NCBI GenBank assembly: GCA_017936005.1
Contig: JAGBGK010000052.1
Span: 1 to 43,938, forward strand
From: Tidjanibacter sp.
GTDB lineage: Bacteria > Bacteroidota > Bacteroidia > Bacteroidales > Rikenellaceae
DNA: 43,938 nucleotides
Direction of reading: 5' to 3'
The notes below the pieces were generated by a model that did not search any database, was not told the origin of the DNA, and saw nothing but the letters and a program-made list of their open reading frames with translations. Within the stretch, counting starts at the first letter, position 1; each line of letters opens with the position of its first letter. Position numbers and translations under genes: made by a program. Below, in pieces: positions 1 to 43,938 of the stretch.

Positions 1-416
1 ATCCTATAAAAATCCGAGCCGTAGTAGTCATCATTCGCCATTGGCAAAACAGAACTATGCCAATTTGCAGAAAAACGGAGCGAGCCCTCAACCTCCACAT
101 CGTCATCAAATTCGGGGTCGTAGGTCGCAGTCGCCATCTTGCGATAGACCGCCTCAGTGCGGGCATACATCTTCTGCGTAAGATCATACAAACGATTATT
201 CACTTGCTCCATGCGCACCACCTCCTCGGGCGTAGCAACAAACATCTTATTAAGCAGATGTTTGCGCTTCCATATTAGGCGTTCCACCTGCTCACATTTG
301 CGCTGCGAGCGAGTCCACTCCATATTGAATTCCACATTTTTGCCCGTGATGGCAAGAATCTTCTCTTCGATTCTCTGCACCTGCTCCCGCAAGTGGGTAT
401 GTTCTTTGTTTTTCAT
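1..416 (-). CDS. Hypothetical protein, C-terminal part outside window
   Basis: An open frame starts at an ATG at 414-416 on the minus strand and reads without a stop to the left edge, giving at least 138 residues. The N-terminal two thirds is highly charged and rich in Glu, Lys, Arg and Gln, and looks helical, possibly coiled-coil (for example HLREQVQRIEEKIL near residues 8-21). After it comes an acidic stretch (DPEFDDDVEVEG). I recognise no family and see no signal peptide or membrane segment. A TAnnTTTG box lies about 25 bp upstream at 440-447, which supports this start. The frame is the only long one here that has both a promoter motif and Bacteroidales-like codon use. Function unknown. 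Confidence 0.6.
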   Translation of the reverse strand, partial: MKNKEHTHLREQVQRIEEKILAITGKNVEFNMEWTRSQRKCEQVERLIWKRKHLLNKMFVATPEEVVRMEQVNNRLYDLTQKMYARTEAVYRKMATATYDPEFDDDVEVEGSLRFSANWHSSVLPMANDDYYGSDFYR

Positions 417-439
417 AATAAGTGGGATGTAATTTTAGG

Positions 440-447
440 CAAAACTA
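440..447 (-). promoter_or_regulatory. Bacteroidetes-type -7 box
   Basis: On the minus strand this reads TAGTTTTG, matching the Bacteroidetes TAnnTTTG -7 consensus. It lies 24 bp before the ATG of the truncated gene at the left edge. I see no well-spaced -33 TTTG. Confidence 0.45.
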
Positions 448-630
448 CACCGCCAAACTGCCAAAATATGACATATTAAAATTTCAAAGACAAAAAGAGC
501 AGAATGTTGAATTTTATTTAAGCCGTACCAAGTAATACCAATTGACCTTAATTTAGACTACATAGAAGACTACATGAGAAGGGGAAAATCAACACTTAAT
601 CCCGTTTGTACAAAAAGTCGTTTTCTGTTT

Positions 631-1401
631 TTAATTTTCCACAATCTCCAATGCCTCCTCGGGACGGTTGGTGGTGATGTAGTCAACCCCCTTTTTAGCA
701 TAGCGACGGATAAGGGAGTCTTTGTTGACGGTCCACACATTCGTTTCAAGGTCCAGCGAGCGGCTCTCTTCAATCCACGAGGGGTGCAACTCGAAGATGG
801 CAAAGTTGTAGTCGGGACCCGCAAAGCCCTCCGTCTTCAACTCATCGGGCGATAGGTTGCCGTTGAGGTAGAAAACCTTGGCCGCAGGGGCCACGCGGTG
901 GAACTCCCTACACGCTTCGAGCGAGAAACTGATATAGTCAGTGCGGTCGGCAAGGCCCATCTCCTCCACCATCTGCACGCCCTTCGCTACCGCCTCGCGC
1001 TCCTGCGAGGGTGTGGGGTGGGGTTTGAGTTCAAAAACAAGGTGCAGGTCGGGGTGTTTGAGGGCCTCGGTGAGGTACTCCTCAAGGGTGGGAACTCTCT
1101 CGCCGTTGGGCAATCGGTGGGCCCTTACCTCCTCGGCGGTCATCTCCGTAATGGGGCGGTCATACCCCTTGCCGAGTTTGCTGTCGTGAAAGACAACGAG
1201 TTCTCCGTCGGAGGTTTGCCACACGTCAAACTCGCTACCCCAGCAACCCACTTCGGCAGCCTTGCGCAGGGCTGTGAGTGAGTTCTGGGCGCTTCCTTCG
1301 GTGTCCCAATAGCCTCGGTGGGCAATCACTTTGGTCTGTGCCGAGAGCGATGCAGAGGCAACAAGCAGGCACAGCGTGAGAAGAATGGTCTGTTTTTTCA
1401 T
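631..1401 (-). CDS. Glycerophosphodiester phosphodiesterase, secreted
   Basis: This 256-residue protein belongs to the GDPD family, which hydrolyses glycerophosphodiesters to sn-glycerol 3-phosphate and an alcohol. An N-terminal signal peptide (about residues 1-21, ending SLSAQ) places it in the periplasm. The family hallmarks are visible: an HRG motif at residues 28-30, the metal-binding ExD pair in GSEFDVW (E57, D59) and the second catalytic His in VVFHD (H72). A barrel-strand motif (LVFELKPH) and the C-terminal DYITTNRPEEAL follow. The frame is open further upstream, but the ATG at 1399-1401 is chosen because it begins a canonical signal peptide and sits just downstream of a -7 box at 1426-1433. 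It is transcribed divergently from the DUF4015-like lipoprotein gene. Likely role: phospholipid headgroup recycling. Confidence 0.9.
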   Translation of the reverse strand: MKKQTILLTLCLLVASASLSAQTKVIAHRGYWDTEGSAQNSLTALRKAAEVGCWGSEFDVWQTSDGELVVFHDSKLGKGYDRPITEMTAEEVRAHRLPNGERVPTLEEYLTEALKHPDLHLVFELKPHPTPSQEREAVAKGVQMVEEMGLADRTDYISFSLEACREFHRVAPAAKVFYLNGNLSPDELKTEGFAGPDYNFAIFELHPSWIEESRSLDLETNVWTVNKDSLIRRYAKKGVDYITTNRPEEALEIVEN

Positions 1402-1425
1402 CGTTTTTGCGGTGTTACTTTGTGG

Positions 1426-1433
1426 CAAATATA
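1426..1433 (-). promoter_or_regulatory. -7 box for the glycerophosphodiesterase gene
   Basis: The minus strand reads TATATTTG (TAnnTTTG). It lies 24 bp before the ATG at 1401 and one base from the opposing -7 box at 1435-1442, so the two divergent promoters share the same DNA. Confidence 0.55.
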
Positions 1434-1434
1434 G

Positions 1435-1442
1435 TATCTTTG
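1435..1442 (+). promoter_or_regulatory. -7 box for the DUF4015-like lipoprotein gene
   Basis: TATCTTTG matches TAnnTTTG. It lies 32 bp before the ATG at 1475, divergent from and abutting the minus-strand box at 1426-1433. Confidence 0.55.
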
Positions 1443-1474
1443 CGCCAATCTTAACACCACAAACGAAAAAACGA

Positions 1475-3187
1475 ATGATTGAAACTATGAGAATAAACTC
1501 CACCAACAGACTTTTCGTAGCTCTTGCGCTTGTGGCAGGCCTGCTGTCGGGTTGTGCCGACAAAGAGCTCACCGAGGTACGCTATTTGGCATCGGCCACC
1601 ACAACCGCCGAGCTCTACTCGATGGATGAGCAGGAAACACTCTCCGTTGCGGGCCACTTCCTGCGTGGTACGGAGGTGGTCGTGTTTCCCAACTGCACCG
1701 AGCGTGTGGAGAAGGTGTCGTATGTGAAACTGCTCGTTGACGGAGGTGAGTTCTATGCTCCCGAGAGCGCACTCGCTTCGGACAAACACAGCGTTGTGGC
1801 CGAGCAGAGGGTGTGGGTGCGTACCCCCGCCACCATCCTCTCCAACCTCAATGAGTCAACAATTGCGGGCTTTGCCGACAAGAGTGCCGAGTTGGAGGTT
1901 GTGGGCTACGACTCGTTGCGCAGCGATGGTACGGTGGCAACCTACAAAGTGCGCCAAGGCGAGGTCGAGGGTTACATCTACGGCAAGTACACCGTATTTA
2001 CCCCCGAAGAGGCTGCCCTGAGGTACAAGGCCGAGGAGTATGACAAGGTGCACAAGGCTGTGAAGAACTCCTTTGGTGGTGGCGAGGCCATTGGTTGCGA
2101 CTTCTACCCCGTGGAGAAGCCCACCTTTGAGAAGAACCCTATGCCCCACGCTTGCTACTCGCTCTACCTCAATTCGTGTACCAACGTGCTCAAAAACATT
2201 GAGGCCTACATCACCCTGGCCAAGCAGACCAAAATCAACACCTTCGTTATCGACATCAAGGACAACGAAAGCCCCGGCTACAAGGCCGATGCTATGCTCA
2301 AATACTCGCCCACCAACCACCGCAGGGCGGGCGACAAAGAGGCCCTATATCGTAGGGTTGTGAGCCGCTTGCACGAGGAGGGTTTCTATGTTGTGGGTCG
2401 TATCACCTGCTTCAAGGACTCCTATTTCGTTAAGGACAACCCACAGTGTGCCATCACCGAGAGGGCCACGGGGGAGCCTTTCAAACACAACAAAGCCTTC
2501 TGGCCCAGTGGTTTCGATAGGAGAGTGTGGGAGTTCAACGTGGCACTCGCAAAGGAGGCTGTGGAGAAGTTTGGCTTCAATGAGATAAACTTCGACTATG
2601 TGCGTTTCCCCGACCGTATGACCAAGGTGGAGGAGATTGTAGACTACCACAACCGCTATGGCGAGAGCAAAGTACAGGCCATTCAGAGGTTTGTACAATA
2701 CGCCTGCGACGAGATTCACAAGGTGGGTGCCTATGTGTCGGTGGATGTGTTTGGCGAGAGTGCCAACCCCGGCTACACCACCGCCTATGGTCAGTATTGG
2801 CCAGCCATAAGCAATGTGGCCGACGTCATCAGCGGTATGCCCTATCCCGACCACTTTTCCAATGGCTACTATGGTATCCAAAAGCCGTGGAACAACCCCT
2901 ATGATATTCTCTACCAATGGGGCCAGAGGGTGCAGGGCCGACAGGCAGTTACGCCCACTCCTGCGGTGGTGCGTACTTGGGTACAGGCCTACAACGTGAT
3001 GCGCCACGTGGATAGGAACGGTATTGCCTACGATGCCGAGAATGTGGAGAAGGAGATTAGGGGCCTCTATGCTGCGGGCCTCACGGGTGGCTATATCACT
3101 TGGCTCGCATCGTCCAACATCGAAAAGTACTATCAGCAACTCGGAGCCTTCCAAGTGGACTACTACGCCGAGTACACAACCAAATAA
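1475..3187 (+). CDS. DUF4015-family putative glycosyl hydrolase lipoprotein
   Basis: This is a 570-residue protein with a lipoprotein signal peptide (LVAGLLSGC, so Cys is the predicted lipidated residue). Residues up to about 200 form a low-similarity N-terminal region that may contain SH3-like strands. The rest matches the putative glycosyl hydrolase family DUF4015 (COG1306 type), a TIM-barrel-like domain. The clearest signature is NFDYVRFPD in the middle of the domain; VDVFGES and SGMPYPDHF follow. Substrate and enzymatic activity of the family are not established. Two nearby ATGs (1475 and 1487) are possible starts; 1475 fits the -7 box at 1435-1442. The gene converges on hsp20, sharing a long bidirectional terminator. 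Cell-envelope carbohydrate processing is a guess from the fold and lipidation. Confidence 0.8.
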   Translation: MIETMRINSTNRLFVALALVAGLLSGCADKELTEVRYLASATTTAELYSMDEQETLSVAGHFLRGTEVVVFPNCTERVEKVSYVKLLVDGGEFYAPESALASDKHSVVAEQRVWVRTPATILSNLNESTIAGFADKSAELEVVGYDSLRSDGTVATYKVRQGEVEGYIYGKYTVFTPEEAALRYKAEEYDKVHKAVKNSFGGGEAIGCDFYPVEKPTFEKNPMPHACYSLYLNSCTNVLKNIEAYITLAKQTKINTFVIDIKDNESPGYKADAMLKYSPTNHRRAGDKEALYRRVVSRLHEEGFYVVGRITCFKDSYFVKDNPQCAITERATGEPFKHNKAFWPSGFDRRVWEFNVALAKEAVEKFGFNEINFDYVRFPDRMTKVEEIVDYHNRYGESKVQAIQRFVQYACDEIHKVGAYVSVDVFGESANPGYTTAYGQYWPAISNVADVISGMPYPDHFSNGYYGIQKPWNNPYDILYQWGQRVQGRQAVTPTPAVVRTWVQAYNVMRHVDRNGIAYDAENVEKEIRGLYAAGLTGGYITWLASSNIEKYYQQLGAFQVDYYAEYTTK

Positions 3188-3209
3188 CCCCGACAGTCAT
3201 CAGCTTTCA

Positions 3210-3265
3210 GTTGTCAGTTGACGGTTGACGGTCGACGGTTGACGGTTGTCGGTTGTCGGTCGACA
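3210..3265. repeat. Heptamer tandem repeat, GTTGACG type, 8 units
   Basis: Eight consecutive 7-bp units vary around GTTGACG (GTTGTCA, GTTGACG twice, GTCGACG, GTTGACG, GTTGTCG twice, GTCGACA). The block sits between the stop of the lipoprotein gene and the terminator. The reverse-complement unit recurs at 22816 and 24395. Confidence 0.85.
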
Positions 3266-3312
3266 ATAAACAAACAGCCCTTGCCTATCACGGCAAGGGC
3301 TGTTTGTTTATT
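3265..3312. terminator. Bidirectional terminator, 21-bp perfect stem
   Basis: A perfect 21-bp inverted repeat (3265-3285 against 3292-3312) has a 6-nt loop, TATCAC. The stem core is CAGCCCTTGCC, with T-rich ends on both strands. It serves the lipoprotein gene on the plus strand and hsp20 on the minus strand. Its right arm contains the hsp20 stop codon. Confidence 0.85.
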
Positions 3313-3745
3313 TGATGTCAATCTTGCGGGCTTCGTGTTTTTCGACAGCCTCAGGCTTCTTGGGCAGGGTGATGTGGAGCACACCTTTGTCCACACGAGC
3401 ATCAATGCCATCACGTTTCACGTCGTCGGGCAGGAGCATTGTCTGTTGAAACTTCGAGTAGGAGAACTCTTTGCGCAGGTAGTGGGTATCTTTGTCCTCC
3501 TCTTTGTTTTCTGCCTTGCGCTCCATACAGATTACAAGGTCGTTGTTTTCGTTGAGGTGTACATCGAAATCCTCTTTGGTGAGTCCGGGAGCGGCCACTT
3601 CCACAAGGTAGTTTTTCTTTGTCTCTTTGACATTGATTGCGGGGATGATGCCCGAAGGGGTGCGGCTGTCGAGCCACTCACCACTAAGCAGGTCGCCCAA
3701 GATGGAGGGCACCCAACTTTGGTTGCGTCTTACGATTGCTGACAT
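3308..3745 (-). CDS. Small heat-shock protein, Hsp20/alpha-crystallin family
   Basis: This 145-residue ATP-independent holdase binds unfolding proteins in the cytoplasm. The alpha-crystallin domain spans about residues 36-135: it starts at PAINVKETKKNYLVEVAAPGL, includes DLVICMERK, and ends with the conserved GVLHITLPKKP. A C-terminal IxI motif (KIDIK), used for oligomer assembly, is present at the extreme end. The frame is open upstream, but the ATG at 3743-3745 begins the family-typical N-terminus (MSAIVRRNQ). The upstream region holds a sigma54-like -24/-12 element (3834-3849) instead of a TAnnTTTG box, resembling the one in front of dnaK. The stop codon lies inside the shared terminator stem. 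Confidence 0.93.
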   Translation of the reverse strand: MSAIVRRNQSWVPSILGDLLSGEWLDSRTPSGIIPAINVKETKKNYLVEVAAPGLTKEDFDVHLNENNDLVICMERKAENKEEDKDTHYLRKEFSYSKFQQTMLLPDDVKRDGIDARVDKGVLHITLPKKPEAVEKHEARKIDIK

Positions 3746-3833
3746 AATGAAGAAAGGTTGTTTTAGTGAATGAATGTTGTATTTGTTGGTTTGTTTGTGC
3801 GGCCCACATTTGGGGCTTGCAGTCGTGTGGAAA

Positions 3834-3849
3834 TGCAACTTTTGTGCCG
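3834..3849 (-). promoter_or_regulatory. Sigma54-like -24/-12 promoter for hsp20
   Basis: Read on the minus strand this is CGGCAC-AAAAG-TTGCA, compared with the sigma54 consensus TGGCAC-N5-TTGCA. Only the first T is changed and the spacing is exact. It lies about 90 bp before the hsp20 ATG. Just upstream are a TTGTCA motif (3854-3859) and a TGGAAA/TTTCCA palindrome at 3867-3880, possible activator sites. A similar element precedes dnaK. This is inference from motif and spacing only. Confidence 0.5.
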
Positions 3850-3932
3850 TTTTTGACAATTCGGAGTGGAAAAATTTCCATTCGTCGCCCAAAAATTGTG
3901 ATTCATCGCTTGGTGGATACAAAAATAAGAAC

Positions 3933-3940
3933 TACTTTTG
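3933..3940 (+). promoter_or_regulatory. -7 box for the thiamine operon
   Basis: TACTTTTG matches TAnnTTTG. A TTGG at 3909-3912, 20 bp upstream, can serve as the -33 element. Transcription would start around 3946-3948, exactly at the 5' end of the TPP riboswitch. Confidence 0.65.
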
Positions 3941-3945
3941 TGGCG

Positions 3946-4029
3946 CTGTTAGGGGTGCCACCCTCGTTTATGGTGGCTGAGAAGATACCCTCTGAACCTG
4001 ATATGTATAATGACAGCGCAGGGAAACGG
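3946..4029 (+). promoter_or_regulatory. TPP riboswitch (THI element)
   Basis: The conserved core is easily read: AGGGGTGCC, then GGCTGAGA, ATACCC, GAACCTGAT, ATAATGACAGCGCAGGGAAA. The closing stem P1 pairs CTGTT (3946-3950) with AACGG (4025-4029), with one G-U pair. This aptamer binds thiamine pyrophosphate. It lies 147 bp ahead of thiM, with a hairpin terminator between, so it most likely switches transcription of thiM-thiE-tenA-thiL-thiD off when TPP is plentiful. Confidence 0.93.
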
Positions 4030-4104
4030 TGACTTTTTTGGATGGAAAGAGAAAAGGTGAATTATAATTTGCACTTTCTACTGACCAAAGACTGACTAAC
4101 CGAT

Positions 4105-4141
4105 GCCGTACTCCTTGCCCAGCAAGGAGTACGGCTTTTTT
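4105..4141 (+). terminator. Intrinsic terminator in the thi leader
   Basis: A perfect 14-bp stem, GCCGTACTCCTTGC with GCAAGGAGTACGGC, has a CCA loop and is followed by six Ts. It lies between the TPP aptamer and thiM and is the probable expression platform. I could not find a convincing antiterminator sequence between 4030 and 4104. Confidence 0.8.
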
Positions 4142-4176
4142 GTGTAGTATGTTTTAGACTTTAATTTTAGTAAGGT

Positions 4177-4971
4177 ATGATCGACAAGAATGGTTTGGCC
4201 TCCCACTTGGAGGTGGTGCGCCGAGAGAGTCCTCTGGTGCAAAACATCACAAACTATGTGGCAATGAACAATAGTGCCAACGCTCTGTTGGCCCTTGGAG
4301 CCTCGCCCGTTATGGCCCATTGGACGGCCGAGATGGAGGAGATGGTGGCCATTGCGGGTGCGCTGGTCATCAACATCGGAACCCTCGATGCGGAGTGGAT
4401 TGAGGGAATGTTGGCTGCAGGTAGGGCTGCCCATCGAAGGGGTACTCCCATCGTGTTGGACCCTGTGGGTGCGGGTGCCACCTCACATCGTACTCGCACG
4501 GCGTGGGAGATTATCGAGCAGTGCCACCCGACGGTTATTCGTGGTAACGGTAGCGAGATTATGGCCCTCGTAAATGCAGACGTAAAGAGCAAGGGCGTGG
4601 ACTCCACAGCCTCGTCGGACGACGCTTTGGAGGCAGCAAAGGCACTTGCCGTGCGCACGGGTGCGGTGGTTGTTATCAGTGGCCCCACGGACTACATTAC
4701 CGATGGCACTCGCACCGAAACCATCACCAACGGACACCCCATAATGACCTCCGTTACGGGTATGGGTTGTACGGCTTCGGCTGTGGTGGGAGCGTTTGTA
4801 GCCACAGGCGAGGATGCGCTCTTGTCGGCCACCCACGCAATGGCTGTGATGGGCGTTGCGGGCGAGAGGGCCCAGAAGGTGGCCGGTGGCTCGGGCTCTA
4901 TGCAGGTGGCATTCCTTGACGAACTCTACAACCTCACGGGTGAGGCACTCAAAAACGAAGTGCGCCAATGA
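4177..4971 (+). CDS. thiM: Hydroxyethylthiazole kinase
   Basis: This 264-residue enzyme phosphorylates 4-methyl-5-(2-hydroxyethyl)thiazole with ATP, salvaging the thiazole half of thiamine. Family signatures: SPLVQNITNYVAMNNSAN near the N-terminus, the substrate loop VLDPVGAGATSHRT, and the catalytic-site TGMGCTASA with Cys198. The length is typical of ThiM. It is the first gene after the TPP riboswitch and terminator, and it overlaps thiE by four bases (ATGA at 4968), suggesting translational coupling. Thiazole synthesis genes (thiG/thiH/thiS) and thiC are absent from this operon, so here it serves salvage. Confidence 0.96.
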   Translation: MIDKNGLASHLEVVRRESPLVQNITNYVAMNNSANALLALGASPVMAHWTAEMEEMVAIAGALVINIGTLDAEWIEGMLAAGRAAHRRGTPIVLDPVGAGATSHRTRTAWEIIEQCHPTVIRGNGSEIMALVNADVKSKGVDSTASSDDALEAAKALAVRTGAVVVISGPTDYITDGTRTETITNGHPIMTSVTGMGCTASAVVGAFVATGEDALLSATHAMAVMGVAGERAQKVAGGSGSMQVAFLDELYNLTGEALKNEVRQ

Positions 4972-5606
4972 AACGTGAACAACTAAGACTCTATCTTGTT
5001 ACCGACAGCGGCCTTTCGCTTGGTCGCCCATTGGAGGAGATTGTCGGGGAGGCCGTGGCTGGCGGTGTGACTATGGTGCAATTGCGTGAGAAGGAGGCCT
5101 CCACGAGGGACTTTGTGGAGTTGGCTTTGCGCCTAAAACCCGTGTGCAAAGCAGCGGGAGTTCCGTTGATTATAAACGATCGTATTGATGTGGCCCTTGC
5201 GGTGGGTGCCGATGGTGTCCATATTGGCCAGAGCGATATGCCCTACGAGGTGGCCCGCAAGTTGTTGGGCCCCGACAAAATCATCGGCCTTTCGGTGGAG
5301 AACTTCGAGGATTTGGAGGTGGCAAACGGACTCAATGTTGACTATGTTGGCATCTCGCCCGTCTATGGCACACCGACCAAGACCGACACTGCCGAGCCTT
5401 TCGGATTGGAGGGCCTACGCAAGGCAGTGGAGTTGTCGGCCCATCCCACGGTGGCAATCGGAGGTATGAACGCCTCCACCATCGGGGCGGTTATGGGCGT
5501 TGGTACGGATGGTGTGGCTGTCGTGTCGGCCATCTGCTCGGCACCCTCGCCACGAGAGGCATCCCAAGAACTTCTGAAAATAGTAAATAGTAATTTAGGA
5601 CGTTAG
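4968..5606 (+). CDS. thiE: Thiamine-phosphate synthase
   Basis: This 212-residue TIM-barrel enzyme couples HMP-pyrophosphate and thiazole phosphate to thiamine phosphate. Visible signatures are MVQLREKEAS (diphosphate binding, about residues 36-45), NDRIDVALAVGADGVHIGQ, YVGISPVYGTPTKTD, and AIGGMNASTIGAVMGVG near the C-terminus. The start overlaps the thiM stop by ATGA. The last codons run into a heptamer repeat (5599-5633) that fills the short gap before tenA. Confidence 0.96.
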   Translation: MKREQLRLYLVTDSGLSLGRPLEEIVGEAVAGGVTMVQLREKEASTRDFVELALRLKPVCKAAGVPLIINDRIDVALAVGADGVHIGQSDMPYEVARKLLGPDKIIGLSVENFEDLEVANGLNVDYVGISPVYGTPTKTDTAEPFGLEGLRKAVELSAHPTVAIGGMNASTIGAVMGVGTDGVAVVSAICSAPSPREASQELLKIVNSNLGR

Positions 5607-5633
5607 ACTTTTGACGTTGGACACTAGACAAAA
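5599..5633. repeat. Heptamer repeat, GAC-type, 5 units
   Basis: Five 7-bp units, GACGTTA GACTTTT GACGTTG GACACTA GACAAAA, begin inside the thiE stop region and end five bases before the tenA ATG. The same period and similar units appear at 11593 and 13743. Confidence 0.75.
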
Positions 5634-5637
5634 AAGT

Positions 5638-6285
5638 ATGAGTTGGACAAAAGAGGTGTGGCAGAAGTCGCTGCCAATCTATGAGCGTATAACCACCCAC
5701 CCCTTCATTAAGGAGTTGGCCGATGGTACGCTTGCAATGGAAAAGTTTGTGCGCTACATTGCACAAGACGAGATATATATTAAGAACTATGGCGAGGAGA
5801 TGTTCCTGATGGCCGATATGATGCCCGACAAGACTATGCAGGAGATGTTTCGAGCCTTTGCCAAGGAGGGTATGGAGGCCGAGAAGGCAATGCACGACCT
5901 GCTCATCGAGCGCTTTGGCATCGATACGGCAGTTGAGCCTTCGGAGGTTACGGCAGGCTATATGGCCCACACTCGTCGCCACATCAATAGTGGTTCGTTG
6001 GCCCACGCAATGGCGGCAATGTTGCCCTGTATGTGGATATACAACGAGGTGGGACTCTACATCTACAACCACCGCACCACCGCCCCCAACCCCTATGCCG
6101 AGTGGGTGGCAACCTACGCATCGGAGGACTTCACCGAGGGCACACGACTCATCTTGGAGTTCTGCGACCGCATAGCCGAAGAGGCAACGCCCGAGGTGAG
6201 GGCCGAGATGAACGAGGCCTACCTCATCGCCGCCGAGTATGAGTGGGCGTTCTGGAATTGGGGATACTATGGCGACGAAAAATAA
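5638..6285 (+). CDS. tenA: Thiaminase II / aminopyrimidine aminohydrolase TenA
   Basis: This 215-residue all-helical TenA protein hydrolyses degraded thiamine products (formyl-aminopyrimidine or aminopyrimidine) to HMP for salvage. Residues matching the TenA active site are seen: Asp44 in IAQDEIY, Cys131 in MLPCMWIYNEVG (catalytic nucleophile of the TenA_C class), and Glu in the C-terminal AAEYEWAFW. The ATG at 5638 is preferred to an upstream in-frame ATG at 5611, because the 27 extra bases are heptamer repeat and the product would be longer than the family. Together with thiM and thiD it supplies both halves of thiamine from scavenged material. The C-terminus overlaps the likely thiL start. 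Confidence 0.93.
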   Translation: MSWTKEVWQKSLPIYERITTHPFIKELADGTLAMEKFVRYIAQDEIYIKNYGEEMFLMADMMPDKTMQEMFRAFAKEGMEAEKAMHDLLIERFGIDTAVEPSEVTAGYMAHTRRHINSGSLAHAMAAMLPCMWIYNEVGLYIYNHRTTAPNPYAEWVATYASEDFTEGTRLILEFCDRIAEEATPEVRAEMNEAYLIAAEYEWAFWNWGYYGDEK

Positions 6286-7249
6286 CTCTGCGATGGCAAA
6301 CGGAGAATTTGGCTTTATTGAGAATATAAAAACCATCTTTGGCACCACCGAGGACATTGTGGGTATCGGCGACGACTGCGCTGTAATCCCTATGGGCGAG
6401 AACGACCTCCTTGTTACTACCGATATGCTAATTGAGGGAGTGCACTTTTTGCGCTCCGATGCCACTCCCGAGCAGGTGGGCTACAAGTCTGTGGCGGTCA
6501 ATCTGAGCGACATTGCGGCTATGGGTGGCAGGCCCATTGGTACATTCCTATCCATTGCCCTGCCCAAAGATGCACAGGGCGAGTGGGCCGAGAGGTTTAT
6601 GGAGGGTTTTGCGGAGATTAGTCGCCACTATGGGGTGCCGCTGTTGGGTGGCGACACCACCTCTTCGCTCCGAGATGTGGCGGTGAATGTGGCTGTGGTG
6701 GGCACTTGTCCACACGGAGGGGCCATTCTACGCAGTGGAGCACGGGTGGGCGACACCATCTTTGTTACGGGCCCATTGGGCGACTCGGGCGCAGGGCTGA
6801 AACTCCTTTTGGAGAGAGCAGAGCGTACCCCCGATGAGGATTTCTTGGTGGGACGACACTACTCTCCCACACCCCGCCTGAGCGAAGGACTCGCTTTGGC
6901 AGCCACAGGCTTGGTGGGGGCGATGATGGATATCTCGGATGGTATAGCCTCCGACCTCGGGCACATATTGCGAGCTTCGGGTGTGGGCGCAAGAGTGGCA
7001 CTCGACGCACTGCTCACCTCCGAGCAGTTGGAGCGTGTGTGTGGGCGCAAGGGTTGGAGTGCCGGGGAACTTGCCGCCTCCGCAGGAGAGGACTATGAAC
7101 TACTCCTCACGGCTCCCGAAGAGATTACCCAAATGGTCGATTTTCCCCTCTACCCCATAGGTAGGATTACCGAAGGTGGGGCGGAGATTGAGTGGTACAA
7201 AGGTGGCCAAAGGTGCGAGTTTACAACCCTTGGATTTACACATTTTTAA
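6269..7249 (+). CDS. thiL: Thiamine-monophosphate kinase
   Basis: This enzyme of about 326 residues phosphorylates thiamine phosphate to TPP, the ligand of the operon's own riboswitch. Signatures of the ThiL/PurM-like fold: GEFGFIENI at the N-terminus, GIGDDCAV, TTDMLIEGVHF, SVAVNLSDIAAMGG, LLGGDTTSS, GPLGDSGAGL and MMDISDGIASDLGHI, all Mg-ATP binding motifs. The ATG at 6269 overlaps tenA by 17 bases; an alternative ATG at 6293, seven bases after the tenA stop, would remove eight residues. The longer frame from 6239 lies inside tenA and is less likely. thiD starts seven bases after the stop. Confidence 0.94.
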   Translation: MATKNNSAMANGEFGFIENIKTIFGTTEDIVGIGDDCAVIPMGENDLLVTTDMLIEGVHFLRSDATPEQVGYKSVAVNLSDIAAMGGRPIGTFLSIALPKDAQGEWAERFMEGFAEISRHYGVPLLGGDTTSSLRDVAVNVAVVGTCPHGGAILRSGARVGDTIFVTGPLGDSGAGLKLLLERAERTPDEDFLVGRHYSPTPRLSEGLALAATGLVGAMMDISDGIASDLGHILRASGVGARVALDALLTSEQLERVCGRKGWSAGELAASAGEDYELLLTAPEEITQMVDFPLYPIGRITEGGAEIEWYKGGQRCEFTTLGFTHF

Positions 7250-7255
7250 GACTAT

Positions 7256-8074
7256 ATGACAACAGTGAAAAAGTATAACAGAGTGCTCACCATTGCCGGC
7301 AGTGATTCGGGTGGTGGCGCAGGTATTCAGGCCGACATCAAGGCCATTAGTGCTATGGGGGCCTATGCCGCCTCGGCTATCACAGCCGTAACGGTGCAGA
7401 ACACCCTCGGTGTGGAGGCCGTACACCCCATTCCGATAGACATTTTGGGCGGACAGATTGATGCCGTGCTCTCCGACATCGGAGCCGATGCGGTGAAGAT
7501 AGGTATGCTCCACTCCTCGGAGGTGGTGCGCCTTGTGGCCGACAAGTTGCGCCACTATGGTATTCGCAACGTGGTGCTCGACCCCGTTATGGTTAGCACC
7601 TCGGGCCATAGGCTCATTGAGGAGAGCGCAATCGAAACCCTCAAAAGCGAGCTCCTCCCACTTGCAAGGGTTATCACACCCAACATCCCCGAAGCGGAGA
7701 TACTTGCTGGTGTGAAGATTGAACGTAATGAAGAGCTGGCTGATGTGGCACGCAGACTGTCGCAAGGAGGATGTGTTTCGGTGCTGTTGAAGGCCGGACA
7801 CCTAACGGAAGAAAGACTTGTGGATATATTCTACAATGCCGAGCAGGACACCATCTTGGAACTGCCCTCGGTGCGTATCCACACCCCCAACACCCACGGT
7901 ACGGGTTGTACCCTTTCGTCGGCCTTTGCGGCTGCGCTGGCGTGCGGTATGGGGCTGGATGATGCGGCAAGGGCAGCCAAGGAGTATATCAACAGTGCGA
8001 TAGTGTCGGGCGCAGACTACACCATTGGTGGTGGCCACGGTCCCGTGGACCACTTTTTTGCACTGAAAAAGTGA
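7256..8074 (+). CDS. thiD: Hydroxymethylpyrimidine / phosphomethylpyrimidine kinase
   Basis: This 272-residue ribokinase-fold enzyme adds two phosphates to HMP, giving the HMP-PP used by ThiE. The N-terminal TIAGSDSGGGAGIQADIK (about residues 12-29), VLDPVMVSTSGH, and the anion-hole motif THGTGCTLSSA with Cys218 are diagnostic. It is a stand-alone ThiD, not fused to ThiE. It is the last gene of the riboswitch-controlled operon and is followed directly by a strong hairpin terminator at 8099-8126. Confidence 0.96.
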   Translation: MTTVKKYNRVLTIAGSDSGGGAGIQADIKAISAMGAYAASAITAVTVQNTLGVEAVHPIPIDILGGQIDAVLSDIGADAVKIGMLHSSEVVRLVADKLRHYGIRNVVLDPVMVSTSGHRLIEESAIETLKSELLPLARVITPNIPEAEILAGVKIERNEELADVARRLSQGGCVSVLLKAGHLTEERLVDIFYNAEQDTILELPSVRIHTPNTHGTGCTLSSAFAAALACGMGLDDAARAAKEYINSAIVSGADYTIGGGHGPVDHFFALKK

Positions 8075-8098
8075 TTTATGAATCACAAGAAAATAAAA

Positions 8099-8126
8099 AA
8101 GCGGCTCCATCGCGGGAGCCGCTTTT
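8099..8126. terminator. Bidirectional terminator between thiD and the GH2-like gene
   Basis: The stem GCGGCTCC / GGAGCCGC (8101-8108, 8115-8122) has loop ATCGCG, six As before it and four Ts after it. It can end the thi operon on the plus strand and the GH2-like gene on the minus strand. Confidence 0.85.
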
Positions 8127-8146
8127 GTTGTTAATGGCTAATGGCT

Positions 8147-9526
8147 TTACAAGTCGCTATTCCATTCGCCGTCGGCTTCGGGGTAGATCATCGGGCGGGC
8201 TTCGCCTTTGAGAGCCTTCATCTCCAAATAGCTCTCATACAAGCATATACCATTCTGTGCATTGCGGGCCAGAGAGAACATCACAACCGATGGGTGGTTC
8301 TTGGCACTGTGGTACATCTCCATAATACGCTCGCTAAACAAGCCCCTCCATTTGGGGTTGTTGGAAGGTGTGTTGGTGCGGTCGGCACCCGTGCAGTCGA
8401 TGTCGGCTTGGTCCCTCACATAGAGTCCGATTCGGTCGCAAATGGTGTAGAACTCGTCGGGCTGCATGGCCGGCACGTATATCGTATTGTAGCCCTTGCT
8501 TCGTAGGATGCGCAGTTGGTTTTCGGTGGTGGCAGCATCGCCACTCCACTCTGCCTCTATGGGGTGGAGCAGGGGAGTCTCGCCGTTAATAACCACCTTG
8601 CCCTCGTCGGAAAACTCTACGGTGCGGAAGCCTATGGGTACTGTTGTGAACTCTCTGGGCCTCTTTTCGTGGCGAGTGAAGAGCATAAGGGTATAGAGGT
8701 TGGGCTCCTTGTGGCTCCATTTTTTCACCATCGGCAGACGCGCAAAGAAGCTGACCGTATCTCGCGACAGCATTTTGGTACGCAACTCTTTGCTGCCCGA
8801 ACTGATGGTCTTACCATCGCTGTCGAGCAACTCATAACCCACCTCATACTCCTTGCTGTTGAGCAGAAAACTCTGCATTACCACACCGAGGTTGAGGAGT
8901 CCATCACCCTGTGAATTAAAGCTTGTGGTGGCCACATAGTCGCTGATGGCAACCCTCGGAGTGGTAAGTAACACGGCCCTACGGAAGGTTGGCTCGGCGC
9001 TACGTCCTGCTTCCAGGGCTCGTGAGCGGTAGTCGGTGTGGACCACAATACTTATGGTGTTGTGATTCTCGCGCAGTTTTTTCGTGAGGTCAAACTCGCT
9101 ACGGCCACGCCCCGAAGAGGTGTATCCCACCTCGCTGTCGTTGACCTCCACACTTATGGCTCCGCCGGCACCCTCCACACGGAGAATTAGTTGGGAGTCA
9201 TCGTAGTGGTAGTTGCGTTTGAACCCTGTGGTGTACCTCACAGCACCCTTGCCCAACGAGTCCACCTGCCACTTGTCGAGTTCCACAACCAGACTCGACA
9301 CATTACCGCCGGCAAGTGCCTCCTCGCGAGTGGCATAGGGGGTGAGTGCAGTGCGGTGGGTGAGCAGGTTGTGCGACGAAGGAGAGCCTTGTGCAAAAGC
9401 CTCCACGGCCTTCGGGGTGCGGTCTATCTCCCAATCGAAGATGGGTATATCGTCGGTCTGTGCCACGCCAACAAAGGGAGCACAGAGAAGTGTCAAAAGG
9501 GTAGCAAAAAGTGTACGTTTGCTCAT
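8147..9526 (-). CDS. GH2-like protein lacking catalytic residues
   Basis: This 459-residue secreted protein has a signal peptide (residues 1-22, ending GVAQ) and the domain order of a glycoside hydrolase family 2 enzyme: a jelly-roll sugar-binding domain, an immunoglobulin-like domain ending near IGFRTVEFSD, and the first part of a TIM barrel. At the acid/base site, where GH2 enzymes usually read SLGNEAGNG, it reads SLARNAQNG (residues 418-426), so the Glu is replaced by Asn422. The usual TSHYP reads VPAMQ and DEAN reads DQAD. The protein stops about 35 residues later, before the nucleophile region. It is therefore probably a binding protein or pseudoenzyme. The frame is intact, so gene decay is not evident. 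Start ATG at 9524-9526 chosen for the signal peptide. Confidence 0.8.
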   Translation of the reverse strand: MSKRTLFATLLTLLCAPFVGVAQTDDIPIFDWEIDRTPKAVEAFAQGSPSSHNLLTHRTALTPYATREEALAGGNVSSLVVELDKWQVDSLGKGAVRYTTGFKRNYHYDDSQLILRVEGAGGAISVEVNDSEVGYTSSGRGRSEFDLTKKLRENHNTISIVVHTDYRSRALEAGRSAEPTFRRAVLLTTPRVAISDYVATTSFNSQGDGLLNLGVVMQSFLLNSKEYEVGYELLDSDGKTISSGSKELRTKMLSRDTVSFFARLPMVKKWSHKEPNLYTLMLFTRHEKRPREFTTVPIGFRTVEFSDEGKVVINGETPLLHPIEAEWSGDAATTENQLRILRSKGYNTIYVPAMQPDEFYTICDRIGLYVRDQADIDCTGADRTNTPSNNPKWRGLFSERIMEMYHSAKNHPSVVMFSLARNAQNGICLYESYLEMKALKGEARPMIYPEADGEWNSDL

Positions 9527-9543
9527 AATGCTATTTTTATTCG

Positions 9544-9551
9544 TATATTTG
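9544..9551 (+). promoter_or_regulatory. -7 box for the HsdR-N-like gene
   Basis: TATATTTG matches TAnnTTTG and lies 43 bp before the GTG start at 9595, in the divergent interval shared with the GH2-like gene. Confidence 0.5.
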
Positions 9552-9594
9552 GGCCTAAAATTAATGCTTTTTTGGTAGATAACGAAAGTTTTGC

Positions 9595-10041
9595 GTGATA
9601 GATAACGAAAAATATCCGCTGTTAATATTCCCCGCTGCACCTCTGCGCCTACGGCACAAGGGTAGTGTGGTGGAGGTCTTTGTGCCAACCCGTGGCGGTT
9701 GGCTTCCTCTCACTCCCGAGGAGTGGGTGCGCCGACACGTGGTACACTTTCTTCAAGAGGCACACTCGGTGCCCCCGACACACATTGCCGAAGAGTATCC
9801 CGTGCCACTCAATGGCCAAAATCAAAGGGCGGATATTGTGGCTGTCGGTCCCGATATGAAGCCCTGGATTGTGGTAGAGTGTAAGGCCCCCTCGGTGGCG
9901 CTTGACGATGGGGTGGTGGCGCAGGCTGTGAGGTACAACAGTGTGCTCGGAGCCCCCTATATCGTTGTTACCAACGGACTCAGTGAACGCTCCTATGTGC
10001 GCATCGGCAAGGGCTATGCGCCCTGCGAGTTCCTCTTCTAG
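9595..10041 (+). CDS. Orphan type I restriction HsdR N-terminal-like nuclease domain protein
   Basis: This 148-residue protein consists of a single domain like the N-terminus of type I restriction R subunits (HSDR_N_2 type). The PD-(D/E)xK nuclease pattern is visible: the Asp in QRADIVAVG (about residue 79) and ExK in WIVVECKAP (about residues 94-96), followed by QAVRYNSVLGAPYIVVTNG. No helicase, methylase or specificity subunit is nearby, so this is not a restriction system as it stands; such stand-alone proteins are common in Bacteroidetes and their role is unknown. The start is GTG; no ATG is available upstream in frame. A 12-bp sequence, TAGATAACGAAA, occurs twice around the start (9576 and 9599). 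Confidence 0.75.
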   Translation: MIDNEKYPLLIFPAAPLRLRHKGSVVEVFVPTRGGWLPLTPEEWVRRHVVHFLQEAHSVPPTHIAEEYPVPLNGQNQRADIVAVGPDMKPWIVVECKAPSVALDDGVVAQAVRYNSVLGAPYIVVTNGLSERSYVRIGKGYAPCEFLF

Positions 10042-10051
10042 GAGTGTTCGG

Positions 10052-10378
10052 TCAGACGTGTAGGGGCAGAAGGGTTACTCTGTCGTCAATCTCATCCAAC
10101 TTCTTGATAATCTCTTTTTTGGCCTCCTTGATGGTCTCCGATATGCGGTCTGCTTCGGTGAGCGGAGCCATTATACCATAGCCTACATAGGGGCGCACCA
10201 GCAGGTAGTTTTCGCCACCATTGGCCAACATAATGTTGTCCACATAGTAGATGTCCTCATAATCCTCCGAACTGTCGTCGTCGGCCTTCACCAAAGAGCC
10301 AAGTGGTGGGAGGGTGCTCAGGTCTACGGTTGCCCCTGTTTGCCACCCTTCGGTGTAGTGTATCAGTGTGAATTTCAC
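10052..10378 (-). CDS. Hypothetical protein, 108 residues
   Basis: A small protein without signal peptide or membrane segment. The first 70 residues appear to be beta-rich with an acidic loop (ADDDSSEDYEDIYYVD), and the C-terminus is a charged helix (ISETIKEAKKEIIKKLDEIDD). I recognise no family. It lies downstream of slyD on the same strand but after a strong terminator, so it probably needs its own promoter or read-through. It ends 10 bases from the convergent HsdR-N-like gene. Codon use resembles its neighbours. Confidence 0.65.
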   Translation of the reverse strand: MKFTLIHYTEGWQTGATVDLSTLPPLGSLVKADDDSSEDYEDIYYVDNIMLANGGENYLLVRPYVGYGIMAPLTEADRISETIKEAKKEIIKKLDEIDDRVTLLPLHV

Positions 10379-10402
10379 CTCTCAAAAAGTTTTATTAGGT
10401 CT

Positions 10403-10441
10403 AAAAAAAAGACACCTCTCCCAATGGGTGGAAGAGGTGTC
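10403..10441 (-). terminator. Terminator of slyD
   Basis: The minus strand reads GACACCTCTTCC, then a loop around CCCATTGG, then GAGAGGTGTC and eight Ts (the plus-strand A run at 10403-10410). It lies 16 bp after the slyD stop. Confidence 0.85.
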
Positions 10442-10456
10442 GTGTAGTGGTGTCTA

Positions 10457-10999
10457 TTAGTGGCAGTGGCCGCAACTGCAGTCGTCGCCACACTCGCCCT
10501 CGTGGTCGCAACCACCCTCGCAGCCACAGCCGCACGAGTGGGGATAGTCGTCGTCGGTAGCCTCGTGAACATCCACAACCTCGCCCTCGAAGTTGAGAGT
10601 CTTGTCGGCCATAGGGTGGTTGAAGTCCATCTTCACAGCCTCGGCACTTACCTCCTTAACAACACCAATCACGGGCTGGCCCATCTGGGTCATCATAGGA
10701 ATACGGTTGCCAATCTCCAACAGGCCCTCCTCAATCTGGCCGTTAATCTCAAAGGCTGCTTTGGGTACGTCAATCACCATATTGGGGTTGCTCACACCAT
10801 AGCCCTCCTCGGGCGAAAGGGTGAAGGCATATTTGTCGCCAACCTCCAAACCGAGCAGATACTCCTCAAATTTGGGCAGCAACATACCGATGCCATATAC
10901 GAATTTCAAAGGAGCCTCTTTGGTTGCTTGGTCGGCTACCTGACCATCTACTGTGAGCGTGTAGCTGATAGCTACCGCGGTCTCGTTTGCAATTTTCAT
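10457..10999 (-). CDS. slyD: FKBP-type peptidyl-prolyl isomerase, SlyD-like
   Basis: This 180-residue cytoplasmic prolyl isomerase and chaperone has the SlyD split-FKBP layout: an FKBP half (FVYGIGMLLPKFEEYLLGLEVGD), an inserted IF-like chaperone domain (about residues 70-130), the return strand NHPMADKTLNFEGEVV, and a metal-binding tail. The tail (residues 154-180) is packed with Cys and His (HSCGCGCEG, CDHEGECGDD, CSCGHCH), typical of nickel- and zinc-binding SlyD. Together with hsp20 and dnaK it makes three protein-folding factors in the window, though only those two have sigma54-like promoters. It lies in a minus-strand run downstream of the GNAT and ROK genes. Confidence 0.92.
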   Translation of the reverse strand: MKIANETAVAISYTLTVDGQVADQATKEAPLKFVYGIGMLLPKFEEYLLGLEVGDKYAFTLSPEEGYGVSNPNMVIDVPKAAFEINGQIEEGLLEIGNRIPMMTQMGQPVIGVVKEVSAEAVKMDFNHPMADKTLNFEGEVVDVHEATDDDYPHSCGCGCEGGCDHEGECGDDCSCGHCH

Positions 11000-11050
11000 A
11001 GTCTATTGTCTGTCTTTTTGTTTGTATTTCGCTTAACTTGAATAGTCTGC

Positions 11051-11584
11051 TTACTTTATGGGATTAATGAGTTGCAACATATACTCGTCGAGCCAATCGG
11101 TGGTCGAGCGCACCCACTCTCGTTTGAGGCCTACAACGCTGAAATCCTTACTCTTAAAGAGATTTAAACTGCGGGTGTTGTTGGAGAGAATGTTGCAGTA
11201 GAGCTGGTTCAGACCGAGGATTTGGAACGAGTAGCGAATCAGAGCCTGCAATGCGCTCGAAGCATAGCCGTGGCCTTCGTCGTCCTTGTCGTAGATGAGA
11301 ACGCCAACGCCAGCCCTACGGTTGTAGGGGTCAATGTCGAAGAGGTCAATGGTACCCACAGGCCTGCCGTTACTCTTCGACTCAATGACCAAGCGCATCT
11401 GGCGAGTCTCGAAGATGTCGTACCTCTGCTCCTCAATGAAACGGCGCAGGATATACTTCGAGAAGGGGGCCATAGTGCCACTGACTTTCCATACGTTGGG
11501 GTCGTTCTCCCAACGATACAGAACGTCAATGTCCTCGACCTCCAATGCTCGGAGTTTGATTATGTCCGTTTCCAGCGCGTTCAT
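11051..11584 (-). CDS. GNAT-family N-acetyltransferase (RimJ/RimL-like)
   Basis: This 177-residue acetyl-CoA-dependent N-acetyltransferase shows the GNAT_3/RimL layout: IIKLRALEVEDIDVLYRWENDP at the N-terminus, GTIDLFDIDPYNRRAGVGVLI, the acetyl-CoA pyrophosphate loop DEGHGYASSALQALI, and NTRSLNLFKSKDFSVVG near the C-terminus. The substrate cannot be read from sequence. The start at 11584 (MNALETD) is chosen over an in-frame codon at 11605, because the extra bases belong to a heptamer repeat. Probably co-transcribed with the ROK gene upstream (55-bp gap) and slyD downstream (51-bp gap). Confidence 0.85.
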   Translation of the reverse strand: MNALETDIIKLRALEVEDIDVLYRWENDPNVWKVSGTMAPFSKYILRRFIEEQRYDIFETRQMRLVIESKSNGRPVGTIDLFDIDPYNRRAGVGVLIYDKDDEGHGYASSALQALIRYSFQILGLNQLYCNILSNNTRSLNLFKSKDFSVVGLKREWVRSTTDWLDEYMLQLINPIK

Positions 11585-11592
11585 ACTGCTTT

Positions 11593-11616
11593 GTCTAACG
11601 TCCAACGTCTAACGTC
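11593..11616. repeat. Heptamer repeat, GTCTAAC type
   Basis: Three units, GTCTAAC GTCCAAC GTCTAAC, plus a partial GTC fill the gap between the ROK and GNAT genes. This is the reverse complement of the GACGTTA-type repeat at 5599. Confidence 0.7.
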
Positions 11617-11639
11617 TTTTTTTGTGTCCCTAAAAAAAC

Positions 11640-12869
11640 TTAAAGTCCGATGACCTTGTTGCGGATGAGCATCGCTACACCCAGCGCACCCGCATCGGCT
11701 CCCATCTGCGAGAGGCGGAACGAGGTGTCCTTATACACAAGGCTCATCGAATACTTGTTGGTGGCCGATTTGAGCGGCAACATCAGGTAGTCGCCCGCCT
11801 GGGCCATATTACCACCAATGATAACCTCCTCGGGGTTGAAGATGTTAATCAAGAAAGCAATACTCTTACCAATCTTCTCGCCGGCCTCCTCAATGAGTTC
11901 AATCGAGAGGTTATCGTCGTTCTTGGCTGCGGTGATGATGTCGTCGATGTGTATGGTCTCCCCTGCCGCCCACTTGTCGCGGAGAATGGTGTTCACACCC
12001 GAGGCAATCTGCCCCACAATCTTGTTCTCGATGGCAATACCGCTAACCTCCGTCTCTAAACAGCCCTTCTTACCACACACGCAGATAATCTCGTTGTTGA
12101 AGAAAGGAGTGTGGCCAAACTCGCCCGCAAAGCCACTCTTGCCATAATAGAGTTTACCATCGGCAATGATACCAATGGCAACACCACGTCCGAGGTGGAG
12201 ATAGAGAAGGTTCTTAACTTTGTTCTCCTCGTCGGCATAATACTCTGCATAGCACCTCGCCCTTGTGTCGTTCTCCACAAGAACGTTGATGCCTGTGGCC
12301 TCCTCAATAACCTCTTTGAGCGACTTGCCACCCTCGGTGAAGAACATATAGCTGTGTCCCGTCTCGGGATTTACACGACCTGCAATGCAGACACCCATAC
12401 CAAGAACCTTGCCCCTCTCAATGCCACACGTGTCGAGGAAGTTGTTAATGCGTTGGCAGATGTCTGCCAAGCAACGAGCCTCGTCGGCGAGTGTGAAGGG
12501 AGTGATGGTACGAGAAACAATGATATTGTTTTTCAGGTCGGTGATAATCATACAGAGATAGTCGCGGCCGATGTCTACGCCCGCGAAATAGATAGCCGTG
12601 TTGGCCAGACCGAAGATGTTGGGCCTTCGGCCACCGGAAGTCTCTACCTTACCATTGTCAACCACGATGTTTTCCTCCACGAGTTCACCCACGAGTTTGG
12701 TCATAGTGGGTACACTGATATGTAGAGCCTTTGTGAGTTCGGCGAGTGTGGACTGTCCGGCGACAGCCATATGGGCTATGATACTCTGCTTTATCAGCAT
12801 ATTCTTGTGCGAAACGCCTTTAAGCCTTTCGGAGTCCTGCTGATAAAAAAAATCTTTCAAAAGTGCCAT
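11640..12869 (-). CDS. ROK-family transcriptional repressor / sugar kinase homologue
   Basis: This 409-residue protein has an N-terminal MarR-like helix-turn-helix (STLAELTKALHISVPTMTKLVGELVEENIVVDNG) and a C-terminal ROK domain. The ROK part shows GVDIGRDYLCMIITDLK, a putative sugar-phosphate pocket with ENDTRARCYAEYY, GRGVAIGIIADGKL, the zinc motif CVCGKKGCLE preceded by GEFGHTPF, and FNPEEVIIGG. It is therefore a NagC/Mlc-type regulator that probably senses a sugar or sugar phosphate. The ATG at 12869 is chosen; a GTG at 12899 would add ten residues but lies only three bases past an imperfect -7 box (CATATTTG, 12902-12909). No sugar operon is adjacent, so its regulon is unknown. Confidence 0.88.
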   Translation of the reverse strand: MALLKDFFYQQDSERLKGVSHKNMLIKQSIIAHMAVAGQSTLAELTKALHISVPTMTKLVGELVEENIVVDNGKVETSGGRRPNIFGLANTAIYFAGVDIGRDYLCMIITDLKNNIIVSRTITPFTLADEARCLADICQRINNFLDTCGIERGKVLGMGVCIAGRVNPETGHSYMFFTEGGKSLKEVIEEATGINVLVENDTRARCYAEYYADEENKVKNLLYLHLGRGVAIGIIADGKLYYGKSGFAGEFGHTPFFNNEIICVCGKKGCLETEVSGIAIENKIVGQIASGVNTILRDKWAAGETIHIDDIITAAKNDDNLSIELIEEAGEKIGKSIAFLINIFNPEEVIIGGNMAQAGDYLMLPLKSATNKYSMSLVYKDTSFRLSQMGADAGALGVAMLIRNKVIGL

Positions 12870-13280
12870 AGGTGATTTTGTCAAAATTTTATTTGACACT
12901 GCAAATATGGTAAAAAATTTTCAAAACACAATCACGTTATTAAAATTTTTCAAAATTTTCTTCAAATTTTTTAGAAACACAGTGGAAAAAAGGAAAAATT
13001 TTGGCAAAATGCGGGGCGGCTGAGATTGGAGAGGGGTGAGCGTGTGGGGGAGAGGTGGGGCGTGTGGCGAAATGGCAACACGGTTGTTATACCCTGTTTT
13101 GACCACTAATTATTTTCAATTTTCTTGTTTTCAATTATCAATTTTATTAGTACCTTTGCGACGACCTATGTGCATACGTGCACGAGAAAGGGGGGCAACG
13201 GACCTAAGTCTTTGATTGCCATTGGTTGAAGAAATATTCACAACAACACAAAACATAAACTAACAAATTTTACAGACGCT
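12870..13280. other. Intergenic region with a structured leader before mce
   Basis: 411 bp without a gene. The left half is very AT-rich with oligo-T and oligo-A runs (12910-13000), then G-rich (13010-13065). The right part holds a promoter (13151-13158) and a leader of about 115 nt. The leader contains two possible hairpins: GTGCA-TACG-TGCAC at 13171-13184, and GGCAA...TTGCC closing about 13195-13221 with an inner GGAC-CTAA-GTCT. I recognise no riboswitch class. Confidence 0.6.
13151..13158 (+). promoter_or_regulatory. -7 box for the mce-mmd operon
   Basis: TACCTTTG matches TAnnTTTG. A TTG at 13125-13127 lies 23 bp upstream as a possible -33. Predicted transcription start near 13165, giving a long leader of about 115 nt before mce. 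Confidence 0.6.
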
Positions 13281-13700
13281 ATGAAGATTTCACACATCGA
13301 GCACCTTGGCATCGCTGTCAAGAGTTTGGAAGAGTCCATCCCTTACTATGAGGAGGTATTGGGTTTGAAGTGTTACAGCATTGAGGAGGTTGCAGACCAG
13401 AAGGTTCGCACCGCTTTTTTTATGGTTGGTCAGACCAAAATTGAGCTTTTGGAGCCCACCTGTCCTGAGAGTACCATCGCAGGTTTTATCGAGAAACGTG
13501 GCGAGGGTGTTCACCACTTGGCATTCGCTGTTGAGGATGTTGCCGAGTCTTTGGCCGAGGCCGAGAGCAAAGAGATTCGCCTCATCGACAAGGCTCCCCG
13601 CAAAGGTGCCGAGGGCCTCAATATCGCTTTCCTTCACCCCAAGTCGACCAAAGGTGTGCTGACCGAGCTTTGCTGCCCCGGTTGCAAATGCGAGGAGTAA
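13281..13700 (+). CDS. mce: Methylmalonyl-CoA epimerase
   Basis: This 139-residue vicinal-oxygen-chelate (glyoxalase-fold) enzyme interconverts the S and R forms of methylmalonyl-CoA. Signatures: HIEHLGIAVKSLEESIPYYE at the N-terminus (first metal His), KIELLEPT, GVHHLAFAVEDV (second metal His) and a C-terminal GVLTELCCP with the metal Glu. It opens the operon that decarboxylates methylmalonyl-CoA, linking the succinate/methylmalonyl-CoA mutase pathway to propionyl-CoA. A heptamer repeat fills the gap before mmdA. Confidence 0.95.
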   Translation: MKISHIEHLGIAVKSLEESIPYYEEVLGLKCYSIEEVADQKVRTAFFMVGQTKIELLEPTCPESTIAGFIEKRGEGVHHLAFAVEDVAESLAEAESKEIRLIDKAPRKGAEGLNIAFLHPKSTKGVLTELCCPGCKCEE

Positions 13701-13742
13701 TCCGAACAAGGAAACCACAATTTTTATAACACAAAACAAAAA

Positions 13743-13777
13743 TTGACGTTCGACATTTGACGTTCGACGTTAGACAA
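13743..13777. repeat. Heptamer repeat, TTGACGT type, 5 units
   Basis: TTGACGT TCGACAT TTGACGT TCGACGT TAGACAA, five 7-bp units between mce and mmdA, ending eight bases before the mmdA ATG. Confidence 0.8.
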
Positions 13778-13784
13778 AAAGATT

Positions 13785-15347
13785 ATGAGCGAAATTCAAG
13801 ACAAAATTGCGAAGCTGATTGAGCTTCGTGAGGAGGCAAAAATGGGTGGCGGTCAGAAACGTATCGATGCCCAGCACGCAAAAGGTAAATATACTGCTCG
13901 CGAGAGGCTTGCTATGCTGCTCGACGAGGGTAGTTTTGAGGAGTTCGATATGTTCGTAACTCACCGCTGTACCGACTTCGGTATGGAGAAGAGCCACACC
14001 CTCGGTGATGGTGTTGTTACCGGTTATGGTACCATCGACGGCCGTTTGGTGTATGTGTTCGCACAGGACTTCACCGTGTCGGCAGGTTCGTTGTCGCTCA
14101 CTATGAGTGAGAAGATTTGCAAAATTATGGATATGGCTATGCGCAACGGCGCTCCCGTTATCGGCTTGAACGACTCGGGTGGTGCTCGTATCCAGGAGGG
14201 TGTGAACGCTTTGGCAGGCTATGCTGACATTTTCCAGCGCAACGTTATGTCGAGCGGTGTTATCCCCCAGATTTCGTTGATTCTCGGTCCCTGCGCAGGT
14301 GGTGCTGTTTACTCGCCCGCACTCACCGACTTTGTGATTATGAAGAAGGACACCTCCTATATGTTCCTCACCGGTCCCAAGGTTGTTAAGACCGTTGTGG
14401 GCGAGGATGTAACACAGGAGCAGCTCGGTGGCGCAAGCGTACACGCAAGCAAGAGTGGTGTTACCCACTTCGCAGTTGACACCGAGGAGGAGGCTATCAA
14501 CATCACCCGTCAGCTTATCAGCTATATCCCCCAGAACAATATGGAGGATACCCCCATTGCTGCTTGCTCGGACCCCATCGACCGCTTGGAGGATTCATTG
14601 AACGAGATTATTCCCGACAACCCCAACAAGGCATACGATATGTATGAGGTTATCAACGCAGTGGTTGACAATGGCGAGTTCTTGGAGTCGCAGGCTGCCT
14701 ATGCACGCAACATCATCACCGGTTTTGCAAGGTTCAACGGCCAGAGCGTAGGTATCATTGCCAACCAGCCCAAGTTTATGGCAGGTGTGTTGGACATCAA
14801 GGCTTCGTGCAAGGCTGCAAGGTTTGTACGTTTCTGCGACGCTTTCAACATTCCTATCGTAACCTTCGTGGACGTTCCCGGCTTCTTGCCCGGTACCGGT
14901 CAGGAGTATGGTGGTGTTATCGACCACGGTGCAAAACTCCTCTATGCATACTGCGAGGCAACCGTTGCCAAAGTTACCGTTACTCTGCGTAAGGCCTACG
15001 GTGGTGCCTACATCGTGATGAGCTCGAAGCACATTCGTGGCGATATCAACTACGCTTGGCCCTGTGCAGAGATTGCCGTTATGGGTGCAAGCGGTGCTGT
15101 TGAGGTGCTCAACGCCAAAGAGATTGCCGCTTGTGAGACTCCTGAGGCTAAGGCCGAGCTGATTGCCAAGAAGGAGCAGGAGTACAAAGACAAGTTCTCC
15201 AACCCCTATCGCGCTGCAAGCTATGGCTACATCGACGACGTTATCGAGCCTCGCAACACTCGTTTCCGTATCATCAGGGCATTGCAGAGCTTGGCTACCA
15301 AACGCCTCGTGAACCCTGCCAAGAAACACGGCAACATTCCTTTGTAG
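13785..15347 (+). CDS. mmdA: Methylmalonyl-CoA decarboxylase alpha subunit (carboxyltransferase)
   Basis: This 520-residue carboxyltransferase moves the carboxyl group from methylmalonyl-CoA to the biotin carrier. It has two crotonase-like halves. Visible motifs include [37 protein letters not shown] (first acyl-CoA oxyanion site), [29 protein letters not shown] and the second-site [13 protein letters not shown]. Its length matches MmdA/PccB. Neighbours in order are the delta (OadG-like), gamma (biotin carrier) and beta (membrane pump) subunits, so the product is the Na+-translocating decarboxylase and not a biotin-dependent propionyl-CoA carboxylase alone. Confidence 0.95.
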
Positions 15348-15370
15348 TAAACAGTTAAAAACGGAACAAT

Positions 15371-15724
15371 ATGAATTGGTCACAAATATTGTGGATTACT
15401 CTCATCGGCTTCCTTGTAGTGGTGCTGACCTTGGTGCTGTTGATTTTCATCATCAAGCTCTTTGGTGTGGTGTTTGCCGCAAACCACAAACAGAAAGTTG
15501 CCAAGAAGAGTGCCGCCAAAGGAGAAGACGCTCCGGCAGAAATCGTACTTCCCGGTATGGTTTCGACAGAGGAGGTTGCCGCTATTGCTATGGCAATTCG
15601 TCTGGCCGCAGGCGAGGACCACGACCGCGAGTCGGAAATCCTTACCATCCAGACCATCAAGCGTGCCTACTCGCCCTGGAACTCCAAGATTCACGGTCTT
15701 ACCCGTCTTCCCGATCACAAATAA
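15371..15724 (+). CDS. mmdD: OadG-family delta subunit of methylmalonyl-CoA decarboxylase
   Basis: This 117-residue protein has one N-terminal membrane helix (about residues 5-33, WITLIGFLVVVLTLVLLIFI), followed by a basic and acidic linker and a short conserved C-terminal tail (EEVAAIAMAIRLAAGE, then KRAYSPWNSKIHG). OadG/MmdD subunits assemble the carboxyltransferase and the biotin carrier onto the membrane pump. It is 23 bases downstream of mmdA and 31 bases upstream of the biotin-carrier gene. Confidence 0.85.
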   Translation: MNWSQILWITLIGFLVVVLTLVLLIFIIKLFGVVFAANHKQKVAKKSAAKGEDAPAEIVLPGMVSTEEVAAIAMAIRLAAGEDHDRESEILTIQTIKRAYSPWNSKIHGLTRLPDHK

Positions 15725-15755
15725 TCAACATTGTTAGAAACAAGTTAGAAAAGAG

Positions 15756-16208
15756 ATGAAAAACTATAATCTGAAAATCAACGACAACGAGTATAAAGTT
15801 CAGTTGGACAAACTCGACCACAACTCCAAAACTGCTCGTGTAATTGTTAATGGTACAGAGTATATCGTTGAGGTAGATGGTGTTAAACCTATGCCTACCA
15901 GCAAACCCCAGGTGTCGAAAGCCACCTACAACGCTTCGGCTCCCACTGCTGCTCCAGCAGCTCCCGTGGCTGCTCCCAAAGCAGCCGCAGCCGGTGGTGC
16001 CAAAATCGTTAGCCCCCTGCCCGGTACCGTTTTGAGTATCAACGTGGCAGTTGGTGATAGCGTAACCGTTGGCCAGACCGTTGCAGTATTGGAGGCTATG
16101 AAGATGGAGAACAACATCTCGGCTGACAAGGCTGGCGTTGTTAAGGAAATTTGCGCAAACAAGGGCGCAATCGTTCAGGAGGGTGAGCCTCTGATTATTC
16201 TGGGCTAA
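15756..16208 (+). CDS. mmdC: Biotin carboxyl carrier subunit of methylmalonyl-CoA decarboxylase
   Basis: This 150-residue protein carries carboxybiotin between MmdA and MmdB. A short N-terminal beta region is followed by an Ala/Pro-rich flexible linker (about residues 60-80, TAAPAAPVAAPKAAAAGG) and a C-terminal biotinyl domain with the EAMKMEN motif; Lys116 is the biotinylated residue. The domain ends GAIVQEGEPLIILG. Same operon, 21 bases before mmdB. Confidence 0.95.
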   Translation: MKNYNLKINDNEYKVQLDKLDHNSKTARVIVNGTEYIVEVDGVKPMPTSKPQVSKATYNASAPTAAPAAPVAAPKAAAAGGAKIVSPLPGTVLSINVAVGDSVTVGQTVAVLEAMKMENNISADKAGVVKEICANKGAIVQEGEPLIILG

Positions 16209-16229
16209 TTGAGAAAGGAGAGATAAGCT

Positions 16230-17438
16230 ATGACTACATTACTCCAATCAACCGTAGGCCAGGACATCATCAACTTCCTCCAATCCTCGGGCATCTATAT
16301 GATGTTTATGGAGGCTGGTGGCTGGAAGTGCTTGGTGATGATTGCACTTGCTTGCTTCCTGCTCTACTTGGCTATCAAGAAACAGTATGAGCCTCTGTTG
16401 CTCTTGCCCATCGCATTCGGTATGCTTCTCACGAACCTTCCCGGTGCAGGTATGTTCCACTCGGAGATTTTCGCCGATGGCCACATCAATTGGGCAGAAC
16501 TCTCCACCGGCCACGCAGGCCTCTTGGACTACCTCTACCTCGGTGTTAAACTCGGTATCTATCCCTGTTTAATCTTTGTGGGCGTGGGTGCAATGACCGA
16601 CTTCGGTCCGCTGATCGCCAACCCCAAGAGTTTCCTTATGGGTGCAGCAGCACAGATTGGTATCTTCCTCACCTTCCTCGGTGCTAACGCTATGGGCTTC
16701 TCGCCCGCCGAGGCAGGCTCGATTGGTATCATCGGTGGTGCTGACGGCCCCACCTCCATCTATCTGACAAGTAAGTTGGCTCCCAACCTCTTGGGTCCCA
16801 TCGCTATTGCGGCTTACTCCTATATGGCTCTCGTGCCCGTGATTCAGCCTCCCATTATGAGGGCTCTCACCACCGAGAAGGAGCGTCAGATTAAGATGAC
16901 TACCTTGCGTCAGGTGTCCAAGACCGAGAAGATTATCTTCCCCATCGTCATCACCATCATCATCGCTCTCATCCTGCCCAGCGCAGCACCTCTGATTGGC
17001 TGCTTGATGCTCGGCAACTTGATGAAAGAGTGTGGCGTTGTTGACCGTTTGGCCAAGACCGTACAGAACGAGTTGATGAACATTGTGGTTATCTTTCTCG
17101 GTATCACCGTTGGTGCAACCGCAACTGCGGAGGCATTCCTCAACTTCAAGACATTGGGTATTTTGGCCCTCGGTATTGTAGCCTTCTCGTGCGGTAGTGC
17201 CGGTGGCGTACTCTTGGCCAAGCTGATGAACGTATTCTTGCCCGAGGGTAAGAAGATTAACCCCCTGATTGGTTCGGCCGGTGTTTCGGCAGTGCCTATG
17301 GCTGCTCGTGTGTCGCAGGCTGAGGGTCTTAAAGCCAACCCCAGCAACTTCTTGTTGATGCACGCAATGGGTCCCAACGTGTCGGGCGTTATTGGTTCGG
17401 CGGTGGCGGCGGGTATATTGCTCTCCTTCCTCGGCTAA
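16230..17438 (+). CDS. mmdB: Na+-translocating methylmalonyl-CoA decarboxylase beta subunit
   Basis: This 402-residue polytopic inner-membrane protein decarboxylates carboxybiotin and exports Na+. It has about ten hydrophobic helices. The conserved [12 protein letters not shown] region holds the Asp (about residue 172) that the family uses for Na+ and proton coupling, and the C-terminal [18 protein letters not shown] is typical of OadB/MmdB. It is the last gene of the operon. Its stop codon overlaps the first bases of repeat element A1, which probably terminates transcription. Confidence 0.95.
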
Positions 17439-17561
17439 AAAACTCATATTGCGGGTGAATTTTGCACCGCACTGCGATAAGCGGGCTCCTCATTTGCGTT
17501 AAGCAAACTGCGGGCCCGCTTTCTTGTTTGGCACAAAATTCCCCTCGCACAATGAGTTTTT
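17437..17561 (+). repeat. Element A, copy 1: 125-nt three-tier stem-loop after mmdB
   Basis: The element starts at the stop codon and folds into nested stems. The outer stem is AAAAACTCA with TGAGTTTTT; next comes TGCG with CGCA and GAATTTTG with CAAAATTC; inside, AAGCGGGC pairs with GCCCGCTT; the innermost is TTTGC-GTTAA-GCAAA. Two more copies lie at 22688 and 33852. The stems differ between copies by changes that keep pairing. The flanking oligo-A and oligo-T would make it a terminator on both strands. The 3' 32 bases are duplicated at 17714-17745. Confidence 0.85.
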
Positions 17562-17805
17562 ACCGCTAATTGAGGTCAGATAGCACCACGGCCAAAATGG
17601 GGGAAGCGTCATTCTGACGCCGCCTTGCATTCATCCCGCTCTATGCACTTTTTACCGCTTTCAGACGTTTGATAGCATTGCGACCAAAATGGGGAAAGCG
17701 TCATTCTGACGCTGGCACAAAATTCACCTCGCACAATGAGTTTTTACCGCTAATAGAGGTCAGATAGCACCACGACCAAAATGGGGAAAGCGTCATTCTG
17801 ACGCT
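17557..17805 (+). repeat. Element B: three 65-bp units ending in GCGTCA-TTC-TGACGC
   Basis: Units at 17557-17621, 17649-17713 and 17741-17805 are each 65 bp. All begin TTTTTACCGCT and end with ACCAAAATGGGG-like sequence plus the hairpin GCGTCATTCTGACGC. Units 1 and 3 are nearly identical; unit 2 differs in the 22 bases after ACCGCT. Before unit 3, the last 32 bases of element A are also repeated, so a segment of about 90 bp was duplicated. Between mmdB and miaB (17439-17878) I see no gene. Confidence 0.85.
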
Positions 17806-17808
17806 GTC

Positions 17809-17839
17809 AAAAAAAGCCACGGGTTTTTCCGTGGCTTTT
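17809..17839. terminator. Terminator of miaB, bidirectional
   Basis: GCCACGG (17816-17822) pairs with CCGTGGC (17829-17835), with seven As before and four Ts after. On the minus strand it lies about 40 bp after the miaB stop and has a long T run. Confidence 0.85.
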
Positions 17840-17878
17840 CGTCAATCGTTGACCTATTATTATATATAATAAGACGAG

Positions 17879-19237
17879 CTACTCCGTCAGCAGTTTGCCA
17901 AAGAGGGTGGCCGATGAGCAGTCCGTGATGGTAACCTTAACGTAGTCGCCTGCGCCAAGTCCTTCGGCTGCATCAAACACCACCATCTTATTCTGCGACG
18001 TGCGTCCGCAGAGTTGAGCCTCACTACGTTTGGAGTGGCCCTCAATGAGCACCTCAAAGGTCTTACCCACATCCTTGCGGTTACTCTCGGCCGAGAGTTC
18101 GTTTTGTAGGTTTATAATCTCGGTGAGTCGTCGTGTTTTCTCCTCCTCGCTCACGTCGTCGGTCATATGTCGTGCGGCGTAGGTGTTGGGCCTCATAGAG
18201 AATTTGAACATAAAGGCACTCGCATAGCCCACCTCCCTCATCAGCGAGAGTGTCTCGGCGTGGTCTTCGAGTGTTTCGGTACAGAAGCCCGCAATAAGGT
18301 CGGTGGTGATGGCGCAGTCGGGCATTGCGGCACGGATGGCGGCGATGCGTCCGAGGTACCATTCACGGGTGTACTTACGGTTCATAATCTGCAACATACG
18401 CGTACTTCCACTCTGTGCGGGCAGGTGTATGGCACGGCAGATATTAGGGTGTGAGGCCATAACCTCAATGAACCTATCGGAGAGGTCTTTGGGGTGGGAG
18501 GTGGCAAACCTCACACGCAGGTCGGGGGCGATGGCGGCCACCATCTCCATAAGTTTGGGAAAGACAACAGGCTCCTCGGAGCACTTCCAGCGGTAGGAGT
18601 TCACGTTTTGGCCCAACAGTGTAACCTCCCTATAACCGGCCTCATAACACTCCCTTGCCTCTCGTAGGATGGTTTCGGGGTCCCTGCTACGCTCGATGCC
18701 ACGAGTGTAGGGCACCACGCAGTAGGAGCACATATTGATACATCCCCTCATAATACTGATGAAGGCACTCACACCATTGCTGTCGAGCCTCACGGGGCGA
18801 ATCTCGCCATAGGTCTCCTCCTGCGACAGGGCAACATTCACACCCTTACCGCCTGCCTTGGCAGCGGCCACAAGTTTGGGCATATCGCGGTAGGAATCGG
18901 GGCCGGCAACGATGTCCACTATTGGCTCCTTTTCGAGCAGTTGCTCTTTGAGCCTCTCGGCCATACAGCCCACAATGCCCACAATGAGCGAGCGTTTGGC
19001 CCTCTTGTAGCGGTGAAACTCTTTGAGTCGGCCCCAGATGCGCTGTTCGGCATTGTCTCTCACAGAGCAGGTGTTCACAAGGATGATGTCGGCCTCCTCA
19101 ATGTTGCGAGTGTATTCGTATCCCTCGCCTTGCATAATGGATACGATGATTTCGGTGTCGCCAACATTCATTTGGCAACCGTAGGTCTCAATGTATAGTT
19201 TGTGTCCGTCACCGGTTGTGGCTCTGCTAATCTTCAT
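17879..19237 (-). CDS. miaB: tRNA-2-methylthio-N6-dimethylallyladenosine synthase
   Basis: This 452-residue radical-SAM methylthiotransferase converts i6A37 to ms2i6A37 in tRNAs reading UNN codons. The N-terminal MTTase domain has three cluster ligands, Cys21 in ETYGCQMNVGD, Cys57 in NTCSVR and Cys91 in GCMAERL. The radical-SAM CxxxCxxC is Cys166, Cys170 and Cys173 in RGCINMCSYCVVPYTRG. A C-terminal TRAM domain (about residues 385-450, GKTFEVLIEGHSKRSE) binds tRNA. The ATG at 19237 is chosen over upstream in-frame ATGs inside the preceding gene. It lies 37 bp downstream of the YitT-family gene on the same strand. Confidence 0.95.
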   Translation of the reverse strand: MKISRATTGDGHKLYIETYGCQMNVGDTEIIVSIMQGEGYEYTRNIEEADIILVNTCSVRDNAEQRIWGRLKEFHRYKRAKRSLIVGIVGCMAERLKEQLLEKEPIVDIVAGPDSYRDMPKLVAAAKAGGKGVNVALSQEETYGEIRPVRLDSNGVSAFISIMRGCINMCSYCVVPYTRGIERSRDPETILREARECYEAGYREVTLLGQNVNSYRWKCSEEPVVFPKLMEMVAAIAPDLRVRFATSHPKDLSDRFIEVMASHPNICRAIHLPAQSGSTRMLQIMNRKYTREWYLGRIAAIRAAMPDCAITTDLIAGFCTETLEDHAETLSLMREVGYASAFMFKFSMRPNTYAARHMTDDVSEEEKTRRLTEIINLQNELSAESNRKDVGKTFEVLIEGHSKRSEAQLCGRTSQNKMVVFDAAEGLGAGDYVKVTITDCSSATLFGKLLTE

Positions 19238-19274
19238 TTGCGTTTGTGCTTTCGTATGTTGGGTTGGATGAAAT

Positions 19275-20222
19275 TTATGCGTTGTTGGTGGTTTGTTCTG
19301 TTTCGGGATCAAACTGCTTGAAGCCGTCACCATAGGTTTCGTGGGCATCCACGATGACCACAAAAGCCTCCTTGTCGATGGCGTGGATGCGGTGTTTCAC
19401 TTGTGCAATCTCCTTGCGGCTCACCACCAAGAATATCATTTCACGCTCTTTGTCGGTGTACATACCGCTGGCGTGTATCCAAGTGCCACCACGTCCCATC
19501 TCGTTGAGGATGAAGTGTTTGATTTCGTCCTTGTGCTCGGAGATGACGAAGAGCAGTTTTTCGTAGCTTGCACCATCGAGTACAAAGTCGAGTGCTTTGG
19601 CACTCACAAAAATTGCGATGAGCGAGTAGAGGGGCAGGGTGTAGTCGGCAAAGACAATCATACCCACCAACACGATGCAGCTCTCTACGCCAAACATCGC
19701 ACTCGAAAACTTCACCCTCAGATACTTGCTCAATATCATCGACACGATGTCTGTGCCGCCCGAGGTGGCTCCGCTACGGATGATGATACCCGTGCCGGCA
19801 CCAATCAGCAGGCCACCAAATATGGCCGCCATCAGCAGGTTGTCCGAGAAGTTGAACATTGTGCTCAGCAGCGATACTCCATCGGCGGGGTTCTCGCCAA
19901 TCCAATCGGTCATATTGTTCATCACAATCGGGGTGAGCAGGGCTGCAAAGATGGTCTTGGCTCCAAACGAGCTGCCGAAAATCAGGAAGCTCGTAATCAT
20001 CAGCGGGATGTCAAACATAAAACCGAAGGTACCGGTCTGTATGGCGGGGAAGATGTGGTGCAACACACGACCAAGACCATACACACCGCCGGGGATAATC
20101 TTATAGGGGTTGGTGAAGAGCACGAAACCTGCCGACATAATGACCACACCGAGCATCACACCAATCCACGAAGCGATGTTTCGGGGGGTGAGCGAAGCTT
20201 TTATTCTTTGTCTGAAATCCAT
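19275..20222 (-). CDS. YitT-family membrane protein (DUF161/DUF2179)
   Basis: This 315-residue protein has about five or six membrane helices in its N-terminal 200 residues (beginning ASWIGVMLGVVIMSAGFVLF), with the YitT repeats NPYKIIPGGVYGLG and IIRSGATSGGTDIVSMIL. A soluble C-terminal DUF2179 domain follows (GGTWIHASGMYTDKEREMIFLVV...KEAFVVIVDA). The biochemical role of the family is not settled. The start at 20222 avoids a repeat-derived N-terminal extension. It sits between DUF4837 and miaB, all on the minus strand with short gaps, so the three are probably co-transcribed from the promoter at 21346-21353. Confidence 0.9.
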   Translation of the reverse strand: MDFRQRIKASLTPRNIASWIGVMLGVVIMSAGFVLFTNPYKIIPGGVYGLGRVLHHIFPAIQTGTFGFMFDIPLMITSFLIFGSSFGAKTIFAALLTPIVMNNMTDWIGENPADGVSLLSTMFNFSDNLLMAAIFGGLLIGAGTGIIIRSGATSGGTDIVSMILSKYLRVKFSSAMFGVESCIVLVGMIVFADYTLPLYSLIAIFVSAKALDFVLDGASYEKLLFVISEHKDEIKHFILNEMGRGGTWIHASGMYTDKEREMIFLVVSRKEIAQVKHRIHAIDKEAFVVIVDAHETYGDGFKQFDPETEQTTNNA

Positions 20223-20289
20223 AATTGTTGAGTTGAGTGTTGAGAATTGTTGTGCGCCAATGGGGCGCAACGTGTTCGTTTAAGGGTTG

Positions 20290-21315
20290 TTACTTTTGTT
20301 CGCTTTGTTCCTCGGATGGGAATTTCACGGAGTATATGAGGTGTTCAAGTCCACGCAAGAGGTCCCTCTGTCCGTGTTTGGGCGAGAAGACGTAGCAGTC
20401 GATACAGATGACCTTGTTGTTCTCCTTGTCGAGCGTACTCCAACTCAACATAGGGCCACCCATAAAGTCGTTTTGCAAATCCCAGAAGCCGCGCATCTCG
20501 GCCCAAAAACGGCCATTGATACGTTTGTAGGTCACCTCCGGACCGTAGATATCAACCGTTTTCATATAGGAGCCGTCCGACGGGCCGGGGATATTCTTCA
20601 CAAAGTTGTTACGTTGGCGCACGAGGTTCTCCAATTCGAAGTCGCTCTTGCCGTTGTAGGGATAGGAGTAGATGGCAATACCCTGTGTGGCCACGGGGTA
20701 CTCAAACGATGTTACCAGCAGACTGTCGCCACTCGTTCCTCGCGAGGTGTAGCCTCGGGGAAGGTCGAGGGTAAAGCCGAACATCTTTTGTATCTTGTCA
20801 ATCATCACGCCCTCCTTGTGCTTGCTGTTGAGCTTGATAGCCCTATCTCGCTCGGCATCCTCAAAGGCTTTTAATACACCCTCTTTATTCTCCGATAGGT
20901 ACTTGACCATAGCCTCGTCGCTGGGCGCATTGACATAGACGATGAGCTGTCCGTCGGCATATTTGTTCTTCACTGCCGACGAACCGACCTGCTGCGAGGG
21001 GTCAACGGTTACGAAGAGCACATTGCGGTGTATCTTGATGAAACCCTCAAAGGCACTGCGCATAACCCTCATAAGGTCCATACGAGGCTCATATTGGTTC
21101 ACATAATCCACCGGCAGGGCGAAGATTTCGCGCAGAGTATCGCCCACAATGCCCTCCCATTGCGGTTTTTCCACCACGGCAATCACCTCATAAGGAGCAC
21201 CTCCTGCGGCCTGTTGGCCCGTGCCGATGGTTGACGAGTTGCATCCTACAAACGAGGCGGCAAACCCGAAGAGGGCCAACACCCCCACGGCTATTTTGAA
21301 AAGACTTTTTTTCAT
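20290..21315 (-). CDS. DUF4837 lipoprotein
   Basis: This 341-residue protein has a lipoprotein signal (FAASFVGC, lipidated Cys about residue 25). The mature part matches DUF4837, a Bacteroidetes-restricted family: PYEVIAVVEKPQWEGIVGDTLREIF, then PRMDLMRV and IHRNVLFVTV, and a second half with YTSRGTSGDSLLVTSFEYP and INGRFWAEMRGFWDL. Function is unknown; lipidation places it in the cell envelope. It has its own -7 box (21346-21353) divergent from that of the polysaccharide deacetylase gene. The gap to the YitT-type gene contains a small hairpin (GCGCC-AATG-GGGCG). Confidence 0.88.
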   Translation of the reverse strand: MKKSLFKIAVGVLALFGFAASFVGCNSSTIGTGQQAAGGAPYEVIAVVEKPQWEGIVGDTLREIFALPVDYVNQYEPRMDLMRVMRSAFEGFIKIHRNVLFVTVDPSQQVGSSAVKNKYADGQLIVYVNAPSDEAMVKYLSENKEGVLKAFEDAERDRAIKLNSKHKEGVMIDKIQKMFGFTLDLPRGYTSRGTSGDSLLVTSFEYPVATQGIAIYSYPYNGKSDFELENLVRQRNNFVKNIPGPSDGSYMKTVDIYGPEVTYKRINGRFWAEMRGFWDLQNDFMGGPMLSWSTLDKENNKVICIDCYVFSPKHGQRDLLRGLEHLIYSVKFPSEEQSEQK

Positions 21316-21345
21316 CCCCTTTCAATTTTTTGTTATCTCTTTCGG

Positions 21346-21353
21346 CAAAGATA
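21346..21353 (-). promoter_or_regulatory. -7 box for the DUF4837-yitT-miaB run
   Basis: The minus strand reads TATCTTTG, 30 bp before the ATG at 21315. It is divergent from the box at 21368-21375, with 14 bp between them. Confidence 0.6.
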
Positions 21354-21367
21354 GCAATTTTTTGTCA

Positions 21368-21375
21368 TACCTTTG
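21368..21375 (+). promoter_or_regulatory. -7 box for the polysaccharide deacetylase gene
   Basis: TACCTTTG matches TAnnTTTG and lies 23 bp before the ATG at 21399. Confidence 0.6.
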
Positions 21376-21398
21376 CATCCAACTTCAATATATTTAAT

Positions 21399-22019
21399 AT
21401 GTATTTTCGCTGGCCTAAAATAATGTGTAAACACACCCCCACGATGCTGTGGAGGGTGAAAAGCAAGGATACTGTCTATTTGACATTTGACGACGGGCCA
21501 ACCCCGAAAATCACCGAGTATATCCTCGACACGTTGGACAAGTATGGTGCCAAAGCCACCTTCTTTTGCCTCGGTAACAATGCCGAGATGTACCCCGAAC
21601 TGATTGAGGAGATAGAACGACGAGGCCACGCCATCGGCAACCACTCCTACAACCACACCCGTGGGTGGCTTGTCAGTAGCGACGAGTATATGGCAAGTGC
21701 CTACAAGGCAGGCCAATTCCTCCCACATACACGACTCTTTCGCCCTCCCTACGGACGCATTGCGCTGCGAGAGGTGCGCTGTATGCGATCCCAGGGCTGG
21801 CGTGTGGTGATGTGGAACAATATCTCCGAGGATTACGACCACAAGGTATCACCCGCACGATGCGCCCAAAAGGTTATCCGACACCTACACCCGGGCAATA
21901 TCATCGTCTTCCACGACTCGGTTAAAGCCTCCAAAAATATGATGTACGCACTCCCTCGTGTGCTCGAAGCAATACAGAAGAAAGGACTTAAAACAGATAT
22001 TCTTACGGTCAATTTGTAG
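21399..22019 (+). CDS. Polysaccharide deacetylase family protein (NodB domain)
   Basis: This 206-residue protein is essentially one NodB homology domain of carbohydrate esterase family 4. The metal-dependent active site is readable: TFDDGPTP (catalytic and metal Asp), the metal-binding HxxxH in GNHSYNH, RPPYG, and the late VFHDS. Members remove N- or O-acetyl groups from peptidoglycan, chitin or other glycans; the substrate here cannot be told. No obvious signal peptide is present, unusual for an enzyme acting on cell-wall glycans. The ATG at 21399 fits the -7 box at 21368. The stop lies 20 bp before the efp -7 box. Confidence 0.88.
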   Translation: MYFRWPKIMCKHTPTMLWRVKSKDTVYLTFDDGPTPKITEYILDTLDKYGAKATFFCLGNNAEMYPELIEEIERRGHAIGNHSYNHTRGWLVSSDEYMASAYKAGQFLPHTRLFRPPYGRIALREVRCMRSQGWRVVMWNNISEDYDHKVSPARCAQKVIRHLHPGNIIVFHDSVKASKNMMYALPRVLEAIQKKGLKTDILTVNL

Positions 22020-22038
22020 GAGTTTAGACATTTTTCAC

Positions 22039-22046
22039 TACTTTTG
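22039..22046 (+). promoter_or_regulatory. -33/-7 promoter for efp
   Basis: TACTTTTG (TAnnTTTG), with a TTTG at 22013-22016, 22 bp upstream, as the -33. The -33 overlaps the end of the deacetylase gene. Confidence 0.65.
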
Positions 22047-22119
22047 TGGGTTGAACTGCCACAAAAGGCACAAAGACAGATATTTCAGATTCTAACAAAA
22101 TACAAAAAAACACAAAACT

Positions 22120-22689
22120 ATGGCAACAGCATCAGACATCAAAATCGGTATGTGCATCGATATGGACAACAAGACTTTCCTCGTTGTCGACTTCCAGCAC
22201 GTTAAGCCCGGCAAAGGCCCCGCTTTCATCCGTACCAAACTCAAAAATCTCGAAAATGGTCGCGTACTCGATAAGACCTACTCGTCGGTAGGTGAGAAAA
22301 TCGAGCCCGTACGTGTAGAGCGTCGTCCCTACCAGTACACCTACGAGGATGACCTCGGTGTGCACCTTATGCACATGGAGACCTTCGAGGAGATCACCAT
22401 TCCCAGGGACCTCATTGAGAACTCCGACCTTATGGTTGACGGTCAGATTTTGGAGGTTATGTTCCACACCGAGAAGGAGTTGGCACTCACCGCCGAGTTG
22501 CCTCCCATCATTGATATGGAGGTTACCTACACCGAGCCCGGTGTTCGTGGTGACACTGCTTCGACCAACTCGCTCAAACCTGCAACCGTAAACACCGGTG
22601 CAACCGTTAAGGTACCTTTGTTTATCAACACCGGCGACAAGATTCGTGTTGATACTCGCACTCGTGAGTATTACGAGCGCATCAAGTAA
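22120..22689 (+). CDS. efp: Elongation factor P
   Basis: This 189-residue factor relieves ribosomes stalled at polyproline stretches. It has three beta-barrel domains: an N-terminal KOW-like domain with the tip loop VKPGKGPAF (Lys32 at the position modified in many bacteria), a middle OB domain (about residues 67-125) and a C-terminal OB domain ending in the conserved GDKIRVDTRTREYYERIK. The length matches the family. It has its own promoter, and its stop codon overlaps the first bases of repeat element A2. Confidence 0.97.
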   Translation: MATASDIKIGMCIDMDNKTFLVVDFQHVKPGKGPAFIRTKLKNLENGRVLDKTYSSVGEKIEPVRVERRPYQYTYEDDLGVHLMHMETFEEITIPRDLIENSDLMVDGQILEVMFHTEKELALTAELPPIIDMEVTYTEPGVRGDTASTNSLKPATVNTGATVKVPLFINTGDKIRVDTRTREYYERIK

Positions 22690-22812
22690 AAAACGCAGAT
22701 TGCGGGTGAATTTTGCACCGCACTTCGATAGGCGAGTTCCTCATTTGCGACAGCAAACTGCGGACTCGCCTTCTCGTTTGGCACAAAATTCCCTCCGCAC
22801 TTTGCGTTTTTT
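22688..22812 (+). repeat. Element A, copy 2: 125-nt three-tier stem-loop after efp
   Basis: Outer stem AAAAAACGCA with TGCGTTTTTT; then TGCGG with CCGCA and GAATTTTG with CAAAATTC; inner AGGCGAGT with ACTCGCCT; apical TTTGC-GACA-GCAAA. Compared with copy 1, the inner stem GCGGGC/GCCCGC became GCGAGT/ACTCGC and the outer ACTCA/TGAGT became ACGCA/TGCGT, all pair-preserving. Confidence 0.87.
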
Positions 22813-22992
22813 TAACGTCGACCGTCAACCGTCTGCATACCCCTCAGTCGCTTTGCGACAGCTCCCCTACCTTAGGGGAGCAGCTTTTTCAATTCTCAAT
22901 TCTCAATTCTCAACTCTCAATTCTCAATTCCTTTTCTGCTCTTCCCGCCTTTTCTGCCCTTTCTGCTCTTTCTGCCCTGGCATAGTATCCGT
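22813..22992. repeat. Simple-repeat intergenic block after efp
   Basis: This segment has no gene. In order it holds CGTCGAC/CGTCAAC heptamers (22816-22836), a segment with two inverted repeats (GTCGC-TTT-GCGAC around 22853 and GCTCCCC...GGGGAGC at 22861-22880), six TCAATTC heptamers (22889-22930), and a pyrimidine-rich run of loose CTTTTCTGC 9-mers (22931-22978). It precedes the stop of the convergent DUF4435 gene. Confidence 0.75.
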
Positions 22993-23973
22993 TTATCGGT
23001 TGGTTTGCAGGAAGTCCTCTATGTCTTTTTGGAGCTTTTTATAGAGGAAACACTCCTTGTAGTTCTCGTTGAAAAGGAGTGCATCACGCACGTTACAGAG
23101 CGAGTTGTTGTAGTTGCTCAACTCATTTTGCAGCACAAGTCCCGTGCGGTCGGAGTTGTAGATGCGCGTGGTCGATAGGTTTTTCAGGCGGTGGCACACG
23201 GCCGACAGAACCACGCTCACCACGTTGTCCATCAACGTGTGGCCGTGCATAAACAGATATGTCTGTTCGGGCGTTACGCCTCGCATATGCAGGAGGCTCT
23301 CAAAATCGCCCAGGCGTGTGGCAATGTCGGGGTGCTCATATTCGAGTATCTGCAAGCGACGTTCCACTTGTTTACGCAACCAAACAATAGTATTGGCTCC
23401 GTTACGCTCTGTGTCGAGGTAGCCAAGACGTACGGTATTCTTGAAATTTTGGAGCGGGAAAATGTTGGGTGTAGATATCTGGGCCGAGTAGGCATACCAC
23501 ACAAAAGCGGGGTATATAGCCTTTGAGTACTCGGCAAAGAAATCCTCAAAATCGAAGATGTGGGTGTCGTTCTTGGTGGCCTTCACACAGAGGTTGTGCA
23601 GCGATGGAGCATAGCAGAGGTAGTTCTCTGTGGAGTAGACATAGGTGTGGAACAGGTAGGGCGAGGCGTTGATGATGCGGGCGTCGTGTGTCTGGTCGGC
23701 GAAGAGGTAGTCGAAGTCGCTGTCCATACACATAATCAGCCCAGAGTTGCACATATCCGCCTGACTAAGCAGGGTTTTCTTTCCCTTTGCGAGGTCCTCT
23801 CGTTGTGGCACACTCACCTCAAACCTCACGTAGTCGTCCTCGTAGGGGTCCAGTATGCCACGCCAGAAGGCGATATCCTCATATCCTTCCACGAGGACAC
23901 GAATGTGTCGGCACCCTTCGGGTAGAGGGGTGGTGTGGGGTGATTGGGATATGTTGCTCTGTCGTTTTGCCAT
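22993..23973 (-). CDS. DUF4435 domain protein (TOPRIM-like)
   Basis: This 326-residue cytoplasmic protein resembles the DUF4435 family. The N-terminal half has a TOPRIM-like pattern: an acidic IRVLVEGYEDIAFW (Glu at the first strand end) and a DxD in CMDSDFDYLF. The phrase TYVYSTENYLCY follows, also typical. The helical C-terminal half is not conserved to my knowledge. TOPRIM-type domains act in nucleic-acid cleavage or phosphotransfer, and DUF4435 proteins often accompany AAA/ABC ATPases in defence or repair loci; none is adjacent here. It has its own -7 box (23984-23991) divergent from yciH. Confidence 0.7.
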   Translation of the reverse strand: MAKRQSNISQSPHTTPLPEGCRHIRVLVEGYEDIAFWRGILDPYEDDYVRFEVSVPQREDLAKGKKTLLSQADMCNSGLIMCMDSDFDYLFADQTHDARIINASPYLFHTYVYSTENYLCYAPSLHNLCVKATKNDTHIFDFEDFFAEYSKAIYPAFVWYAYSAQISTPNIFPLQNFKNTVRLGYLDTERNGANTIVWLRKQVERRLQILEYEHPDIATRLGDFESLLHMRGVTPEQTYLFMHGHTLMDNVVSVVLSAVCHRLKNLSTTRIYNSDRTGLVLQNELSNYNNSLCNVRDALLFNENYKECFLYKKLQKDIEDFLQTNR

Positions 23974-23983
23974 AGTGGGTGTA

Positions 23984-23991
23984 CAAAAATA
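23984..23991 (-). promoter_or_regulatory. -7 box for the DUF4435 gene
   Basis: The minus strand reads TATTTTTG, only 10 bp before the ATG at 23973. That implies a very short leader or a leaderless mRNA. Confidence 0.5.
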
Positions 23992-24003
23992 AGAAAAAAT
24001 CCA

Positions 24004-24011
24004 TATCTTTG
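24004..24011 (+). promoter_or_regulatory. -7 box for yciH
   Basis: TATCTTTG matches TAnnTTTG and lies 33 bp before the yciH ATG, divergent from the DUF4435 box. Confidence 0.6.
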
Positions 24012-24044
24012 TGATATTAGTGGGACTATTTATTTCTCCTTGAT

Positions 24045-24392
24045 ATGGCAGACAACGATTGGAAGGCTCGTTTGGGTGTGGTTTTCTCCACCAATCCCGA
24101 TTTTAATTACACAACCGACGAACAGGAAGAGGTCGAAACTCTGGCTCCTGCGAAGCAGAATCTGCGAGTGTGGCTCGATAGGAACCACCGAGGGGGCAAG
24201 ACGGTGACTCTTGTCAAGGGGTTTGTGGGCTCGGAGGAGGACCTCAAAGAGTTGGCTCGTATGCTCAAAAACCGCTGTGGTGTGGGAGGCTCGGCCAAGG
24301 ATGGTGAGATTATCATTCAGGGCGACCACCGCGAGAGGGTGTTGCAACTACTCCTCGATGCGGGTTACCGAGCAAAAAAAGCAGGGGCGTAA
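24045..24392 (+). CDS. yciH: SUI1/YciH-family translation initiation factor homologue
   Basis: This 115-residue protein is a bacterial SUI1 (eIF1) homologue. The C-terminal 75 residues carry the signature: NLRVWLDRNHRGGKTVTLVKGFVG, then LARMLKNRCGVGGSAKDGEIIIQGDHRERV and LLLDAGYRAKKAG. E. coli YciH is thought to act on start-site fidelity at the ribosome; the role in Bacteroidetes is not well studied. The N-terminus is acidic. Its stop runs straight into nine heptamer repeats. Confidence 0.93.
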   Translation: MADNDWKARLGVVFSTNPDFNYTTDEQEEVETLAPAKQNLRVWLDRNHRGGKTVTLVKGFVGSEEDLKELARMLKNRCGVGGSAKDGEIIIQGDHRERVLQLLLDAGYRAKKAGA

Positions 24393-24394
24393 GA

Positions 24395-24457
24395 CGTCGA
24401 CCGTCGACCGTCAACCGACGACCGTCAACCGTCAACCGACGACCGTCAACCGACAAT
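24395..24457. repeat. Heptamer repeat, CGTCAAC type, 9 units
   Basis: Nine 7-bp units (CGTCGAC twice, CGTCAAC, CGACGAC, CGTCAAC twice, CGACGAC, CGTCAAC, CGACAAT) begin two bases after the yciH stop. The unit is the reverse complement of the GTTGACG unit at 3210. Confidence 0.88.
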
Positions 24458-24480
24458 TCTAAATGTTCCTCCTAAATCAT

Positions 24481-24500
24481 GGGTATCTTTTTTAATACCT
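24481..24500. repeat. Solitary copy of the GGGTATC hairpin core
   Basis: GGGTATCTTTTTTAATACCT differs by one base from the palindromic cores of the array at 37531-38060. It lies 10 bp before the ATG at 24511, where it could affect translation initiation or terminate yciH transcription. Confidence 0.75.
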
Positions 24501-24510
24501 GAGGGCAGAA

Positions 24511-27453
24511 ATGGTAAAAAGGAAATTGAGAGGCAAACTTATCATACTTCTCGTTGCGGCGTTGTGGTCGCAGGGGGCAATGGCGCAGTTCTACAACACG
24601 GGTGCCTCACCTGACCACATCCGTTGGCGACTCTATGAGGATGGGGCTCGTAGGGTGGTTGCGCCCGACTATTTCGACCAATCGGCACGCTCCATTCTCC
24701 ACTATATGGACACCGTGAGCCACACCATCGGATATGGCCTACCAATCAACAAACTACTAACCTCGCCCGTTGTGGTGCACGCCGAGAACAGCGCTTCCAA
24801 CGGACTCTCCATCTGGGCTCCGTTGAGGGTGGAGATGTCGGGAATGCCGGCAGAGAGTGGCTATGGTCTCTCTTGGTTGCGCCAACTCTCTGTCCACGAA
24901 TTTCGCCACACGGCACAATACTCGGCACTCAATCGTGGCCTTATCAAGGCCCTGCGCCCTGTGTTGGGCCAGCAGTGGATGCTCCTGACGAGTGGACTTA
25001 TGCCCTTCTGGTGGATTGAGGGTGATGCTACGGATGCCGAGACGCAGGCCTCCACGTTTGGACGTGCACTGCAACCATCCTTCACGATGCACTACCGTGC
25101 GGTGGGGCGTGATATTCTTCGCTCCACAAACCCCGACACTTGGTTTGGGGGTTCCTACAACAAATATGTTCCTTCGCACTACAACCTCGGCTACCAGCTG
25201 GTGACTATGGCCAACACCATTGGCGGACGCTATGTGTGGGGCGATGTGATTGACTATGTGGTCAGTAAGCCCTACACTATTTTCCCCACCGAGTGGGCTA
25301 TGCGCCGTAGGCTCGGCTACTCCACCGAGGAACTTTTCCGCTCCACCTTTGAGAGTCTGAACGATTGGTGGGATAGCCTACCGGAGAGGAGCGACAGCGC
25401 ACGCAGGGTGCAACAATCCGCCACCGAGAGTTCGCCCTACACCACACTTCGTTGGCCGTTGTGGGTGGACGGAAACACCATCGTTGCCCTCAAAGGCGAT
25501 TTTGATAGGCCCCAACGATTTGTGGCCGTGGATGTGGCTACGGGTGTGGAACGTGGAATTATCAACCCGGGCACCGTCAGTTCGCGTCCTGCCATTGTGG
25601 GTGATGAAATCTATTGGACCGAACGCTGTCAACTATCCTCTTTTGCCCAGCAGATGGGCTCGGTTATGTACAAGGCACCCATTGATGGAGGCAAGGCGCA
25701 GCGGGTGTTACACAAGAGTATCTACTCGCTCTATCCCACGGAGTGGGGTGGGGAGTTGGCCTTTGTGCGCTACAACTTCGAGGGTACCTATTCGATTGTC
25801 TGCATAGAGGGCGAGGCTACACTCCCTTGTGGGGTTGAGGTCCACGGCTTGGCGGGCGATGGAGAGTGGCTCTACCTGCTCACAACCTCTGCGGATGGTA
25901 TGGCCATCGAGCGCATCTGTCCCAAAGATTGGCGTAGGGAGGTGGTGCGTAAGGCTTCCCAAACAACCCTCTCCGACCTGAGGGCGCAGGGTGGCATACT
26001 CTACTTTGGCTCCATTGCTTCGGGATACGACGAGGTGCACACACTTGACCCCTCCACGGGCAGGGAGTGGCGACTGACCACCTCTCGCTATGGCTCCTTT
26101 GATGGCTATCCTTCGCCTGATGGTAAGCACCTAGCTCTTGCGGTCTATGATGCCGAGGGATACCACTTGGCGGTGGCCGAGGTAGAGTTTCAGGATGAAG
26201 TGATGTGGAGCGAGGTGCCACAAAGTGTGGTCAATCCTCCGAGATATGAGTGGAGTGGTATGATAGACGTGGGAGGCGTGGAGTTCACGCCCGATGACCT
26301 TGAAGAGTCCAAACGTAGCGTGTCGTCAAAACCCTATCGTAAGGCGGCCCACCTTTTGGACTTCCACTCGTGGGCTCCCATCTACTACCGCCCGGAGGAT
26401 ATTATGGCCGGCTCGCTGGGCGATGTGGGCTTTGGAGTGAGCGCAACATCCCAAAACATTCTCTCTTCGGCCTTTACCACCGTAGGCTACCGCTTGGGGT
26501 TGGACGGCTCGCACAAGGGAGTTGTCAACTTCAAATATGTGGGCCTGCCCGTTAAGTTGGAACTTGGCGCAACGGTTAGCAGTCGCTCGGCAGGAGCTGC
26601 TGTGGCGCAGGGTGTTATGATGAAAGACGGCGATTATTCGTCGAGTTACAACGACACGGAACACATTGCCACTCCTGAGTCAACACGCAGTTCGTGGTCG
26701 CTCACGGGACGAGCATATGCTCCCATAATTGTGCGTAACTCCTATTGGACTTCTGTGCTGACCCCTTCGGTGGAGTTTTCTCACTCCAATCTGCGACTCT
26801 ATAACCCCACTCTGCATCGCTACCACACGGGTGTGACAGGCTTGGCTGCCACGCTCCAATGGAACTCCTATACTCGAATGGCGGTGCGTGACTTGCAATC
26901 TCGCTGGGGTATGGCTGTGATTGGTGGTGTGGGACGTATGATGGGTGGCTTTGAGAGCCCCACGACTGTCGGCGTGTTTGGCCGTGTGTACACGCCTGCT
27001 TTTGGTGCTAACGATGGCTTCGCGGTGAAGGCTTCTTGGCAGGGCATTGAGGGCAACGGCCCCGTTGGTTATGCGCTCGACTTCGGTTGGGGCCACCCAC
27101 GAGGTTTTGACCACTTCGTGGAAAACTATCCCTATTGGCCCGACGATAATGTGGGCCTCTCGGTGCAATATAACACACCACTCTGCTATCCCGATGTGGG
27201 TGTCAGTGGTGTTGTCTTGCTCAAAAGGGTGCGTTTGGGGCTCTTTGCCGACGGGTTTGCGTGGAGAGGACTCAACGGCTTGGGTAGGTCGGCTATGGGT
27301 GTGATGGCCACTTGTGGTGGCGAGTTATGGCTGGACACTTCGTGGTTCCGACTCCCCTCCGAGGGCGACCTTTCCATACGCCTCGCACTCTATGAGGATG
27401 CCATCCATTGGGGCGTTCCGGTGATTAGTGGGGGTGTGAGTGTCAATTTTTAG
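24511..27453 (+). CDS. Putative outer-membrane protein with HExxH protease domain, propeller and C-terminal barrel
   Basis: This 980-residue protein has a signal peptide (residues 1-25, ending AMAQ). The N-terminal domain carries a gluzincin zinc motif: HEFRH (129-133, with Glu130 as base) and a downstream WWIEGDATDAE with Glu170 as the likely third ligand. Residues of about 310-590 look like a WD40/TolB-type beta-propeller with repeated DG-type strands (YPSPDGKHLALAVYD). The last 370 residues alternate polar and hydrophobic with many aromatics and end VSGGVSVNF; a C-terminal Phe is typical of outer-membrane barrels. No experimentally studied relative comes to mind, so the protease activity is inference. 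pbp1a follows 51 bp downstream with its own promoter. Confidence 0.65.
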   Translation: MVKRKLRGKLIILLVAALWSQGAMAQFYNTGASPDHIRWRLYEDGARRVVAPDYFDQSARSILHYMDTVSHTIGYGLPINKLLTSPVVVHAENSASNGLSIWAPLRVEMSGMPAESGYGLSWLRQLSVHEFRHTAQYSALNRGLIKALRPVLGQQWMLLTSGLMPFWWIEGDATDAETQASTFGRALQPSFTMHYRAVGRDILRSTNPDTWFGGSYNKYVPSHYNLGYQLVTMANTIGGRYVWGDVIDYVVSKPYTIFPTEWAMRRRLGYSTEELFRSTFESLNDWWDSLPERSDSARRVQQSATESSPYTTLRWPLWVDGNTIVALKGDFDRPQRFVAVDVATGVERGIINPGTVSSRPAIVGDEIYWTERCQLSSFAQQMGSVMYKAPIDGGKAQRVLHKSIYSLYPTEWGGELAFVRYNFEGTYSIVCIEGEATLPCGVEVHGLAGDGEWLYLLTTSADGMAIERICPKDWRREVVRKASQTTLSDLRAQGGILYFGSIASGYDEVHTLDPSTGREWRLTTSRYGSFDGYPSPDGKHLALAVYDAEGYHLAVAEVEFQDEVMWSEVPQSVVNPPRYEWSGMIDVGGVEFTPDDLEESKRSVSSKPYRKAAHLLDFHSWAPIYYRPEDIMAGSLGDVGFGVSATSQNILSSAFTTVGYRLGLDGSHKGVVNFKYVGLPVKLELGATVSSRSAGAAVAQGVMMKDGDYSSSYNDTEHIATPESTRSSWSLTGRAYAPIIVRNSYWTSVLTPSVEFSHSNLRLYNPTLHRYHTGVTGLAATLQWNSYTRMAVRDLQSRWGMAVIGGVGRMMGGFESPTTVGVFGRVYTPAFGANDGFAVKASWQGIEGNGPVGYALDFGWGHPRGFDHFVENYPYWPDDNVGLSVQYNTPLCYPDVGVSGVVLLKRVRLGLFADGFAWRGLNGLGRSAMGVMATCGGELWLDTSWFRLPSEGDLSIRLALYEDAIHWGVPVISGGVSVNF

Positions 27454-27464
27454 ACAAAAATCAC

Positions 27465-27472
27465 TACCTTTG
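27465..27472 (+). promoter_or_regulatory. -7 box for the PBP1A gene
   Basis: TACCTTTG matches TAnnTTTG and lies 32 bp before the ATG at 27505, immediately after the stop of the outer-membrane protein gene. Confidence 0.6.
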
Positions 27473-27504
27473 TGGGTTGTAGATGAAGAAAACTGCGTAA
27501 TGCT

Positions 27505-29934
27505 ATGAAAAGATACAAGGATTTGAGCAAGGCAACGAGGGTTACCATCTGGTTTTGGACCATTGTGTTGGTGCCTTCCATCGCCTTCATCACACTTCTG
27601 CTGTTGACCAACTCAGGTACATTTGGCACACTGCCCTCGTTTGAGGAGTTGGAGAACCCCAAGAGTAACCTTGCCACCGAAATCTATTCGGAGGACGGAG
27701 TGTTGCTGGGCTCCTACTATGTGCAGAACCGTTCGTATGTGGACTACGAGGACCTCGCCCCCTCGTTGGTGGCAGCACTCATTGCCACCGAGGATGCACG
27801 TTTTGAGAGCCACTCCGGTATCGACTTCATTTCGCTTGCCCGTGTGGCGGTGCGCACCATTGCCTTGGGCGATAGGGGACAGGGCGGTGGCTCGACCATC
27901 ACACAGCAGCTGGCCAAAAACCTCTTCCCGAGGGACACAACCCACTACTCCTCCAAACTTGCTCGTACGGGTAAACTCGTCATCGCCAAGTTTAAGGAGT
28001 GGATTACGGCCGTGAAACTCGAACACAACTACACCAAAGACGAGATTGTGGCGATGTATTTCAACACCGTCTTCTTCGGCTCCAATGCCTACGGTATCAA
28101 GTCGGCAGCCAAGACCTTCTTCGATAAGGAACCCTCGGAACTCAACGTGCAGGAGGCTGCAGTGTTGGTTGGTGTGGTCAATGCGCCCACACGTTACAGC
28201 CCCGTGCGTAACCCCAAGAACTCGCTGGCAAGGCGCAACACGGTTATGAGCCGTATGGAGGCCGCAGGGTATATTACGGCCGAACAACTCGACTCACTCA
28301 AAGCACTTCCCATAGAGCTCCGATTCTCACAATCGAGCCACAACGAGGGCCTTGCGACCTACTTCCGAGAGATGATACGTCTGACGATGACCTCGCCAAA
28401 GCCCACTCGTAATATGTTCTACACCAAGTATGACTACGAAAAGGAGGTCGAAAGGTGGGAGAAAAACCCCCTATATGGCTGGTGTCTGAAAAACCAAAAG
28501 GCCGATGGTAGCAACTATAACATCTACCGTGATGGCCTGAAAATCTACACCACCCTCAATAGCACAATGCAACGCTATGCGGAGGAGGCTGTGCAGAAAC
28601 AACTCTCCACACAGATTCAGCCTGCAATGGAGAAGCAGTATAGCGAAACCAATGTGCTGTTTACCGACTTGGAGCAGGAGGAAGTGGATAAGATTATCAA
28701 ACGTGCGGTGCGCTATTCGGACCGCTATCGTGATATGTCCAACGCAGGCTATTCGCACGCAGCCATCGACGAGGCGTTCCGCACCAAAGTGCGCACTCGC
28801 ATCTTCACCTACAAGGGCGAGGTTGACACCCTCATCACTCCCCTCGACTCCATCCTCCACCACAAGCGCATTATGCGTGCTTCGCTGGTGGCTATGGACC
28901 CACACAATGGTTATGTGAAGGCCTATGTGGGTGGTCCCAACTTCCGATATTTCAAGTATGATATGGCCAAACAGGGCAAGCGTCAGGTGGGCTCCACCAT
29001 CAAGCCCTTCATCTACACCTTCGCCTTTGACCACCTCGGCTACAACCCCTGTACAATGGTACCCAACCTGCCCGTAACCATCGAAACATACACGGGCGAG
29101 GCGTGGACTCCCAAAGAGGCCGGCTCGGTTGTCTATGATGGCGAGCTTTATCCTTTGAAGTGGGGTATGGCACGTAGTCGCAACAACTATTCGGCTTGGA
29201 TTATGAAGCAGGCTAACCAGCCCGAAGCGGTGGCAGACTTCATCCACAATATGGGTATTATGAGCTACATCGACCCTGTGAATGCCATCTGTCTGGGTAC
29301 GCCCGATGTGTCGCTCTTTGAGATGGTGGGTGCCTATTCCACCTTCGCAAATAGGGGCGTCTATACCGAGCCAATCTTTGTTACACGCATCGAGGACCGA
29401 CACGGCAACGTGCTGGCCGAGTTTAATACCACCAGCACGGTGGCCATCAGCGAACACACGGCCTACACAATGGTCGATATGCTTCGCACTGTTGTACAAC
29501 GCGGTACGGGCGTAAGGCTCGGCTGGGCCTATGGTATGAGCGATGTTGAGGTAGGTGGTAAGACCGGTACATCACAGGAAAATAGGGACGCGTGGTTTAT
29601 GTGCGTTGCTCCCAACCTTGTTGGTGGTGTGTGGGTCGGTGGTGAGGACCAAAGCGTACACCTCGCATCAAAGGGCGAAGGCTCGGTGGTGGCTCTGCCT
29701 GTCTATGGCGAATTTCTCAGGAGTGTTATGGAGGACGGCTCACTTGGGGTAACCAAGACCGACACCTTCTTCCGTCCTATGGGTGCCAAAGAGTATAATT
29801 GTTGGGATGGTTCGGTAACTATTGAGGATGTTGAGGCTGCCGAAAATAGCGAAGCCGCCGAGGGCGAGCAGGCTGTTGTGGTGGAGAAGAAACCAAACGA
29901 TGTGGTCTTTGAGGACGACGAGGAGTTTTTCTAA
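27505..29934 (+). CDS. Penicillin-binding protein 1A, bifunctional
   Basis: This 809-residue class A PBP polymerises and cross-links peptidoglycan. An N-terminal membrane anchor (about residues 13-36) is followed by a GT51 glycosyltransferase domain with the catalytic Glu96 in IATEDARFESHSGID and GGSTITQQLAKNL. The transpeptidase domain has SxxK at GSTIKP (Ser497), SxN at SRNNYS and KTG at GKTGTSQENRDAWF. The C-terminal tail is acidic (ending FEDDEEFF) and may be disordered. A terminator at 29941-29978 follows. Confidence 0.95.
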   Translation: MKRYKDLSKATRVTIWFWTIVLVPSIAFITLLLLTNSGTFGTLPSFEELENPKSNLATEIYSEDGVLLGSYYVQNRSYVDYEDLAPSLVAALIATEDARFESHSGIDFISLARVAVRTIALGDRGQGGGSTITQQLAKNLFPRDTTHYSSKLARTGKLVIAKFKEWITAVKLEHNYTKDEIVAMYFNTVFFGSNAYGIKSAAKTFFDKEPSELNVQEAAVLVGVVNAPTRYSPVRNPKNSLARRNTVMSRMEAAGYITAEQLDSLKALPIELRFSQSSHNEGLATYFREMIRLTMTSPKPTRNMFYTKYDYEKEVERWEKNPLYGWCLKNQKADGSNYNIYRDGLKIYTTLNSTMQRYAEEAVQKQLSTQIQPAMEKQYSETNVLFTDLEQEEVDKIIKRAVRYSDRYRDMSNAGYSHAAIDEAFRTKVRTRIFTYKGEVDTLITPLDSILHHKRIMRASLVAMDPHNGYVKAYVGGPNFRYFKYDMAKQGKRQVGSTIKPFIYTFAFDHLGYNPCTMVPNLPVTIETYTGEAWTPKEAGSVVYDGELYPLKWGMARSRNNYSAWIMKQANQPEAVADFIHNMGIMSYIDPVNAICLGTPDVSLFEMVGAYSTFANRGVYTEPIFVTRIEDRHGNVLAEFNTTSTVAISEHTAYTMVDMLRTVVQRGTGVRLGWAYGMSDVEVGGKTGTSQENRDAWFMCVAPNLVGGVWVGGEDQSVHLASKGEGSVVALPVYGEFLRSVMEDGSLGVTKTDTFFRPMGAKEYNCWDGSVTIEDVEAAENSEAAEGEQAVVVEKKPNDVVFEDDEEFF

Positions 29935-29940
29935 AAGCGA

Positions 29941-29978
29941 CCTCACCGTCATACACAACAAAACGGTAAGGATTTTTT
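29941..29978 (+). terminator. Terminator of the PBP1A gene
   Basis: CCTcACCGT (29941-29949) pairs with ACGGTaAGG (29963-29971), followed by six Ts. The stem has one internal mismatch and a 13-nt loop. Confidence 0.7.
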
Positions 29979-29981
29979 AAT

Positions 29982-30025
29982 AATAAATAGGGATATAGCA
30001 ACTAATAAATAAGGATATAGCAACT
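29982..30025 (+). repeat. 22-bp tandem duplication abutting the asd start
   Basis: Two 22-bp copies of AATAAATAgGGATATAGCAACT (one difference, G to A) run directly into the asd ATG at 30026. The duplication makes two equivalent translation-initiation contexts but only one ATG. Confidence 0.85.
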
Positions 30026-31027
30026 ATGAATGTAGCAATTGTTGGTGCAAGCGGAGCAGTAGGACAGGAGTTCCTGCGCATACTTGCCGAGAGGAATTTC
30101 CCCGTTGACAACCTCTATCTCTTCGGTAGCGAGAGGAGCGCAGGCAGGGAGTATGAGTTCAAGGGAAAGAAATACACCGTGCAACTTCTCGCACACAACG
30201 ACGACTTCAAGGGCATTGACGTTGCTTTTGTGTCGGCCGGTGGCGGTACCTCCAAGGAGTTTGAGAAGACCATCACCAAGCACGGAGCGATTATGATTGA
30301 CAATTCGAGCGCATTCCGTATGGACAAGGATGTGCCTCTGGTCGTTCCCGAAGTAAATCCCGAGGATGCACACAACACACCTCGTAACGTCATTGCCAAC
30401 CCCAACTGTTCCACTATTCAGATGGTGGTGGCTTTGGCTGCGTTGGAGAAATTGGCACACATCAAACGAGTACACGTGGCCACCTATCAGGCAGCCAGCG
30501 GTGCGGGTGCGATGGGTATCGCCGAGTTGGAGCAGCAGTACACCGAGATTGTTGAGGGCAAGGAGCCTACGGTTAATAAGTTCGCCTACCAACTTGCAGG
30601 CAATGTCATCCCCCATATCGACGTGTTTACCGATAACGACTACACCAAAGAGGAACTCAAAATGCACTTCGAGACGCAGAAGATTATGCACTCCGACGTT
30701 GCTGTGAGCGCAACGTGTGTGCGTGTACCCGTGGCGAGGGCACACTCGGAGGCCATCTGGGTGGAGTTTGAGAGGCCCGTGAGTGTTGAGGAGGCCAAGG
30801 CTGCACTTGCTGCTGGCGAAGGCCTCGTGGTTGAGGATGTGCCTGCCGAGAAGAAATACCCTATGCCACTCTTTGTGGCCGAGACTACGCCTGTATTTGT
30901 GGGCCGTATCAGGGAGGATATTGCCAATCCCTGTGGTTTGACCTTCTGGTGCGTGGCCGACCAGATTCGCAAGGGAGCAGCACTCAACGCTGTGCAGATT
31001 GCCGAGAAACTCTTTGGCACAAGGTAG
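30026..31027 (+). CDS. asd: Aspartate-semialdehyde dehydrogenase
   Basis: This 333-residue enzyme reduces aspartyl phosphate to aspartate semialdehyde with NADPH, feeding lysine/diaminopimelate, threonine and methionine synthesis. Signatures: the nucleotide-binding [14 protein letters not shown] at the N-terminus, DNSSAFRMD, the catalytic Cys128 in [22 protein letters not shown], and the base His in [13 protein letters not shown]. It is a stand-alone unit between pbp1a and dnaK. Supplying diaminopimelate precursor fits loosely with the neighbouring peptidoglycan synthase, though no operon links them. Confidence 0.96.
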
Positions 31028-31180
31028 TGCAACCACCGACCGCTGACCGTCAGCAGTCATCCGTTGACTGCCACCGTCATCCATTGACCACCGGCCGTCA
31101 GCAGTCATCCACCGACCACCGGCTGTCAGCAGTCATCCACCGACCACCGGCCGTCAACCGTCATCCATAGGCCGTCGGAT
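31028..31180. repeat. Degenerate heptamer repeat block after asd
   Basis: About 150 bp of degenerate 7-bp periodicity. Units such as ACCGACC, ACCGGCC, GTCAGCA and GTCATCC recur in the same order with a 28-bp higher-order period (GTCAGCA GTCATCC ACCGACC ACCGGCT, repeated). I see no gene in it. Confidence 0.75.
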
Positions 31181-31189
31181 ATCAGATTA

Positions 31190-31232
31190 AAAACTCTCGG
31201 GTATGAAAAACAATACCCGAGAGTTTGTTTTT
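31190..31232 (+). terminator. Terminator of asd
   Basis: AAACTCTCGGGTAT (31191-31204) pairs with ATACCCGAGAGTTT (31213-31226), a 14-bp perfect stem with loop GAAAAACA, followed by GTTTTTG. The stem contains the GGGTAT/ATACCC core also seen in the array at 37.5 kb. Confidence 0.82.
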
Positions 31233-31253
31233 GTCGCCAACGTGGTTGGTAGG

Positions 31254-31286
31254 ACAAAAAAACGGCACCTTCGCGAAGGTGCCGTT
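31254..31286 (-). terminator. Terminator of the small HTH gene
   Basis: AACGGCACCTTCGCGAAGGTGCCGTT is a perfect 26-bp palindrome. On the minus strand a run of Ts (plus-strand A run at 31255-31262) follows it, about 30 bp after the stop at 31318. Confidence 0.85.
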
Positions 31287-31317
31287 TCTCTTTGTGCTAT
31301 CCGCACAAGGCTGTTGA

Positions 31318-31566
31318 CTACTCCAGCTCTTTAAGGATACGCATTGCAGCCTGATAGATAGCGTCGTCCTCGAAACTTACGATACCGCCATCGGGACCCT
31401 CCTCCACAACGATACCTGCGGTGGTGGTGGCACCCTCAAAGTGGCGACCGCCAAAAAAGTTCCTTACTTCGTCTACATTGATGCCAAGCTCATCGGCGAT
31501 GCGCTGGCTGCTGCCACTGGGCAATTTGTCCTTGATGCGGCGCAATTCGTTAAAGGTGATTACCAT
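31318..31566 (-). CDS. Small putative DNA-binding protein, 82 residues
   Basis: The N-terminal half (FNELRRIKDKLPSGSSQRIADELGINVDEVRNFFGG) looks like a helix-turn-helix, with the recognition helix around residues 27-37. The C-terminal half is acidic and ends in a helix (DDAIYQAAMRILKELE). Similar short proteins occur in Bacteroidetes and are usually called DNA-binding protein without known targets. It is divergent from dnaK, 389 bp away. An imperfect -7 box (minus strand TACCTTTA, 31618-31625) lies about 50 bp upstream. Confidence 0.72.
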   Translation of the reverse strand: MVITFNELRRIKDKLPSGSSQRIADELGINVDEVRNFFGGRHFEGATTTAGIVVEEGPDGGIVSFEDDAIYQAAMRILKELE

Positions 31567-31955
31567 AGTGATATTAGTGTTTAGATTTGTGTTTTAGTTA
31601 TGCCATATTTAGCACTATAAAGGTAGTGCCATTTTGTGGAATAAAAAAATTTTATCGCACAAATTTTATTTTTTCCTTGTTTTTTATCCATTTCTCTTCT
31701 TCAACGAAACGTGTTGTTGGCGATTGTAAGGAGTGGCAAGCAGTTGGTGTGGCGGCTGAAAAATGACAAATTCGGACTTTTTGGCACGTTTTGTCATCAT
31801 TTGTCAGTCAGTGTGGCGTTGTTTGTCAGTTCGGATGGCGAAAATACCGCTTGGCACAGAGATTGAACATAGAGTGATTGAAACAGGAAAGAATGTTTCC
31901 GAGAAATAATACGATTACTAAACAAAGTTAAACAACATAAAAAAGAATTAAAGTT
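31567..31955. promoter_or_regulatory. dnaK upstream region with repeated TTTGTCA sites
   Basis: This 389-bp interval holds no gene. It contains TGACAAA at 31764-31770 and three direct TTTGTCA copies at 31790-31796, 31800-31806 and 31822-31828, all within 90 bp upstream of the sigma54-like element. Two of these sites are followed by TTCGGA (31771 and 31830); a similar TGACAATTCGGA lies upstream of hsp20 at 3854-3865. These look like activator or repressor sites. Confidence 0.5.
31852..31867 (+). promoter_or_regulatory. Sigma54-like -24/-12 promoter for dnaK
   Basis: TGGCAC-AGAGA-TTGAA, compared with TGGCAC-N5-TTGCA: a perfect -24 half and one mismatch in the -12 half, with exact spacing. It lies 89 bp before the dnaK ATG. 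No clear TAnnTTTG box is nearer the gene. Inference from motif only. Confidence 0.5.
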
Positions 31956-33851
31956 ATGGCAAAGATTATCGGTATCGACCTTGGTACAACCAACAGTTGT
32001 GTAGCAGTAATGGAGGGCAACGAGCCCGTGGTTATTCCCAACAGCGAGGGACACCGCACAACCCCTTCGATTGTGGCTTTCACCGAGGGTGGTGAGCGCA
32101 AGGTGGGCGACCCCGCAAAGCGTCAGGCTATCACCAACCCTAAGAACACAATCTTCTCGATTAAGAGGTTTATGGGTGAGAAAATGGAGCAGGTGCAGAA
32201 GGACGTAGCACGTGTTCCCTACAACGTAGTTCGTGGTGGCAACGGTGTGCCTATGGTTGAGGTTGGCGACAGGAAATATACTCCTCAGGAGATTTCGGCT
32301 ATCATTCTCCAAAAGATGAAAAAGACCGCCGAGGACTACCTCGGAACCACCGTTAGCGAGGCAGTTATCACCGTGCCCGCCTATTTTAGCGACTCGCAGC
32401 GTCAGGCCACCAAAGAGGCCGGCGAGATTGCAGGTCTGAAAGTTCGCCGTATCATCAACGAGCCCACCGCAGCAGCTCTCGCCTACGGTCTGGACAAGGC
32501 CGGCAAGGATATGAAAATTGCTGTGTATGACCTCGGTGGCGGTACCTTCGATATCTCGATTTTGGAGCTTGGCGATGGCGTGTTTGAGGTTAAGTCGACC
32601 AATGGTGATACCCACCTCGGTGGTGATGACTTCGACCACGTGATTATCGACTGGATGGCTGCCGAGTTCCAGAGCAAACACGGTATCGACCTCCGCAAAG
32701 ATGCTATGGCTATGCAGCGTCTGAAAGAGGCCGCAGAGAAGGCTAAAATTGAGCTTTCGAGCAGCACCTCGACAGAGATTAACCTCCCCTATATTATGCC
32801 CGTAGATGGTATCCCCCAACACCTTGTAATGACCCTCACCAGGGCTAAATTCGAGCAGTTGGCCGACAACCTTATCCGTGCAACCATCGAGCCCTGCCGT
32901 AAGGCACTCAGCGATGCAGGTTTCAGCGCAAACCAGATTGACGAGGTTATCCTCGTGGGTGGTTCTACCCGTATTCCTGCAATCCAGAAGGTGGTTGAGG
33001 AGTTCTTCGGTAAGGCTCCCTCGAAGGGCGTTAACCCCGACGAGGTGGTGGCTATCGGTGCTGCAATTCAGGGTGGCGTGTTGACCGGTGAGGTTAAGGA
33101 CGTACTCCTCTTGGATGTTACTCCTCTGTCGCTCGGTATCGAGACTCTCGGTGGTGTGTTCACCCGACTGATTGATGCCAATACCACAATCCCCACTCGC
33201 AAGAGCCAGGTGTTCTCCACCGCACAGGACAACCAGCCTTCGGTAGAGATCCACGTATTGCAGGGCGAGCGTCAGATGGCAAGGGACAATAAGACCATCG
33301 GTCGTTTCCACCTCGACGGCATCCCTGCAGCACCCCGTGGTGTACCCCAGATTGAAGTTTCGTTCGACATCGATGCCAACGGTATTCTCAATGTGTCGGC
33401 CAAAGATAAAGGCACCGGTAAGGAGCAGAGCATTCGCATCGAGGCTTCGAGCGGTCTGACCGAGGCAGAGATCCAGCGTATGCGTGACGAGGCAAAGGCT
33501 AACGAGGCAAAAGATAAAGAGGAGCGCGAGAGGGTTGATAAAATCAACGGTGCCGACTCGATGATTTTCTCCACCGAGAAACAGCTCAAAGAGTATGGCG
33601 ACAAACTCCCCGCCGATAAGAAATCGGCCATCGAGAGCGCACTCGCCGAGTTGAAGAGCGCACACTCCTCGCAGGACCTCGCAGGTATTGATGCTGCAAG
33701 CGAGAAACTCAACGCTGCTTGGCAGGCTGCTTCGCAGGACATCTACGCACAGCAGGGCGCACAGCAGGCACAGCCCAATGGCGGTCAGCAGGCTCAATCC
33801 AACGGTGGTGCTCAGCAGGCTGAGGATGTAGAATTTGAAGAAGTAAAATAA
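31956..33851 (+). CDS. dnaK: Chaperone DnaK (Hsp70)
   Basis: This 631-residue ATP-dependent chaperone has the Hsp70 signatures [14 protein letters not shown] at the N-terminus, [16 protein letters not shown] in the middle of the ATPase domain and [14 protein letters not shown] near its end. The substrate-binding domain starts after the linker [17 protein letters not shown]; the lid is followed by a Gln/Ala/Gly-rich tail (repeats of AQPNGGQQ) ending VEFEEVK. grpE and dnaJ are not adjacent. The stop codon is immediately followed by element A3. Confidence 0.98.
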
Positions 33852-33975
33852 AAAAAACGCAGATTGCGGGCGAATTTTGCACCGCACTTCGATAAGCGGC
33901 TCCTCATTTGCGAAAGCAAACTGCGGGGCCGCTTTCTCGTTTGGCACAAAATTCCCTCCGCACTTTGCGTTTTTT
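33852..33975 (+). repeat. Element A, copy 3: three-tier stem-loop after dnaK
   Basis: Outer AAAAAACGCA with TGCGTTTTTT; TGCGG with CCGCA and GAATTTTG with CAAAATTC; inner AAGCGGCTCC with GGGGCCGCTT (one G-U); apical TTTGC-GAAA-GCAAA, whose loop is a GNRA tetraloop. It begins directly after the dnaK stop. Confidence 0.87.
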
Positions 33976-34113
<138 letters not shown>

Positions 34114-34121
34114 TAGTTTTG
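34114..34121 (+). promoter_or_regulatory. -33/-7 promoter for secDF
   Basis: TAGTTTTG (TAnnTTTG), with TTTG at 34090-34093, 20 bp upstream. It lies 92 bp before the chosen ATG at 34214. Confidence 0.65.
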
Positions 34122-34213
34122 CGAGTTATTTACGCATAATGCGCGTCGTGCGCACACGTGAAGGGCAAACAAAACAAACAAAAACAATAATAATTCAAAC
34201 ACAAACTAAAACA

Positions 34214-37200
34214 ATGCAGAACAAAGGACTTATCAAATTCGTGGCAATCGTTTTGGCGATTGCTTGCGCTTACCAGCTCTCGTTCAGCGTAGTGTCGGGT
34301 GTGGTTGAGAAGAAGGCTGCCAAGTATGCCGAAGAGCAGGTGGCCGCTACAACCATCTCGCAGGACGTTCTCGACAGGGCAGGTGTGAGTGAAGAGGCTT
34401 ACCGTCAGAGCTTGCTCGTGAAGAAAGAGCAGCAGTATCTCGACAGCGTTAAGTCGAAACCCGTTTACAACATTCTCATCAAGAAATTTACCTACAAAGA
34501 GGTAAAAGAGAAAGAGATTAACCTCGGTCTGGACCTCAAAGGCGGTATGAACGTAATGCTCGAAATCGCTGTTGAGGACGTGGTGAAAGCTCTCTCGAAC
34601 AACTCGACCGACCCCATCTTCCTCGCAGCTATCGAGGATGCAAAGGTGGCTTCGAAGAACTCGCAGAGCGACTTTATCACACTTTTCGCTAAATCCTACG
34701 ACAAACTCTCCGAGGGTGCTCCTCTGGCTATCATCTTCAACAACCAGGTGATGAAGGACAAAGTGACCCTCAACAGCAGCAACGACGAGGTTGTGAAGGT
34801 GTTGCGTGAGGAGGCAGAGAGCGCAATCGCTAACTCCTACAACGTACTCCGTAGCCGTATCGACCGCTTTGGTGTGGCACAGCCCAACATCCAGCGTTTG
34901 GAGAACTCGGGCCGCATCTTGGTTGAGCTTCCCGGTGTTAAGGAGCCCGAGCGTGTTCGTAAACTCTTGCAGGGTACCGCTTCGTTGGAGTTCTGGGCAA
35001 CCTACGACAACAGCGAGGTGTTCCCTATGTTGCAGAGGGCTAACAGCGTACTGCGCGATTTGAACGTGGTAGCACAGCCCGCAGAGGTTAAGGCAGAGGC
35101 TGCCGAGGGTGACCTCTTGGCAGAGCTCGAAGGCCAGCAGGACCAGAACGCAGAGTTGGAGGCTTACAATAAGGCCAACCCCTTGTTTGCTAAACTGATG
35201 CCTGCAACCAATGCAGCAGGTCAGATTGTGGGTGGTCCTATCGTTGGCCACGCTATGGTCTACGATATGGAGGCTATCGAGGAGTACTTGGCTCTTCCCC
35301 AGGTTAAGGCTGTAATCAACCCCGACGTTCGCTTCTTGTGGAGCTCGAAGGCTGTTGACGAGGCTGGCACCATCTATGAGCTCTACGCTATCAAGGCTGA
35401 CGGCCGTGATGGTAAGGCTCCTCTGGACGGTAGCTCGATTGTTGACGCTTCGCCCCAGTACTCGCAGAACGGTGGCTATGCAGAGGTTGATATGGTTATG
35501 AACACCAGCGGCTCGAACGTGTGGGCTCGTTTGACCAAAGCAAACATCGGCAAGAGCATCGCTATCGTTTTGGATAATGTGGTTTACTCCGCACCTACCG
35601 TACAGACCGAGATTACCGGTGGTCGTTCGCAGATTACCGGCAACTTCGACATCACCGAGGCTACCGACTTGGCCAACGTGCTCAAATCGGGTAAACTGCC
35701 CGCTCCCGCACGCATCATTCAGGACACCGTTGTTGGTCCTTCGTTGGGTGCCGAGAGTATCAACGCTTCGTTGATTTCGTTCGTTATCGCATTTGTGCTC
35801 GTGCTGCTCTATATGATTTTCTTCTACAACCGTGCAGGTGTTACCGCCAGCATCGCTCTGGTGTGCAACGTCTTCTTCCTGTTTGGTGTGTTGGCTTCGT
35901 TTGGTGCAGTATTGACTCTGCCCGGTATCGCAGGTATCGTGTTGACCCTGGGTATGGCTGTGGATGCAAACGTTATTATCTACGAGCGTGTTAAGGAGGA
36001 GTTGCGTGCAGGTAAGGGTCTGAGTCTTGCAGTTAGCGAGGGTTACAAGAACGCTATGAGCGCAATTATCGACTCGAACATCACCACCATCATCACCGGT
36101 ATCGTTCTGTTCGTATTCGGTACAGGTCCTGTTCAGGGCTTCGCTACCACCCTTATCATCGGTATCATCACTTCGTTGTTCACTTCGTTGTTCATCACCC
36201 GCATCATCTTCGAGGCAAGGTTGGCAAAAGGTAAGGACATCAAGTTTGCAAGCAAGGGTACCCAGAACTTCTTGGCTAACACCAAGGTTAACTTCATTGG
36301 CATCCGCAAGTACTCCTACATCATCTCGCTTGTACTGATTGTTGCTTCGGTTATCTCGCTTTCGACTCGTGGTCTGAACTACGGTGTTGACTTCTCGGGT
36401 GGTCGTACCTTCGTAGTACGTTTCGACCAGAGCGTGACTGCCGACCAGGTTCGTGAGGGCTTGCAGGGTGCATTTGATGCCGTTGAGGGCGATGCTAACA
36501 GCAAATCGTTTGAGGTTAAGCAGTTTGGTGATGACCACCAGATGCGTATCGTTACCCAGTACCTCCACGACGAGCAGAACGACGAGGCTACTGCTGTTGT
36601 TGAGGAGATTCTCTACAATGGTGTTAAGGGTCTCTACACTACCGACATCACTCTCAATGAGTTCACTTCGACTGCTACCAACCCCAACGGTATCATTCAG
36701 GCCGATATGGTTGGTCCCAGCGTTGCAAGCGACATCACTCGTGGTGCATTCATCTCGGTATTCTTTGCTCTGATTGCCATTGGCCTCTACATCATCGTAA
36801 GGTTTAAGAAATGGCAGTGGGGTGCAGGTTCGGTTGTTGCTCTTGCACACGATGCGTTCTTGACTTTGGGTATCTTCTCGTTGTTGCACGGCTTGTTGCC
36901 CTTCAACTTGGAGATTGACCAGTCGTTCATCGCAGCAATTCTGACCATCATTGGTTACTCTATCAACGATAAGGTGGTAATCTTCGACCGTATTCGTGAG
37001 TTCACCACTCTCTATCCCAAGCGTAACCTCAAAGAGACCATCAACGCCGCAGTGAACACCACTCTGTCGCGTACCATCAACACCACAGGTACTACCTTTG
37101 TAACCCTGTTGGCAATCTTCTTGTTCGGTGGTGCAGTGATTCGTGGTTTCGTATTCGCACTGATGTTTGGTGTGATTGTCGGTACCCTCTCGTCCATCTT

Positions 37201-37264
37201 CATTGCAACTCCCGTTGCTTATGACTTGATGAACAAGCAGGCTGCAAAGAAGGCTAAAAAATAG
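34214..37264 (+). CDS. secDF: Fused protein translocase subunit SecDF
   Basis: This 1,016-residue inner-membrane protein joins SecD and SecF, which use the proton motive force to complete protein export. The SecD half has an N-terminal helix (about residues 9-27), the P1 head start GLDLKGGMNVMLEI, SGRILVELPGVKEPER, and a membrane block with LTLGMAVDANVIIYERVKEELR. The SecF half begins near YSYIISLVLIVASVISL, has GVDFSGGRTFVVRF and ends in a second block with IGYSINDKVVIFDRIRE. About twelve helices are predicted. The ATG at 34214 begins a typical short basic N-terminus; an in-frame upstream ATG at 34139 would add 25 hydrophilic residues. Fused SecDF is usual in Bacteroidetes. Confidence 0.95.
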   Translation: MQNKGLIKFVAIVLAIACAYQLSFSVVSGVVEKKAAKYAEEQVAATTISQDVLDRAGVSEEAYRQSLLVKKEQQYLDSVKSKPVYNILIKKFTYKEVKEKEINLGLDLKGGMNVMLEIAVEDVVKALSNNSTDPIFLAAIEDAKVASKNSQSDFITLFAKSYDKLSEGAPLAIIFNNQVMKDKVTLNSSNDEVVKVLREEAESAIANSYNVLRSRIDRFGVAQPNIQRLENSGRILVELPGVKEPERVRKLLQGTASLEFWATYDNSEVFPMLQRANSVLRDLNVVAQPAEVKAEAAEGDLLAELEGQQDQNAELEAYNKANPLFAKLMPATNAAGQIVGGPIVGHAMVYDMEAIEEYLALPQVKAVINPDVRFLWSSKAVDEAGTIYELYAIKADGRDGKAPLDGSSIVDASPQYSQNGGYAEVDMVMNTSGSNVWARLTKANIGKSIAIVLDNVVYSAPTVQTEITGGRSQITGNFDITEATDLANVLKSGKLPAPARIIQDTVVGPSLGAESINASLISFVIAFVLVLLYMIFFYNRAGVTASIALVCNVFFLFGVLASFGAVLTLPGIAGIVLTLGMAVDANVIIYERVKEELRAGKGLSLAVSEGYKNAMSAIIDSNITTIITGIVLFVFGTGPVQGFATTLIIGIITSLFTSLFITRIIFEARLAKGKDIKFASKGTQNFLANTKVNFIGIRKYSYIISLVLIVASVISLSTRGLNYGVDFSGGRTFVVRFDQSVTADQVREGLQGAFDAVEGDANSKSFEVKQFGDDHQMRIVTQYLHDEQNDEATAVVEEILYNGVKGLYTTDITLNEFTSTATNPNGIIQADMVGPSVASDITRGAFISVFFALIAIGLYIIVRFKKWQWGAGSVVALAHDAFLTLGIFSLLHGLLPFNLEIDQSFIAAILTIIGYSINDKVVIFDRIREFTTLYPKRNLKETINAAVNTTLSRTINTTGTTFVTLLAIFLFGGAVIRGFVFALMFGVIVGTLSSIFIATPVAYDLMNKQAAKKAKK

Positions 37265-37287
37265 TGATTGATAAAATCACAAGGCAG

Positions 37288-37330
37288 ACACAGCCTCCAC
37301 AGATTTTGTGGGGGTTGTGTTTGTTTTGTG
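37288..37330 (+). terminator. Terminator of secDF
   Basis: ACACAGCCTCCACA (37288-37301) pairs with TGTGGGGGTTGTGT (37307-37320) including G-U pairs, followed by TTGTTTTG. It lies 24 bp after the stop. Confidence 0.75.
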
Positions 37331-37470
37331 GCGACTGACAACAGACAATTTCCCAGTGGTCCCAGTTAAACTGTGGCGGGCGGGTCTTCTGGGTCATCTG
37401 GGAGTGGTTGGGAGAGGATAGGGGTGATAGGGACCTTAGGGACCTTAAAGCCCTCTTTTTGCCCTTTTTG

Positions 37471-37515
37471 CTCTTCCTGCTCTTCCTGCTCTTCCTGCCC
37501 TTCCAGCTCTTCCAG
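37471..37515. repeat. 9-bp tandem repeat CTCTTCCTG, 5 units
   Basis: Three perfect CTCTTCCTG units followed by CCCTTCCAG and CTCTTCCAG. A looser version of the same pyrimidine 9-mer is at 22931-22978. Confidence 0.85.
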
Positions 37516-37530
37516 CCCATTCTTACTCAC

Positions 37531-38060
37531 GGGTATCTTTTTTAATACCCGAGAAGAAAAAAGAAAGTTTTGAATTACCCTTCCGACCTTCCTCACTCAC
37601 GGGTATCTTTTTTAATACCCGTGCCTTTGGAGGGTCCCCACTCTTTTTACGGGTATCTTTTTTGATACCCGTGCCTTTGGAGGGTCCCCACTCTTTTCAC
37701 GGGTATCTTTTTTGATACCCGTGCCTTTGGAGAGTCCCCATTCTATTCACGGGTATCTTTTTTGTTACCCGTGCCTTTGGAGGGCCCCCACTCTTTTTAC
37801 AGGTATCTTTTTTAATACCCGAGAAGAAAAAAGAAAATTTTGAATTGCCCTTCCGACCTTCCTCACTCACGGGTATCTTTTTTGTTACCCGTGCCTTTGA
37901 AGGGTTCCCACTCTTTTTACGGGTATCTTTTTTAATACCCGAGAAGAAAAAAGAAAATTTTGAATTGCCCTTCCGACCTTCCTTACTCACGGGTATCTTT
38001 TTTAATACCCGTGCCTTTGGAGGCTCCCAACTCCTTTTACGGGTATCTTTTTTGTTACCC
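37531..38060. repeat. Array of ten palindromic hairpins, GGGTATCTTTTTTnnTACCC
   Basis: Cores start at 37531, 37601, 37651, 37701, 37751, 37801, 37871, 37921, 37991 and 38041, each 20 bp. Steps are exactly 50 or 70 bp because there are two conserved spacers. The 30-bp type is GTGCCTTTGG-AGGGTCCCCA-CTCTTTTTAC; the 50-bp type starts GAGAAGAAAAAAGAAA and ends CCTCACTCAC. Flanking CAC and GTG extend many cores to a 10-bp stem with a T6 loop (for example 37698-37723). Core ends vary (AATACCC, GATACCC, GTTACCC). Spacers repeat, so this is not a CRISPR array. Confidence 0.9.
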
Positions 38061-38115
38061 GTGAGGTTGGAGAGTAATTTTCAGGTTTCCATTTTCAACT
38101 TTCAAAATAAATCTC

Positions 38116-38123
38116 TACTTTTG
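38116..38123 (+). promoter_or_regulatory. -7 box for cdaA
   Basis: TACTTTTG matches TAnnTTTG. It lies 26 bp before the cdaA ATG and 56 bp after the last hairpin of the array. Confidence 0.6.
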
Positions 38124-38149
38124 AGGAATTAAAACAAGCAGTTGAAGAT

Positions 38150-39031
38150 ATGGGCTTTATCAAAATGTCAATAATCGATGTGGTGGATATCCTGCTGGTG
38201 GCAGTCATTATGTACTACATCTACAAACTTATCCGAGGCACCAACGCCACAAGCATCCTCACGGGTATATTATTTATATATGTATCGTGGGTGTTCGCCA
38301 AGGCACTCAATATGGAGCTTATGAGCGGTATTTTGGGCTCGGTGGTGAGTGTTGGACTCATTGCCCTAATCGTTATCTTCCAGAGCGAAATCCGCAAATT
38401 TCTCCAATCTATCGGCGATAGGGGACAAGGCCCTGTGGCGATAATCAAAAAACTGCTCAACCCCAAACTCCGCAAAGATACCGTCAATATCGGCGCTATT
38501 ATTGACCCCATTGTGAAGGCTTGTGGCGATATGTCGTTGAGCAAGACAGGTGCCCTTATCGTGATTAAGCAAAACGGCTCGCTGAGGGATGTGGTCGATA
38601 CGGGTGTGGTGTTGGATGCCGCCATCAGCGACTCGCTTATCAAAAACATATTCTTCAAAAACTCGCCTCTGCACGATGGTGCAATGGTCATTGACGAGGG
38701 ACGTATTGTGGCTGTCAAGTGTGTGCTGCCCTCCACTCGTAGCGAGGTGCCGATGTCGTTCGGTATGCGCCATAGAGCGGCGTTGGGCGTGAGTGAGGAG
38801 AGCGACGCCATCGTGGTTGTGGTGAGCGAGGAGACGGGTGCAATATCCGTGTTCCACAATGCCAAGGTGAGAGCCGGATTGTCGGCCACAGAGCTTAAAG
38901 CCGAACTCATAAGGCTCAATAGTGAAGAGCAACAGACGGAACAGCCACCACAGCAGCAAAGCGAGGTCGCCGATACCACCAGTAGTGGAGGCGCAACCGA
39001 AAATGAGAGTGAAAGTGCGGACAACCGATAG
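38150..39031 (+). CDS. cdaA: Diadenylate cyclase, CdaA type
   Basis: This 293-residue membrane enzyme makes cyclic di-AMP from two ATP, a second messenger for potassium and osmotic balance. Three N-terminal helices (about residues 8-25, 35-52, 62-78) are followed by the DAC domain with both catalytic motifs: DGA in SPLHDGAMVID (176-178) and RHR in GMRHRAALG (207-209). A Gln/Ser/Glu-rich tail of about 40 residues (EQPPQQQSEV) is probably disordered. The start at 38150 (MGFIKMSIID) fits the -7 box; an ATG at 38165 is an alternative. The CdaR/GlmM partners common in Firmicutes are absent here. Confidence 0.95.
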   Translation: MGFIKMSIIDVVDILLVAVIMYYIYKLIRGTNATSILTGILFIYVSWVFAKALNMELMSGILGSVVSVGLIALIVIFQSEIRKFLQSIGDRGQGPVAIIKKLLNPKLRKDTVNIGAIIDPIVKACGDMSLSKTGALIVIKQNGSLRDVVDTGVVLDAAISDSLIKNIFFKNSPLHDGAMVIDEGRIVAVKCVLPSTRSEVPMSFGMRHRAALGVSEESDAIVVVVSEETGAISVFHNAKVRAGLSATELKAELIRLNSEEQQTEQPPQQQSEVADTTSSGGATENESESADNR

Positions 39032-39044
39032 ATGGATATTCATC

Positions 39045-39067
39045 AGTGCGGGTGTCCGCACTGCTTT
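39045..39067 (+). terminator. Terminator of cdaA
   Basis: AGTGCGG (39045-39051) and CCGCACT (39056-39062) form a 7-bp stem with loop GTGT, followed by GCTTTTA. It lies 14 bp after the stop. Confidence 0.7.
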
Positions 39068-39207
39068 TATAGGGTGGACTTGTCTGAATTTATTATAGAT
39101 GGAGGTGCCTATGTACTGATTTGGAGTAGGGCGGTATACCTTTTGTGTATGTAGGGAGAGTGTGCAAGAAGAGTGCATAAAACAAACGTTCAAATTATAG
39201 TTGCATT

Positions 39208-40125
39208 ATGAAAAAAAATAACATCGTGGTTGTTGGCAGTAGCAATACGGATATGACCATTAAGACCGACAAGGTGCCCCGTCCCGGCGAAACGGTTCTC
39301 GGAGGTGTGTTCTTTACGGCCCAGGGAGGCAAGGGCGCAAATCAGGCTGTGGCTGCCGCAAGGCTGGGTGGCGAGGTGAACTTTGTCGCCAAGGTGGGAT
39401 GCGACGCATTCGGCGAGGCTTCGGTGGAGGCCTACAAAAGGGAGGGTATCGACACCTCCAAGGTGTTGCGTTCGGAGTCGACAGCCTCGGGTGTGGCTCT
39501 CATTATGGTGGATGGCAAGGGAGAGAATTCCATTGCTGTTGCTTCGGGGGCAAATGCGGAACTGTCGGTGGCGGATGTTGCCACAGCGGAGGATTGCATA
39601 AAGGAGGCAGGGATTGTGTTGATGCAACTCGAAACCCCCGTGGAGACCATCGCCTATGTTGCCTCCACTGCACACGCAGCAGGAGTGAAAGCAGTGCTTA
39701 ATCCCGCACCGGCACAACCACTCCCCTCGTCGCTCTATAAGGACCTCTATATGATAACTCCCAACGAAACAGAGGCAGAAATCCTCACGGGTGTTGTCGT
39801 GAATGATATGGAGAGTGCTGCGGTGGCTGCGGATGTGCTGGTCGAAAGAGGAGTGGAGGTGGTTATCATCACGCTGGGCTCAAAGGGAGCCTTCGTGAGG
39901 GAGAAAAACAATCGCTACCTGGTGCCCAGCCACAAGGTGGAGGCTGTTGATACCACCGCAGCAGGAGATACCTTCAATGGCGCTCTTTGTGTGGCACTTG
40001 CCGAGGGAAAGCAACTCGTCGATGCGGTTGCTTTTGCCAACAAAGCGGCGGCCATAGGGGTGACCCGAATGGGAGCGCAAACATCAATACCCACACGCCG
40101 AGAGGTGGACGAGTGGGGTGCTTAG
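39208..40125 (+). CDS. rbsK: Ribokinase
   Basis: This 305-residue PfkB-family kinase phosphorylates D-ribose at O5 with ATP. Ribokinase hallmarks: GSSNTDMTIKTDKVPRPGET near the N-terminus, the first PfkB signature GGKGANQAVAAARLGG, NPAPAQPLP, MITPNETEAEILTG, and the catalytic DTTAAGDTFNGALCVALAEG (the Asp in GD is the base). The next gene, 60 bp downstream, encodes a sugar transporter, so the pair likely imports and activates ribose. The best promoter candidate upstream (TACCTTTT near 39137) deviates from TAnnTTTG in the last base. Confidence 0.93.
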   Translation: MKKNNIVVVGSSNTDMTIKTDKVPRPGETVLGGVFFTAQGGKGANQAVAAARLGGEVNFVAKVGCDAFGEASVEAYKREGIDTSKVLRSESTASGVALIMVDGKGENSIAVASGANAELSVADVATAEDCIKEAGIVLMQLETPVETIAYVASTAHAAGVKAVLNPAPAQPLPSSLYKDLYMITPNETEAEILTGVVVNDMESAAVAADVLVERGVEVVIITLGSKGAFVREKNNRYLVPSHKVEAVDTTAAGDTFNGALCVALAEGKQLVDAVAFANKAAAIGVTRMGAQTSIPTRREVDEWGA

Positions 40126-40185
40126 TCAAGGCGTAGGAGTGGTAAAATCAGATATAAATAAACACACAACAAAAACTTTTAGATT

Positions 40186-41199
40186 ATGTTTATCGTTAAC
40201 AGTTATTCGCTTGCAGTCCTGTTCTGCATCGTTACGATGCTCTGCTGGGGCTCGTGGGGTAATACACAAAAAATGGCCTCCAAGAGTTGGAGGTATGAAC
40301 TCTACTATTGGGACTATATTATCGGAATGGTCCTTATGGCTTTGCTCCTTGGCCTTACGATGGGTAGCATCGGTAGCGAAGGTCGTCCCTTTGTGGCAGA
40401 CCTTGCCCAGGCCTCGTGGAGTAGTATTGGTTGGGTATTGCTCGGAGGTGTGATTTTCAATGCCTCAAACATCCTCCTGTCGGCCTCCACATCGTTGGCA
40501 GGTATGTCGGTAGCCTTCCCGTTGGGCGTTGGCCTTGCGCTGGTGCTCGGCGTGTTCAACAACTACATTGAGGCCCCTAAGGGTAACCCTGTGCTGCTGT
40601 TTTTAGGTGTTGCACTTGTGGTTGTGGCCATTATCGCCAACGGTATCGCATCCGGACGCGTACCCAAAACTGATGCAGAGGATACAAAGAAGAATCGAAG
40701 GGGTATCATCATCGCCATCTGCGCCGGTGTGCTAATGTCGTTCTTCTACCGTTTCGTGGTTAGGGGTATGGATATCGAGTGCTTTGAGGCCCCCGCAGTG
40801 GGTAAACTCACCCCCTACTCGGCAATATTCATCTTCTCCATTGGTGCTTTGTTGAGCAATGTGGTTTTCAACACGTTGGTTATGCGCCACCCATTTGTGG
40901 GAAGCCCTGTGGCCTATAAGGAGTATTTCAAGGGCAAACTCCCAACCCACCTTGTAGGAGTGTTCGGTGGAGCTATTTGGTGCTTGGGAACGGCATTTAG
41001 CTACATCGCTGCGGGCAAAGCAGGCGCAGCCATTAGCTATGCACTCGGTCAGGGCGCACCTATGATTGCTGCCATTTGGGGCGTTTTCATCTGGAAAGAG
41101 TTCAAGGGCGCACGCAAGGGCACAGGTGCATATCTGGCAGTTATGTTTGCCTTCTTTATTGCCGGCCTTGCTCTGATTATTATCTCCGGAGGTAACTAG
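40186..41199 (+). CDS. GRP-family sugar transporter (DMT superfamily)
   Basis: This 337-residue membrane protein has about ten hydrophobic helices. The N-terminal LFCIVTMLCWGSWGNTQKMA and the internal GVIFNASNILLSASTSLAGMSVAFPLGVGLALVLGV are typical of the GRP (glucose/ribose porter) group; the C-terminus has SYALGQGAPMIAAIWGVFIWKEF. Pairing with ribokinase suggests ribose as substrate, by inference. No periplasmic binding protein or ATPase is near, consistent with a secondary transporter. A very strong terminator follows at 41232. Confidence 0.85.
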   Translation: MFIVNSYSLAVLFCIVTMLCWGSWGNTQKMASKSWRYELYYWDYIIGMVLMALLLGLTMGSIGSEGRPFVADLAQASWSSIGWVLLGGVIFNASNILLSASTSLAGMSVAFPLGVGLALVLGVFNNYIEAPKGNPVLLFLGVALVVVAIIANGIASGRVPKTDAEDTKKNRRGIIIAICAGVLMSFFYRFVVRGMDIECFEAPAVGKLTPYSAIFIFSIGALLSNVVFNTLVMRHPFVGSPVAYKEYFKGKLPTHLVGVFGGAIWCLGTAFSYIAAGKAGAAISYALGQGAPMIAAIWGVFIWKEFKGARKGTGAYLAVMFAFFIAGLALIIISGGN

Positions 41200-41231
41200 T
41201 AGTATACAATAGACTATTTCATTTGACCAAT

Positions 41232-41280
41232 ACAACTTTGTCGGAGGCAGAATTGAGTCCTCCGACAAAGTTGTTTTTTT
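41232..41280 (+). terminator. Strong terminator of the rbsK-transporter unit
   Basis: A 16-bp perfect stem (ACAACTTTGTCGGAGG with CCTCCGACAAAGTTGT), an 11-nt loop, then T6. Confidence 0.92.
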
Positions 41281-41314
41281 GCCGCAATGATGGTCGCCAA
41301 CTACTTAAAAGTTG

Positions 41315-41322
41315 TATCTTTG
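41315..41322 (+). promoter_or_regulatory. -7 box for the lipoprotein gene
   Basis: TATCTTTG matches TAnnTTTG and lies 32 bp before the ATG at 41355. Confidence 0.6.
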
Positions 41323-41354
41323 TGGATAGATTCAATTTACACTTAATTTTGACT

Positions 41355-42464
41355 ATGAAGAACGTTAAGTTTTTTGCCCTACTGCTGTGTGCTGTGTCGT
41401 TGGTCGGATGTTCATCCTTATTGGGAGATAATAATGATGACCCGAGTGTAAACCCTGAGGATGTAGGTTATTTCTCCATTGAGATTGATGATGTATCGGC
41501 CCACTCGGCAACCGTGTCGGTTACTGCTTCGGATAACCTCCCTGCCGATTGGATTTGGGATGTGGCCACGGCGGAGGATGTCATCAATGAAGAGTATGTG
41601 GAGGCCTACCTTTTGGAGTATTATGCCTATCAACTCGAACAATTTGGAGCTACCGAGGCCGAATATCCATTCAGTAAGTTCCTCCTCGAAGTGGGACTAA
41701 AAGCAGGCACCACCGACACCTTCACCTTCGAGAATATGTTCTCGCCCAACACGGTATATAAGGTGTGGGCTTGCGCCCTGGATGAGGATGGCGGAGCTGC
41801 ATACATCAAAACCAAAGCGTTCAAAACAAATGTAGCGACAGACGGTGATTCGGGTGGTAATGATGGCGACGATAGTGGTACCATTACCGGCACGGCTACG
41901 ATTGAGAAGCCATACTCCAACCTTACCGCCAATGTAAACTTTGTCGCAGAGGAGGCCTACATTATTGAGGGAGGCAGCTTCTGGGATGACTATGCAATGT
42001 CGTCGCTCTTCAATCACGAGAGTTTCTACATAGAACTCTATGGTCCCTACGTTGGAGAAGATTATGAGTGGATGGTGCTCGATCTTCTGGCCCCCGCGAG
42101 TGCAACCACACCCGAGGGCACCTACACCGTGGGCTACTCGGGCAACTATATCGCTCTGTCGAGTGTGCGTATCGACTATGGCGGCGAGAATAATTATTCA
42201 TACGCCGGTAGCTGCTATGGCTTTGGCATAGACGAAGAAGACCTCTACGCCGACTTTGAGAGTGGCACGGTGAAGATTACCAAGAGTGGCTCCGGCTATA
42301 ACGTTGTGGTGGATGCCAAGTGTGGCTCACACACCATTAAGGCAACTTATACGGGTGCATTAGCCCCCAGCGAGGAGGTCTATGGACAGTCGCCCAAGTT
42401 GTATGAATATCACACCAAGTCGCCCCGACGCTCCGTTGGTGGAGAGTGCAGGATGAAGCGATAG
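41355..42464 (+). CDS. Hypothetical lipoprotein with a fibronectin-like domain
   Basis: This 369-residue protein has a lipoprotein signal (LLLCAVSLVGCSS, lipidated Cys about residue 19) followed by acidic residues (LLGDNNDDPS), a pattern linked in Bacteroidetes to surface export (lipoprotein export signal). Residues of about 35-165 resemble an Ig/fibronectin-like domain (VSAHSATVSVTASD...NTVYKVWACALDEDGG). An acidic Gly/Ser/Asp linker (DGDSGGNDGDDSGT) leads to a C-terminal beta-rich domain of about 180 residues that is not assigned. Likely surface-exposed; ligand unknown. Single-gene unit bounded by terminators on both sides. Confidence 0.72.
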   Translation: MKNVKFFALLLCAVSLVGCSSLLGDNNDDPSVNPEDVGYFSIEIDDVSAHSATVSVTASDNLPADWIWDVATAEDVINEEYVEAYLLEYYAYQLEQFGATEAEYPFSKFLLEVGLKAGTTDTFTFENMFSPNTVYKVWACALDEDGGAAYIKTKAFKTNVATDGDSGGNDGDDSGTITGTATIEKPYSNLTANVNFVAEEAYIIEGGSFWDDYAMSSLFNHESFYIELYGPYVGEDYEWMVLDLLAPASATTPEGTYTVGYSGNYIALSSVRIDYGGENNYSYAGSCYGFGIDEEDLYADFESGTVKITKSGSGYNVVVDAKCGSHTIKATYTGALAPSEEVYGQSPKLYEYHTKSPRRSVGGECRMKR

Positions 42465-42470
42465 AGTAGG

Positions 42471-42498
42471 CAAACGGCCCCATTTGTGGGGCCGTTTG
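42471..42498. terminator. Terminator between the convergent lipoprotein and EEP genes
   Basis: CAAACGGCCCC (42471-42481) pairs with GGGGCCGTTTG (42488-42498), an 11-bp perfect stem with loop ATTTGT, followed by TTTGT. Confidence 0.8.
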
Positions 42499-42546
42499 TT
42501 TGTCGTAAATGTGGCGTAAGCCGATTGTGGAGCGTTCTCTGCAATA

Positions 42547-43386
42547 CTATTTCAGAGTGGCAGTGAGGACCACGGGATAGTGGTCGGAGATGTAGGGTGC
42601 ACCATAGTTTTCGTCGCACAGCACCTGGAACGTGTGGGCAGTGGCCCCACGGAAGAATATGTGGTCAATAATGGATGACGCATTGCCCCAGCCGTTGAAG
42701 GTGGCACGATGGTCGCTCTTTGGGGATACCTTTCGTGCATCTTGTAGGGTGGGAGTGAGCATCTCAAAGGCTTCGTTGTCGGTGGGTATGTTGAAGTCGC
42801 CGGTAAGGAATGTGGGTGTCGTGTGGTCTACCATATAGCCCATTCGCTCGACAATGAGGCGCAAACCCTCGCGACGTGCTACGTTGCCTACGTGGTCGAG
42901 ATGGGTATTGAAGTGCATAAATGTTTTGCCTGTGGCTTTGTGGCGAAACTTGGCCCACGTGCAGGTGCGACGACACATCGCATCCCATCCACGTGATGGG
43001 ACTTCGGGCGTCTGCGACAGCCAAAAAGTTCCCCAATCGAGTAGGTCCACATCTTCGGTGCGATAGAATATGGCCATAAATTCTCCGGCCTCCACACCAT
43101 TATCTCGTCCGACACCTATAAAAGCATACTCCGTAAGCTCTTTCGTGAGGTAGTCGAGCTGACTTTTGAGCAACTCTTGAAGACCGATGATGGTGGGCTC
43201 CTCGGTGCGTATCATATTAACCGAAGCGTGCTTACGATTCTCCCAATAGTTTTCGCCATCATTCTTGTGTGCAAGTCGAATGTTGTATGAGATGACCTTG
43301 ATGTCGCCATTTGTGGAGTTAGCCTTGCAGTTGAAGGAGGTTAGAATCATCAGTATGGCAGCAAGAATGTATCGTAAACGTAACAT
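42547..43386 (-). CDS. Endonuclease/exonuclease/phosphatase family protein, secreted
   Basis: This 279-residue protein starts with a signal-like hydrophobic segment (about residues 4-18) and then the EEP fold. Metal and catalytic residues are recognisable: Asn35 in ISYNIR, Glu71 in IIGLQELL, FNTHLDHVG, LTGDFNIPTDNEAF (Asp-x-Asn) and the terminal SDHYPVVL with the Asp-His pair. EEP members cleave phosphodiesters in DNA, RNA, inositol phosphates or sphingomyelin; the substrate here is undetermined, but export suggests scavenging. A -7 box lies at 43496-43503, leaving a leader of about 100 nt. Confidence 0.88.
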   Translation of the reverse strand: MLRLRYILAAILMILTSFNCKANSTNGDIKVISYNIRLAHKNDGENYWENRKHASVNMIRTEEPTIIGLQELLKSQLDYLTKELTEYAFIGVGRDNGVEAGEFMAIFYRTEDVDLLDWGTFWLSQTPEVPSRGWDAMCRRTCTWAKFRHKATGKTFMHFNTHLDHVGNVARREGLRLIVERMGYMVDHTTPTFLTGDFNIPTDNEAFEMLTPTLQDARKVSPKSDHRATFNGWGNASSIIDHIFFRGATAHTFQVLCDENYGAPYISDHYPVVLTATLK

Positions 43387-43495
43387 TGTAGATGTTTTTT
43401 AGGGTGTATAGTTGTTCTTTTTTGTGCAGTGGGATTGCTTTTCGTCAGGTGCAACTGTCGAATGTGGCACGAATGATAAAGAGAGCAATCTACTG

Positions 43496-43503
43496 CAAAG
43501 ATA
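43496..43503 (-). promoter_or_regulatory. -7 box for the EEP gene
   Basis: The minus strand reads TATCTTTG, 109 bp before the ATG at 43386. It is divergent from the tRNA promoter. Confidence 0.5.
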
Positions 43504-43576
43504 ACTTTTTTTAGCTAAGCGATGTTGGTTTTTGATGTCGAGAGTAGTTTTTGTTTGTTAAGACGGAAAAAAATCG

Positions 43577-43584
43577 TACTTTTG
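43577..43584 (+). promoter_or_regulatory. -7 box for tRNA-Arg
   Basis: TACTTTTG matches TAnnTTTG, 10 bp before the 5' end of the tRNA. Confidence 0.65.
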
Positions 43585-43594
43585 CCCTGCAAAA

Positions 43595-43668
43595 GGTTCC
43601 GTAGCTCAGTTGGATAGAGCAACAGCCTTCTAAGCTGTAGGTCTTGGGTTCGAGCCCCAACGGAATCA
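43595..43668 (+). tRNA. tRNA-Arg (anticodon TCT)
   Basis: A complete cloverleaf is visible. The acceptor stem GGTTCCG pairs with CGGAATC (one G-U); the D arm is GCTC...GAGC; the anticodon stem ACAGC/GCTGT has loop CTTCTAA with anticodon TCT at 43629-43631; the T arm is TTGGGTTCGAGCCCCAA. The discriminator base is A. CCA is not encoded. It reads AGA and, with wobble, AGG. Confidence 0.97.
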
Positions 43669-43671
43669 CTC

Positions 43672-43702
43672 AAAGGGAAAATCGAAAGGTTTTCCCTTTT
43701 TT
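43672..43702 (+). terminator. Terminator of tRNA-Arg
   Basis: AAAGGGAAAA (43672-43681) pairs with TTTTCCCTTT (43690-43699), followed by more Ts. It starts three bases after the tRNA. Confidence 0.82.
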
Positions 43703-43938
43703 GTTTTATATCAACAAGTTACAAGCGCAACGCGCATAACTCTCTGAAACAGCGCGATTTAATTTGTCGCACATTTGTCGTGCTTCTGTCGCCTTTGACA
43801 AGCAAAATGTCACCCCAGAAAGACATAGTTTAGTGACCTATTAGTTAGAAAATCGTCCAGGCAGTTAGTAGGTCACTATTTTGCCCCTATCTCCCCGACT
43901 ATTAAATAGTTTGAGAACATATCGCAGAAAGATCCAAC
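43703..43938. other. tRNA-flanking region with phased and inverted repeats
   Basis: No gene is seen before the right edge. TGTCG-type motifs occur at exact 11-bp steps (TTGTCG 43764, TTGTCG 43775, CTGTCG 43786). A 10-bp inverted repeat, TAGTGACCTA (43831-43840) and TAGGTCACTA (43869-43878), brackets a 28-bp loop. This resembles the attachment flank of an element integrated at a tRNA, but no integrase gene is inside the window. Confidence 0.4.

Follow-up and report, generated by a model that had tools for sequence, protein, structure and literature searches.

A hairpin repeat of about 125 bp at stop codons of Tidjanibacter sp. and its probable kinship to the ERIC repeats

ERIC repeats are in routine use for strain typing (ERIC-PCR). 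In integron cassettes, the attC site forms a hairpin that lies at the stop codon and faces in the sense direction, its structure being conserved more than its sequence; the pneumococcal BOX repeats are short, modular, hairpin-forming intergenic sequences whose internal modules vary in number. The ERIC consensus is 127 nt long, as given in Table 1a of PMC2759123. In the parts of PMC2229807 drawn on here, ERIC is described with TA termini and a target-site duplication, an orientation-dependent destabilisation of upstream mRNA is reported in Yersinia, and experimental support for the way such repeats move is said to be lacking. According to the same parts and those of PMC2759123, ERIC/RU-1 occurs in enterobacteria and Vibrio has a related repeat; Bacteroidota are not among the hosts described.

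The current work concerns a repeat in Tidjanibacter sp. that is probably a non-autonomous, MITE-like mobile DNA hairpin of about 125 bp, with no gene inside, belonging to the superfamily that contains ERIC and IRU. Its best reading is a new bacteroidotal branch of that MITE-like superfamily. Among the literature matches listed, nothing looked pertinent to the core sequences, and the ERIC and MITE papers found included none on the element in Bacteroidota.

Copies in the window and in the genome

The window analysed is a stretch of 43,938 nt, in which the following features are located (basis in brackets):

17437..17561/2, plus strand: element copy 1 (class 1), its left edge forming the TAA stop of a 402-aa frame, mmdB (BLAST, CM, fold)
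17562..17804, plus strand: tandem array following copy 1, in which unit X alternates with right halves of the element
17809..17839, plus strand: terminator-like hairpin beyond copy 1 and the array, AAAAAAAGCCACGGG...CCGTGGCTTTT (sequence)
22688..22812, plus strand: element copy 2 (class 1), at the efp stop codon (CM, fold)
33852..33975, plus strand: element copy 3 (class 1), at the dnaK stop codon (CM, fold)
33976..34006, plus strand: X'-like segment directly behind copy 3 (sequence)
34007..34038, plus strand: terminator-like hairpin beyond copy 3, TCGGGTTTGG...CCGAACCCGTCTTTT (sequence)

The three copies had been named in a preliminary description, and their positions were confirmed by the sequence and by matches to a covariance model (CM); the names mmdB, efp and dnaK agree with the translations, as judged by reading these alone. 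Copy 1, read in the window, has the ends TAAAAAACTCA...TGAGTTTTTA. In the array behind it, right halves of the element occur at 17621-17653 and 17713-17745, and unit X consists of two short hairpins around CAAAAT, the second being GCGTCATTCTGACGC. TRF assigns this array a period of 92 and 3.1 copies (17529-17814); what is repeated is the element's right half. The hairpin at 17809..17839 is probably an older terminator left downstream of the element and array, and that at 34007..34038 is probably the older dnaK terminator.

Far more than three copies were found in the genome, which is incomplete (1.97 Mb, 88.8% complete): 61 distinct places fit the CM at E<=0.01, 3 of them weak or chimeric. The 90 CM rows at this threshold comprise these 61 places and 29 mirror-strand re-hits of the same palindromes, and BLAST gave 47 matches to the element. 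Model lengths are 125-126, and most copies have 123-128 nt, with a few cut or chimeric ones being shorter. The single nested fold first proposed was borne out, with z values against dinucleotide shuffles of -7.85, -8.20 and -7.71 for copies 1, 2 and 3 and with 0 of 200 shuffles as good. In the within-genome alignment A1, two-sided changes were observed in 29 of 42 pairs; A1 has 40 rows after the exclusion of 8 of 48 placements as chimeric, truncated or very divergent. The unpaired segments described as conserved proved to be so, and the hairpin tip contains a U-C mismatch and a bulged C. The second motif is the variant GCACC/GGCACA in class 1 of the window and GCGTTA/GCCTTG in class 3 of the genome.

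No Rfam family reached the gathering score at the three window elements, and the same holds for those of 18 relative loci, where two matches lie elsewhere. In evalue mode, the best of 7 matches for one copy had E 0.25 and 14 bits against a cut-off of 39. An exact match to a known family, considered at the outset, was thus not found in Rfam.

The ends of the element consist of an A-run and a T-run in 35 of 41 copies of the genome. Among these 35, a T precedes the element in 21 and an A follows it in 20; both are present, giving TA at both ends, in only 14. The T-run is absent in the classes of L038 and L040.

Chimeric arms were detected in L020, L026, L031 and L035, and pieces of the 5' arm are repeated ahead of full elements at eight loci (L013, L016, L018, L019, L021, L028, L042 and L043). 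Together with the repeated right halves of the window (17621-17745) and the switching of subtypes in place, they would suit tandem slippage and gene conversion between existing terminator hairpins, without transposition. Such an origin has a very slim chance of being correct, given that near-identical whole units (up to 98.4%) occur with sharp edges at unrelated genes, that the same gene has the element in the relative G010 and lacks it here, and that a single genome contains up to 81 tip-pattern matches.

Placement behind stop codons and conservation of the arms

The element starts at a same-strand stop codon in 40 of 41 placements of the genome (7 of 48 were excluded: 5 chimeras and 2 second units of tandem pairs), against 1 of 32 in a mirrored antisense control, which could be scored in 32 placements with 80 codons or in 30 with longer frames. 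Many copies at gene 3' ends, as foreseen, are therefore present. The location at stop codons stands, while the idea that the element merely comes after the stop codon does not, as its first A's complete the TAA stop in many copies; in some copies the stop codon is 10-23 nt inside the element. Across taxa, stop-codon placement was observed in 40 of 84 matches in sense and 5 of 84 in antisense (Fisher p 6e-10), the 84 being the non-duplicate ones among 123 pattern matches that had 400 nt of flanking sequence on each side. In 30 gammaproteobacterial loci, a stop at -74..-54 was seen in 14 sense and 7 antisense cases, by a weak 60-codon frame test. Core host genes include those for a sigma-70-type factor, L25, an LpxA-like protein, PGI, RNase Y, dnaK and efp, and a scan of ten further genes upstream of the element showed a mixture in which housekeeping functions prevail. 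Because the element is located at core genes, it may alter 3' ends across many mRNAs simultaneously. Random TA insertion does not explain the strict sense orientation.

Sites like attC, which are folded single-strand hairpins used by a tyrosine recombinase and left at gene 3' ends, share with the element the stop-codon position, sense orientation, similar length and conservation of structure over sequence, and tandem element-element units at a spacing of about 125 bp exist in L015, L023 and L126. Nevertheless, an attC-like nature is very unlikely: the conserved part is the tip and not the outer R boxes, and copies in the genome are mostly single at core genes. By eye, AAC/GTT-like ends appear in some Rikenellaceae copies and AAA/TTT or unrelated ends in other taxa; RYYYAAC and GTTRRRY boxes were likewise not seen at the ends of the window copies or in most taxa.

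The strict sense orientation and stop-codon placement may also reflect a cis-acting RNA of the 3' UTR (terminator, mRNA stabiliser or protein-binding hairpin) under RNA selection, with dispersal being secondary. The common tip with its mismatch and bulge, the A-run/T-run ends in the genus, the fold z of about -8 and the plain terminators at the same site in several element-free relatives are in agreement with this explanation; the composition of the arms is not. Alignment A2 comprises 76 of the 89 references listed and 4 rows from the genome studied, and its variable pairs include 1209 Watson-Crick, 26 G-U, 55 A-C and 147 other pairs, where column composition predicts 618, 160 and 183 for the first three. 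Terminator-like hairpins at the same loci, used as control, have 65 G-U, 28 A-C and 22 other pairs, and the G-U/A-C ratio differs from that of the A2 arms with Fisher p 9e-7, relatedness ignored. Alignment A4 (29 of 30 gammaproteobacterial loci, L337 being excluded, plus L346 and 12 others) contains 16 G-U, 26 A-C and 69 other pairs, against 78 G-U and 89 A-C expected. Within A1, however, G-U is commoner than A-C (100 and 69).

Across phyla, the covariation score is 0.538 against 0.148 for shuffled alignments, and 490 cells have two-sided changes, where shuffling gives a mean of 146.5. The changes are almost purely Watson-Crick, and the covariation claimed earlier holds here as in A1. The invariance of the tip in A2 arises by construction, as the loci were picked by tip pattern, and the finds of R2 and R3 lean likewise. 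In a structured RNA, G-U is expected to be tolerated above other mismatches, which is not the case in A2 and A4. G-U is rarer than A-C, whereas terminators from the same DNA show the opposite order, and this suggests that the palindrome of the arms is maintained at the DNA level. A purely RNA-level function, proposed earlier as stabiliser, small RNA or protein-binding RNA, is weakened by this result. The T-run is also missing from the L038 and L040 classes and, by eye, from most gammaproteobacterial copies inspected; some related genomes lack the element altogether, orthologous sites differ in whether they carry it, and terminator-like hairpins are still present downstream. A cis-acting RNA as the primary nature of the element is therefore considered unlikely.

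Distribution, probable kinship to ERIC and mobility

The tip TCCTCA-stem-CTGCGG, or close variants of it, recurs with the second motif GCGTT/GCCTT in Bacteroidota and Proteobacteria, in 32 of 198 and, for gammaproteobacteria, 43 of 143 genomes. In E. coli, no DNA-level match to one gammaproteobacterial copy was obtained. The outer arms vary between copies while the tip is conserved, which is the opposite of the usual MITE with conserved terminal repeats.

R3, built from 42 rows without ERIC, matched 5 of 5 E. coli ERIC loci with 24.4, 19.1, 18.6, 18.3 and 15.4 bits (E 3.6e-5 to 0.022) at the correct place and strand, the next-best noise being at 8.5 bits. Since these loci are close copies of each other, they represent roughly one test. 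With the phylum-wide, unfiltered R2, two ERIC loci scored 9.8 and 11.8 bits, which is noise level, and the other three were unlisted; a sequence-only profile had no ERIC among the best 25 of 42 matches, those 25 all being shuffles. Because R2 and the sequence-only profile fail, the element is termed a distant member of the superfamily and not an ERIC. An expression of the motif order matches the ERIC consensus and the five E. coli loci, finds 0 matches in 12 Mb of Markov sequence and misses a Citrobacter copy; as it was written after ERIC had been seen, it describes the repeat and does not test the kinship. The statement that no named family matches was not supported, for the architecture is that of ERIC/IRU and R3 recovers ERIC, although the two other tests failed.

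Matches to R1 were found in 9 of 17 same-genus relatives and in none of the other 8 (counts include mirror hits). Behind the gene at 27505-29934, the element is at the stop codon in G010 and is absent here and in G005. The dnaK gene has a class 1 element here versus plain terminators in G010, G013, G016, G017 and G030; mmdB is followed by class 1 here and in G013 and G017, and by class 3 in G010. Because orthologous sites in relatives have the element, lack it or have another subtype, it is regarded as a non-autonomous mobile hairpin. With its dispersal and the number of copies behind genes, the early suggestion of a dispersed mobile sequence was right. Alignment of orthologous intergenic regions gave neither a clean target-site duplication nor an empty-site junction; the insertion junction is unreadable by base-by-base alignment because intergenic DNA turns over too fast.

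The Y1 transposase domain PF01797 was detected in 1 of 20 genus genomes, one without the element, and in 0 of 10 genus genomes with R1 matches, some of them incomplete, while 5 of 14 control genomes were positive. Y1/HUH mobilisation was rejected on these counts. A RAYT-type REP/REPIN element moved by such a transposase would also be a many-copy, small palindromic intergenic repeat with a mismatch and bulge in its hairpin. This identity is extremely improbable in view of the PF01797 result, the lack of a GTAG-type end by eye and a length of about 125 bp with ERIC architecture. RVT_1 (PF00078) was found in 3 of 20 genus genomes (G005, G013 and G030, all element-bearing), and the genome studied and the other carriers are without it; mobilisation by reverse transcriptase was rejected. 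Two element queries matched no phage records, and phage carriage was discarded as well, three viral contigs matching the core pattern but having flanks unlike the element. Plasmid matches amounted to one Halomonas record, four records or none, depending on the query.

Possible mechanism and comparison with known systems

An enzyme acting in trans may recognise the folded DNA by its tip (TCCTCA/CTGCGG) and GCGTT/GCCTT, and would insert a copy downstream of the stop codon but ahead of the terminator, in DNA that is still transcribed. Insertion would probably occur at TA-like sites, and the TA of a TAA or TAG stop would fit. In the transcript, the inserted hairpin would come first among the structures of the 3' UTR, where it probably alters mRNA decay or 3'-end formation depending on its orientation, by analogy with the effect reported for Yersinia ERIC. 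The A-run/T-run ends of the genus would let it act as a terminator too.

A bolder proposal, quite unlikely even with both of its routes taken together, is a bacteria-wide mobile hairpin installed strand-specifically at message ends. In one route, the hairpin could be copied onto mRNAs whose 3' ends have been trimmed as far as the terminating ribosome, and from there into the gene, as a bacterial form of SINE-like retro-insertion; in the other, a recombinase could place it by reading the strand exposed by transcription. If this were true, ERIC would be one enterobacterial branch of such a hairpin, and stop-codon docking would be a target rule and not a product of selection. The same architecture in Bacteroidota and Proteobacteria, together with the almost strict sense placement at stop codons in one genome and the DNA-level pairing across phyla, makes the movement of these repeats testable, with 9 carriers and 8 non-carriers in one genus.

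Among known systems, intrinsic terminators resemble the element in their position behind the gene and, within the genus, in the A-run/T-run ends; the element is much longer, has a conserved internal motif, avoids G-U and lacks the T-run in many relatives. BOX repeats, compared by description only, are similarly short, modular, hairpin-forming and intergenic, but their A-B-C modules are not an X-R array. REP/REPIN sequences are also small palindromic mobile repeats in intergenic DNA, with the difference that no Y1 was found in element-bearing genus genomes. Unlike attC, the element has no conserved R boxes at its ends by eye, is not located in cassette arrays and has a conserved instead of a variable tip.

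The likeness to ERIC, IRU and RU-1 lies in the length of about 125 bp, the imperfect palindrome, the intergenic location and the multiple copies. The order GCGTT...TCA-5-bp stem-CT.C...GCCTT is likewise common to both, and in ERIC it reads GCGTT...TCA-CTTAC-loop-GTAAG-CT.C...GCCTT. ERIC starts a few nt from a stop codon in sense orientation at 3 of 5 E. coli loci, the stop being 65-70 nt before the tip centre. The TA termini of ERIC are only partially matched, at both ends in the 14 of 35 copies given above. The outer arms have no sequence relation to those of ERIC, the tip is TCCTCA/CTGCGG as opposed to AGTCA/CTCCT, the docking at stop codons is nearly absolute (40/41), and the right halves of the element recur in X-R arrays.

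Copies of the element and their placement at stop codons

The three copies of a hairpin of about 125 nt that the preliminary description reported in the window were all present as described, each with a fold z-score near -8, and the element had no match in an Rfam search. The same search detected a TPP riboswitch, and the gene cluster after it looks like a thiamine cluster.

Features of the window
17437-17561: element copy 1, at the stop codon of mmdB
22688-22812: element copy 2, at the stop codon of efp
33852-33975: element copy 3, at the stop codon of dnaK
17809-17839: terminator-like hairpin downstream of copy 1
34007-34038: terminator-like hairpin downstream of copy 3
3941-4041: TPP riboswitch (RF00059, 65.9 bits)
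3217-3264: heptanucleotide tandem repeat, GTTGACG
22889-22930: heptanucleotide tandem repeat, TCAATTC
24395-24456: heptanucleotide tandem repeat, CGTCAAC
34054-34084: heptanucleotide tandem repeat, ATTTTCC
37597-38061: tandemly arrayed units of 50 and 120 bp, with TCACGGGTATCTTTTTTGATACCCGTG palindromes

In the Tidjanibacter genome itself (1.97 Mb, 80 contigs, 88.8% complete), 47 BLAST matches to copy 1 were found. The stretches around most of them held 48 placements, 40 of which were aligned (alignment A1) to build a covariance model, R1. At E<=0.01, R1 returned 90 rows, of which 29 were opposite-strand readings of the same palindromes; the rest are 61 distinct places, including 3 with weak or chimeric matches. 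This number may be an underestimate because the repeat probably breaks the assembly. The covariation first noticed among three copies extends to two-sided, pair-keeping changes at 29 of the 42 pairs of A1, and the proposed conserved unpaired segments, TCCTCA and CTGCGG, which flank the stem of the tip, are invariant or nearly so even across classes with wholly different arms. On contigs 7, 13, 29, 50, 57, and 76, copies lie no more than a few hundred bases from a contig end.

Sense orientation and placement at stop codons are a near-absolute rule in this genome. A same-strand frame of at least 80 codons ends between -30 and +25 nt from the first base of the element in 40 of 41 placements, compared with 1 of 32 in the mirror-image antisense control; at 120 codons, the counts are 37/41 and 0/30. 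The first A's of the element often complete the stop codon, and in some copies the upstream frame extends 10-23 nt into the element. The upstream genes are ordinary: among 10 further proteins examined, one had no Pfam match and nine matched sigma-70 regions, L25, LpxA-like hexapeptide, outer-membrane efflux, DUF4270, homoserine dehydrogenase, PGI, class IV aminotransferase, and RNase Y.

Across taxa, 40 of 84 non-redundant loci had a sense stop 54-74 nt ahead of the centre of the tip, and 5 had the mirrored antisense stop (p 6e-10), with a weaker excess in gammaproteobacterial loci (14 sense vs 7 antisense, n=30). In two other genomes, G063 and G061, 12/20 and 13/20 loci, respectively, have a sense frame that stops 58-98 nt ahead of the centre of the tip, in a count of the sense strand only; several of the remaining loci are chimeric or cut by contig ends.

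Polymorphism and rearrangement

R1 matches were found in 9 of 17 same-genus relatives and in none of the other 8. In the carriers, the same stop codon of efp, dnaK, or mmdB is followed by the element or a related hairpin, often of another class, or by a plain short terminator. At the gene in window positions 27505-29934, an element lies right at the stop codon in the relative G010, and neither the present genome nor the relative G005 has one. Behind dnaK in G010 (L312:4080-4300), a plain terminator is followed by what is left of an element, its two arms joined without a tip. Copies 1 and 3 appear as if the element had been inserted between the stop codon and an older-looking terminator.

Chimeric arms were found among the copies. 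Right halves of the element are repeated in window positions 17621-17745 (array period 92 bp, TRF), and arrays of a two-hairpin unit, X, followed by an element right half occur in tandem in window positions 17529-17814 and at loci L009, L026, L031, and L035. Pieces of the 5' arm (about 10-30 nt) stand just before a full element at L013, L016, L018, L019, L021, L028, L042, and L043, as though a new copy had replaced an earlier one from a point close to the left edge of the latter. Together, these three kinds of rearrangement show that copies also recombine or slip.

Several neighbouring repeats were also observed. Unit X often comes first behind the T-run of the element at other loci, and repeats similar to the heptanucleotide ones lie behind both elements and terminators at other sites in the genus. 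In G063 and G061 (L261-L300), the element has another short palindrome, GAGGCTGCTAAAAAATACTTTTTAGTCAGCCTC or GGAGATGACTAATTTGTTTTTAGTCATCTCC, behind it at many loci, and at several loci other repeats take the place of one arm with identical junctions.

Taxonomic spread and pairing of the arms

The element is not confined to its own genome. Searching one genome per species for exact matches to the tip gave at least 110 stretches. Among the matches listed were Alistipes, Tidjanibacter, other Rikenellaceae and Bacteroidaceae MAGs, Flavobacteriia, Cryomorpha, and Chryseobacterium, as well as Zetaproteobacteria, Gallionellaceae, Alteromonadaceae, Pseudoalteromonas, Kangiella, and Marinobacterium (names as in the database records, some MAG labels being doubtful). 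In many taxa, the flanks have a further motif in common, with GCGTT to the left and GCCTT to the right of the tip. In 33 genomes already known to hold a match, a looser pattern gave 1-81 matches per genome; the reversed-pattern control gave 0 in 32 of them and 4 vs 76 in the other. With two models built from these matches, R2 (phylum-wide) and R3 (42 rows, none of them ERIC), matches at E<=1e-4 were obtained in 43/143 gammaproteobacterial genomes, where GCTCA/CT(G or C)CGC is the prevailing tip, and in 32/198 Bacteroidota genomes, the present one included.

Paired columns covary strongly across phyla, with a score of 0.538, compared with 0.148 for shuffled and at most 0.160 for slid columns, and 90.3% of cells are paired. 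Tip pairs are constant by construction in the cross-taxon alignment A2, whose loci were chosen by tip.

Pair types in the alignments and the control (WC, Watson-Crick)
A2, 18 variable pairs: WC 1209, GU 26, AC 55, other 147
A2, expected from column composition alone: WC 618, GU 160, AC 183
A4, mainly gammaproteobacterial: WC 727, GU 16, AC 26, other 69
Terminator-like hairpins with one non-WC pair, same loci (control): GU 65, AC 28, other 22
A1, single genome: GU 100, AC 69

In A1, GU is the commoner, and 83 of its 100 instances lie in four columns. Since the arm pairs are kept nearly all Watson-Crick, the arms look, from these sequence comparisons, maintained as DNA palindromes rather than RNA helices. 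Such upkeep might proceed through arm-to-arm correction or through a factor that recognises the DNA in its folded or cruciform state. What stands out is that the sense, stop-codon rule is nearly absolute and that the covariation is Watson-Crick-only; DNA-level arms conflict in spirit with strict sense orientation. It may be that insertion itself reads the strand that is transcribed; otherwise, antisense copies may be removed by a separate effect at the RNA level.

Probable relationship to ERIC

The element is real, structured, mobile, and of a known kind. No name for it in Bacteroidota was found in literature searches. Gammaproteobacterial copies and an annotated Citrobacter match raised the suspicion of ERIC, whose 127-nt E. 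coli consensus is printed in PMC2759123. The order of parts in that consensus (GCGTT, TCA-CTTAC-TTAT-GTAAG-CT.C, GCCTT) is as in the element. Five distinct E. coli loci with an ERIC centre (cusC-cusF, ybhI-ybhJ, fbaA-pgk, beside an rtcB/prfH remnant, and narK) served as a test set. R3 located each of the five precisely and on the correct strand, with 24.4, 19.1, 18.6, 18.3, and 15.4 bits (E-values 3.6e-5 to 0.022); the best other match in 16.7 kb scored 8.5 bits, the Citrobacter phnC-phnD copy aside. This copy, between phnD and phnC on a plasmid of the enterobacterium Citrobacter freundii (L348:2498-2547), scored 39.2 bits with R3 and is a closer member than ERIC; it has the tip CCTCACGTAC..GTACGCTCCGG and is distinct from ERIC.

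According to PMC2229807, ERIC and similar repeats are regarded as MITEs that are non-autonomous and end in TA, and ERIC destabilises upstream mRNA in an orientation-dependent manner. TA termini are a partial fit for the element: TA occurs at both ends in 14 of its 35 copies with A-run/T-run ends. Observed to be dispersed, regularly placed, structured, and polymorphic, the element may follow an ERIC-like life style, with an enzyme as yet hypothetical. As mobiliser, neither a RAYT nor a reverse transcriptase fits, with the caveat that all three RVT_1 genomes are element-bearing.

Three of the five E. coli ERIC loci are in sense orientation, their stop codons lying 65-70 nt ahead of the centre of the tip, and two are antisense. 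ERIC is recovered by R3 but found neither by R2 nor by a sequence-only profile; the element is thus best read, on model scores, as a distant new branch of the superfamily containing ERIC, rather than as an ERIC.
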